44,136 nucleotides of DNA from an uncultured Eubacteriales bacterium (lineage in GTDB: Bacteria; Bacillota; Clostridia; Oscillospirales; Oscillospiraceae): NCBI GenBank assembly GCA_900319275.1, contig ONNS01000009.1, positions 1 to 44,136 on the forward strand. Reading direction: 5' to 3'. The translations under genes and the position numbers were made by a program. Numbering within the stretch: position 1 is the first letter of the stretch; the number at the start of each line of letters is the position of its first letter. Shown here in pieces: positions 1 through 44,136 of this stretch. Below the pieces are notes generated by a model. The model did not search any database. It was not told the DNA's origin and was given only the letters and a program-made list of their open reading frames with translations.

Positions 1-81
1 CTCGTCGTGCTGAAAGATCAAGTAACGCTCGGCGGCCCCGAGGTCCGAGTTTTTCGAGCTCAAATGTTTGATCGTTGCCAA
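1..81 (-). CDS. Relaxase (mobilisation nuclease), N-terminal fragment
   Basis: Only the first 27 codons are inside the window. The gene runs off the left edge on the minus strand. From a TTG start the peptide begins (M)ATIKHLSSKNSD and continues GAAERYLIFQHDE, which matches the start of relaxases that nick oriT in clostridial mobilisable plasmids and integrative elements. A good ribosome site (AAGGAGG, 94-101) lies about 10 nt upstream. The frame lies inside the 3' part of mobC, a usual arrangement for this pair. The catalytic tyrosine and histidine motifs are outside the window, so activity cannot be judged. Confidence 0.75.
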   Translation of the reverse strand, partial: MATIKHLSSKNSDLGAAERYLIFQHDE

Positions 82-448
82 TGGCGCTGCCCACCTCCTT
101 CAAGATTTCATATTTCCATTCCGCCAGATCGCCGAGCGCGCGACGGATCTCTGATTCAAGAGACTGATCGGGAAAACCGGAATTGAGCGCGCGGGCGATC
201 TGGTTTAGATTGTTCCCGATGCGTTTTCCCTCGGTGATCAGCTCGTCGATTTTGGAAAGCAGTTCCTTGTTCACCGGCGAGAATTTGATCACGGGATTGA
301 TGACGAGCTTGTCCAAAGACGCGCGGATCATTTCAGATTGATTCATCTCATAGGCCTTGCACTTCAACAGGAAGAATTCATATTCATCATCGTCCAAGCG
401 CGTTTTGATTACATGACTGCGCTTGGGCGTATCGTATGTCCCTCGCAT
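1..448 (-). CDS. mobC: MobC-like relaxosome accessory protein (3' end off window)
   Basis: At least 149 codons are visible, with no stop before the window edge. The N-terminus (RSHVIKTRLDDDEYEFF) is a ribbon-helix-helix type DNA-binding start. The middle has IGNNLNQIARALN, the signature of MobC proteins, followed by the conserved end region ILKEVGSAIGNDQT. MobC binds oriT and helps the relaxase load. The ATG has a GGAGG site 9 nt upstream. Related proteins usually stop soon after the GNxQT segment. Here the frame stays open through the relaxase start, so the C-terminus appears extended. The likely oriT is immediately upstream (around 500). Confidence 0.82.
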   Translation of the reverse strand, partial: MRGTYDTPKRSHVIKTRLDDDEYEFFLLKCKAYEMNQSEMIRASLDKLVINPVIKFSPVNKELLSKIDELITEGKRIGNNLNQIARALNSGFPDQSLESEIRRALGDLAEWKYEILKEVGSAIGNDQTFELEKLGPRGRRALLDLSARR

Positions 449-489
449 TTTTGAACACCTCCATGTGAGAAAAAATGATCGTTTCTTTC

Positions 490-600
490 GTTCTGCTGGG
501 TTTGGGGAAGGCACTCCCCAACAAGTTTTGACCGGGACCGAAGAAGCAAATGCTGAAATTTGGGCCACGGGTCGATACTTGCTCTTAGTATCTGACCGTT
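490..600. other. Candidate origin of transfer (oriT)
   Basis: This non-coding stretch directly upstream of mobC holds a perfect 7-bp inverted repeat (TTGGGGA at 502-508, TCCCCAA at 515-521) with a 6-nt loop, followed by a run including CCACGGGTCGATACTTGC near 565. An inverted repeat next to mobC and the relaxase is where oriT is expected in mobilisable elements. The nic site cannot be identified by eye, so this is a positional inference. Confidence 0.4.
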
Positions 601-706
601 ACCCCGCACTCCGTTTTTTCATGTTTCTTCATCCGAATCTAACAGATTCCTGATAAAAAATGCTGTCGAAGAAAGTCAGGCAGACGCAATAATTGATAAA
701 AAAGAA

Positions 707-778
707 GGCAGGCATCAAGCCAAAGATCACGCGCAGTTTCTCTTGCTGCGTGATTCATTTTTGGACTTGATACCTGCC
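707..778. repeat. Long imperfect hairpin, 72 nt
   Basis: GGCAGGCATCAAG (707-719) pairs with CTTGATACCTGCC (766-778) with one mismatch. Inside it CCAAA pairs with TTTGG, and ATCACGCGCAG pairs with CTGCGTGAT around a short loop near 737-745. The fold spans almost the whole 72 nt and lies between mobC and the zinc-ribbon gene, outside any convincing gene. It could be a small structured RNA, a MITE-like relic, or a terminator for transcripts from either side. There is no clean T-tract directly after either arm. Confidence 0.6.
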
Positions 779-836
779 CTTTGCTTCCACATTCACGGGT
801 GGGAGGACGGCTCACTATGCCAATGTATTCTATTTG

Positions 837-1112
837 TTAGGTAGCAACTCTGCCGTAAAGAGGAAAATCGTAAAATGGGATGACCGGAGATTCTCTGTGC
901 CTGCACAAAACAAATTTACGCTTACACTTAGGACAGACGACTGCAAAATCCGCGGGAGTATCATCTGAAACATATTCCAGTGGGATCAGTTCCGATTCAT
1001 TCTTTGCTTCCCGACTGACCGCGAACGCGATGTTCTTCGCTGTGCAGCTCGGATTAGGGCAATCGAAGGACGGAAGGCGACGGCGTTCCGTTTCTGCGAT
1101 TTGGTTTTTCAA
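837..1112 (-). CDS. Small zinc-ribbon protein
   Basis: A 91-residue protein with two cysteine pairs, CPNPSC near residue 18 and CPKCKRKFVLC near residue 60, arranged as a zinc ribbon. No signal peptide or membrane segment is seen. The family is not recognised. A nucleic-acid or protein-binding role is only a guess. It follows lexA on the same strand after a gap of about 22 nt, so the two may be cotranscribed and SOS-controlled. The start is a TTG with a GGAGG sequence unusually far upstream (about 13 nt), so the start is the weak point of the call. Confidence 0.6.
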   Translation of the reverse strand: MKNQIAETERRRLPSFDCPNPSCTAKNIAFAVSREAKNESELIPLEYVSDDTPADFAVVCPKCKRKFVLCRHRESPVIPFYDFPLYGRVAT

Positions 1113-1134
1113 TTTCGTTCTGTTTCCTCCGTGA

Positions 1135-1743
1135 TCAATGCTTATGATACGAGCCTTTCACGATCCCCTGGATCTGCAATTCATCTACGATAATATCGGG
1201 ATACATTTCTGTGTCGGGATTACAGGAATGAAGAATATACTTTTTATTCTTCAGATCGAAGCCGAGCTTCTTCAGATTGTTCTTTCCGTCAAAGAGTGCG
1301 ATGACAAGATCGCCCTCGTTGGCTGTCTGCTGGCGCTTCACAAAAACATAATCTCCGGGGAAGATGCCCGCGCCGATCATGCTCTCGCCCTTGGCGATCA
1401 GCGCGAAGTAATCTCCCTTTTCTACCAGAGATTCCGGCATGCGGATGTACTCGATGAAACGCTGTTCCTCTTCCTGACCGGGGCCGCAGGCAACGGTTCC
1501 GAGCACCTGCAGCGCGTGGATCGGCGCTGCGTCCTCCATCATTTTTGTGCGCGCGGTGCGCCGGCCAGAATAATCCAGCGATCCGTCCTCGCGCATGGAA
1601 ATGAGATAACGATGCACGGTAGAAAGAGGAATCCCTGTGCCTTCTACGATGTCGCGAACGCTGGGGATCTCATCATGCTCGCAAAAATGTTTGTCGATGT
1701 ATTCCGCAATGATTTCCTTTTTCGATGGATCGATCCGTCGCAT
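1135..1743 (-). CDS. lexA: LexA-type SOS repressor
   Basis: 202 residues, the usual LexA length. The N-terminal winged helix-turn-helix lies at about residues 10-60 (SVRDIVEGTG, STVHRYLISM). The C-terminal S24 peptidase domain has the catalytic serine in KGESMIGAG (S121) and lysine in NNLKKL (K158). The self-cleavage site aligns with Cys86-Gly87 (VACGPGQ) instead of the Ala-Gly usual in LexA. Cys-Gly is seen in UmuD. I chose the ATG at 1743 because GGAGG lies just upstream. A longer frame to 1812 would run through the promoter. The promoter region carries an inverted operator pair that fits autorepression. A phage-type repressor of the same fold is the main alternative. Confidence 0.88.
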   Translation of the reverse strand: MRRIDPSKKEIIAEYIDKHFCEHDEIPSVRDIVEGTGIPLSTVHRYLISMREDGSLDYSGRRTARTKMMEDAAPIHALQVLGTVACGPGQEEEQRFIEYIRMPESLVEKGDYFALIAKGESMIGAGIFPGDYVFVKRQQTANEGDLVIALFDGKNNLKKLGFDLKNKKYILHSCNPDTEMYPDIIVDELQIQGIVKGSYHKH

Positions 1744-1761
1744 AAGGCCTCCAAATAAAAA

Positions 1762-1812
1762 CACAAGATGTTTCGGTAATGAAAATATATCACGCGAAAC
1801 ATCTCGTGTCAA
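1762..1812 (-). promoter_or_regulatory. lexA promoter with paired inverted operator
   Basis: Reading leftward, TTGACA (1812-1807), a 17-nt spacer and TATATT (1789-1784) form a near-ideal sigma-A promoter. Two 14-bp arms, CACAAGATGTTTCG (1762-1775) and CGAAACATCTCGTG (1795-1808), are inverted repeats with one mismatch. One arm fills the spacer and the other lies just after the -10, so a bound repressor would block the promoter. The sequence differs from the Bacillus SOS box. Confidence 0.75.
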
Positions 1813-2035
1813 TATCTTTTTGAAATTGTTTGTTACTTTTCAAATGTATAAGCAGCTTAGATATTCACTTCTGACCAGCTTTCGTTTGAATAAAAAACTC
1901 ATTATGTGTCTCTAACGACAGTGATACCACACCCGGCTGGGAACGAGACCACATTAGTATCACTCTCGACCTTTTTGATTATATACAAATACTGGCAGAG
2001 GCCAAAAAGCAGATAGGTATTATTTGCAGAGCTAA

Positions 2036-2176
2036 TCAAAGAAAAATATCTTCGTCTTCCAGTCTGATCACAAATCCGTGCGTGATACCGCTTTCGTTAA
2101 AAACGTCCACGCGGACATAGCGGGCCTGCCCTTTGACAAGAGCGCCGATGCGCTTACCTTCACGCAAAGAATGCAT
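2036..2176 (-). CDS. Hypothetical 46-residue protein
   Basis: A short frame starting MHSLREGKRIGALVKGQ and ending LEDEDIFL, with a mixed, protein-like composition (RYVRVDVFNESG, then THGFVIRLE). It diverges from the DUF6809 gene. No clear ribosome site precedes the ATG, and six further in-frame codons lie upstream before a stop. It could be a real small gene or the surviving end of a larger one. The family is not recognised. Confidence 0.4.
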   Translation of the reverse strand: MHSLREGKRIGALVKGQARYVRVDVFNESGITHGFVIRLEDEDIFL

Positions 2177-2212
2177 CGTGACAATAACTGATTTTTATAT
2201 CTGGAGGTATAG

Positions 2213-2478
2213 ATGCAGATTCTTGAAGATCTCTATCTCGGCGATATCCGTCCCAATGAGCGCAGCTTCAAGCGCAACAGCCAGTATGCGAAAGCACTGG
2301 GTGAGGTTGTCAAGGTCGGTGATCAATTAACTGAATCATTGAACGCTGAACAGAAGCACCTTTTTGAGGACTTCATGGACGCCCAGAGGGAGGTTACCGT
2401 CCTCACGGATTGTGTGGCTTTTGCCTGGCCTTTATGCTCGGCGCGAAAATTATGATGGACGTGCTGGCAGAAGGTTAG
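2213..2478 (+). pseudogene. DUF6809-family small protein, frameshifted
   Basis: Preceded by TGGAGGT 6-7 nt upstream of the ATG. The protein begins MQILEDLYLGDIRPNE and continues through SLNAEQKHLFEDF and REVTVLTDC, typical of the roughly 90-residue DUF6809 proteins common in Clostridia and their mobile elements. Their function is unknown. After LTDC the frame runs out to CSARKL and stops at 2455. The expected family tail, FMLGAKIMMDVLAEG, is present in the next frame and ends at a TAG at 2476-2478. A single-base loss near 2412-2420 explains this. It is either a broken gene or a sequencing error. Confidence 0.7.
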
Positions 2479-2543
2479 ATGAAGGAAATCTGAACACTTT
2501 TCCCCTACTTGAAGCTATAATGATATAACTGGAAACGAAATAA

Positions 2544-2590
2544 AACCGGCAGGAGATCGCTCATTACGGGCGAGATCCTGCCGGTTGTTT
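2544..2590 (-). terminator. Terminator of the GH3-A / SGNH operon
   Basis: An 11-bp perfect stem (AACCGGCAGGA at 2544-2554 with TCCTGCCGGTT at 2576-2586) followed on the minus strand by TTTTATTT. It lies 17 nt beyond the stop of the SGNH lipoprotein gene. Confidence 0.85.
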
Positions 2591-2602
2591 GGTTTGCCGC
2601 GG

Positions 2603-3634
2603 TCATGCGCCGAGGGCTTCTTCAAATTTGGGAAGCCACCATTCGCGGTAGCCCGCCTTGGTGGGATGAATGGGGTCGGACATATACAATGCGCGTTCAG
2701 CCTCCGTAATGTCGTTGAACGCTTCGTCGGAATAGAGGTCAATGACAGTCACATTCCATTTTTCGGCGATCTGATACAGACCCTCCACCATGGTCCCATA
2801 GGCCGGGTTTCCGGTTGGCGGATTCGTGTAAAAGTAGATCGGGCAATCCCAGGTCTCTCTGACCCTTGCGATGATATATTCGATCGCACCGAAGGTGCTT
2901 GCGGTGTCGAAGGCAGCCGGGTCCGTGATAAAATCAGGGAACACCTGTCCGAACTCTGCGGAATGCGAGGTGTCGTTGGTCGAGAGCTGGCAGACAAAGG
3001 CGTCTACGGCCTCCGCCCTGTCCGGAGAAGCCAGGTAAGCGTCAAGGCGCTCCACATAGCTGTTTTCCTTATAGGTCGCAAGCGTTGTGCCGCTTACGGC
3101 CTCCTTGATCGTGTGGATCGCGTATTTTTTGCCGATAAAATCCACCATGCTCTCCCCGCCGGCGGAGGCGCCCTCTGTCACGGAGGAGCCAAGCCAGAAG
3201 ATCGTTTTCCCTTTCAGGGGGCTGCTCTCCACCTCCGGCGTCTGAGCGACGGAATACGAATCTGTGTTGCCCTTCACGGTTACGGTAACGGAGAGCATCA
3301 GTCGCGTGCCCATGCAGTTGATATTGACCGCGCTGGTTTTGGAGCCGATGATCGGGTTTTCGATCTCCCATGCCACATCCTCGAGAACGCTTCCGTCGGA
3401 CATGTGCGCGTCGATCCGCAGGCCGGTCGGATCGAAGGTATCGCCGGAATCATAGTTCATTTTTACCGGCTTGGAGACGATCTCAAGCTTTTCCAAGGTA
3501 GGTTCGGCGTCGGGAACGGCTGTTTCCGCCGCCTGCTGCGGGGTTTCTGTTTGCGCGCTCTCTTCCGCCGGGCGGTCTCCGCAGCCCGCGAGAAGCAGAA
3601 GACATACAAGCAGTATGGGGAGCCATCTTTTCAT
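2603..3634 (-). CDS. SGNH/GDSL-family esterase lipoprotein with Ig-like domain
   Basis: 343 residues. The signal peptide ends in a lipobox, LLAGC, with lipidated Cys18, so the enzyme is on the outer membrane face. Residues about 45-125 form a bacterial Ig-like domain (YDSGDTFDPTGLRI). The SGNH hydrolase domain follows: block I GSSVTEG (149-155, catalytic Ser151, GSS in place of GDS), STND around 218-221, and DPIHP (320-324) holding the Asp-His pair. Such enzymes remove acetyl or other acyl groups from glycans. Its ATG overlaps the GH3-A stop by 4 bp (ATGA), so the two are translationally coupled and probably attack the same decorated substrate. Acyl specificity cannot be told. Confidence 0.85.
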   Translation of the reverse strand: MKRWLPILLVCLLLLAGCGDRPAEESAQTETPQQAAETAVPDAEPTLEKLEIVSKPVKMNYDSGDTFDPTGLRIDAHMSDGSVLEDVAWEIENPIIGSKTSAVNINCMGTRLMLSVTVTVKGNTDSYSVAQTPEVESSPLKGKTIFWLGSSVTEGASAGGESMVDFIGKKYAIHTIKEAVSGTTLATYKENSYVERLDAYLASPDRAEAVDAFVCQLSTNDTSHSAEFGQVFPDFITDPAAFDTASTFGAIEYIIARVRETWDCPIYFYTNPPTGNPAYGTMVEGLYQIAEKWNVTVIDLYSDEAFNDITEAERALYMSDPIHPTKAGYREWWLPKFEEALGA

Positions 3635-6579
3635 GCGTTCTTTCTCCTTTCAAACCGAATCCAGAAAAGAATACCCACAACCGTGAAAGCAGACACGATG
3701 CCTGCAGCCGCTCTCAGGGCGATCTGCCACGTCGGCGTGACCGCGATCACGGTGGCGTTGCCGATATTCATGGCGTTGGTCCTCGTCACGGAATAGACCA
3801 CATTTTTCGCCGCTCTTGCCACAGCGCTGCTCAGCGCGGGATCGGCTTCTGAACCGTCCAAGGTTCCCATGCCGCCTTTCTGCCCGCACCAGTAGTCCTG
3901 ACCGGCCAGCACGCCAAGGCGGTAGTCCATCCATTTGGCGTTCATGGACATATCGGTGATGGCAGCGCCCTCCATGCCGAATTCCTCGCGGAGCACGCCG
4001 GTCATCAGACCGCGGTGGGAGCCGGACCAGACCACGCCGATGCGGTTGAAGCTGGACATCACGTTCATGGCGCCCCCGCGGACAGCCCCCTCAAAGGGCT
4101 CCAGATACAGCTCGCGGATCGCCTGTTCATTGGCCCAGACGGAGATACCGTAGCGCCCCTCCTCCTGGTCATTGAGCGCGAAATGCTTGACGAAGGCCAG
4201 CGCGCCCCGATCCCGGATGCCCTGCACCTCTGCGGCGCAGATCTCTCCGGAGAGCCATCCGTCCTCGGAGTAATACTCGTTGTGGCGGCCGAGGTACTGG
4301 CTGCGGTGAATGTTGGCGCCGGGCGCATAGATGCCGGCGATGGCAGAGGCGTTTGCGCCCTGATTGCCGTGCATCATATCCTCGCCGATGCATTTGCCCA
4401 CCGCCGTGATCAGCGCACGGTTAAAGGTGGCAGCCATGACGTCCTCGGAGGTAAAGGCCATACCGCTGCCGCCGCCCATGAGGCTCTTGGTGAAGCCGGT
4501 AGGGCCGTCCATCTCCTGCGTGGCAGGGAGGTTGATGGCGGGAAGGGCCTTGGTGTTATATGCGCCGTTGTACACAAGCTCCAGCATATCGGCATAGCCG
4601 ATCTGGGAAATCAGCGCCTCCCAGGCCGAATCGCTGTAATCGACATCTACGAAATCAATGGCCTTCAGGCTCCCGCTTTTCCCCGTTTCCGCAGGCACGG
4701 CGTCGGCGTAATAGAGCGCCTTCATCTTTTCGGCGATGGCGGCGCGGCCGCTCTCCTCATGGGTCAGCCCGTCGGCCCACATGGCTTCGGTGACGGAAAG
4801 ACGCTGTGTGCTCGGCCAGGTGCCGAGCCAGTCGGCACGGCTGAGATAGGTCACGCCCTGTCCGCCGGCGCCCTCGTATTTGTTCAGATCGGCGTTGTCA
4901 AACTGATTGGTGATCGGATTGCCGGTATAGCTTGAACGGGAATAGGTCGCAGTATCCAGCTCGGCGACCGTCCACTTTGCGGTAAGAGAGGCGTCGCCGG
5001 AGCCGATCAGGCGTCCTTCCTCGGCCCCTTTTGCCAGCAGGATGTTGTTGACGGCGTTGTGGGCGTCCGTGCCGACAGTAAAGTAGTAATCCCCGGCGTC
5101 GAGGATATAGGTTTGCGCCTGATTGGCGTCATAGCTTGTCAGATCGTCCTTGCGAACAGAGATCGTAAAGTGTTCCGTCGTGCCCGCGGCGATCTCCTTC
5201 TTGTCGAAGCCGCAGAGCTCCACCGAGGCCTTTTCCACCCCGTTCAGGCGGTCATACTCGGTATACGGAGACTGGAAGTAGATCTGCACCGTGTGCTTGC
5301 CGTCAACAGCGGAGTCGTTTTTCACGTCGACACTTACCGTCAGGCTCTCGCCCGCATCCTCGACGGCAAAATTCGAGTAGACAAAATCGGAGTAGCTGAG
5401 GCCGTAACCGAAGGGGAAGGCGACCTCCGCGCTGTAGTCAAAATCACCCGCGTTGCCCTGACCGAGCACATAGTCCTCGTAGCGCGTCTCAAAATACCGG
5501 TAGCCGACATAGATCCCCTCCTGATAGACGACGTAATTCAGGTTGCATTTGTCGATACCGGGCGCTGTGTTGTTCTGCGCGGCAGCAAGCCCGTAGGCCT
5601 CCGCGTTTGTGTACGGGAAGGCGTTGTAGTTTGCCATGGCGGGAGATGCGTGGTTGTCCTTGAGGAAGGTATCCACAATCCGACCGGAGGGATTGACCTT
5701 GCCTGCCAGGATATCAGCCACCGCGGGGATGCCGTTCATGCCCAGATTTCCGACCCAGAGCACGGCGTCGAGGTCATAGTCGTCAATGAAGTCCAACTGC
5801 AGCGTGCTGGAGGAATTGAGCAGCACCACGATCTTTTGGAAGACGCCTTCTTCCTTGAGCGCCTGCAGGTTTTCAAGAAGCTCCCGCTCCTCCCGGCAGA
5901 GCTGCAGATAGTCTCCGTCCGTCATGTACGCCGCAAGGCTCTCCAGCCCGGAGGGCAGATCCGCGCCCTCGCCGGAGGAACGGGAGAAGACGACGATGGC
6001 GCAGTCGCCGAAGTCGGCGAAGGTACTCTTGAGCGCGTCAGGGTATTTTTCCCAGGGGACCTCGTTGATGCGGTACTGATCGGGGCTTCCGCCGGAGAGA
6101 TCCGCGTTGACCCGCTTATAGCCGGAGGTCTTATAGAACTTCCACAGCTCGGTGTTGACACAGCCGGGAGCGAAGCTGTCCTCCAGCGCACCGTATAAGC
6201 TCACAGCGTCGCCCGTAGCCATAAAGGCGGAGCCTGTTCCAGTCAGAACAGGGTCGGCTGCCGACTGGGAAAAGAGCGAAATTTTTGCATCCGGGGCCAG
6301 CGGCAGCGCATGGTTGCGGTTGAGCAGGAGCGCGGCGCCCTCTGCTTCCACCTGACGGCAGACAGCCCAGTCGTTGGCGCTCAGCTCCTCCTCGCTGTCA
6401 TACTCTGTCCAATAAAAAATCTTCGCGTCCGGATCGGAAAGGATTTTCTGCGTTTCCGCTCCCAGCGCTGCGTTGATCATGGTTGCGTAGTAGTTCGTGA
6501 CCGGGATCGCCGCAATAAGGATCACGGCAAGGATCGCAGCCAGCACCGTTGGCAGCTTCCAGTGATTGTTTCTTTTCAT
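3631..6579 (-). CDS. GH3-A: membrane-anchored family 3 glycoside hydrolase, permuted
   Basis: 982 residues. The domain order is the reverse of the common GH3 layout. An uncleaved N-terminal membrane segment (about 8-30) is followed by the alpha/beta GH3 C-domain (about 75-300, with SSGEGADLPSG), a fibronectin-III-like domain (FPFGYGLSYSDF), then the GH3 barrel with FVKHFALNDQEEGR and the nucleophile Asp876 in AAITDMS. A second membrane helix ends the protein before RFERRKNA. Reversed order is known in some clostridial beta-glucosidases. It probably cleaves beta-glucosides or beta-xylosides outside the cell. GH3-D (20302) is its closest relative here. It heads an operon with the SGNH lipoprotein and has its own direct-repeat promoter. 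Confidence 0.9.
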   Translation of the reverse strand: MKRNNHWKLPTVLAAILAVILIAAIPVTNYYATMINAALGAETQKILSDPDAKIFYWTEYDSEEELSANDWAVCRQVEAEGAALLLNRNHALPLAPDAKISLFSQSAADPVLTGTGSAFMATGDAVSLYGALEDSFAPGCVNTELWKFYKTSGYKRVNADLSGGSPDQYRINEVPWEKYPDALKSTFADFGDCAIVVFSRSSGEGADLPSGLESLAAYMTDGDYLQLCREERELLENLQALKEEGVFQKIVVLLNSSSTLQLDFIDDYDLDAVLWVGNLGMNGIPAVADILAGKVNPSGRIVDTFLKDNHASPAMANYNAFPYTNAEAYGLAAAQNNTAPGIDKCNLNYVVYQEGIYVGYRYFETRYEDYVLGQGNAGDFDYSAEVAFPFGYGLSYSDFVYSNFAVEDAGESLTVSVDVKNDSAVDGKHTVQIYFQSPYTEYDRLNGVEKASVELCGFDKKEIAAGTTEHFTISVRKDDLTSYDANQAQTYILDAGDYYFTVGTDAHNAVNNILLAKGAEEGRLIGSGDASLTAKWTVAELDTATYSRSSYTGNPITNQFDNADLNKYEGAGGQGVTYLSRADWLGTWPSTQRLSVTEAMWADGLTHEESGRAAIAEKMKALYYADAVPAETGKSGSLKAIDFVDVDYSDSAWEALISQIGYADMLELVYNGAYNTKALPAINLPATQEMDGPTGFTKSLMGGGSGMAFTSEDVMAATFNRALITAVGKCIGEDMMHGNQGANASAIAGIYAPGANIHRSQYLGRHNEYYSEDGWLSGEICAAEVQGIRDRGALAFVKHFALNDQEEGRYGISVWANEQAIRELYLEPFEGAVRGGAMNVMSSFNRIGVVWSGSHRGLMTGVLREEFGMEGAAITDMSMNAKWMDYRLGVLAGQDYWCGQKGGMGTLDGSEADPALSSAVARAAKNVVYSVTRTNAMNIGNATVIAVTPTWQIALRAAAGIVSAFTVVGILFWIRFERRKNA

Positions 6580-6610
6580 TTTGTATCCTCCCGCAGTTGA
6601 TGTTGTGGAG

Positions 6611-6677
6611 AGGATAACGCAAAGACTGTAGAATGCAAGAAATATCGCACAGCCTTTCCGCAGGGCAGCATAAGCTT
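6611..6677 (-). promoter_or_regulatory. GH3-A promoter with 21-bp direct-repeat operator
   Basis: On the minus strand AAGCTTATGC (6677-6668) and AAGGCTGTGCGATA (6656-6643) start exactly 21 bp apart. Four bp later comes TTGCAT (6638-6633), then a 16-bp spacer and TATCCT (6616-6611). The first half-site overlaps the first half-site of the divergent GH78 promoter in the palindrome-like GCATAAGCTTGTGC (6668-6681). Confidence 0.72.
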
Positions 6678-6739
6678 GTGCCGCTGCGCGTCAAGGTTGT
6701 GCGATAAGGCTTTTTCCTTGCCTGCTTTTTCCGTACAAT
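6672..6739 (+). promoter_or_regulatory. GH78 operon promoter with 21-bp direct-repeat operator
   Basis: AAGCTTGTGC (6672-6681) and AAGGTTGTGCGATA (6693-6706) start 21 bp apart. Four bp later is a poor -35 box, TTTTTC (6711-6716), then 17 bp and TACAAT (6734-6739). A weak -35 beside paired repeats suggests activator dependence. Confidence 0.78.
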
Positions 6740-6771
6740 CAAAGCAACGAAAAGCATAGGAGGAGCCTGCT

Positions 6772-9129
6772 ATGAAAAAGAAACGCTTTGCCAGATGGAT
6801 CGCCCTGGTGCTCTGTCTCGCCTCCGCCCTGAGCCTCGCCGCCTGCGGGGACAGCGGCGAGCCGGCGGCCGCACCTTCAGAAACGGCGGAGAGCGCGGAG
6901 ACGGCAGCCGTCCCGGACAGAGGCGCGCCGGACCGCTCCGCGCTGAAATATACAGAGGCCATCGAGGCCTACCGAAAGAGCGATTGGTCAGCGAACTGGA
7001 TCTGGACAAAGGGCTGTTCCGAGGATAGTTATGTGGCCTTCCGCAAAACCTTTACGCTGGACGAGGACCTGCCCTCGGCGACGGCCTTCATCTCCGCGGC
7101 GGACAAATACGTCCTCTGGGTAAACGGCGAACTGACGGTGCTGGACGGCTCGCTCAAGCGCGGACCTACGCCCTATGACTCCTATTATGACGAGGTGGAG
7201 ATCACAAACCTCCAGGCAGGCGAGAACGTCATCGCGCTGCTTGCGGTGTTCAACGGACGCAGCGGCGACGGCTCCATCATGCCTGTGATCGTGGACGAAG
7301 AGGGGGACGAATATCCCCAGGCCGGCCTGCTGTTTGAAATGAAGCTCGGCAATACGAGCATCGCGTCTGACGCAAGCTGGAAGGCGCAGCGCCACACGGC
7401 GTACAAAAACCGCGTGACCGGCGGCGCGGATTATGTCCGCTACGAGCAGTCCTCCATGTTGGCCGAGCGCAACGTTTTCTTTGACGCCCGCGACGATCTC
7501 GGCGACTGGACGAGCCTCGGATACGATGACGCCGCCTGGGAAAACGCGAGCCTGATTGCAAGACCCGGGGATCTGCCTTTCGGCGCGCTCTACGCGCCGA
7601 TCATTCGCCCGATCCGCTTCCATGAGGTGAGCGATTGCCTCAACGCCGCCGGTTATCTGAACCGTGAGCTGACCGAGGATACTGTGCTGGTGCTGGAGCT
7701 GCCCGGAAACATCCAGTTCACGGCCTGTTTCGAGCTGGAAGCGCCCGCCGGCAAAAAGCTGACCTTCTATACCGACACCTATACCGATCGGGAGAACATC
7801 CCCAATTTCAAGGACACCTACATCACCGCATCCGGCGCCCAGCGCTATGAAAACTATCCCTGGCGCTCCGGCTCCAGGCTGATCATCGAGGCCGAGGCCG
7901 GCGTGACCTTTACGAAGCTCGGCTACCGCAAGAGCGAATTCAACGGCGACTGGGTCACGCCCTTCCGCTCCTCCGACGCTGCGCTGGATCAGCTGTGGCA
8001 GGAGAGCCTGAACACCGTCGCCATCTGTATGCGCGACACCTATATGGACTGCCCCGAGCGGGAGCGCGGCCCCTATATGGGAGACGCCTCCAACCAGATC
8101 GACGCCGCGCTCTACGGCTATGACGAGAGCGCGTTGGCTATGACGAAAAAGGCGATCCTGGCCTGCATTGCATGGACCACCGACTCCGGCGCGATCCCCA
8201 GCCGCGCCCCCAGCGTCAAGCCGCAGGAGATCCCCAACCAAAGTCTGGCCTTTATGTCCAGCGCTTATCACTACTGGCTCCATTCGGGTGACAGCGAGAC
8301 CATGACCGCCTATTACCGGGCTTTTGTCGATTACCTCAAGCTCTTTGAAATGGAAAACGGACTGCCCAAATACCGCGCGGGCTCCTGGCAGTGGAACGAC
8401 TGGGGCAATAAGATCGACGCGGAGCTGCTGCAGGTGGGGCTGTATTATTACGCATTGAATCTGACCCGTCAGCTGGCGGCGGATCTCGCCATCACGGACG
8501 ACGAGGCCTTCCTCACCGAGCGGATGGATTCCATGAAGGCTGCCTGGCGCGCGGCGTATACGACGCCGGAGGGCTTCCGCAGCGCAAACAGCAAGAACGT
8601 GGATGATCGGGCAAACGCCATGCTGGCTCTTTCCGGTCTGGCCGACGAGAGCGACTATGAGCAGATCTGCGCCGTGCTGACGAGTACCTGTGAAGCAAGC
8701 CCCTTTACCGAGAAGTACGTGCTGGAGGCGCTGTGCGTCATGAGCCGCGTCGATCTGGCCGTGCAGCGGATGCTTGAGCGCTATGATCCGATGCTCCATG
8801 ACGAATGGGACACGCTCTGGGAGCAGTTCAACGACAATGTGGGCACCTATAACCACGGTTGGAGCGCCGCTCCGCTCTATATTCTCTCCAAATATGTCGT
8901 CGGCGTGCGCCCCACGGCGCCGGGCTTTGCGCGCTATGAGCTGACGCTGACCGAGATACTGGACGAATACGCCTGCAGCGTGTATACGCCGAGAGGCGAG
9001 CTCCGCGTGGAGAAAGCGGGCGACACGGTGACGCTCACCGCCATCGACGGGGAGGGGACCGTGATCCTGCCCAACGGCGAAACCGTGAGCATCACAGAGG
9101 CGGGGACCTATACCATGTCCCTTAAATAA
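6772..9129 (+). CDS. GH78-like alpha-L-rhamnosidase lipoprotein
   Basis: 785 residues with a lipobox (SLAAC) and a low-complexity Ala/Glu linker, so it is tethered outside the cell. The N-terminal half holds beta-sandwich domains (ANWIWTKG; ISAADKYVLWVNGE). The C-terminal half is an (alpha/alpha)6 barrel with DCPERERGPYMGD at 426-438, the GH78 signature region, and near the end a short stretch containing YNHGW and GVRPTAPGF. GH78 enzymes release alpha-L-rhamnose from plant glycosides and rhamnose-rich pectins. The motif is a variant of the usual DCPQR form, so substrate could differ. It has GGAGGA ahead of the ATG, starts the operon GH78, GH3-B and a small membrane protein, and is divergent from GH3-A. 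Confidence 0.78.
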   Translation: MKKKRFARWIALVLCLASALSLAACGDSGEPAAAPSETAESAETAAVPDRGAPDRSALKYTEAIEAYRKSDWSANWIWTKGCSEDSYVAFRKTFTLDEDLPSATAFISAADKYVLWVNGELTVLDGSLKRGPTPYDSYYDEVEITNLQAGENVIALLAVFNGRSGDGSIMPVIVDEEGDEYPQAGLLFEMKLGNTSIASDASWKAQRHTAYKNRVTGGADYVRYEQSSMLAERNVFFDARDDLGDWTSLGYDDAAWENASLIARPGDLPFGALYAPIIRPIRFHEVSDCLNAAGYLNRELTEDTVLVLELPGNIQFTACFELEAPAGKKLTFYTDTYTDRENIPNFKDTYITASGAQRYENYPWRSGSRLIIEAEAGVTFTKLGYRKSEFNGDWVTPFRSSDAALDQLWQESLNTVAICMRDTYMDCPERERGPYMGDASNQIDAALYGYDESALAMTKKAILACIAWTTDSGAIPSRAPSVKPQEIPNQSLAFMSSAYHYWLHSGDSETMTAYYRAFVDYLKLFEMENGLPKYRAGSWQWNDWGNKIDAELLQVGLYYYALNLTRQLAADLAITDDEAFLTERMDSMKAAWRAAYTTPEGFRSANSKNVDDRANAMLALSGLADESDYEQICAVLTSTCEASPFTEKYVLEALCVMSRVDLAVQRMLERYDPMLHDEWDTLWEQFNDNVGTYNHGWSAAPLYILSKYVVGVRPTAPGFARYELTLTEILDEYACSVYTPRGELRVEKAGDTVTLTAIDGEGTVILPNGETVSITEAGTYTMSLK

Positions 9130-9147
9130 ATACAGAAGGGGTAGGAC

Positions 9148-12069
9148 ATGAGAAAGTATCAGAAATGGATCGGGCTCACCGCTCTGTTCGCGCTGTTGTT
9201 CAGCCTGGCTTTGAGCCTGACGAGCTCGGCTTTCTATTACTCCGGCTATGTGAACAGCTTCCTGGGCTTGACAGGGAAGACGATAGCTGTTGAGGGGGAC
9301 ACAAATTACTACCCCTCTGCCTATGGCGAGCTGAACGCTGTAAACGCCGATCGGCTGATGGCCGACGAAAAGGAGCACTGCATCCGCGCCATGCACGAGG
9401 GCACGGTCATGCTCCGCAACGAAAACGGCGCTCTGCCGCTCTCTGCGTCAGAGCGCAGGGTCACGATCTTCGGCAATAACGCGGCCGATCCGGTTTATCG
9501 TGCCAACGCCGGGAACGCCAGTTTTTCCGGTGAATACGGTGGGACGCTTTACGAGGCCTTTGAGCAGGCGGGCTTTCGCGTAAACCCGACAATACGCGGC
9601 GCCTACGAAAACAGCGGCGTGCGCCGCAATTCCGTCGCTTCCCGCGGCAATTCCTCCATCGGCGAGGTACCGGTCAGCTTTTATACGGATGCTATGAAGG
9701 CAAGCTTCGGCGAATATGCCGATGTGGCGTTTGTCCTTTTCACGCGCTACGGGGGAGAGGGTGTTGACCTTGATCTGAAGGATGCTGATGGCGTTCCCAT
9801 GCTTTCCCTTCACGAAAGTGAAGCAGACCTTCTCCGAATGATCCGGCAGAGCGGCGTGTTCAAGAAGACGGTAGTCCTTATCAACAGCCCCTTTGCGATG
9901 GACGTGCAGTGGATCGAGGACGGGGAATACGGCGTTGACGCCTGCCTTGTCTTTGGAGCTGCCGGAGACTACGGTTTTATCGGCCTCGCGGATATCCTTA
10001 CCGGCGCGGCTGATGTGACCGGGCACCTGGCCGACACCTGGGCAGCTTCAAGCCTGTCAAGCGCAGCGGTGCAGAACTTTGGCGACTATCAGTTTACGAA
10101 TCTCGAAAAGCTCTATGGCGACCGCTATGTCGTCTATGCCGAGGATATCTACGTCGGTTATAAGTATTATGAGACCCGGTATCAGGATGAGGTGCTTGGG
10201 CTGAACAATGCAGCATCGTCTGCTGGCGCCTTTATGGGTGACAGCTGGAGCTACGCCGACGAAATGGCGTATCCCTTCGGCTACGGCCTGTCCTATGCGC
10301 GCTTCACGCAGGAACTGGAGGATATTATTTGGGATCAGAGCGCCCACACGGTGACTGCCAGGGTAAAGGTCACGAACGAGGGCGGGTTTGACAGAGAGTC
10401 AAAATCCCTTGTCCAACTCTACGCACAGCTGCCCTATGAGGCAGGCATGGCGCAGAAATCCGCCGTGCAGCTCATCGGTTTTCAAAAAACGTCTGCACTC
10501 GGCACCGGCGAGAGTGAAACGGTCACCGTGACGGTTTCCGATTACTTTTTCGCTACCTATGACGAAAACGCGCAGAACGGGGCGGACGATTCGAAAACAG
10601 GCTGCTATGTGTTTGACGCGGGAGACTACTATTTTGCCATCGGCAGCAGCGCTCACGACGCGCTCAATAATATCATGGCGAAAAAAGGCGTGAGCGGAAT
10701 GTTCGACGAAAAGGGGAGCTCCGTCGCAGGAGACAGTGCCAAGGCTGTGAAAGCGACGCTCGACGCATACGATAACAGAAGTTATGCCATGAGCCCCGTG
10801 ACGGGAGCCATCGTATCCAATCAGCTTCAAAACGCTGACCTCAACGAATATATTGACGGCGCTGTGGCCTATCTGAAGCGCGACGACTGGAACAGCTTCC
10901 CGAAGCCTGTTGAAGATCTGACCGCTACAGATGAAATGAAAGAGCTGATGATCGGCGCTTCCTATATAAAACCGGCAGACGCGCCGGATACCGGAGAGCT
11001 TCGCTTCGGTGAGGACGTGGGGTTGAAGCTCGTCAATATGATGGACGTTCCCTATGGCGATGCGGAATGGAAAAGCTTCATTGATCAGCTCAGTATCAGC
11101 AACCTTGCCACCGTTTGCGGCGATAACCGTGGCGTCGTGGCGATCCCGGAGGTCGGCAAGCCTGCAAACGCATCCACAAACGGCCCGAGCGGTGTTCAGG
11201 GGAGCTACATCAACGGCAACGGCAAGGCCTGTACGCTTTACGTTGACGAGCCGATTCAGGCCGCAACCTTTAACCTCGAGCTTGCTGCCGAGCGCGGCGC
11301 TTTTATGGCCGAAGACGCCGCCTATGCCAATGTTACCATGGTATTCGGTCCCGGCGCAAATATCCACCGTACCGCTTATCTCGGGCGCAACAGCGAATAC
11401 TTTTCCGAGGACGGATTTCTGAGTTATCAGATGAGCCGCGCCAACGCTGTTCCCATGACGGAGAGAGGGATCATCACGGGCTTTAAGCATTTCTGCCTCA
11501 ACGATCAGGAGGTCAACCGTCATGGGGTCGCTACCTTTGCGACCGAACAGGCCTGCCGCGAGATCTACTTCAAAGCCTTCGAGGGCGCTCTCGCAGATGG
11601 CGCAGGTCTTGGCGTGATGACGAGCTATAACCGCATCGGGCTCACGGCCTCTCCGGCTCATAAGGGTGCTCAGATCGAGATTCTCCGCAACGAATGGGGC
11701 TTTAAGGGCATTAATATCACCGACTCCAGTAAGGACGCCGCTGACTATGTCCTCACCGCGGAGTGTATCACAAGCGGCACCGACCTGTTTTTAAGCGACA
11801 CAGGCAGGCAGTCTGAACTCAGCAATCTTGCTGTAAAGAACCGCGACGGAAATATCCTCAACTGGATGAAAACCGCGAATGAGCACTTCTACTATGCCCA
11901 CAGCCGCAGCGTACTCATGAACGGCCTGGCCGAGGAGACGGTCATTGAGGAAACGGTATACTGGTGGCAACCCACACTCATCGCACTGTGTGCTGGCCTG
12001 GGGGCGTTGACCGTGGCTTCGCTCGCCGTGTACATATGGAAAGCGTATCGGAAAAAGGAGGCCAAGTAA
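9148..12069 (+). CDS. GH3-B: membrane-anchored family 3 glycoside hydrolase, permuted
   Basis: 973 residues with an N-terminal membrane anchor (about 7-30) and the same reversed order as GH3-A: alpha/beta domain first (RYGGEGVDLDLK), Fn3-like domain (YPFGYGLSYARF), then barrel with FKHFCLNDQEVNRHG and nucleophile Asp859 in NITDSSKD. It ends in a membrane helix introduced by YWWQPTLIAL and a basic tail. It groups with GH3-C (15574), not with A/D: both share DTNYYPSAYG near residue 55 and TDSSKD at the active site. Cotranscribed with GH78 upstream (18-nt gap) and the small membrane protein downstream (1-nt gap). A rhamnosidase plus beta-glycosidase pair suits rhamnoglucosides, though this is inference. 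Confidence 0.9.
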   Translation: MRKYQKWIGLTALFALLFSLALSLTSSAFYYSGYVNSFLGLTGKTIAVEGDTNYYPSAYGELNAVNADRLMADEKEHCIRAMHEGTVMLRNENGALPLSASERRVTIFGNNAADPVYRANAGNASFSGEYGGTLYEAFEQAGFRVNPTIRGAYENSGVRRNSVASRGNSSIGEVPVSFYTDAMKASFGEYADVAFVLFTRYGGEGVDLDLKDADGVPMLSLHESEADLLRMIRQSGVFKKTVVLINSPFAMDVQWIEDGEYGVDACLVFGAAGDYGFIGLADILTGAADVTGHLADTWAASSLSSAAVQNFGDYQFTNLEKLYGDRYVVYAEDIYVGYKYYETRYQDEVLGLNNAASSAGAFMGDSWSYADEMAYPFGYGLSYARFTQELEDIIWDQSAHTVTARVKVTNEGGFDRESKSLVQLYAQLPYEAGMAQKSAVQLIGFQKTSALGTGESETVTVTVSDYFFATYDENAQNGADDSKTGCYVFDAGDYYFAIGSSAHDALNNIMAKKGVSGMFDEKGSSVAGDSAKAVKATLDAYDNRSYAMSPVTGAIVSNQLQNADLNEYIDGAVAYLKRDDWNSFPKPVEDLTATDEMKELMIGASYIKPADAPDTGELRFGEDVGLKLVNMMDVPYGDAEWKSFIDQLSISNLATVCGDNRGVVAIPEVGKPANASTNGPSGVQGSYINGNGKACTLYVDEPIQAATFNLELAAERGAFMAEDAAYANVTMVFGPGANIHRTAYLGRNSEYFSEDGFLSYQMSRANAVPMTERGIITGFKHFCLNDQEVNRHGVATFATEQACREIYFKAFEGALADGAGLGVMTSYNRIGLTASPAHKGAQIEILRNEWGFKGINITDSSKDAADYVLTAECITSGTDLFLSDTGRQSELSNLAVKNRDGNILNWMKTANEHFYYAHSRSVLMNGLAEETVIEETVYWWQPTLIALCAGLGALTVASLAVYIWKAYRKKEAK

Positions 12070-12070
12070 C

Positions 12071-12451
12071 ATGAAAAAACTGACAATCGGGAGAGTACTG
12101 CTCCTCATTGCGGGGGCTGTGGCGCTTTCAGGAAGCGTTCTGTACCTTGTTTTCGACGGCACAGACAGGACATTTCATACCTTTGGTTTCATTCTCGGTA
12201 TAGTCGGAGCGGCTTCCACAGCCATCGCGCTGTTCACGGACGCTGAGGTTTCCCCACTTGTGCCTGCGGTGCTTTACGCAGCAGCCTGTGCACTTGTTCT
12301 GAGGGTCGCGGTGCCGAGCCTCAGCGATGTGTGGAACCATGTAAACTTTATCGGGGGAAATGCCTTTCTTGGAATGACCTTTGCGGGTGTATATCTTACC
12401 GCAGCCATCCTTGGTGTAATTGTTTGCTTCGCGGGAATCACAAGAAAATAA
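12071..12451 (+). CDS. Small four-helix membrane protein, GH3 partner
   Basis: 126 residues, almost all in four predicted membrane helices (about 9-27, 34-54, 64-82, 100-121) with short loops. It begins 1 nt after the GH3-B stop and shares that operon. A homologue (18446) sits 1 nt behind GH3-C. They share LIAxxxAxxGxxLYLV near the start and an F-[IF]-GG-N/D segment followed by a TFA helix near the end. The family is not recognised. The repeated linkage suggests it helps insert, hold or organise the doubly anchored GH3 in the membrane. There is no catalytic motif. Confidence 0.75.
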   Translation: MKKLTIGRVLLLIAGAVALSGSVLYLVFDGTDRTFHTFGFILGIVGAASTAIALFTDAEVSPLVPAVLYAAACALVLRVAVPSLSDVWNHVNFIGGNAFLGMTFAGVYLTAAILGVIVCFAGITRK

Positions 12452-12454
12452 GAA

Positions 12455-12496
12455 AAAATGCTCCTCTGCCCTGTTAAGAGCAGAGGGGCATTTTGA
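12455..12496 (+). terminator. Terminator of the GH78 operon
   Basis: A 15-bp stem (12455-12469 with 12480-12494, one G-T pair) ending in a TTTT run. It follows the small membrane gene and abuts the MITE. The A/T-flanked stem could also work on the other strand, where it would follow the kinase gene beyond the MITE. Confidence 0.85.
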
Positions 12497-12667
12497 TAGG
12501 GCAACACCGCTTAATGCGGCAAGAGCGAATGTCGAGAAAATATGGGCGTAGGGTCTGATGATGACACTTTTTCGCAGGCATACTTTGTGTATGGCAAGAA
12601 AAAGTGACGAAATCAGGGCACAAATTTTCCGGCAGGCGCCGCAGCCGTATTGTGCGGTGTTGCCCTA
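12497..12667. mobile_element. 171-bp MITE with perfect 14-bp terminal inverted repeats
   Basis: TAGGGCAACACCGC (12497-12510) is the exact reverse complement of GCGGTGTTGCCCTA (12654-12667). The outer TA on each side could be a TA target duplication, as for IS630/Tc1-type elements. Inside is a second hairpin: CACTTTTTC (12565-12573) with GAAAAAGTG (12598-12606), and within it CATAC with GTATG. There is no coding capacity. The right end overlaps the last codon of the sensor kinase gene. Confidence 0.85.
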
Positions 12668-14011
12668 AGTCTGAGCAGGGAACAGAACACTGAGGAAAAA
12701 CATGTTGCCATCGACCTTGATCTCCAGTTTTCCGCCGTACTGTTCCGCAACATACCGGATGCTTTTGGTTCCATAGCCGTGTCGGGCGGAATCGTCTTTC
12801 AGCGTCGAGAGGTTTCCGTCGGTATAATGGATGGTCCCGTCAAAGTAATTACATTCCTCGATCTCTAACTGGCCGTCATTCTCGTGACAGGTGAGGGTGA
12901 TGACCTTGTTCTCCGGCTCTGCGAGCTTTTCCACCGCTTCGATCGCGTTGTCCAAAATGTTGCCGAAAAGAGAATAGGTTTGCACGGCACTGAGAAAAGC
13001 AAATTTCGGGCCGTCGGCCAGACAGGTGAAGGCGATCCCCTTTTTTCGACACACTATGGCTTTCTCGCAGAGAACAATATCCAGGATATCGTTGCCGGTT
13101 TTGATGTTGGCGTCGTAAAACTGAATCGCTTCACGCAGGGCATCCGTTTCTTCCTCGGTCAGCTTGCCCTCGATCCGATGGATGATGTGCTTGAGGTCAT
13201 GGCACTTCATGTTGATGACCTCCATATTGGCCTTGACCGATTCAAACTGAAGTTTTTCCTGCTTCATGAGCTGGTTGAGAACGTTGATCTGCTGCTCCTT
13301 TTCATTCTGCGAAAAGATGCCGCGCCCAAACATCAGCACCACCAGGCTGAAGATGATGGTAAAGAGCTTGATGACGATATTCAGCGCCATGCTCTCGCCC
13401 TCATAGGTGCGCGCGATGCAGACGAGGACCGTCACGATAGCCACCGTTGAAACGGAGAGAAGCACGATGTTCCGCCTGGTGCGCTTATCGCTGGTCAGGC
13501 GCCCGCGCGGATGGAAAAGGAAAACCAGGAAGCTGTATGTCCCGAAGCGAACCAGGAAAAACAGCAACCATTCCCATCCTGTGAGATCCTGAGTTTGTGC
13601 GTGAAGCAGTGAAATTGTCGCGCGGTCGTTGATCCCCAGGAGGTTTTGCAGCAGCGGATAGACCTTGTTGCCAATCTGGTAGGCAGCCATACCGCAGGAA
13701 AAAGCCATCAGAAGCTCCTCCGGCGTATCCTCCCAGCAGAAAAGCAGAAACAGAAAGTTATATAAGGCGATCAAGAGATAGCAGACGACCCGCACAAGGA
13801 GGCTTTGCGCTTCCGTGTTCCATATGGCAAGCAAATAGGCTAATATGATGCCCTCCAGAAAAACGATCGCCAGGCGCAGAAAGAAGGCATTCCGCTTTCG
13901 GACCTGACCGCAAAACAGGGCGATGCTGAGCTGAGATTCCAGAAAGGTCAGGATCAGGGAAAAGCCGTCAAAGGCGTATTTCCCCAGAATCGAAACAATG
14001 GTATCAATCAT
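12665..14011 (-). CDS. GHKL sensor histidine kinase (AgrC/HPK10 type)
   Basis: 448 residues. Six or so membrane helices fill residues 1-230, followed by a linker and a kinase core. The phosphoacceptor is His271 in MKCHDLKHII. The N box is NILDNAIEA (about 351) and the G box is HGYGTKSI. This is the class that senses peptides or membrane-borne signals and pairs with LytTR regulators. I chose the ATG at 14011, which overlaps the end of the regulator gene by 8 nt; an upstream in-frame ATG would lie deeper in that gene. The stop codon TAG is provided by the end of the MITE, so the original C-terminus may have been altered. No agrB/agrD-like genes are nearby. Confidence 0.88.
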   Translation of the reverse strand: MIDTIVSILGKYAFDGFSLILTFLESQLSIALFCGQVRKRNAFFLRLAIVFLEGIILAYLLAIWNTEAQSLLVRVVCYLLIALYNFLFLLFCWEDTPEELLMAFSCGMAAYQIGNKVYPLLQNLLGINDRATISLLHAQTQDLTGWEWLLFFLVRFGTYSFLVFLFHPRGRLTSDKRTRRNIVLLSVSTVAIVTVLVCIARTYEGESMALNIVIKLFTIIFSLVVLMFGRGIFSQNEKEQQINVLNQLMKQEKLQFESVKANMEVINMKCHDLKHIIHRIEGKLTEEETDALREAIQFYDANIKTGNDILDIVLCEKAIVCRKKGIAFTCLADGPKFAFLSAVQTYSLFGNILDNAIEAVEKLAEPENKVITLTCHENDGQLEIEECNYFDGTIHYTDGNLSTLKDDSARHGYGTKSIRYVAEQYGGKLEIKVDGNMFFLSVLFPAQT

Positions 14012-14717
14012 GCCTCGCCGCCCCCGTGAACTGGGCAAAGCGGTCGGCAAATTCCTTGCGCTTCGGGTGGCTGATCTGAAGCGCCTCTCCCGCCACCTGT
14101 ACCGTTAAGCCCTCGATCTTCTCCACATAGGCAAGGTTTACCAGCAGATAGTTGTTGCATCGGGCAAAGCCCTGCCCGTCCAGTGCCGCTTCCACGCTTT
14201 TCATGGTCTGATACTGGCGGAATTGGCCGGATCTCGTGTGGTATATGCAGTGGTGGGATCGCACCTCGACGTACGTGATGCGGTCCGGCGACAGCTTGAC
14301 AAAGCCGGTCTCCGTGCGGATGAGAACGTCACGGTCCTCCTTCTTGGGGAGCTTGCTGAGCGCCCGCGTGAATTTGAGGGCGAAGGAGGGGTATTCCACC
14401 GGCTTGACGATGAAATCGGAGGCGGAGACCTCATAGCCCCGGATGGCATACTGCCCCATGCTGGTGACAAAAATCAGCATGACGTTTTCGTCCTTCTCCC
14501 GCAGCATCCGGGAGGCGTCCATCCCGTTCATCATGGGCATCATGATGTCCATGAACACGATCTCATAGTCTCCTGCGTATTGCTCAAGAAAGCTGATCAC
14601 GTTGTAAAAAACGCAGATCTGCAGGGTCAGCTTATGCTCGTCGGCATATTTCTTCAGCGCGTTTTCCAGCCGAAGCGCGTGCTCCCTGTCATCCTCTACG
14701 ATGGCGATTCGAATCAT
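14004..14717 (-). CDS. LytTR-family response regulator
   Basis: 237 residues. The receiver domain has acidic pair D9/D10, phosphoacceptor Asp57 in VFMDIMMP and the lysine in FIVKPVEY. The C-terminal LytTR domain (about 135-235) has ITYVEVRSHHCIYHT and FARCNNYLLVNLAYVEKI. LytTR proteins bind paired direct repeats about 21 bp apart upstream of promoters. Four such pairs occur in this window, one of them in the region just upstream of this gene on the opposite strand. I chose the ATG at 14717, with AAGGGG about 9-10 nt upstream. Two further in-frame ATGs lie upstream. It is cotranscribed with the kinase and is a prime candidate regulator of the whole GH locus. Confidence 0.9.
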   Translation of the reverse strand: MIRIAIVEDDREHALRLENALKKYADEHKLTLQICVFYNVISFLEQYAGDYEIVFMDIMMPMMNGMDASRMLREKDENVMLIFVTSMGQYAIRGYEVSASDFIVKPVEYPSFALKFTRALSKLPKKEDRDVLIRTETGFVKLSPDRITYVEVRSHHCIYHTRSGQFRQYQTMKSVEAALDGQGFARCNNYLLVNLAYVEKIEGLTVQVAGEALQISHPKRKEFADRFAQFTGAARHD

Positions 14718-14740
14718 GTTTCTCATCCCCTTCATTCGAT

Positions 14741-14769
14741 ACTATAAACAATTGGCGCAAAAAAGTCAA
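14741..14769 (-). promoter_or_regulatory. Promoter of the two-component operon
   Basis: On the minus strand TTGACT (14769-14764), a 17-bp spacer and TATAGT (14746-14741) form a strong sigma-A promoter 24 nt before the chosen start codon. Unlike the GH promoters it has a good -35 box and no direct repeats, so expression is probably constitutive. Confidence 0.75.
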
Positions 14770-14800
14770 TTTGAAACGAAACTTCGTGGGCATGGGATGA

Positions 14801-14868
14801 AAGAGTGTGCTGTTTCAAAGCAAGGTTATGCGATTGGAATTGAAGAAGAGGCGTGAAACAAATATGCT
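14801..14868 (+). promoter_or_regulatory. Promoter of the lipoprotein/GH3-C operon with 21-bp direct repeats
   Basis: AAGAGTGTGC (14801-14810) and AAGGTTATGCGATT (14822-14835) start 21 bp apart. Four bp later is TTGAAG (14840-14845), then 17 bp and TATGCT (14863-14868). The spacing matches the GH78 and GH2 promoters base for base. Confidence 0.76.
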
Positions 14869-14916
14869 GTCCATGCAACAACGGGGAAAATACGCCCCGA
14901 TATAGGAGGAACGAAA

Positions 14917-15543
14917 ATGAAAAAGCTTCTGTCCATCATCCTCGCAGTCGCCATGGTGGCGGTTCTGCTGGCCGGCTGCGGCGGCAGCGCGGCGTCCGGC
15001 AACGCGAAAACCGTCGGCGTCTACCTCTCTCCCGCAGAGCTTTCCTATTCCAACATGCGTCCCCAGTATAACTACTATCTGACCACCTTCACCCAGCAGG
15101 AGATCACGCTCCTGGACGACAACACCTATGTCGCCATCGTCTCCGCTTCCACCTTCTCCGCGCTGGAGCTGGCTGAGAGCACCAACGACGCCAAGGGCAA
15201 CGAGCGCACCAACTCCATTGTCAAATACTACGGCACCTACACCTCTCAGGTAAACGATCTCGACGAGGATCTGCTGGACGTCGTCCTCTCCGCTCCCACC
15301 CGCGTCGTGGAGAGCTATGACCAGACCTACTGGCTGGATACCGACAACTGGAACGACGACATGGGCAAGAAGGTCGTGCCGCCCACGGGCGTTGATCAGA
15401 ACACCGGCGCCGCGATCTACGACCCGGACGCCCAGCCCTGGACCGCCGCCCAGTTCCTCGAAAGCCTGAGCTTCACCGGCGCAAGCATCCAGGTCAACCA
15501 GAAGACCGCCAGCTTCGATTACACGCCCGAGCTTTCGGCCTGA
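14917..15543 (+). CDS. Lipoprotein of unknown function
   Basis: 208 residues with a lipobox (LLAGC) and a Gly/Ser start to the mature chain. The rest looks like one beta-rich domain (ITLLDDNTYVAIVSAS, then IVKYYGTYTS) followed by an acidic, Tyr/Trp-rich tail with a VVPPTGVDQNTG loop. The family is not recognised. It resembles in outline the first repeat of the lipoprotein at 18893: a beta strand with D-[DG]-[NT]-[TA] followed some 50 residues later by Y-x-G-x-[YW]. It is the first gene of the operon, 30 nt upstream of GH3-C, preceded by AGGAGGAA. A surface glycan-binding partner for GH3-C is a plausible guess. Confidence 0.78.
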   Translation: MKKLLSIILAVAMVAVLLAGCGGSAASGNAKTVGVYLSPAELSYSNMRPQYNYYLTTFTQQEITLLDDNTYVAIVSASTFSALELAESTNDAKGNERTNSIVKYYGTYTSQVNDLDEDLLDVVLSAPTRVVESYDQTYWLDTDNWNDDMGKKVVPPTGVDQNTGAAIYDPDAQPWTAAQFLESLSFTGASIQVNQKTASFDYTPELSA

Positions 15544-15573
15544 TCCTGTCCACATGACCCGGAGGGACAAGCG

Positions 15574-18444
15574 ATGAAAAAATCCAATTTCTGGCGGGGC
15601 ATTTCCGTGCTGCTGATCCTCGTGCTGAGCATAACCGGCTTCGGGACCGCCCTCGCCTTCCATCGGGAAGGAGACGTCAACCTCTTTCTCGGGACCCTGC
15701 CGCCGGTTCAGGCCGTGTCCGACGATACGAACTATTATCCTTCCGCTTACGGCAGCATGGAAGAAATGCGCGCGGACCTCAAGGCCTACCTGATCCAGTC
15801 GCAGGAGGAAGGAAGCGTCCTGCTCCGCAATGAGGATAAGGCGCTGCCGCTCGGCGCTTCGGACAAGGTGACGCTCTTTGGCTACGCGGCGGCCACGCCG
15901 GTCTACCACGGGGGTTCCGGCGGCCCGGCGAACACCGGCATCAACCTGTATGACGCGCTGAAGGAGGCGGGCGTTCCCGTCAACGAAACCGTATATAACG
16001 CCATCGTCGCCGCCGGCGGCAGCAGAACGAAAACCGGTCTGATCGGCGAGATCCCGGCTTCCAGCTACAGCAGCGTGACAAACAGCTTTTCCGATTACAG
16101 CGACGCGGCAATCTATGTCATGAGCCGTTTCGGCGGGGAAGAAGGCGACCTGAACCACGGCCTGCAGAGCGACTGGCAGGAGGGCCCGGCGGACATCCCC
16201 GAGCTGCGCCTGCACCCGGAGGAGATCGAAACCCTGAAGCTGATCCAGGACTCCGGCTTTGACAAGATCATCGTAGTGCTCAATTCCGGCTACGCCATGG
16301 AGCTGGGCGAGCTGCCCGAGTACGGCGTGGACGCGATCCTGTGGGTCGGCTATCCCGGCAACTACGGCTTTACCGGCGTCGCGAATCTTCTGACCGGCAA
16401 GGCCGACCCCTCCGGAAGAAACGTGATCACCTATGCCGCGGATTCCCTCAGCTCCGCCGCCATGCAGAACGCGGGCGACTTCACCTTCTCGAATCTCACC
16501 GGCCTCTACAAGAACAAGTACCTCGTCTATGCCGAGGGCATCTATGTAGGCTACAAGTACTATGAGACGCGCTATCAGGACACGGTGCTCGGCGTCAACA
16601 ATGCCGACAGCGCCAAGGGCGTCTATGCTTCCAAAGACGGCAGCTGGAACTACGCGGACGAAATGGTCTACACCTTCGGCGCGGGGCAGAGCTATGCCGA
16701 CTTTACCCAGGAGCTTCTGAGCGTCAATTGGGACTCTGCGAGCCACACCGTGACCGCCGAGGTCAAGGTCACCAACAACGGCGGCTTCGACGGAAAGAGC
16801 AAGGACGTGGTGCAGCTCTACGTCCAGCTGCCCTGGGAAGCCGGGCAGACCGAGAAGAGCGCCATCCAGCTTGCGGACTTCGGAAAGACCGCCGCCCTTG
16901 CCAGCGGCGAGAGCGAGACCGTGACGCTCAGCTTTTCCGATTACATCTTCGCCGCCTATGACAGCAAGGCTGTCAACGGCGCCGATCCCAGCAAAATGGG
17001 CGCCTATGTCTTCGACGCCGGCGATTACTACTTCGCCATCGGCGACGACGCCCACGACGCGCTCAACAATGTTCTCGCAGCCCGAGGCGCCGAGGGCATG
17101 ACCGACGCGGAGGGCAATCCCGTGCCCGGCGACGTGGCCAAGGCCCACAAGGAGACCCTGGATCAGCTGGACAACAGCACCTGGGCCGTCTCCCCCTACA
17201 CCGGCGAGGTCGTCAGCAATCATTTTGAAGACCGCGACATCAATTATTTCATCGACGGCGCCGTCACCTATCTGACCCGCGCCGACTGGAGCACCTTCCC
17301 CGACACCGTGACCACGCTGACGGCGACGCCGGAGATCCAGGATCTGATGGAGAACTTCCAGTACGTAAAGCCTGCCGACGCGCCGGATATCAGCGTCTAC
17401 AAGTACAAGCAGGAAAACGGCATCGCCTTCATCGACATGAAGGATGTCCCCTTTGACGATCCTCAGTGGGAGAAGCTCATCGACGAGCTCGCCGTTACCG
17501 AGCTTGCTCAGATCGTCGGCGATAAGATGGCGCTCGACGCCATTGCCTCCATCGACTTCCCGGCTTATGCCGGCGGCGACGGCCCGGACGGGCACCAAAG
17601 CGGCGTGCTCTTCAATGCCGAAATGGTGGCCTCCAGCAGCTTCAGCAAGGAAGTGCTGCAAAAGCGCGGCGAATTCCTGGCCGAGGAGAGCTACTGGATC
17701 GGCTTCCGACAGATCTACGCGCCCGGCGGCAACCTTCACCGCACCCCCTACAGCGGCAGAAACTTTGAGTACTACTCCGAAGACGCCATCATGAGCTATC
17801 TCTGCGGTGAGATCCAGACCAAGGCGATGGCGGAAAACGGACTGGTGGGAACCTTCAAGCATTTCTGCGGCAACGACCAGGAGACCAACCGTCACGGCGT
17901 CGCCACCTTCATGACCGAGCAGGCCTACCGCGAAGGGCCGCTCAAGGGCTTTGAGGGCGGCCTGCAGAAGGGCCACAGCCTTGGCACGATGACGGCCTAC
18001 AACCGCATCGGCTGCATCCCGACTGCCTCCGACTATGAGACCATGACCACCGTGCTGCGAGGCGAATGGGGCTTTACGGGCATCAACATGACCGACTCCT
18101 CCAAGGACTCGGCCAGCTACATGGGCACCGGTGACGCGCTGCGGGCGGGCACCAATCAGTTTAACAACGACCCTGGCCGCGTGCCCGAGGCCTCCAACTA
18201 TCTGACCAAGGATCGTGACGGCTTTATCTGGGGCAAGCTGCGCGAGGTAGCGCACTACTATCTCTATTCCATGAGCCGCTCCAACCTGATTAACGGCCTG
18301 AACAAAGAGGTTCCCGTCGAGGACTTTACGCCGTGGTGGAAACCCGCGCTGATCGGCGTCAACGCAGCCGTTGGCGTGCTTGTGCTCGGATCCCTTGCGC
18401 TCTTCACAGTCTCCACCCTCAAGGCAAGGAAGAAGGAGGAGTAA
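15574..18444 (+). CDS. GH3-C: membrane-anchored family 3 glycoside hydrolase, permuted
   Basis: 956 residues with an N-terminal membrane anchor, then alpha/beta domain (SRFGGEEGDLNHG), Fn3-like domain (YTFGAGQSYADF), and barrel with FKHFCGNDQETNRHG and nucleophile Asp841 in NMTDSSKD. A C-terminal membrane helix follows TPWWKPALIG. It is the close paralogue of GH3-B. Two positions differ: GEEGD replaces GEGxD in the region that carries the likely acid/base Glu, and CGNDQE replaces the usual xLNDQE, so specificity may have changed. Codon use is more GC-rich than in GH3-B. It lies between two unknown lipoproteins and is followed 1 nt later by a small membrane partner. Confidence 0.9.
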   Translation: MKKSNFWRGISVLLILVLSITGFGTALAFHREGDVNLFLGTLPPVQAVSDDTNYYPSAYGSMEEMRADLKAYLIQSQEEGSVLLRNEDKALPLGASDKVTLFGYAAATPVYHGGSGGPANTGINLYDALKEAGVPVNETVYNAIVAAGGSRTKTGLIGEIPASSYSSVTNSFSDYSDAAIYVMSRFGGEEGDLNHGLQSDWQEGPADIPELRLHPEEIETLKLIQDSGFDKIIVVLNSGYAMELGELPEYGVDAILWVGYPGNYGFTGVANLLTGKADPSGRNVITYAADSLSSAAMQNAGDFTFSNLTGLYKNKYLVYAEGIYVGYKYYETRYQDTVLGVNNADSAKGVYASKDGSWNYADEMVYTFGAGQSYADFTQELLSVNWDSASHTVTAEVKVTNNGGFDGKSKDVVQLYVQLPWEAGQTEKSAIQLADFGKTAALASGESETVTLSFSDYIFAAYDSKAVNGADPSKMGAYVFDAGDYYFAIGDDAHDALNNVLAARGAEGMTDAEGNPVPGDVAKAHKETLDQLDNSTWAVSPYTGEVVSNHFEDRDINYFIDGAVTYLTRADWSTFPDTVTTLTATPEIQDLMENFQYVKPADAPDISVYKYKQENGIAFIDMKDVPFDDPQWEKLIDELAVTELAQIVGDKMALDAIASIDFPAYAGGDGPDGHQSGVLFNAEMVASSSFSKEVLQKRGEFLAEESYWIGFRQIYAPGGNLHRTPYSGRNFEYYSEDAIMSYLCGEIQTKAMAENGLVGTFKHFCGNDQETNRHGVATFMTEQAYREGPLKGFEGGLQKGHSLGTMTAYNRIGCIPTASDYETMTTVLRGEWGFTGINMTDSSKDSASYMGTGDALRAGTNQFNNDPGRVPEASNYLTKDRDGFIWGKLREVAHYYLYSMSRSNLINGLNKEVPVEDFTPWWKPALIGVNAAVGVLVLGSLALFTVSTLKARKKEE

Positions 18445-18445
18445 G

Positions 18446-18871
18446 ATGAAAAACCTGTTCAAAGACAGAAAACCCGGCTTCTATCTTACGCTGATCGCCG
18501 CGTGTCTCGCCGTTGTGGGCGCCCTCGTCTATCTCGTCGCGTATCAGGCCACGGCAGATCCCGTGACCGGCACGGTTGACCGTGTGTTCAATTGGCTGAA
18601 TTTTGCCCTGATGCTTGCCGGTGGTCTGATCGCACTCGGCGGAGAAGCCCTGCGACTGCGTTTCGTACCGATCGTTGCCGGCGCCTGTTATGCCATTGGG
18701 CTGGCCCGCCATCTGGTAGAAACGGCGTATCCTCTGGCTGACGTACTGACCAAGGTGCCGTTCTTTGGCGGCGATCCCACGTTGGCTGTCACATTTGCCG
18801 CAGTCTTCGGCCTGGCAGCGCTGATCCACGTGGTGTCGTCTTTCATGGAGCATAATCAAGTCGTTCAATAA
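18446..18871 (+). CDS. Small four-helix membrane protein, GH3 partner
   Basis: 141 residues with four membrane helices (about 13-31, 50-68, 72-92, 112-133). The ATG at 18446 has GGAGGA six nt upstream and lies 1 nt after the GH3-C stop. It is homologous to the protein at 12071: same length class, helix spacing, GG-D/N segment before the last helix and conserved position behind a GH3 with a WWxP tail. The family is not recognised. A chaperone-like or scaffold role for the GH3 is inferred from context only. Confidence 0.75.
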   Translation: MKNLFKDRKPGFYLTLIAACLAVVGALVYLVAYQATADPVTGTVDRVFNWLNFALMLAGGLIALGGEALRLRFVPIVAGACYAIGLARHLVETAYPLADVLTKVPFFGGDPTLAVTFAAVFGLAALIHVVSSFMEHNQVVQ

Positions 18872-18892
18872 AAAACACAGGAGGAATAACAC

Positions 18893-20230
18893 ATGAAAAA
18901 GAAGCTTTCCCTTATCCTGGCAGCGCTGATGGCGCTTGCATTGCTGACGGCCTGCGGAAGCAGCAGCGCGCCTGCCGCAACGCAGGCTCCCGCAGCGACG
19001 GAGGCTCCCGCAGCCGAAAACACGAAGACCTTCCAGTTCGAGGGCAAGTTTGAGGAGCAGGGCGAATATGCCTCCATGCTCAACAACGCGTTCCTGCTGA
19101 CGCTGGCCGCCGACGGAACGGCTGTCTGCGACAAGTACGCCTTTGCCAATTACGATGCCTCCGACGCTGATTCCAATCCTACCTACACGCAGTCCTATCT
19201 CTCCGGCAAATGGAAGGAAGTCGAAAAGGACGGCGTTCCCTGCCTGCAGATCAAGCTCGCTTATGTCGACGCCTCCGGCAACGAGTCCAACGGCACCACC
19301 AGCTATGCCTATGACGTAGCCGGCGAGTATTCCTTTGAAATGACCTACCCCGTCACCCCCGGTCAGTCCTACACCCGCAACGCTGTCATGACCGGCAAGG
19401 AAGGCACGCTCTATGCCGATGACAACGCTTTTATCCAGGCCTACAAGCAGGAGTTCGTGGCTCCCGAGAGCATCGGACAGTTTGTTGACGAGGAGCATAA
19501 CGTGACCGCTTATCTGCAGGCGGACGGAACGATGCTTGTTTACGGAGGCTTCGATAAGTTTGCAGAGGGCAAGTGGTCTGTCACCGATGAAGGTGTTCAG
19601 GTCTCCGTCGGCGGTTCCCCCATTGCGGTTACGAACGAGGGCAGCTCTGCCAGCTTCTCCCTCGAGCGTACCATGGGAGAGGTCACCAATGAGTACACCC
19701 TCGTTTGCGCCGACGTGACCGCGCTGGCCGCTCCTGAAATCTCCGAGGAGGCTCCCTATACCGCGTCTATGGAGATGGGCGGCAATCCCACCACCGCAGA
19801 GCTTACGCTCAACGGCGACGGTACCGGCAATCTGAAGGTCTTCATGGACATCGCCGTCACCTATGAGCAGTTCGGCGACGCCGTCCTTCTGGATGCTGCC
19901 GGCGAGCTGGAGGGCTATGCCGCTTCCATCTGGGAGAACATTTCCCATGCCTACCTCCTGAACGCGGACAAGTCCATGCTGCCCGTGGCGCACGTGTGGA
20001 ACGCGGATTCCCTGGTTCTCATCGCGCTGGATGAGGCGAACATGAAGGTTCAGTTCCCAGCCTACAGCATGGAGCGGGACGGCTTCACTTACGTTCTGTC
20101 CGAGGATGGCACGCAGCTGACCGTTACAGCTCCCTCTGAGGAAGAGATGGGCGCCTTTGCGCAGGTCTGGACTGCCACCGGCGCAGAAAACTGGACCGTT
20201 GGCGGCAACATCGCCGCCAAGGCAGAGTAA
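18893..20230 (+). CDS. Lipoprotein with three repeated beta modules
   Basis: 445 residues. The lipobox is LLTAC, followed by an Ala/Pro/Thr-rich linker (about 25-45). The mature part has three similar units, each starting with a strand of the form L-x-x-DGT: LAADGTAVCDK (about 67), LQADGTMLVYG (about 206) and LNGDGTGNLKV (about 303). The first two continue with a GKW segment (LSGKWKEV; AEGKWSV). The pattern suggests small beta-barrels of lipocalin type. The family is not recognised. It is cotranscribed with GH3-C and ends the segment before a strong terminator. A surface role in binding sugars, aglycones or cell-wall material is possible. Confidence 0.78.
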   Translation: MKKKLSLILAALMALALLTACGSSSAPAATQAPAATEAPAAENTKTFQFEGKFEEQGEYASMLNNAFLLTLAADGTAVCDKYAFANYDASDADSNPTYTQSYLSGKWKEVEKDGVPCLQIKLAYVDASGNESNGTTSYAYDVAGEYSFEMTYPVTPGQSYTRNAVMTGKEGTLYADDNAFIQAYKQEFVAPESIGQFVDEEHNVTAYLQADGTMLVYGGFDKFAEGKWSVTDEGVQVSVGGSPIAVTNEGSSASFSLERTMGEVTNEYTLVCADVTALAAPEISEEAPYTASMEMGGNPTTAELTLNGDGTGNLKVFMDIAVTYEQFGDAVLLDAAGELEGYAASIWENISHAYLLNADKSMLPVAHVWNADSLVLIALDEANMKVQFPAYSMERDGFTYVLSEDGTQLTVTAPSEEEMGAFAQVWTATGAENWTVGGNIAAKAE

Positions 20231-20250
20231 TCGTACAGCACAAGGAAAAA

Positions 20251-20276
20251 GGCCCCGAATCCTCGGGGCCTTTCTT
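20251..20276 (+). terminator. Intrinsic terminator before GH3-D
   Basis: A perfect 8-bp GC-rich stem, GGCCCCGA (20251-20258) with TCGGGGCC (20263-20270), a 4-nt loop and a TTTCTT tail. It lies only about 30 nt before the GH3-D start codon, leaving little room for a new promoter. Confidence 0.9.
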
Positions 20277-20301
20277 AAAAGATGATGCAAAGGAGCTCTT
20301 T

Positions 20302-23256
20302 ATGAAAAAAACCGGCCGGGTCTGGAAGATCCTGACCCCGATCCTTGCTGTGCTGATGATCGTCTCTATCGTGGCGATCCCTGTCACAGCTTCCTTTGGC
20401 AATGCGATCAACGTCGCCCTTGGCGCGAAAACGCAGGAGATCGTCCCCGGAGAAGGCGCACAGATCTTCTTCTGGTCCGATTACGAAAGCGAAGAGGATC
20501 TCGTCGCTTTTGAACAGCAGCTGTGCCGCGATATTGAGTCCGAGGGTGCGGCGCTTCTCATCAACCGAGATAACACCCTGCCGCTCCCGGCGGGAACGAA
20601 GTTTACCACCTTCTCTCAGTCCAGCTTCAACCTCCTTTACGGCGGGACCGGCTCCGGCCAGGTCTCTGCGGACGACGCGATCACGCTCAAATCAGCGCTG
20701 GAGGAGAATTTTGGCGCAGGCACTGTCAATCTGGACATGTGGAAGTTCCTCGCCACCTCGGGCTATAAGCGCGAAAACGCAGCCACGACCGGCGGCAATC
20801 AGGCGCAGTACCGTATTAACGAGATCCCATGGAGCAAATACTCTGACGCCCTTAAAAACACCTTTTCCGAATACGGCGATGTAGCGCTTGTGGTTTTGGC
20901 CCGTTCCGGCGGTGAAGGCGCAGACCTGCCCTCTGGCCTTACGGAGCTTGAGGCGTATATGACCGACGGCGATTACCTCCGCCTCTGCAAGGAAGAAATC
21001 GAGATGTTTGAAAACCTACAGGCGCTCAAGGAGAACGGGACCTTCAAAAAGATCGTGGTTCTGCTTAACTCCTCCAACTCCCTGCAGCTCGATTTTGTCG
21101 ATGATTACGGGATCGACGCTGTCCTGTGGATCGGCGACGTGGGAATGACCGGCATTCTGGGTGTATCCGATATCCTTGCGGGCAAGGTGAACCCCTCCGG
21201 CCGCATCGTGGATACTTTCCTCAAGGACAACCACTCCGGTCCTGCCATGCAGAACTTTGGCGCCTATCCCTGGACCAACGGCTCCGAATACGCTGTCGCC
21301 ACCGCGCAGAACAACACCGACCCCGGCATCGACAAGTGCAACCGGGACTATGTGGTCTATCAGGAGGGCATCTATGTCGGTTACCGCTACTACGAGACCC
21401 GCTATGAGGACTTCGTCCTCAACCGCGGCAACGCCGGCGACTACAGGTACGACGACGATGTGGCCTTCCCCTTCGGCTACGGCCTGAGCTATACCGACTT
21501 TGCCTACTCGAATTTCAGCGTCGAGGATAAGGGCGAGACCTTCCAGGTCGAGCTCGACGTCAAAAACATCGGCAGCGTAGACGGCAAGCACACCGTGCAG
21601 ATCTATTTCCAGTCTCCCTACACCCAGTATGATATCGACAATCTCGTCGAAAAGGCGGCTGTGGAGATCTGCGGCTTTGACAAGAAAATGGTTGCTGCCG
21701 GCGATACCGAGCACTTCACGATCACTGTCAATAAGGAGGATCTGACCTCCTATGACCATCTGAATGCCAAGACCTACATCCTTGAGGACGGCGACTACTA
21801 CTTCACCGTGGGCAAGAACGCCCATGACGCCGTCAACAACATCCTGGCTGCGAAGGGCGCGGATGCCGGCCGTATGTCCGGCAGCGGCGACGCCTCCCTG
21901 ACGCAGAAGTGGACCAACGCCAGCTTTGACAAGACCACCTACGCGGTGTCCTCCGTGACCGGAGAGCCCATCACCAACCGCTTTGAGAACGCCGACCTGA
22001 ACAAGTACAGCGGCGCCGGCGGTCAGACCCTGACCTACCTCACCCGCAATGATTGGCTCGGCACCTTCCCCACGACCCAGACGCTCCATATCACGGACGA
22101 GATGTGGGCCGACGGCCTGACTCATGAGGAGAGCGGCCACCAGGCCATCGTCGAGCGGATGAAGAGCCTCTACTGGGCGGACGCGACCATGCCGCAGGTG
22201 GGCGTTTCCGGCTCGCTCAACGCCATTGATCTGGCGATGGCGGACTACGACGATCCCCGCTGGGCGGAGCTGATCTCCGAGATCCCCTATGCCGAGATGA
22301 CGGACCTTGTGTACAACGGCTTCCACCTCACCCGCCCGGTGCCCTCCATCAACCTGCCCGGCACGAACGATGAAAACGGGCCGCAGGGCTTCACCAAGTC
22401 TCTGACCGGCGGCTCCTCTGCCATGGCCTACACCTCCGAGGACGTGATGGCCGCCACCTATAACCTCGAGCTGATCGAGAACATGGGCAAGTGCATCGGC
22501 GAGGACTTCCTGCACGCGACCGACGGCTCCGGCACGGTGTTCTCCGGCATCTACGGGCCCGGTGCCAATATCCACAGAACGCCCTATAGCGGCCGCAACT
22601 TTGAGTATTACTCCGAGGACGGCTGGGTAGCCGGCAAGGTCGCCGCCGTGGAGGTCGCGGCCATTCAGGATCGCGGCGTGTATGTGTTCACCAAGCACTT
22701 CGCGCTCAATGATCAGGAGGAGGGACGCTACGGGATCTCCACCTGGGCCAACGAGCAGGCCATCCGCGAGCTGTACCTCGAGGGCTTCGAGGGCAGCATC
22801 GTCGAGGGCGGCGGTCTGGGCGTAATGAGCTCCTTCAACCGCCTCGGCGTCGTGTGGTCCGGCGCGCATTACGGCCTGATGACCGGTATCCTCCGCGACG
22901 AGTGGGGCATGAAGGGCGCGGCCATCACCGACTGCTCCGTCTTTGCCAAATATATGGACTATCGCTACGGCGTCCTCGCCGGGCAGGATCTGTGGGACGG
23001 TCACGGCAGCGGTATGGCCACGCTGGACGGGCTGGACAACGATCCCGCGATCGTGAGCGCCGTTCAACGGGCGGCAAAGAATATCACGTATTCCATCACG
23101 CACAGCCATGCCATGAACATCGGCAACGCGACGATCCGCGTCATCACCCCGTGGTGGCAGATGGCCCTCTACGCCCTTGCCGCCGTGCTGACTCTCTGCA
23201 CCGCCGGCAGCGCCGCGATGCTCATCCGCGCAAAGAAAAAAGCAAAGGAAAAATAA
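20302..23256 (+). CDS. GH3-D: membrane-anchored family 3 glycoside hydrolase, permuted
   Basis: 984 residues and the closest relative of GH3-A. Shared landmarks are IPVT in the N-terminal membrane anchor, ALGAxTQ after it, RSGGEGADLPSG in the alpha/beta domain, FPFGYGLSYTDF in the Fn3-like domain, FTKHFALNDQEEGR in the barrel, and nucleophile Asp877 in AAITDCS. The C-terminal helix follows ITPWWQMALYAL and ends in a Lys-rich tail. Unlike GH3-B and GH3-C it has no small membrane partner behind it. It starts right after a terminator and ends right before another, so its expression probably depends on read-through or on a promoter within the preceding gene. Likely an extracellular beta-glucosidase or beta-xylosidase. 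Confidence 0.9.
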   Translation: MKKTGRVWKILTPILAVLMIVSIVAIPVTASFGNAINVALGAKTQEIVPGEGAQIFFWSDYESEEDLVAFEQQLCRDIESEGAALLINRDNTLPLPAGTKFTTFSQSSFNLLYGGTGSGQVSADDAITLKSALEENFGAGTVNLDMWKFLATSGYKRENAATTGGNQAQYRINEIPWSKYSDALKNTFSEYGDVALVVLARSGGEGADLPSGLTELEAYMTDGDYLRLCKEEIEMFENLQALKENGTFKKIVVLLNSSNSLQLDFVDDYGIDAVLWIGDVGMTGILGVSDILAGKVNPSGRIVDTFLKDNHSGPAMQNFGAYPWTNGSEYAVATAQNNTDPGIDKCNRDYVVYQEGIYVGYRYYETRYEDFVLNRGNAGDYRYDDDVAFPFGYGLSYTDFAYSNFSVEDKGETFQVELDVKNIGSVDGKHTVQIYFQSPYTQYDIDNLVEKAAVEICGFDKKMVAAGDTEHFTITVNKEDLTSYDHLNAKTYILEDGDYYFTVGKNAHDAVNNILAAKGADAGRMSGSGDASLTQKWTNASFDKTTYAVSSVTGEPITNRFENADLNKYSGAGGQTLTYLTRNDWLGTFPTTQTLHITDEMWADGLTHEESGHQAIVERMKSLYWADATMPQVGVSGSLNAIDLAMADYDDPRWAELISEIPYAEMTDLVYNGFHLTRPVPSINLPGTNDENGPQGFTKSLTGGSSAMAYTSEDVMAATYNLELIENMGKCIGEDFLHATDGSGTVFSGIYGPGANIHRTPYSGRNFEYYSEDGWVAGKVAAVEVAAIQDRGVYVFTKHFALNDQEEGRYGISTWANEQAIRELYLEGFEGSIVEGGGLGVMSSFNRLGVVWSGAHYGLMTGILRDEWGMKGAAITDCSVFAKYMDYRYGVLAGQDLWDGHGSGMATLDGLDNDPAIVSAVQRAAKNITYSITHSHAMNIGNATIRVITPWWQMALYALAAVLTLCTAGSAAMLIRAKKKAKEK

Positions 23257-23263
23257 CCGGAAG

Positions 23264-23296
23264 AGTCCCGCAGGCGAAGGCTTGCGGGGCTTTTTC
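23264..23296 (+). terminator. Intrinsic terminator between GH3-D and VTC gene
   Basis: AGTCCCGCA (23264-23272) pairs with TGCGGGGCT (23283-23291) with one G-T pair, followed by TTTTT. The VTC start codon is about 20 nt further on. Confidence 0.82.
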
Positions 23297-23312
23297 AGAA
23301 AGAAGGGAGCCT

Positions 23313-23984
23313 ATGCCGTTTCGGCACGAGATCAAGCATGAGATCAACCGACAGGACCTGCTGGTGCTGCGTTCCCGGCTGGGGGCCGTGATGGCGCGCG
23401 ACAGCCACGCCCGCGGCGGAGCATACAGGATACGCAGTCTGTATTTTGATAACCTCTACGACCGGGCCCTTCTGGAAAAGCTGGACGGCTGCTCCGTAAG
23501 GGAGAAATACCGGCTTCGCTATTATAACGGCGATACCTCCTGCATCAAGCTGGAAAAGAAAAGCAAGGTGAACAGCCTCTGCCGCAAGGACTCTGTCTGC
23601 CTGAGCGCCCGGGAGGCGCAGGCTATTCTGGACGGCGAGCTTGACTGGCTCTGCGCGAGCGGAAAGCCGCTGCTTCAGGAGTTTTACGCGAAAAGTCAGG
23701 CTCTGGGCCTACGCCCGAAAACCATCGTGGACTATACGCGCGAGCCGTTCCTTTTCGCGCCCGGCAATGTGCGGGTAACGCTCGATACCGACATCCGCAC
23801 AGGAATGCGCTGCACGGATTTTTTGAATCAGGAGATCGTGACCGTTCCCGCCGGCGACCCCTACGGTATTTTGGAGGTCAAATGGGACGCGTTTCTCCCC
23901 GACGTGATCCGGGACCTTGTACAACTGCCGGGCAGGCGTGCCGGGGCTTTTTCCAAATACGCCGCCTGCAGAATCTATGGATAA
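23313..23984 (+). CDS. VTC-domain protein (polyphosphate polymerase-like)
   Basis: 223 residues forming a single VTC tunnel domain. The expected basic and acidic residues are visible: YRIRSLYFDN near residue 28, REKYRLRYYNGD near 59, KLEKKSK near 74 and EVKWD near the end. The domain is related to yeast Vtc4, which makes polyphosphate from ATP. Bacterial versions are less well studied. It is soluble, with no membrane segment of its own. It is followed by DUF4956 (membrane) and CotH, a recurrent trio in Clostridia, so the three probably act together at the membrane. The ATG is preceded by AAGGGAG. Confidence 0.85.
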   Translation: MPFRHEIKHEINRQDLLVLRSRLGAVMARDSHARGGAYRIRSLYFDNLYDRALLEKLDGCSVREKYRLRYYNGDTSCIKLEKKSKVNSLCRKDSVCLSAREAQAILDGELDWLCASGKPLLQEFYAKSQALGLRPKTIVDYTREPFLFAPGNVRVTLDTDIRTGMRCTDFLNQEIVTVPAGDPYGILEVKWDAFLPDVIRDLVQLPGRRAGAFSKYAACRIYG

Positions 23985-23996
23985 CAGGTGAAAGCA

Positions 23997-24671
23997 ATGC
24001 AAACATTTTCTGATATTTTCAATTCCAGTTTTCTGGAAAACGTGACTTCTGTCAGCCTTTTGGATATGGCGCTGGCGCTGCTGCTGTCTTTTGCGCTGGG
24101 CTTATTTATCCTTTTCGTATATAAAAAGACCTATCAGGGCGTCATGTACTCCTCCAGCTTCGGCGTAACGCTGATCGCGCTCACCATGATCACGACGGTG
24201 GTCATCCTGGCAGTGACCTCGAACGTGGTACTGTCCCTCGGCATGGTTGGCGCTCTGAGCATCGTCCGCTTCCGGACGGCGATCAAGGACCCGCTCGACA
24301 TCGCGTTTCTGTTCTGGGCTATCGCGGTGGGCATCGTGCTGGCAGCCGGCTTTATCCCGCTGGCCGTGTTCGGCTCGCTGATCATCGGCCTCGTCCTGAT
24401 CCTGTTTGTCAATCAGAAAACGCATCTCAGCCCCTACATCGTGGTGCTTAGCTGCGCAGACGGCGCGGCGGAGGACAGAGCGGCGGCCTTTCTGAAGCAG
24501 AAGGTGCAAAAGTGCATCGTAAAATCCAAAACGGTGCGCCCGGGGCTCATAGAGCTCAATATGGAGATCCGGCTGAAGGAGGATCGCACTGACTTCATAA
24601 ACGATCTTGCCGCCCTGGAGGGCGTTCACAGCGCGGTGCTCGTCAGCTACAACGGCGAATACATGGGATGA
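23997..24671 (+). CDS. DUF4956 membrane protein
   Basis: 224 residues. Membrane helices at about 17-37, 50-70 and 95-135 surround the family hallmark GALSIVRFRTAIKDP, then a cytosolic ferredoxin-like tail (about 140-224). The function of DUF4956 is unknown. It is regularly found beside VTC and CotH genes. The ATG at 23997 has AGGTG 7 nt upstream; a GTG at 23988 is possible. It lies 12 nt after the VTC stop and 3 nt before CotH. It may be the membrane channel or anchor that lets the VTC enzyme pass its product across the membrane, by analogy with the yeast VTC complex. Confidence 0.85.
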   Translation: MQTFSDIFNSSFLENVTSVSLLDMALALLLSFALGLFILFVYKKTYQGVMYSSSFGVTLIALTMITTVVILAVTSNVVLSLGMVGALSIVRFRTAIKDPLDIAFLFWAIAVGIVLAAGFIPLAVFGSLIIGLVLILFVNQKTHLSPYIVVLSCADGAAEDRAAAFLKQKVQKCIVKSKTVRPGLIELNMEIRLKEDRTDFINDLAALEGVHSAVLVSYNGEYMG

Positions 24672-24674
24672 GCC

Positions 24675-26261
24675 ATGGTAAGCAGCAAGTATTTTGACCG
24701 GATCGTGGCTGCCGTCCTTGTGCTTGCCGTCGCGCTCACGGTGCTGATGATGAACGGGGAAGCCCTCGGCCTGTACCGAAGCCCTGCGGAACCCGCGGCG
24801 CCGGACTATGACACGCTGCTTTTCGACGACAGCTTCGTCCACAGCATCGACATCTCCATGCCGGACTGGGAGGTCTTTACCGCAAACTGTACCGATGAGA
24901 AGTACGGCGCCTGCACCGTAACGGTGGACGGCGAGACGCTGGAGCATGTGGGTATCCGCGCGAAAGGAAACGGCTCCGTGTTCGCCGTGGTCATGATGGA
25001 CAGCAGCCGCTTCAGCTTCAAGCTGGAGTTTGACCACTTCCTGGAAAACCAGAGCTATCACGGTCTGGACAAGCTGAATCTGAACAATCTGGTGCAGGAC
25101 GCCACCTATATGAAGGACGCCCTGGCCTATCACCTGATGCGGGAGATGGACGTTCCGGCGCCGCTGTGCTCCTATGTCTTCGTGACGGTAAACGGCGAAG
25201 ACTGGGGCCTGTATCTGGCGGTGGAGGGGCTGGAGGACGGCTTTATGAACCGCAGCTTCGGCGCGGAGCACGGCCTTCTCTATAAGCCGGACAGTCAGGG
25301 CATGAACATAGGCTTTTTTGCAGGGATCATCCGTCGGCTGCCAAAGGATTTTACGCAGCGCGCGGAGGAAGCGGACCCGGAGCAGGTGGAGGCCTTCATG
25401 GAGCGCTTCGGCCTTGACGAACTGCAGAACGATGTGAATATGCTGAACTTCGCGTTCCTCGGTTACGACGCGCCGGATCTGCGCCTGCAATACAGCGGCG
25501 AGCGCCCCAAGGACTACGAAAACATTTTCTCAAAAGCCAACACCAGGATCGGGAAAGGGGACATGGCGCGCCTGATCGCGTCGCTCCGGCGCCTCTCTGC
25601 CTTCGAGGATCTGGAACATACGGTGGATATCGACGAGGTCATCCGCTATTTCGCCGTCCACAACTTCCTGGTCAACAGCGACAGCTACACCGGGTCCTCG
25701 GTTCACAACTACTACCTCTATGAGACGGACGGCCTGCTCTGTATGCTTCCGTGGGACTATAATCTGGCTTACGGGACCTTTTTGATGGACGCGGCCAGCG
25801 CCGTCAACGATCCGATCGACAGCCCGCTGAGCGTGTCCGGAGACGGCAGCCGACCGATGTTCGACTTCATCCTCCGCGACGCGTCTTACACCGCGCAATA
25901 TCACGAGCAGATCCGAAGGATGCTCGGGGCGGTGGATATGGATGCCTATCTGGAGGAAACAGAGCGTATGATCTCCGAGTATGTCCGGCGCGATCCCACA
26001 AAGTTCGTTTCCTATGAGGAGTTTGAGGCCGGCGCACAAATGCTGAGGCTCTTCTGCCGGCTTCGGCGCGAAAGCGTGGAAGGTCAATTGGCGGGCCTCA
26101 TTCCCGCTGACCGCGAAGGGCAGGCGGAGCACCCGGAGCTGCTGCTCAGCCCGGACGGTCTGGTTCTGCATACCCTGGGCGATGTGACCATGGGGATGGG
26201 AATCGACGGCTGGGAGGCCTATACCGCGCTCAGCGAAACTGCCGACGACCGGCAAGAATAA
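24675..26261 (+). CDS. CotH-family protein kinase-like protein, membrane-anchored
   Basis: 528 residues. An N-terminal membrane segment (about 10-28) places the CotH domain outside. Visible family motifs are GIRAKGNGS (about 91-99), HGLDKLNLNN, and MLPWDYNLAYG, in which Asp361 and Asn363 match the DYN motif that binds metal-ATP in CotH. CotH proteins phosphorylate secreted targets in spore coats and also occur in cellulosomal systems. The C-terminal extension (about 460-528) has LLLSPDGLVLHTLG and is not recognised. It ends the VTC/DUF4956/CotH operon. An extracellular kinase needs a phosphate donor outside the cell, which makes its pairing with a polyphosphate-type synthase notable. Confidence 0.87.
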   Translation: MVSSKYFDRIVAAVLVLAVALTVLMMNGEALGLYRSPAEPAAPDYDTLLFDDSFVHSIDISMPDWEVFTANCTDEKYGACTVTVDGETLEHVGIRAKGNGSVFAVVMMDSSRFSFKLEFDHFLENQSYHGLDKLNLNNLVQDATYMKDALAYHLMREMDVPAPLCSYVFVTVNGEDWGLYLAVEGLEDGFMNRSFGAEHGLLYKPDSQGMNIGFFAGIIRRLPKDFTQRAEEADPEQVEAFMERFGLDELQNDVNMLNFAFLGYDAPDLRLQYSGERPKDYENIFSKANTRIGKGDMARLIASLRRLSAFEDLEHTVDIDEVIRYFAVHNFLVNSDSYTGSSVHNYYLYETDGLLCMLPWDYNLAYGTFLMDAASAVNDPIDSPLSVSGDGSRPMFDFILRDASYTAQYHEQIRRMLGAVDMDAYLEETERMISEYVRRDPTKFVSYEEFEAGAQMLRLFCRLRRESVEGQLAGLIPADREGQAEHPELLLSPDGLVLHTLGDVTMGMGIDGWEAYTALSETADDRQE

Positions 26262-26276
26262 ATATGCGTGATAAAA

Positions 26277-26311
26277 CAAGGCTCTCTGCATTGAAACGGC
26301 AGGGAGCCTTG
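26277..26311. terminator. Hairpin after the CotH gene
   Basis: A 13-bp stem (26277-26289 with 26299-26311, one G-T pair) and a 9-nt loop between cotH and the next promoter. There is no T-tract on the plus strand, and on the minus strand the stem is followed by TTTTAT. It may still terminate or insulate. Confidence 0.6.
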
Positions 26312-26338
26312 CCGTATACGATCTTTATCTCACAGCGG

Positions 26339-26406
26339 AAGCTTATGCCGTGTTAGTGCAAGCTTGTGCGATTCGGCTTTTTGCCAATCGTCTTGTCTGG
26401 TATAGT
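26339..26406 (+). promoter_or_regulatory. GH2 operon promoter with 21-bp direct-repeat operator
   Basis: AAGCTTATGC (26339-26348) and AAGCTTGTGCGATT (26360-26373) start 21 bp apart. Four bp later is TTTTTG (26378-26383), then 17 bp and TATAGT (26401-26406). The layout is identical to the GH78 and 14.9-kb promoters, and this operon lies 12 kb from the nearer of them. Confidence 0.78.
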
Positions 26407-26449
26407 AAGCTTGTCAGCAGGCAGAGATTGATGATTGGAGAGGGGTATC

Positions 26450-28384
26450 GTGAGAAAAATCCTTTCAATGAACGAGAACTGGCTCTTCACAGGTCCGGAT
26501 GGAAGAACGGTTCCAATCTCTGTTCCGCACACCTGGAATAATCTGGACGGACAGGACGGGGGCAACGATTACAGGCGCTGTCTCTGCGTGTATGAAAAGA
26601 CCTTTCCCATGCCGGAGCATGATGAAATGGAGCGCGTCTACCTTCAATTTGACGGTGTGAATTCCGAATGTGAAGTCAGACTCAACGGGAGAACCGTCTG
26701 CACACACGAAGGCGGCTATTCCTGCTTCCGGAAAGATATCACGGACCGCCTTACAGAGAATAACAAGCTGACCGTTTCTGTGAGCAATCGGCCGAATGAT
26801 CGCGTCTATCCGCAAAACGCGGATTTTACCTTTTATGGCGGGATCTACCGCGACGTGAAATTGATCGTTTTGAGTGACTTGCACTTTGACATGGATCATC
26901 ACGGCGGTACCGGGATTCAGGTGAGTGCAAAGCCGAGCGACGACTATCTCTCCGGGACTGCGGTGATCCGTACCTGGCGAAACACCGGATTGGGCACCGT
27001 TCATATTACAGTCACCGACGCCAACGGGCATATAGTCGCCTCGGGAGATGGAGATTCTGTCTGCCTTCCGCTTCCAAATGCCCATTTATGGAATGGTGTG
27101 GAAGATCCGTATTTATACACAGCTACAGCGCAGCTGATCTATGTTGAAAAAGTGGAAGATGAGATCAGCACACGGTTTGGCATACGGGACTTCCGATGCG
27201 ATCCCCGCGACGGCTTCTTCCTCAACGGCCGGCGCTATCCGCTGCGCGGCGTCAGCCGCCACCAGGACCGCAAGGGTCTCGGCAACGCGCTGACGCGCGA
27301 GATGCACCGCGAGGACATGGACATCATCTGCGAGATGGGCGCGAACACAATCCGCCTGGCGCACTATCAGCACGACCAGTATTTCTATGACCTCTGCGAC
27401 GAGCGCGGCATGGTCGTCTGGGCCGAGATCCCCTATATCTCCGAGCATATGCCCAACGGGCGCGAGAACACGATCTCCCAGATGAAAGAGCTGATCGTGC
27501 AGTGCTACAACCACCCCTCGATCGTCTGCTGGGGCGTGTCGAACGAGATCACGATCTCCACGAAGGACAAGCAGGACATGCTTGACAACCACCGCGTCCT
27601 GAACGATCTCTGCCACAGGATGGACCCGACGCGCTTTACGACCCTGGCCTGCTACGCCATGTGCGGGCCCTTCAACCCCGTCGCGCACATCACCGACGTT
27701 GTGAGCTGGAACCTCTATCTCGGCTGGTATGTGCCTGGCCTGTTCCTGAACGATCTGTGGATGGAATTCTTCCACACCGTCTATCCCGACCGCTGTCTCG
27801 GCTATTCCGAGTACGGCTGCGAGGGTATGCCGAACCTGCACGCCTCCCACCCCCGGCGCGGCGACCACAGCGAGGAATACCAGGCCATCTACCACGAATA
27901 CATGCTCAAATGCTTTGAGCGCCACCCCTGGATGTGGGCCACCCACGTCTGGAACATGTTCGACTTTGCGGCGGACGCGCGCAACCAGGGCGGCGAGCCG
28001 GGCATGAACCACAAGGGCCTTGTGACCTTCGACCGCAAGACGAAAAAGGACAGCTTCTATCTCTATAAGGCCTGGTGGTCGGACGAGCCCTTCGTCCATA
28101 TCTGCTCCAAGCGCTTTGTCGACCGCACCGAGAGTAAGATTGAGGTCAAGGTCTACTCGAACCTCAACGAGGTGACGCTGTTTGTAAACGGCGACAAGCT
28201 CGAAACGAAGCACGGCGAGCACGTCTTCACCTTCACCGTTCCGATGAGCGCGGAGACGAAAGTCCGCGCCGTCAGCGGCGAATGCGCCGACAAGGCTGTG
28301 TTCCGCAGGGTCTCGAAGCCCAACCCCGCCTATGTTCTCAAGGACGCGGGCGACAAGGGCGCCAACTGGACCAACAAGGAGTAA
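26450..28384 (+). CDS. Cytoplasmic GH2 glycoside hydrolase
   Basis: 644 residues and no signal peptide. Sugar-binding jelly-roll domain first (about 1-150, with FYGGIYRDVKL), Ig-like domain, then a TIM barrel with acid/base Glu366 in WGVSNEI and nucleophile Glu454 in YSEYGCEG, followed by a short beta domain. Family GH2 covers beta-galactosidases, beta-glucuronidases and beta-mannosidases; which one is not clear. I chose GTG 26450, with GGAGAGG 6 nt upstream. Base composition changes sharply inside the gene: about half GC before roughly 27,190 and about two-thirds or more after it. It heads an operon with GH43, a GPH symporter and an esterase, so it probably acts on imported oligosaccharides. 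Confidence 0.88.
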   Translation: MRKILSMNENWLFTGPDGRTVPISVPHTWNNLDGQDGGNDYRRCLCVYEKTFPMPEHDEMERVYLQFDGVNSECEVRLNGRTVCTHEGGYSCFRKDITDRLTENNKLTVSVSNRPNDRVYPQNADFTFYGGIYRDVKLIVLSDLHFDMDHHGGTGIQVSAKPSDDYLSGTAVIRTWRNTGLGTVHITVTDANGHIVASGDGDSVCLPLPNAHLWNGVEDPYLYTATAQLIYVEKVEDEISTRFGIRDFRCDPRDGFFLNGRRYPLRGVSRHQDRKGLGNALTREMHREDMDIICEMGANTIRLAHYQHDQYFYDLCDERGMVVWAEIPYISEHMPNGRENTISQMKELIVQCYNHPSIVCWGVSNEITISTKDKQDMLDNHRVLNDLCHRMDPTRFTTLACYAMCGPFNPVAHITDVVSWNLYLGWYVPGLFLNDLWMEFFHTVYPDRCLGYSEYGCEGMPNLHASHPRRGDHSEEYQAIYHEYMLKCFERHPWMWATHVWNMFDFAADARNQGGEPGMNHKGLVTFDRKTKKDSFYLYKAWWSDEPFVHICSKRFVDRTESKIEVKVYSNLNEVTLFVNGDKLETKHGEHVFTFTVPMSAETKVRAVSGECADKAVFRRVSKPNPAYVLKDAGDKGANWTNKE

Positions 28385-28388
28385 GCCG

Positions 28389-29801
28389 ATGAAGCAGCAG
28401 GTCTTCAACCCCTATCTCCCCAGCTGGGAGTACGTCCCGGACGGCGAGCCGCACGTCTTCGGCGACCGGGTCTATGTCTACGGCAGCCACGACGCCTTCG
28501 GCGCGCCGATCTTTTGCGTCAACGACTATGTCTGCTGGTCGGCGCCGGTGGACGATCTCTCGGACTGGCGCTGTGAGGGCGTGATCTATCAAAAGACCCA
28601 GGACCCGGGCAATCCCCTCGGCATCCGCAGTCTCTACGCGCCGGATGTGACCCGGGGGCCGGACGGGCGCTATTATCTCTACTACGCCTTCGATTTCCTC
28701 GGCGAGATGGGCGTCGCGGTCTGCGATACCCCGGCGGGGAAGTATGAGTTTTACGGCAAGGTCCGCCACAAAAACGGCAGGGTCTGGGGCAAGCAGTCGG
28801 GCGAGCAGTTCCCCTTTGACCCCGGCGTGCTGACGGACGACGACGGCCGCGTGTGGCTCTATTCCGGCTTTGCCACCAAGGTGCCCTTCGTCGCCTCCCG
28901 CTGGCACGATCTGCGCAACGACGGCGGCGTGGTGATGGAGCTGGAGCCGGACATGGTGACGATCAAAACCGAACCGAAGCTGCTTTTCCCGATCAAGGGC
29001 AAACCCGGCGCCTTCCCCCACGCCTTTTTCGAGGCCAGCTCCATCCGAAAGGTGGACGGGAAATACTGCTTCGTCTATTCGTCGCAGTATAACCACGACC
29101 TCTGCTACGCCATGTCGGACCGTCCCGACGGCGGATTTGAATACGGCGGCGTGCTGGTGGATCTGGGCGATCTGTACTTAAACGGCAACGAAGACGAGAG
29201 CCACGCCAATAACTACCTCGGCAACACCCACGGCGGGCTGCTGAACATCGGAGAGGACTGGTATATCTTCTACCACCGCCAGACAAACCGCAGCTCCTAT
29301 GCCCGCCAGGCCTGCGCCGAGAAGCTGGAGCGAACGACGGACGGCGGCTTCAAGCAGGCGGAAGTGACCTCCTGTGGCCTCAACGGCGGCCCGCTCAAGG
29401 GCAAGGGGCGGTACGAAGCCCGCATTGCCTGCAACCTCTGGGCCAAGGGCCACGCCACCGGCCGCGTGGACGGCGCGAACCCAAAGAAGCGGCTCCGCGA
29501 TCATCCCTATTTCACCCAGTCCGGCAGAGACCGGGAGGAACACGGCGACCAGTACATCGCCAACATGCGCGACGGCGCAACGGCAGGCTTCAAATACTTC
29601 CTGTTTGACGGGACGGAAACGCGTATCCGCGTCGAGGGGCGCGGCAGCGGCAGCTTCCTGGTCTCGGACGGACGGAAAACCGTGGCCGACGTGCCTGTAA
29701 ACGGCGAGGGAGCATTTCGTATCGACGAGGGCGTTCATCCGCTCTTCTTTGAATACCGGGGCGAAGGCCCGGCAGATTTTCTTTTCTTCGAGATCAGATA
29801 G
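28389..29801 (+). CDS. GH43-like glycosidase, cytoplasmic
   Basis: 470 residues, no signal peptide. The five-bladed propeller region has FGDRVYVYGSHDAFG near the start, APDVTRGPDGRYYLYY (about 93), FDPGVLTDDDGRVWLYSG, and FEASSIRKVDGKY, where the Glu matches the general acid of GH43. The C-terminal part (about 330-470) is beta-rich, like a carbohydrate-binding module (MRDGATAGFKYFLFDG). GH43 enzymes remove arabinose or xylose. Exact specificity is unknown. It lies 4 nt after GH2 and is very GC-rich. A clear paralogue with the same N-terminal pattern (NPYLPxWEYxPDxEP) is at 35909. Confidence 0.85.
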   Translation: MKQQVFNPYLPSWEYVPDGEPHVFGDRVYVYGSHDAFGAPIFCVNDYVCWSAPVDDLSDWRCEGVIYQKTQDPGNPLGIRSLYAPDVTRGPDGRYYLYYAFDFLGEMGVAVCDTPAGKYEFYGKVRHKNGRVWGKQSGEQFPFDPGVLTDDDGRVWLYSGFATKVPFVASRWHDLRNDGGVVMELEPDMVTIKTEPKLLFPIKGKPGAFPHAFFEASSIRKVDGKYCFVYSSQYNHDLCYAMSDRPDGGFEYGGVLVDLGDLYLNGNEDESHANNYLGNTHGGLLNIGEDWYIFYHRQTNRSSYARQACAEKLERTTDGGFKQAEVTSCGLNGGPLKGKGRYEARIACNLWAKGHATGRVDGANPKKRLRDHPYFTQSGRDREEHGDQYIANMRDGATAGFKYFLFDGTETRIRVEGRGSGSFLVSDGRKTVADVPVNGEGAFRIDEGVHPLFFEYRGEGPADFLFFEIR

Positions 29802-29815
29802 AGGAGGACAAAAGC

Positions 29816-31603
29816 ATGGAAAGCACACAGGCCGTCAACCGCGCCAAACAGTGGCAGGTCGCGCTGTTTCCCTTCAATAACGCCGCGACCAACGTCTATT
29901 TCGCCTTTTACACCTATTTCACCTACTACGCGATCATGTACCTGTCCGGCTCCACCGCCGCCGCACTGGGCGGGACGGTAGCCAGCGCCGCCGTCGTTCT
30001 GGCGATCAGCACCTTCAACAGCCTCTTCGCGCCGCTGATGCGCGTGTTCGACGGCATCACCGACCCGATCTGCGGCTCCCTGATGGACAGAGCGCAGACC
30101 CGCTTCGGGAAGTTCCGCCCCTTCATGGTCGTCGGAAACTGCCTGCTCGCCCTGTCTCTGCTGCTGATGATGGTCTTCTTCCGCGGCCTGCCGGACAGCC
30201 TCGGGACGCTGCGCTGGGTCGTGTACATCGTCAGCTACATCGTCTATGTCATCGGCTACACCGCCCAGTGCGCCTGCACCAAGGCGGGGCAGACCTGCCT
30301 GACCAATGACCCGAAGCAGCGCAGCCAGTTCGTGATCTGGAACATGATCGGCATGATCGGCTCCATTGTGCTCATCAACGTCATGGCCGGCGGCGTGCTG
30401 ACCAACGAGGCCATCTGCGCCAAGGGCACCATCCAGTACGAGGTGGACGGCGTGCTGCAGACCCTCCGGGGCGCGGCCTATGGGCCCCAGTTTTACAACA
30501 TCATGGTGCCCTTCGTCATCATCCTGTCCGCAATCTACACCGCGATGGCGGTGGCCGCCATTGCCGAGAAGGATCGCCCGGAGTTCTGGGGCGTGAGCGA
30601 AAAGCCCGCCACCTTCAAGGACTATGTCGGCATTCTGAAGGGCAACAAGGAGATCCGCTGGCTGGTGACAAGCGCCGGGCTCAACAAGCTCGCCTCCACC
30701 GTCGCCACCTCCGGCACCGTGGCCTTCCTGGTCTACGGCTGCCTGATGGGCGACTACAACGGCCTGTTCATTCCCTTCTACGCTCTCTGTTTTGTGTTCA
30801 TGGGCGTCTTCTTCCTGTGGGGCAGCAAAACCGCGGGCGCCAAAGGGCAAAAGCGCGGCGTGGCGCAGTTTACCTGCTTTGCCTTCCTTTTTTACATCGG
30901 CGTGCTGATCCTGCTGTGCCTCTATGATCACAATAACCCCGCCACCTGGCTCAGCCTCTTCTCCACGGAGGGCGGCTTCCACATCACCATCAATCTCTAT
31001 ACGGTGCTGTTCATCATCCTCTATGGCTGCGGCTACGGCGCCTTCAACTGCTGCGATAACCTGACCATCCCGATGGTGGCGGACTGCACCGACTACGAGA
31101 CCTACCGCAGCGGCAACTATGTGCCCGGCATCATGGGCACCGTGTTCTCGCTGGTGGACAAGCTGATCTCCAGCCTGCAGACGCTGCTGCTGCAGCTGTT
31201 CATCGTGTTCCTCGTGCCCGGCCTCAACGCGCTGCCCGCCGAGGGCACGCCCTACATGGAGGGCATGAAGCTCTCCGCCGTCATCTGCTTCTGCCTGCTG
31301 CCGATGGCGGCCTGGCTTGTCACCATTTTCTGCATGACCCGCTACTCCCTCTCCGGCGAGAAAATGCGCGAGGTGCAGGCGGTCAACGCCGTGCGCAAGG
31401 CGGCCGTGCAGCGCGGCATGAGCATGGAACAGGCCATGGCGACCTGGCAGACCATCGACCAGGTGCCCGAGCGCTTCGTTCAGCAGGTGGACAAAAAGGA
31501 CGAGAAGCAGAGCTTTCTCGACCGCGTGTACGAGAAGTATTTCACCAAAACCGAAAAGACCGGCGGCGTGCCGTCCTCCCAGGCTATTGAGATTCCCGAT
31601 TAA
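29816..31603 (+). CDS. GPH-family sugar:cation symporter
   Basis: 595 residues with about 12 membrane helices. The MelB/GPH signature is present near residue 78: DGITDPICGSLMDRAQT followed by GKFRPF. The C-terminal tail of about 80 residues is hydrophilic and makes the protein longer than most GPH carriers (450-500). These symporters bring in glycosides, pentosides or hexuronides with a proton or sodium. It lies 14 nt after the GH43 gene with AGAGGAGG before the ATG, and probably feeds the cytosolic GH2 and GH43. Confidence 0.9.
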   Translation: MESTQAVNRAKQWQVALFPFNNAATNVYFAFYTYFTYYAIMYLSGSTAAALGGTVASAAVVLAISTFNSLFAPLMRVFDGITDPICGSLMDRAQTRFGKFRPFMVVGNCLLALSLLLMMVFFRGLPDSLGTLRWVVYIVSYIVYVIGYTAQCACTKAGQTCLTNDPKQRSQFVIWNMIGMIGSIVLINVMAGGVLTNEAICAKGTIQYEVDGVLQTLRGAAYGPQFYNIMVPFVIILSAIYTAMAVAAIAEKDRPEFWGVSEKPATFKDYVGILKGNKEIRWLVTSAGLNKLASTVATSGTVAFLVYGCLMGDYNGLFIPFYALCFVFMGVFFLWGSKTAGAKGQKRGVAQFTCFAFLFYIGVLILLCLYDHNNPATWLSLFSTEGGFHITINLYTVLFIILYGCGYGAFNCCDNLTIPMVADCTDYETYRSGNYVPGIMGTVFSLVDKLISSLQTLLLQLFIVFLVPGLNALPAEGTPYMEGMKLSAVICFCLLPMAAWLVTIFCMTRYSLSGEKMREVQAVNAVRKAAVQRGMSMEQAMATWQTIDQVPERFVQQVDKKDEKQSFLDRVYEKYFTKTEKTGGVPSSQAIEIPD

Positions 31604-31620
31604 CAGGGAGAGATTAGACC

Positions 31621-32955
31621 ATGAACACAATTCAAGTGACTACGCCCTGCGGTGTGGTGGAGGGATTCAAAAGCGACGGTATCAGCTGCTTTCTCGGGAT
31701 TCCGTATGCAACGGCGGAGCGCTTTGCCTATCCCAGGGAAGTAACTTCATGGGAAGGCGTTTTTCGCGCGCAGCAGTATGGACCGGCTCCCATTCAGGAG
31801 AGAGCTTATGTCAGCGTGGACGCCAGTGACCCGAAAAATCACTATGCGCATGAGTTCTACCAAAATATTGAAACGACTTATTCCGAGGACTGCCTGAATT
31901 TGAACATCTGGGCTCCAGAGGATGCGAAAAACTGCCCGGTCTTGGTCATCATTTATGGCGGCGGTCTGGTATCCGGTCAGAATCACTCCGGTGAATGTAA
32001 CGGTGAGTTTCTTGCCAGGCGCGGGATCGTTACCGTCGCCATGAATTACCGGGTCAATATTTTCGGCTTCATCGCCATGAAAGAGTTGGAAGATGAAAAC
32101 GGAAAGAGCGGTAATTATGGCTACTATGACCAGCAAACAGCGATTTCCTGGATCCGACGCAACATTCAGAGCTTTGGCGGAGACCCGGACAACATGACGC
32201 TGATCGGACAGAGCGCGGGCGCCGCCAGCTGCGAGACACAGATCAAGTCTCCGCTCAACAAGGGTGTTTTCAAACAGGCAATCATCCAAAGCAGCGCCGG
32301 TTTCTCCACATATATCAAGCAGAAAAAGGACAAGTCCAAGGAATACGAAAAATGGCATAAGGTGTACGAGAAAACCGGCTGCAAATCCATAGAGGAATTC
32401 AAAAAGCTCCCCGCCAAAGCGATATACGACGCCTTTGCAGAGGCGTCTTCCAGGCAGCCGATCGGCTTTGTTACCTCCGTTTATGACGAAAACTTTACAA
32501 GCGAAATCAAAAATCAGCCTTGTCCGGTGAAAATCATGTGCTCGCTTACATCAGAAGATATATTTGCCTTTATCTTCTACATCATGTGCAAGTACCTGGT
32601 GAGATCCCAGAGCAAGAACGGACTGGACACCTATGCATATTACTTCCGCAGGCAGCTGCCCGGCGATGACAAAGGCGCCTGGCACGGCAGCGAATTACCG
32701 TATCTGTATGGCCCGTTGGAGGATTCATGGCGGCCGTTTGGAGAGGAAGACTATGCACTGCGGGAAAACATGATCTCCTATCTGATCAATTTCATGAAAA
32801 CCGGCGATCCGAACGGCGGGGGCCTCCCGGAATGGACACCGTATAATCAATCAAAGAAGTTCATGGTTTTTGATGAAAAGCCGCCGCGTATGGGGAAAGC
32901 GGAAGTCGGTCGGCTGATCAAAAACACACTTCATCCGAGATGGATCGGAAAGTGA
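31621..32955 (+). CDS. Type-B carboxylesterase
   Basis: 444 residues, no signal peptide. Family motifs are EDCLNLNIWAPE (90-101), oxyanion region IYGGGLVSG, nucleophile Ser198 in GQSAG and probable catalytic His355 in WHGSELPYLYG. The oxyanion motif has Tyr where most members have His (HGGG), and the protein is about 50-100 residues shorter than typical type-B esterases, with the middle acid region condensed (TSEDIF). It may hydrolyse acyl or aromatic esters from imported glycosides. It is the last gene of the GH2 operon. Its composition is less GC-rich than the genes just before it, suggesting a different history. Confidence 0.87.
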   Translation: MNTIQVTTPCGVVEGFKSDGISCFLGIPYATAERFAYPREVTSWEGVFRAQQYGPAPIQERAYVSVDASDPKNHYAHEFYQNIETTYSEDCLNLNIWAPEDAKNCPVLVIIYGGGLVSGQNHSGECNGEFLARRGIVTVAMNYRVNIFGFIAMKELEDENGKSGNYGYYDQQTAISWIRRNIQSFGGDPDNMTLIGQSAGAASCETQIKSPLNKGVFKQAIIQSSAGFSTYIKQKKDKSKEYEKWHKVYEKTGCKSIEEFKKLPAKAIYDAFAEASSRQPIGFVTSVYDENFTSEIKNQPCPVKIMCSLTSEDIFAFIFYIMCKYLVRSQSKNGLDTYAYYFRRQLPGDDKGAWHGSELPYLYGPLEDSWRPFGEEDYALRENMISYLINFMKTGDPNGGGLPEWTPYNQSKKFMVFDEKPPRMGKAEVGRLIKNTLHPRWIGK

Positions 32956-33095
32956 GACGGAATCAAAAGAGTGCTCTATAATAACGCTGGGAGGGGCGAA
33001 GCCGTTCCGGATGGGAGCCTGTCCGCCGCAGCAGAGATGCAGATCATCGACTGAAAGAGCTTTTTCTTTTTCTCTTTCTCCTCTTTTTCCAAAGT

Positions 33096-33128
33096 GCAGC
33101 CCCCGCCTCCGGGTGGAACGGGGGCTGC
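33096..33128. repeat. GC-rich hairpin
   Basis: A perfect 10-bp stem, GCAGCCCCCG (33096-33105) with CGGGGGCTGC (33119-33128), and a 13-nt loop. There is no T-tract on either side, so it may be a processing or blocking structure, not a standard terminator. Confidence 0.65.
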
Positions 33129-33214
33129 ATGAAAAACATAGCGACAGATTGTAACAGTTTATCGTTGTTTTTCAAGCGAGAGCAATATACATAAATTTTG
33201 ATACAGTTTCGCTC

Positions 33215-33258
33215 AAACGGGCGGCCTTTTGACATTGTAAAGGGCCGCCCGTTTTTCT
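33215..33258 (+). terminator. Intrinsic terminator upstream of second GPH symporter
   Basis: A 12-bp perfect stem (AAACGGGCGGCC at 33215-33226 with GGCCGCCCGTTT at 33243-33254) followed by TTCT. The next start codon is 45 nt downstream, so it could end the esterase operon or act as an attenuator in the symporter leader. Confidence 0.82.
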
Positions 33259-33302
33259 ATGATGAAATCAGGGAAGCTCTATTCTGATACGGAGGGAATG
33301 CG

Positions 33303-34769
33303 ATGAAAAAACAGAGAAAAGCCAGAGATCCGGAGCATATCGGCTTTAAGGAATGCTTCGGCACGACCACCCTTTCTTTCACCAACGCGCTGACCGGCGT
33401 GCTCATGTCGTCCATGCTGATGGTCTACATGACAGAGTATTCCGGCATCAGCTACGCTGCGCTGCTGGCCACGATCCTGCTGATGGCGGCTCGTGTGATC
33501 GACGCGGTGGATGACCCGATCCAGGGCTTTATTATTGACAATTCAAAGCGCACCAGGATCGGCAAGTATAAACCCTTTTTCCTCATCAGCATCATCATGG
33601 AGGCGGTCGGCGCCATTGCCCTGTTCTCACTTCCTGGCTCCATGGCAAGCACGCCCGCGCTGATCATCGCCTGGGTCATTGTGTTCTACCTTGTTTATGA
33701 CATTGGCAGCTCGTTTTATAAGGATCTACTTCTCTACCGCACCATGTCCACCGATGATAACCAGCGGACAAAGCTGGTGATTGGACCGAGGCTGATGTCC
33801 TTCCTCACCGGAGTTGTTGCCAACGTCGTGTTCACTGCGGCGATCGTCGCGCTCAACGCGGGCGGTGTGAGCTACCACGACGCCGCAGCCAGAGTCATCA
33901 TGATCCTTGTTGTCGCCTCCGTGGCGATCTCTCTTATCGGCTGGTTCATGGTGAAGGAAAAGCATCATGTGGAGGAAGAACGTTCCGAGAAGCTGAAGCT
34001 TCAGGATTTCTTTGATTTGTTCAAAGAAAACAAGGCCATGGTCATATTTGCGCTCAAAGGCCTGTTTGCCGGTTTTATCTGGACGCTGATCTTCGCCACA
34101 CCCATCTATTACATCAAATGGGGCTTCTGCGCAGATCTGAGCACTGGCATCGCGGACATGGAGCAATTCACCGTCTACAACGGCATCAACGCCATGATCA
34201 CCGTCATCCCCATGGTTCTGGGCGCGATCCTGGGCAGACCGCTTTTGAAGCTCTTTAAGGATCCGGTCAAGATGACCTGCACACTGCTGCTCATTCAGGC
34301 GGTCGGCGGCGCCATCCTGTTCATCGCCCAGATCACAGGGCTTTTGCAGCACGCTCCCTGGCTGTTCTTTGCGACCATGTTCATTATGGCCACCGGCGTG
34401 GGGACTGACTTTGTGCCGCAGACCTTTGTGCAGATGGAGGTCGTGGACTATGGCATTTACAAAACCGGGAAAGACCGCTCCGCCCTGACCACGGTGACCG
34501 ACGGCTTCATCACAAAGATGCAGACAGCTTTTTCCACGGCGATCGTAGGACTGGTGCTGACCGGGATCGGCTATACCGTGGAGGAAGGAAACCGCTTCGC
34601 AGGGGACGTCTCCCAGATCCCCACGATGCTCAACTGGTTCATCGTGATCATGGGTCTGGTCCCCGCCGTGCTGGGCGTTATCTCTGTCCTGATCTACAGG
34701 AAGTATCCTGTCACCAACGCGGTGCGCGGAGAAATGAAAGCCTATTTTGACAGGCAGAGTGAAGAATAG
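33303..34769 (+). CDS. GPH-family sugar:cation symporter, second copy
   Basis: 488 residues, about 12 membrane helices, normal length for the family. The signature region near residue 65 reads RVIDAVDDPIQGFIID and is followed by GKYKPFF. It is distant in sequence from the symporter at 29816, so a different substrate is likely. Preceded by GGAGGG. It stands alone as a transcription unit convergent with the AraC-family gene and is close to the GH43/esterase/deacetylase/GH2 operon, whose substrate it probably imports. Confidence 0.9.
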   Translation: MKKQRKARDPEHIGFKECFGTTTLSFTNALTGVLMSSMLMVYMTEYSGISYAALLATILLMAARVIDAVDDPIQGFIIDNSKRTRIGKYKPFFLISIIMEAVGAIALFSLPGSMASTPALIIAWVIVFYLVYDIGSSFYKDLLLYRTMSTDDNQRTKLVIGPRLMSFLTGVVANVVFTAAIVALNAGGVSYHDAAARVIMILVVASVAISLIGWFMVKEKHHVEEERSEKLKLQDFFDLFKENKAMVIFALKGLFAGFIWTLIFATPIYYIKWGFCADLSTGIADMEQFTVYNGINAMITVIPMVLGAILGRPLLKLFKDPVKMTCTLLLIQAVGGAILFIAQITGLLQHAPWLFFATMFIMATGVGTDFVPQTFVQMEVVDYGIYKTGKDRSALTTVTDGFITKMQTAFSTAIVGLVLTGIGYTVEEGNRFAGDVSQIPTMLNWFIVIMGLVPAVLGVISVLIYRKYPVTNAVRGEMKAYFDRQSEE

Positions 34770-34779
34770 TATAAATAAA

Positions 34780-34802
34780 GCGGGTCGATCCACTCGACCC
34801 GC
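34780..34802 (-). terminator. Shared terminator between symporter and AraC gene
   Basis: A perfect 9-bp stem, GCGGGTCGA (34780-34788) with TCGACCCGC (34794-34802). The T-rich tail (TTTATTTATA) is on the minus strand, so it ends the AraC transcript best and perhaps also the convergent symporter transcript. Confidence 0.82.
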
Positions 34803-34808
34803 CTCGTA

Positions 34809-35843
34809 TCAGCGCTTGGCGTGTGCTTTTTCCCGGTATTCTGTGGGCGTCATCTGATACTCGCGCTCAAATATTTTGTAAAACTGTGTGCGGTTCTCAT
34901 AGCCCAGGGAAGCGGCGATCCTGCTCACCGGAAGCTCGGAGGCTTTGAGAAGCCGGGCTGCCTCGCGCAGCTGGATCTTTTGACAATAGACCTTCAGCGT
35001 ATAGCCGGTGTGCTCTTTCATGATGCGGGAGAGGTATTCACAGGAATAGTGAAGCTCCTGGGCCAGTTCCGCGCGGCGGACATTGCCGTGGCGTTCCTCG
35101 ATCAGCTTTTTCGCCTTTTCGAGAGTGATCAGCTCCCGTCCGTAGCCGAGGGAGACGTACTCGGCCCGATAGAGCTCCGGGTTCTCCAGCGCCGCAAACA
35201 GCCGAAGCAGCGACGAGTATACGTCAAACTGGTAACCCACACGCTTTTCGGAATAAGCTCGGATCAACTCATCGGCGATCTGCGGGATCGGGTCCTCACC
35301 CAAAAGCTGAAAGTCCACATAGTCCCGCTTGCACGCCGCTCTCTCCGACAGGTTCTCGCTGAAGAAGCGGTTGAGGATGCTTTTATAGCCGAAGGGCTGG
35401 ACAAGCCCCTTCGGCCATTGCGTGATGAGCGAGGGGTCGATGCCGATATAGAGGATATCGGCGGAGGCCATGTCGGTTTCCCGGTGCATAGTGCTACGGT
35501 TCAGCAGACACAGATTCCCCGCCGAATAGTGCACTTCTTCGTCTTCGATCATGACCGAGGCCTCCCCGCGCATGATGTACATCAGCTCGAAGAAATTGTG
35601 CTTGTGCATATAGGTTTCCTGGAAAAAACCGCTCTCGGCGGGGGTGTGCAGGCAGAAGGAACGCCTGTCCATGTAGTTGGAAAAGAGGTATTCCTCCGGG
35701 GTGTGAACACTGGTCGCAACGGATAGCTTGGAAAAGTAATCCCGGTCGACGGTGTGATCGCGCAGATAGTTTACGATGGGGCCGCTCTCCTGCGCCCGGA
35801 CCTCCTCGATATCCCGGAAGTATAGATGAACCACATTTTCCAT
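34809..35843 (-). CDS. AraC-family transcriptional regulator
   Basis: 344 residues. The N-terminal cupin-like sensor region includes HKHNFFELMYIMRGEASV (about 80-97), a typical sugar-sensing AraC motif. The C-terminal double helix-turn-helix covers about 245-344 (RRAELAQELHYSCEYLSRI and the second helix VSRIAASLGYENRTQFYKI). I chose the ATG at 35843, with GAGGGG upstream; a GTG three codons earlier is possible. It is divergent from the GH43 operon, which it most likely controls. AraC proteins bind direct repeats about 21 bp apart, so this protein is also a candidate for the repeat pairs at the four GH promoters, though no such pair lies in its own 65-bp divergent region. Confidence 0.92.
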   Translation of the reverse strand: MENVVHLYFRDIEEVRAQESGPIVNYLRDHTVDRDYFSKLSVATSVHTPEEYLFSNYMDRRSFCLHTPAESGFFQETYMHKHNFFELMYIMRGEASVMIEDEEVHYSAGNLCLLNRSTMHRETDMASADILYIGIDPSLITQWPKGLVQPFGYKSILNRFFSENLSERAACKRDYVDFQLLGEDPIPQIADELIRAYSEKRVGYQFDVYSSLLRLFAALENPELYRAEYVSLGYGRELITLEKAKKLIEERHGNVRRAELAQELHYSCEYLSRIMKEHTGYTLKVYCQKIQLREAARLLKASELPVSRIAASLGYENRTQFYKIFEREYQMTPTEYREKAHAKR

Positions 35844-35908
35844 AGCCTTCACCCCTCATTTGTTATTCTACCATACTGAAAGCTCAATGAAAAGGGAGGA
35901 TTTCCGGT

Positions 35909-37372
35909 TTGAAACACCAATGCTATAACCCGTATCTCCCCGCTTGGGAGTATATCCCGGATGCGGAGCCCCGGCTTTTTGACGGCAGGCTGTATGTCTT
36001 CGGCAGCCATGACCGCTTCGGGAGCAAGGACTACTGCACCAACGACTATGTGGCCTGGTCGGCCCCGGAAGACGATCTCAGCGACTGGCGCTACGAGGGG
36101 GTCATTTACCGAAAAGAGCAGACCCCGTGGAACAGGGACCGGAAGTCCTATTACGCGCCGGACGTAGTCCGCGGGACGGATGGGTGCTATTATCTGTATT
36201 ATTCGGTTGCCAATTCCTCCGTCACTTCTGTCGCCGTGTGCGATACCCCGGCAGGAAAATATACGTATCTGGGCGACGTGCGTTTCCCGGACGGCAGGGT
36301 CTACGGTTCCCGGGCGGAGGACTGGTTCGTGTTTGATCCGGCGGTTTTGGTGGATGATGATGGGCGCGTCTATCTCTATGTGGGGAGCGGGCAACCCTCC
36401 AACGGCCGCTTCGGACATGAGATCGTGGGACTGTTCGTGATGGAGCTAGAGCGGGATATGCTGACCATCAAATGTGATCCCACCATCCTTCTCCCGGCGG
36501 ATTTCAACGCCAAAAAGCCTAATTACTGGGAAGGTCCCTCCATCCGCCATATCGGAAGCTGGTATTACCTGGTTTACCCCGCAACGGACATTACGGGCCT
36601 CAACTATGCCATGAGCCTTTTCCCCGACAAGGGCTTTATTCACAAAGGACCGATCCACTCCTCCAGCGACATCGGATATCGGGGGCGAAAGCTGATGGAC
36701 GCCGCCTATCCCATGGGGAACAGCCATGGCGGTCTGGTCTGCGTAAAAGGGCAGTGGTATATCTTCGACCATCGCACGACCAACGGAAAGTGGAAAAACC
36801 GGCAGGCGGTCGCGGAGCCGATCCGTTTTGCGGAGGACGGCAGCATCGCCATGGTGGAGGCCACCAGCTGCGGCTTGAACGGCGGTCCGCTCAGAGGAAA
36901 GGGCAGCTACAGCGCGTCCATCGCCTGCTGTCTGCGCGGCGGGAGCGTTCTGGGCTTTCGCAACCCTATGGGCGGCCCTTTTGTGACACAGGACGGGCCG
37001 GACTACGAGCCTCCGGAGCCGACAGAGCATCCTGTTAACGCCAGCAGTGAAGCGAACGCGCCGAAGTCCTTCATCACCGATATCCGAAACGGCTGTGTTG
37101 TGGGCTATAAGTATTTTGATCTGACAGAGACCGCCGGGCTTGCTGTGACAGTACGCGGCGGAAACGGAACGCTGGAGCTGCTGGGCGGAGAAGAAGGAAA
37201 AGCGATCGCGGCCTTTATCCTCTCTCCTACGACAGACTGGACGACCTACCGCATTCCTTTCTCGCCCAATGAATTGGCAGCCGCGGCAGACTGCCCGGTG
37301 AAGCGCTGCCCCGTCTACCTGCGGTATCGGGGGAAGGGCAAGCTGGATCTGTTGGAAATCGCTTTTTCATAA
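35909..37372 (+). CDS. GH43-like glycosidase, cytoplasmic, second copy
   Basis: 487 residues, no signal peptide. It starts at TTG with AGGGAGG about 9 nt upstream. Propeller motifs follow the copy at 28389: NPYLPAWEYIPDAEP, YVFGSHDRFGS, YAPDVVRGTDGCYYLYYS, VDDDGRVYLYVGSG, and YWEGPSIRHIGSWYYLV with the likely general-acid Glu. A C-terminal carbohydrate-binding-like domain (about 375-487; VGYKYFDLTETAG) follows. It likely cleaves alpha-L-arabinosyl or beta-xylosyl residues. It is the first gene of a four-gene operon opposite the AraC regulator. The 5' leader is short and no repeat operator is visible. Confidence 0.85.
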   Translation: MKHQCYNPYLPAWEYIPDAEPRLFDGRLYVFGSHDRFGSKDYCTNDYVAWSAPEDDLSDWRYEGVIYRKEQTPWNRDRKSYYAPDVVRGTDGCYYLYYSVANSSVTSVAVCDTPAGKYTYLGDVRFPDGRVYGSRAEDWFVFDPAVLVDDDGRVYLYVGSGQPSNGRFGHEIVGLFVMELERDMLTIKCDPTILLPADFNAKKPNYWEGPSIRHIGSWYYLVYPATDITGLNYAMSLFPDKGFIHKGPIHSSSDIGYRGRKLMDAAYPMGNSHGGLVCVKGQWYIFDHRTTNGKWKNRQAVAEPIRFAEDGSIAMVEATSCGLNGGPLRGKGSYSASIACCLRGGSVLGFRNPMGGPFVTQDGPDYEPPEPTEHPVNASSEANAPKSFITDIRNGCVVGYKYFDLTETAGLAVTVRGGNGTLELLGGEEGKAIAAFILSPTTDWTTYRIPFSPNELAAAADCPVKRCPVYLRYRGKGKLDLLEIAFS

Positions 37373-37393
37373 ACATAGAGAGGAGTTAAAAAC

Positions 37394-38521
37394 ATGAATT
37401 GGACGACAATCTGGAGTCAGGCGGCAGCGCCCTCTTTTGCGATGGGCATGCTGCAGGGGAAGAAGAAAACCGTGGTGTTCCCAGTCAGTTCTCCGGTTTC
37501 CGGTGAGCGGGTCCGCCTGCGCTTTTCCAACATCTACGGAAAGAAGCCCTATGTCATCGGCGCGGTCACGGTCCGGGGCAAGGGACAGCCGGTCCCTGTT
37601 ACCTGCGGCGGGAAGAGAGCCTTCACGATCCCAACGGGCGGACATACCTTCTCCGATCCGGTCGCGCTGCCGGTTGCGGCAGGCGAGGCGTTGGAGATCC
37701 GGCTTTTCTATTCCTCCAAGGCGCAGGACAGCAACATGACCTTGGAGGAGGCTGTGGCTTACCCCGGAGATCATACTGCAGACGAAGCTCTGCCGGAAGT
37801 GAAAAAGGAGAGCTATAAGCAGCAATATAACCTTTATGACGCGGTCGTCTCTCTGGATCGGGTGGAGGTGGAATCCGAGGAGTGCAGCAAGCTGATCGTC
37901 GCCTTCGGTGACAGCATCACAGCCATGAATCGCTGGGTCAAACCACTGCAAAAGCGGCTGTTTGCGCGCTTTGGCGGGGGATATACCCTGCTGAACGCCG
38001 GGATCGGCGGAAACTGCCTGCTCTACCAGGTGCCCGGCTTCATGGGCAGCTCCTACGGAGAAAAAGGCGTCGCCCGTTTTGAGAGAGACGTTCTGAGCTT
38101 TGACGATCTTCATACCGTGATCCTGGCTCTGGGGGTCAACGATGTGGCGTATTACACGAAGAAAACAGAGCAGATAATCTCTTTTGATGCTTACACGGCG
38201 GCCATTCTGGAGCTGACCAAAGCCTTGAAAGAGCGCGGCGTCCGTGTCGTCATGCAGACGCTCACACCCCGGGAGGGCTTTGTCAAAAAAGGCTATACGC
38301 CGGAGATGGAAGCCCTGCGCGTGAAGATCAACGAATGGATCCGGGACTGCGGGCAGTTCGATTACGTGTTTGACGCGGATTTGCTGCTGCGGGACGAGAA
38401 GGACCCTTCCCGGGTGGATGAGCGTTACCACCAGGGCGACCACCTGCATCCCAACACCATGGGCGGCGAGCGGATGGCAGCGGCCTATGATCTGGCAGCG
38501 CTTACCGGTGAGGAGGCGTAA
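37394..38521 (+). CDS. Cytoplasmic SGNH/GDSL carbohydrate esterase
   Basis: 375 residues, no signal peptide. An N-terminal beta-sandwich (about 1-155; RVRLRFSNIYG) precedes the SGNH hydrolase domain. All four blocks are present: GDSI (172-175, Ser174), GIGGN (203-207), GVND (247-250) and DHLHP (349-353, with Asp349 and His352). The layout matches two-domain acetyl-xylan or acetyl-oligosaccharide esterases. With a cytosolic location it would deacylate imported oligosaccharides. It follows GH43 by 21 nt and abuts the deacetylase gene with no gap, so the two are translated together. Confidence 0.87.
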   Translation: MNWTTIWSQAAAPSFAMGMLQGKKKTVVFPVSSPVSGERVRLRFSNIYGKKPYVIGAVTVRGKGQPVPVTCGGKRAFTIPTGGHTFSDPVALPVAAGEALEIRLFYSSKAQDSNMTLEEAVAYPGDHTADEALPEVKKESYKQQYNLYDAVVSLDRVEVESEECSKLIVAFGDSITAMNRWVKPLQKRLFARFGGGYTLLNAGIGGNCLLYQVPGFMGSSYGEKGVARFERDVLSFDDLHTVILALGVNDVAYYTKKTEQIISFDAYTAAILELTKALKERGVRVVMQTLTPREGFVKKGYTPEMEALRVKINEWIRDCGQFDYVFDADLLLRDEKDPSRVDERYHQGDHLHPNTMGGERMAAAYDLAALTGEEA

Positions 38522-39262
38522 ATGGGAAAGAAGTATTTTACGCTCAGCTTTGACGACGGTCTCGAGCAGGACAAGCGGATCATCGCCCTGATGAAGCAAT
38601 ACGGATTGAAGGGGACCTTCAATCTCAACTCCGGCCTGTTCGGGCAGCGCGGTGAGGTGATGGGGCTTGGCAGCTTCTCCTTTCGGGATTGCGAAGAGGG
38701 CGTAAGGCATCGCTGGCCCTTCTCCTATGTGCCGCATAACCGCATCCCGGAGGACGAGATCCTACAGGTCTACGAAGGCATGGAGATCGCCAGCCACGGC
38801 TTTCGCCATGAACCGCTGAAAAAGCTCGATAAACAGGGGCTGCGGGATTCGGTCGGCAAAGACAAGGAGAACCTGGAGCGCCTGACCGGAGCCCCCATCG
38901 TCGGCCATGCCTACGCCCAGGGCTCTGTTTCGCCGGCTGCGGAGGCCTTTTTGAAAGAGCAGGGCTACCTCTATGCCAGAGCGGTCTATCCCTCCGGCAG
39001 TTTTGAATTCCCGGCCGATCCCCTGAACTTTCGCCCCTCCTCCTCCGTGATCTTCGGCAATGCCATGACTCTGGTGGAGAGCTTCAAGCAGGCAGAAGCG
39101 GCGGGCAGGGATATGCTTTTATATCTCTGGGGTCACGGCTATGAGATGGACTACGGGAAGGGACAAGCAAGCTGGGACGGCCTGGAGCGTCTCTTTGCCG
39201 CCATCGCCGGCCAGCCGGACATTATCTACTGCACCAACAGCGAAGCGTTCCGCCATATGTAA
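38522..39262 (+). CDS. NodB-like polysaccharide deacetylase, cytoplasmic
   Basis: 246 residues, no signal peptide. The NodB/CE4 motifs are present: LSFDDG (8-13, with the metal and catalytic Asp pair) and SHGFRH (91-96), giving the His-x3-His zinc ligands His92 and His96. A C-terminal YLWGHGYEMD provides the later His motif. CE4 enzymes remove N- or O-acetyl groups from sugars. The start codon directly follows the stop of the SGNH gene. Having two unrelated deacylases side by side in the cytosol suggests a substrate with two types of acyl group, or stepwise deacetylation. Confidence 0.85.
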   Translation: MGKKYFTLSFDDGLEQDKRIIALMKQYGLKGTFNLNSGLFGQRGEVMGLGSFSFRDCEEGVRHRWPFSYVPHNRIPEDEILQVYEGMEIASHGFRHEPLKKLDKQGLRDSVGKDKENLERLTGAPIVGHAYAQGSVSPAAEAFLKEQGYLYARAVYPSGSFEFPADPLNFRPSSSVIFGNAMTLVESFKQAEAAGRDMLLYLWGHGYEMDYGKGQASWDGLERLFAAIAGQPDIIYCTNSEAFRHM

Positions 39263-39276
39263 AGGAGGGCATACCT

Positions 39277-41685
39277 ATGAAGAAAACCAGCTTTAACGAT
39301 CACTGGACATGCAAAAAGCAGGGCGACAGCGCAGACCCCAAAGCTGTCACGCTGCCCCATGACGCCATGCTTTTTGAGAAGCGGGACAGAAAGGCCGCTA
39401 CAGCCGGAGCCTGCGGGTATTTTCCCGGCGGTAAGTATGAGTACGCCAAACGTTTTTTTCTCCCGGAAGCGGAGCGCGGCCGGACGCATATTCTGGAGTT
39501 CGAGGCAGTCTATAAAAGCGCGAAGGTGTATCTGAACGGAAGCCTCGCGGCGGAGCGGCCCTATGGGTACTCCAATTTCTATGTACCGCTGGATGAGTAT
39601 CTTCGTTTCGGGAAAGAAAACGAGATCACCGTCATCGCGGACAACTCCGCCGTTCCCAACTCCCGCTGGTACTCCGGCAGCGGGATCTATCGCAATGTCA
39701 GCCTGTATTCCGGGCACTCCAGTCATATCCTCCCGGATGGCCTGCTGATCTCCACCCGGAACAATAACACGGTCCATGTGAAGGTCGGTGTCAGCGGCGG
39801 AGAGGAGATCCGCGTGATGATCTGCGACGGCGATTCCGTCGCGGCCGAGTCCGCTGCGCCTGTTATAGAGGGTGCGGCGGAGGTGTCGCTCCATGTCACG
39901 GCTCCACGCCTGTGGGACGCCGAGCACCCGGAGCTCTACCGCTGCTGTGTCGAGCTGCTGGAGAATGGCGAAGCGGTGGATGAAGCGGAGGATTCTTTCG
40001 GCTTCCGCACGCTGGCCTGGAACGGGAAGGGCTTTTTCGTCAACGGGAAGGAGACCCTGCTTCGCGGCGCGTGCATCCACCACGACAACGGCATTCTGGG
40101 CGCGTGCTCCTTCGCCGCGGCGGAAGAGCGCAGAGTGCGGCTTTTGAAGGAAGCGGGCTTCAACGCAATCCGCAGCGCCCACAATCCCGCGTCCAAAGCG
40201 CTGCTGGAGGCCTGCGACCGCCTGGGCATGTACGTAATGGACGAGTTTTGCGACAACTGGCTGGTGCACAAAAACCCCTACGACTATGCCGATCAGGAAT
40301 TCCGGACCTGGTGGGAACGGGATCTGACGGCTATGGTGCTGAAAAACCATAACCACCCCTGCGTGGTGATGAATTCCATCGGCAACGAGATCTCTGAACT
40401 GGCGATCCCGGAGGGGCAGGAGATGTGCAGGAAGCTTGCTGTTCTGGCGAGAGCGCTCGATCCAGATAAGGCCGTGACGCTGGGCGTCAATCTGATGCTC
40501 TGCAGCATGACCGCCAAGGGCGGCGGGATCTACGGTGACAAAAAGGACGGTAAGGAAAACAAGAACGGCAGCCAGACGATGGATAATCTGCCTACCAGCG
40601 CATTCTTCAACCTGCTGATGAATCATCTGGGAGGGATCATCGAAAAGTCCGCGGCCAAGCCCGCGGCCGATAAGGCCACAGAGGTCGCGTTTTCCTATCT
40701 GGACATCGGAGGCTACAACTACGCTGCCTCCCGCTATGAGATGGACGGGAAGCTGCACCCGGACCGCGTGATCGTCGGTTCTGAGACGCTGCCGAAGAAC
40801 CTCTATCATAACTGGCAGCTTGTCAAGAAGCTCCCTTATGTGATCGGCGACTTCATGTGGACCGGCTGGGACTATCTCGGCGAATCCGGCATCGGCACCG
40901 TGCGGTATAAAAGCTTCAAGAAGCCGGGTGAGGACGCCCCCATCATTTCCGGAGGCTGCGGCGTCATCGATATCTGCGGCAAGCTGCGCCCGGAGGTGCA
41001 GTGGAACCGCCTGGTCTGGGGCTTGAGCAACAAGCCCGGGATCGGCGTGGAGCCCCTGACCCACGCGGGAGAGACCGGGTCGGTCTCCATGTGGCGCGAT
41101 ACGGACGCCGTGGCGAGCTGGTCCTGGAAGGGCTGCGAGGGTAAAAAGACCAAGGTCACAGTCTATGCCTCGGGCGCCGCGGCTGAGCTGATCGTCAACG
41201 GCAAGACCTATGGCAGAAAGAAAGCCAAAGAATACAAGGCTGTCTTTCCGAAGGTGATCTACCAGCCGGGCACCATCACCGCTATCAGCTATGACGCAAA
41301 CGGCGCGGAGATCGCAAGGGAGACCATGCACACGGCGGAAGGTGAGACAGTGCTTTGCCTCCGTCCGGATAAGACTGCACTGCGCGCCGACGGGCAGGAT
41401 CTCTGCTATCTGGCGATCGACCTCACTGACCGGGATGGGATCACCAAATCCTCAGAGGATGTACCCGTTACCGTGACGGTGAACGGCGCGGGCAGCCTGC
41501 TGGCTCTCGGCTCTGCCAAGCCGAACATGGGCGAGTGCTTTACCGAAAAGACCCACACCACTTATTACGGCAAGGCGCTGGCTGTGATCCGCGCGGGAGA
41601 CAGCGCGGGGAAGATCCAGGTCAAGGTCAGCACGCCCGGCATGGCAGAACAATGCGTAGAGCTGAATGTCACCGAAGCAAAGTAA
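39277..41685 (+). CDS. Cytoplasmic GH2 glycoside hydrolase with C-terminal Ig-like domains
   Basis: 802 residues, no signal peptide. Jelly-roll sugar-binding domain (about 1-150; SGSGIYRNVSLY), Ig-like domain, TIM barrel with acid/base Glu371 in SIGNEIS and nucleophile Glu503 in IVGSETLP, then two C-terminal beta domains of the DUF4982 and Big type (about 590-802). This layout is common in clostridial and Bacteroides GH2 beta-galactosidases. It is only distantly related to the GH2 at 26450. It is the last gene of the GH43/esterase/deacetylase/GH2 operon and is followed by a strong terminator. Confidence 0.9.
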   Translation: MKKTSFNDHWTCKKQGDSADPKAVTLPHDAMLFEKRDRKAATAGACGYFPGGKYEYAKRFFLPEAERGRTHILEFEAVYKSAKVYLNGSLAAERPYGYSNFYVPLDEYLRFGKENEITVIADNSAVPNSRWYSGSGIYRNVSLYSGHSSHILPDGLLISTRNNNTVHVKVGVSGGEEIRVMICDGDSVAAESAAPVIEGAAEVSLHVTAPRLWDAEHPELYRCCVELLENGEAVDEAEDSFGFRTLAWNGKGFFVNGKETLLRGACIHHDNGILGACSFAAAEERRVRLLKEAGFNAIRSAHNPASKALLEACDRLGMYVMDEFCDNWLVHKNPYDYADQEFRTWWERDLTAMVLKNHNHPCVVMNSIGNEISELAIPEGQEMCRKLAVLARALDPDKAVTLGVNLMLCSMTAKGGGIYGDKKDGKENKNGSQTMDNLPTSAFFNLLMNHLGGIIEKSAAKPAADKATEVAFSYLDIGGYNYAASRYEMDGKLHPDRVIVGSETLPKNLYHNWQLVKKLPYVIGDFMWTGWDYLGESGIGTVRYKSFKKPGEDAPIISGGCGVIDICGKLRPEVQWNRLVWGLSNKPGIGVEPLTHAGETGSVSMWRDTDAVASWSWKGCEGKKTKVTVYASGAAAELIVNGKTYGRKKAKEYKAVFPKVIYQPGTITAISYDANGAEIARETMHTAEGETVLCLRPDKTALRADGQDLCYLAIDLTDRDGITKSSEDVPVTVTVNGAGSLLALGSAKPNMGECFTEKTHTTYYGKALAVIRAGDSAGKIQVKVSTPGMAEQCVELNVTEAK

Positions 41686-41689
41686 AATG

Positions 41690-41737
41690 AAGTACCCATC
41701 GAAAGATTTCAACGGTTCTTTCGATGGGTACTTTTTC
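41690..41737 (+). terminator. Terminator of the GH43/GH2 operon
   Basis: A 16-bp perfect stem (41690-41705 with 41718-41733), a 12-nt loop and a run of T. It starts 4 nt after the GH2 stop codon. It may also serve the convergent DUF6273 gene. Confidence 0.92.
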
Positions 41738-41752
41738 TGCGTGACAACCTTT

Positions 41753-42790
41753 TCAACGGCGGGCTTTTCTCTTCTTCACAAGCCTGACCACGAGCCATAC
41801 GAGCAGGGAGATCAGCGCTGCGACGACGACAAGCACGATCACCAGCGCCGTGGTGAACATGGTCTTCAGATCCATGACCTTACCCGCGGCAGGCAGCGAG
41901 TCGTCATAGCTCCGCTCATTTGCCTCTTCCCCCTCAAAGCTGACGCGCCAAATGACGACACCGTCCTGCTCGGAGAGCTTTTCCAGCTCGGAGATCCTTG
42001 CGCTGTCAAGATTGCAGGCGGGGCGGGCGTAAGTGGTCATTTGATACATGCTGCTGGCGTTGACGGGATAATCCATGACCGAGCCAAACGAGAAAACAAA
42101 GCCCACATCCAGAGGGAAGGTAGGGATGTGCGGCGAGCGCAGCCAATAGCCGCTGGCCTCGCCCTTATAAAACGCCACTCTTGCGCGATCGTCCGCAAAG
42201 CCGTAGCTCTCGTTGGTGATCTCCGCGACAGACAGGGTAAAAATCCTGTCCCCGGACAAAACATTTTCAGCCGGATCAAAATCCACGGTGCCGGCCTTCG
42301 CGCCGGGCAGGGGAAGGCCGAGGCCGGAGATCACGATGGCGCTGTCGGACTTGAACGTGGGGATGAGGGCCTCGCGCTCGGCAGCTGAAAAACGCCCCTG
42401 GGAAAAGCGCTCACACCACTGTTGAAGATCGCTTCCCTGATAGTCAGTAGCGCCGGGATGCGCGCTTGCGTAGCTTTCTCCCCTGTCGGAAAAGGAGACG
42501 GACACACCGTCGATGCTGCGAAAAACAAGCGGATCGCCGTTATCGGCGCCGACGAGATTCAAAGAAGCCAGAAACATACCGTCTGTCCCCATACTCGTAT
42601 GTGCGGGATTGAGGACAAGCCACTTGCCATCAAATCCGCTGTCAGCATCCGGCTCTCCAAAGCATAATACATCGCCCTGCTTTACCGCGTCAGCAGGCGC
42701 GGACGCTTCGGCAGCCACGCCTGAAAGCAAAAGAAGCAATGCCAGAAGAGCAGGCAGACTTCTCTTCAACATCATAACTATTCTTTTCAT
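41753..42790 (-). CDS. DUF6273 membrane-anchored surface protein
   Basis: 345 residues: signal peptide (about 1-30), then a DUF6273 domain (about 40-270) with its signature pieces YQGSDLQQWCERF, SGYWLRSP and ARPACNLD, then a C-terminal membrane helix (about 308-335) and a KKRKARR tail that stops transfer. So the domain is outside the cell and held by the C-terminal helix. DUF6273 resembles C-type-lectin-like or FGE-like folds in other proteins, but its role is unknown. It stands alone, divergent from the TetR gene, which may control it. Confidence 0.82.
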   Translation of the reverse strand: MKRIVMMLKRSLPALLALLLLLSGVAAEASAPADAVKQGDVLCFGEPDADSGFDGKWLVLNPAHTSMGTDGMFLASLNLVGADNGDPLVFRSIDGVSVSFSDRGESYASAHPGATDYQGSDLQQWCERFSQGRFSAAEREALIPTFKSDSAIVISGLGLPLPGAKAGTVDFDPAENVLSGDRIFTLSVAEITNESYGFADDRARVAFYKGEASGYWLRSPHIPTFPLDVGFVFSFGSVMDYPVNASSMYQMTTYARPACNLDSARISELEKLSEQDGVVIWRVSFEGEEANERSYDDSLPAAGKVMDLKTMFTTALVIVLVVVAALISLLVWLVVRLVKKRKARR

Positions 42791-42862
42791 CGTGCGCCCC
42801 CCGGCTTAGAATAGCTTCAGCATAAGGGTTTTCCGGATGAATCACAATTTATCATTTGCTAC

Positions 42863-42891
42863 TTGTGTCAACTTATAAAGCGTATTATAAT
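42863..42891 (+). promoter_or_regulatory. TetR gene promoter, overlapping a divergent -35 box
   Basis: TTGTGT (42863-42868), a 17-bp spacer and a consensus TATAAT (42886-42891) lie 40 nt before the TetR start. On the opposite strand TTGACA (42871-42866) occupies the same place and could belong to a DUF6273 promoter, though a good -10 at the right distance was not seen. Confidence 0.62.
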
Positions 42892-42931
42892 AATTGTATA
42901 GAAACTTTACAGATTCAAGGAAGTGTCTGGC

Positions 42932-43471
42932 ATGGTCAATGATATTCGTTCCCGTACAACAAAGAAAATGATCCGCTCCGCCTTTCATTGTCTGGTCGAA
43001 GATGGCTGCCGGGAGGTAACGGTCAGAGCGATCTGTACGGCTGCCGGGATCTCCCGCGCAACCTTCTATGCCCACTACAGCGATCTCTACGATCTAATCG
43101 CGGAGGACGAGCGCGAGGCCTTGTCGCAGCTCGGACTGGAGGACTTTGAGCACAACTATCGGGATACACAGGCGAGAGCGGAGATCTTTCTGCGCATTCT
43201 GACGCATTTGGATGAAAACGAGAAGATGTACAGCTATTATTTGTCCGTCCATGAGAAGTATTTTTTCTCTCTCGTTCTGCGTGACATCATGACGTCCGTT
43301 TCAGAAGAGCTGATCCGGCGGGGCCTGTTTTCCTCGCCCGAAAAGGCAAGGCTCAGCGTGCTCTATCACGCATCGGGCCTTCTGCAGACGCTGCGTCAGT
43401 GGCTGGAGTACGGAAAGACGAAGCCCTGCTCCAGAGAGGAATACGCCCGCATGCTCAGCGAAATAGCTTGA
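42932..43471 (+). CDS. TetR-family transcriptional regulator
   Basis: 179 residues. The N-terminal helix-turn-helix is clear at about 28-55 (VRAICTAAGISRATFYAHY, then SDLYDLI), and the rest is helical as expected for the ligand-binding domain, with a TetR_C-type tail (SGLLQTLRQWLEYG). I chose the ATG at 42932, with AGGAAGTG upstream; a GTG at 42923 is possible. It is divergent from DUF6273 and probably regulates it and itself. The ligand is unknown. Confidence 0.88.
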   Translation: MVNDIRSRTTKKMIRSAFHCLVEDGCREVTVRAICTAAGISRATFYAHYSDLYDLIAEDEREALSQLGLEDFEHNYRDTQARAEIFLRILTHLDENEKMYSYYLSVHEKYFFSLVLRDIMTSVSEELIRRGLFSSPEKARLSVLYHASGLLQTLRQWLEYGKTKPCSREEYARMLSEIA

Positions 43472-43712
43472 AATAATCCCTGGCAGATTCTAATGCTTCG
43501 CTCGCGGGGCTTCACAAGTTCTGAAGAAAGAGTTTGCTCTGAAACGGATTGAATGTTCTGGTTGAACCGTATCAAATCCTGTCAGACAGTCACCAAGTCA
43601 TTTTTGCTTCAAAACTCTCTTATGGGTGTTGACACAAGGCCCTCCCCTACGTGAGCGACCCGGGTTTTTCGCGATTTCTCGCATTTTTGCAACAGCCTCC
43701 TGCTGGTTGTAA
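43472..43712. other. Intergenic sequence, nothing recognised
   Basis: About 240 bp between the TetR gene and the phosphatase relic. It includes a GTGTTGACACAA segment near 43626 and AT-rich sequence, but no gene, hairpin terminator or repeat that I can support. Confidence 0.4.
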
Positions 43713-43721
43713 GTATTCTGT

Positions 43722-44003
43722 ACGCCCACGGTCTACATCGTCAGCGGCACAGACCGCTTCATCGTGCGAGGGATCGTTGACAACTCTCCTCTGAACATCC
43801 CGCCGCGCCAGATCATCGGCTCGGACGAGACACTGGTTGCGCCGAACCAGGGCGAAACCGACGGGCTGAACTATGTGTTCGATGAAATCGACCAACTGGT
43901 TCTCGGCGGTGATTTCCTCATCAAAAACCTGAAGCAGATACTATACGATCAAATCATATTTGGAAGTATTGTAAGCGTGGGTTTCTGTAATTTGTATCCT
44001 TAA
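43722..44003 (+). pseudogene. HAD-family phosphatase fragment
   Basis: An open frame without a proper start encodes TPTVYIVSGTDRFIVRG, PPRQIIGSDETL, GLNYVFDEIDQLVLGG and DFLIKNLK. This resembles the central part of phosphoserine-phosphatase-like HAD hydrolases, with the VSGT motif II. Similarity ends at about 43934, where family members normally continue NLKMNK. Here the frame turns to QILYDQ and stops at 44001-44003. The N-terminal DxDxT motif and the C-terminal GD motif are missing, so it is a relic cut at both ends. Confidence 0.55.
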
Positions 44004-44136
44004 CTGAGTGAATCCCCCGTCGGCGCCGCCCCATGCGTAGGGTGAGGGGACTTGAACACCTGCCGCCTGTGAGCACCCCTTTTCGGCGCTTTTTGTCCCG
44101 CCTCACTTGCTGGGCGCCAGCCCAGCGGCGTTCGTT
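44004..44136. other. Right-edge sequence, nothing recognised
   Basis: GC-rich non-coding sequence to the window edge. On the minus strand GTTCAAGTCCCC looks like a tRNA T-arm, but no complete cloverleaf can be drawn, so no tRNA is called. Confidence 0.35.

Follow-up and report, generated by a model that had tools for sequence, protein, structure and literature searches.

A 21-bp direct-repeat operator shared by four glycoside hydrolase promoters, and its probable GHKL/LytTR regulator, in an uncultured Oscillospiraceae bacterium

The window, by which we mean the whole analysed stretch of 44,136 nucleotides from an uncultured member of the Oscillospiraceae, encodes several predicted surface enzymes of the GH3 and GH78 families, an esterase, a lipoprotein, an operon of intracellular processing and uptake genes, and two sets of regulatory genes. 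The features that concern us are the following.

2603..3634, minus strand: GDSL esterase with a lipobox, regulon gene
3631..6579, minus strand: GH3-A, with its GH3 domains in reversed order and a hydrophobic segment at each end, regulon gene
6772..9129, plus strand: GH78 rhamnosidase-type lipoprotein, regulon gene
9148..12069, plus strand: GH3-B, in line after GH78, presumed regulon gene
12665..14050, minus strand: GHKL sensor histidine kinase (PF14501; five hydrophobic segments by a simple scan), proposed sensor
14004..14735, minus strand: response regulator with receiver (PF00072) and LytTR (PF04397) domains, both above cut-off, proposed operator-binding protein
14917..15543, plus strand: lipoprotein of 208 aa, regulon gene
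15574..18444, plus strand: GH3-C, in line after the lipoprotein gene, regulon gene
26435..32955, plus strand: operon of GH2, GH43, MFS_2 transporter and carboxylesterase
34809-35852: AraC-family protein with a cupin-type domain

Among the regulon products are lipoproteins, as well as GH3 enzymes that have a hydrophobic segment at each terminus; the 208-aa lipoprotein has no Pfam or NCBIfam match. A further GH3 gene, GH3-D at 20302, has no operator pair in the window, and is followed by VTC-domain, DUF4956 and CotH genes (22854-26261) that lie directly upstream of operator D.

A preliminary description of this DNA had proposed that four glycoside hydrolase promoters share a repeated operator. 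A pattern search of the window recovered all four repeat pairs where they had been placed, each with 21 bp between the starts of its two half-sites (n=4 in the window), and their consensus can be written AAG..TRTGC-N11-AAG.YTRTGCGAT. The promoters listed with them were read from the sequence.

Operator A, 6643..6677, minus strand: AAGCTTATGC...AAGGCTGTGCGATA, 21-bp direct repeat before GH3-A/GDSL esterase
Operator A promoter, 6611..6638, minus strand: TTGCAT, 16-bp spacer, TATCCT
Operator B, 6672..6706, plus strand: AAGCTTGTGC...AAGGTTGTGCGATA, before GH78/GH3-B
Operator B promoter, 6711..6739, plus strand: TTTTTC, 17-bp spacer, TACAAT at 6734-6739
Operator C, 14801..14835, plus strand: AAGAGTGTGC...AAGGTTATGCGATT, between the LytTR regulator gene and the lipoprotein/GH3-C genes
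Operator C promoter, 14840..14868, plus strand: TTGAAG, 17-bp spacer, TATGCT at 14863-14868
Operator D, 26339..26373, plus strand: AAGCTTATGC...AAGCTTGTGCGATT, before the GH2/GH43/MFS/carboxylesterase operon
Operator D promoter, 26378..26406, plus strand: TTTTTG, 17-bp spacer, TATAGT at 26401-26406

At each of operators A-D the -35-like hexamer starts 4 bp past the second 14-mer, and the spacer lengths, 17 bp for operators B, C and D and 16 bp for operator A, are likewise those first described. In terms of 9-mers, the layout consists of 9-bp cores separated by a 12-bp gap, with 9-10 bp to the -35 box depending on the register chosen. Operators A and B stand back to back and overlap by 6 bp in the palindrome AAGCTT (6672-6677), so that their distal half-sites have DNA in common.

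The pair is specific to these promoters. Even with 3 mismatches allowed, 100 dinucleotide-shuffled copies of the window contained no match, and across the bacterium's own genome (3.04 Mb, 161 contigs) the pattern is confined to the four promoters rather than scattered at random positions, the sole extra being one 3-mismatch match; a reversed control pattern gave no match in the same genome. The extra match, on contig C131, was rejected as a fifth regulon member, as it lies inside an antiporter-like reading frame.

Two candidate regulators are encoded in the window, the AraC protein and the GHKL/LytTR pair. AraC-type activators also use 21-bp direct repeats adjoining the -35 box, and the operator position would suit an activator of this type encoded, as the AraC protein is, in the same window. 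Against this, AraC orthologues at 96-98% identity (G040, G049 and G034, and in G030 a copy broken by a stop) belong to genomes, 83-94% complete and all of the same genus, in which the pattern has no match at up to 2 mismatches, and the orthologous loci have no matrix match. The two longer loci (L091 and L093, from G040 and G034) have a collinear MFS/AraC/GH43/GH2 block at about 95-98%; their fetched stretches otherwise match only paralogues of GH2/GH43. The AraC protein was accordingly rejected as the regulator of the operator, its orthologues occurring without the pair, and we regard it as a highly improbable binder of the repeats. The block to which it belongs (33303-41685), also present as fragments in L092 and L094, is separate, has no LytTR operator, and is probably under its own AraC regulator.

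The operator-binding regulator is most likely the GHKL/LytTR pair at 12665-14735, not the AraC protein at 34809-35852. The LytTR regulator gene is divergent from operator C, and the wider evidence comes from its relatives in other genomes. Among 101 other genomes of the genus the closest LytTR relative is at most 45% identical; ten loci with a 57-68% identical regulator were found in other metagenome-assembled genomes and in Gemmiger gallinarum (L061). Nine of these loci include DNA upstream of the regulator gene, and in all nine the pair is located between that gene and a lipoprotein or GH3 gene; the tenth (L055) is a regulator orthologue whose upstream DNA is missing and which stands outside the count. 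A later search of 400 genomes of the family added three orthologues (G480, G752 and G564; 58-60%) that carry it as well. This brings the regulator-first total to 12 of the 12 loci examined in which a regulator of 57-68% identity comes with upstream DNA; at most 10 of them are independent, because L059, L060 and L162 have one identical site sequence.

The reverse search began from the operator. A generalised pair, searched in 394 genomes of the order, matched in 16 genomes and gave 15 matches outside the own genome; 14 of these fall within open reading frames (161-1010 aa) of 2-3-kb loci that have no homologue of the window's genes, and a reversed-pattern control gave 13 matches, about the same number. 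The fifteenth, in G480, adjoins the 60%-identical LytTR regulator. G564 and G752 do not appear in the operator-first table even though their operators were seen, and were therefore not among the genomes drawn. Allowing two mismatches, the pattern matched in four relatives.

Within the ten foreign loci, a weight matrix built from the four window sites found 25 pairs at a lag of 21 bp (overlapping registers in L058, L059 and L060 being counted apart) versus 0-5 at each of 17 other lags. Twenty-three of the 25 lie 56-137 bp upstream of a same-strand labelled gene (criterion, 300 bp), so the operator is kept upstream of orthologous genes; these encode the lipoprotein, GH3-A, GH3-D, GH78, GH43 and one 282-aa product (in L053) whose label, TIM282, was added by hand. 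For a pair in L057 (5254-5288) no target gene can be seen, and another, in L058 (6666-6700), is situated inside the kinase gene. GH3-D, which has no pair in the window, has orthologues that do carry one in L053, L054, L056 (weakly) and L061. Of 23 foreign sites, 19 have a -35 box that is poor beyond the TT, 19 have at least four of six consensus bases in the best -10 box, chosen from ten offsets, and 10 have a 17-bp spacer. Upstream of the lipoprotein gene of L058 (4896-4951) there are three consecutive half-sites in 21-bp steps.

Carried back to the window, a matrix from 8 foreign sites found exactly operators A-D at lag 21 (24-31 bits), against 3 pairs in total at 17 other lags. An 85-position model of 15 foreign promoters placed operators A-D (E 7e-6 to 6e-4) ahead of everything else in the own genome, where the following match had E 0.73, in a scan that scored 150 of 393 first-look candidates; elsewhere it reached E 0.01 or less in 9 other genomes, with scores of 20 bits or less and mostly over partial stretches of the model. 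Since the foreign training sites were first chosen with a loose pattern derived from the window, the 8-site matrix and the 85-position model are partly window-dependent, and the tests made with them fall short of being fully blind; less affected are the comparison of lags, the positions relative to genes and the three orthologues that turned up later. A 19-site matrix gave 30 matches in the window and orthologous loci (0.19 Mb), 19 of them training sites, and 3 matches in 67 loci without a close orthologue (1.03 Mb).

Neither of the two outcomes that would have counted against the preliminary description, random positions or a lack of conservation at orthologous loci, was obtained. The own-genus genomes searched, however, gave no convincing pair except in L119; a close orthologue of the regulator is absent from all of them. 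In L119 (G052) a class-A-like pair (7897-7931) precedes a 77% orthologue of GH3-A, while the adjacent LytTR regulator is only 40% identical; the operator there is perhaps a moved promoter or reflects a shared specificity. The original proposal of one regulon under one DNA-binding factor, which left the regulator unnamed, is well supported, the pair being promoter-specific genome-wide and kept before orthologous genes elsewhere, and so is the suggested connection of outer trimming enzymes with the GH2/GH43/transporter operon, because in L056 a separate copy of the operator stands before the GH43 orthologue. The regulon is real. We propose, with a probability of about 0.9 and from comparison of sequences, that the 21-bp repeat is the operator of the GHKL/LytTR pair, which would activate the surface-enzyme genes and the GH2/GH43/transporter operon together.

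By the proposed mechanism, a signal at the membrane would lead the kinase to phosphorylate the LytTR regulator; one regulator monomer would sit on each repeat (core, 9 bp; gap between the cores, 12 bp), both on the same face of the DNA; and the bound regulator, 9-10 bp upstream of weak -35 boxes, would recruit RNA polymerase, jointly switching on the surface GH3, GH78, esterase and lipoprotein genes and the GH2/GH43/transporter operon. The simplest reading is a dimer bound along a single face of the DNA and touching the polymerase; binding, phosphorylation, activation and the signal are all inferred.

Several other explanations have to be weighed. The proximity of the LytTR pair is by itself no proof of binding, and a regulator encoded elsewhere might bind the repeats while the LytTR pair is a mere neighbour; this is very improbable, as the pair travels with the LytTR regulator across genera in both search directions, and the operators of sister systems (described below) change along with the regulator clade. 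That the pairs arose by chance, or are duplicated promoters of common ancestry without function, might be entertained for the GH3 genes, which are paralogous and whose promoters could be copies. Its probability is negligible, given that repeats and phasing are kept while the flanks and inter-repeat spacers differ, and that the pair also precedes genes unrelated to one another (GH78, GH43, GH2) and recurs in other genomes.

The sign of regulation is a separate matter. We read the factor as an activator because of the position of its sites and the poor -35 boxes. Operator C, lying between divergent genes, could also act on the regulator's own promoter, and a LytTR protein is able to repress, as the available part of a study of AgrA describes for bsaA (PMC4227749). 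A repressor, or a dual-acting factor, at these promoters is nevertheless unlikely, since the operators, whose phasing is nearly constant, lie upstream of the -35 boxes instead of covering the promoter, and those boxes are poor.

The reading as operator of an activating LytTR regulator agrees with the known layout of such sites, to judge from those parts of the cited papers that were accessible. LytTR sites in general consist of two 9-11-bp repeats with an 11-13-bp gap, and are said to have no common consensus (PMC4847170); those of the LytTR regulatory systems of Streptococcus mutans and others are 9-bp direct repeats, mostly with a 12-bp gap and biased to 10 bp upstream of the -35 box, where the LytTR protein activates (PMC6193735). 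The window has the receiver followed by a LytTR domain that marks a response regulator of this type, the same repeat length and gap, and repeats just upstream of -35. The S. mutans systems share the 21-bp start-to-start spacing upstream of -35 with the window, but their LytTR protein is partnered by a membrane inhibitor and acts on its own operon and bacteriocin genes, in place of a GHKL kinase and glycoside hydrolase targets, and the repeat sequence differs (PMC6193735). YpdB of Escherichia coli, also a LytTR response regulator, binds two tandem repeats sequentially; it acts at the yhjX promoter in pyruvate-related nutrient sensing, and its repeats have another sequence than those of the window (PMC4847170). 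AgrCA likewise consists of a kinase and a receiver-LytTR regulator, with a dimer that binds direct repeats upstream of promoters (PMC4227749); the window differs in its carbohydrate-gene targets, in spacers of 16-17 and not 18-20, and in a genome without an AgrB match.

The window's kinase is AgrC-like in being a GHKL kinase with a multi-pass membrane sensor (PF14501, five hydrophobic segments), AgrC itself being a GHKL-class kinase. An AgrB (PF04647) profile search of the own genome, which is 97.7% complete, gave no match, and a classical Agr peptide circuit is therefore not indicated; the search had no strong positive control, because 14 control genomes yielded one weak match and none over cut-off.

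That LytTR regulators occur near membrane-anchored GH3 genes is already known: the accessible part of a 2010 account of Butyrivibrio proteoclasticus describes three, each near a secreted GH3 with a C-terminal membrane helix, and there covers this neighbourhood, which is as here, without an operator or regulon (PMC2914790). Beside the glycan loci of Roseburia and Eubacterium rectale, regulators are mostly of LacI and AraC types, one LytTR regulator being listed in a Roseburia locus, in the part of that source available (PMC5320581). A literature search, made largely without subscription papers, gave no recognisable report of this operator or regulon.

The LytTR regulator also has many more distant relatives. 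Sister loci were drawn from 59 other regulator matches: 37 of the 42 at E 2.2e-40 or better were fetched, and the 17 weaker ones were left out. A GH3 gene lies within 6 kb in 27 of these 37 GHKL/LytTR loci, four of which are in the own genome; the expectation of 1.3 from GH3 density is too low, because at most 8 candidates per genome were scored, at a stricter threshold than the neighbour count. A single genome, G035, has eight matches to the regulator, and the six fetched (L100, L101, L109, L112, L117 and L118) are each near a GH3 gene.

Several sister systems appear to have 21-bp repeats of their own, with a sequence that follows the regulator clade. Self-repeats at lag 21 occur in 18 of 97 sister-locus upstream regions, some in coding DNA, versus 6 or fewer at other lags. 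A self-repeat together with a -10 box, upstream of genes homologous to those of the window, was found in 20 of 97 at lag 21 (one site, in L121, being counted from both strands, and a few looking like chance), compared with 0-3 of 97 at other lags from 14 to 30. Operator classes track the regulator clades with 6 changes, the minimum possible (mean after shuffling, 13.3; none of 200 shuffles gave so low a number), on classes that were assigned by hand, with near-copies inflating the clustering, a support of 79 for group A and 26 of 51 rows without a class. Residues at the DNA-contact motif of AgrA, FFRCHNS in the part of the source available (PMC4227749), differ between classes, and RCNNY/F stands there in 10 of 11 regulators of the class-A clade.

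Upstream of the GH2 orthologues (74-76%) in six sister loci no clear 21-bp pair was seen. In L104, L105, L106 and L113, 76% orthologues of the window's GH2 lie behind GH3 genes of another operator class, so that the same enzyme seems to be wired to a different LytTR pair. Farther afield, a GH3-like gene is divergent from a 34-35% identical LytTR regulator in Streptococcus cuniculi (L063, 6922-10723; L064, 5602-10723), with a weak 21-bp repeat between the two genes; L063 also has a repeat at lag 26 and L064 at several other lags, and L062 has no 21-bp repeat in the stretch examined.

We think it somewhat probable that GHKL/LytTR systems form a large family in these bacteria, with several insulated members in each genome. 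Private 21-bp repeats, co-diverged with the regulator, would wire each system to a membrane-anchored GH3 glycan module of its own, and the modules and their code would move as units between genera. The LytTR class is better known from quorum sensing and virulence; the two-component pair described here would have an operator that is defined, and its regulon would be a coherent one in which surface hydrolases are joined by an uptake operon. Its value lies in a clean operator, in carbohydrate targets, and in sister systems with private operators, and as several of the latter appear to have operators of their own, the recognition rules of LytTR domains become testable by pairing regulators with operators. 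If such a family exists, it would offer a natural data set from which the DNA-recognition code of LytTR could be read.
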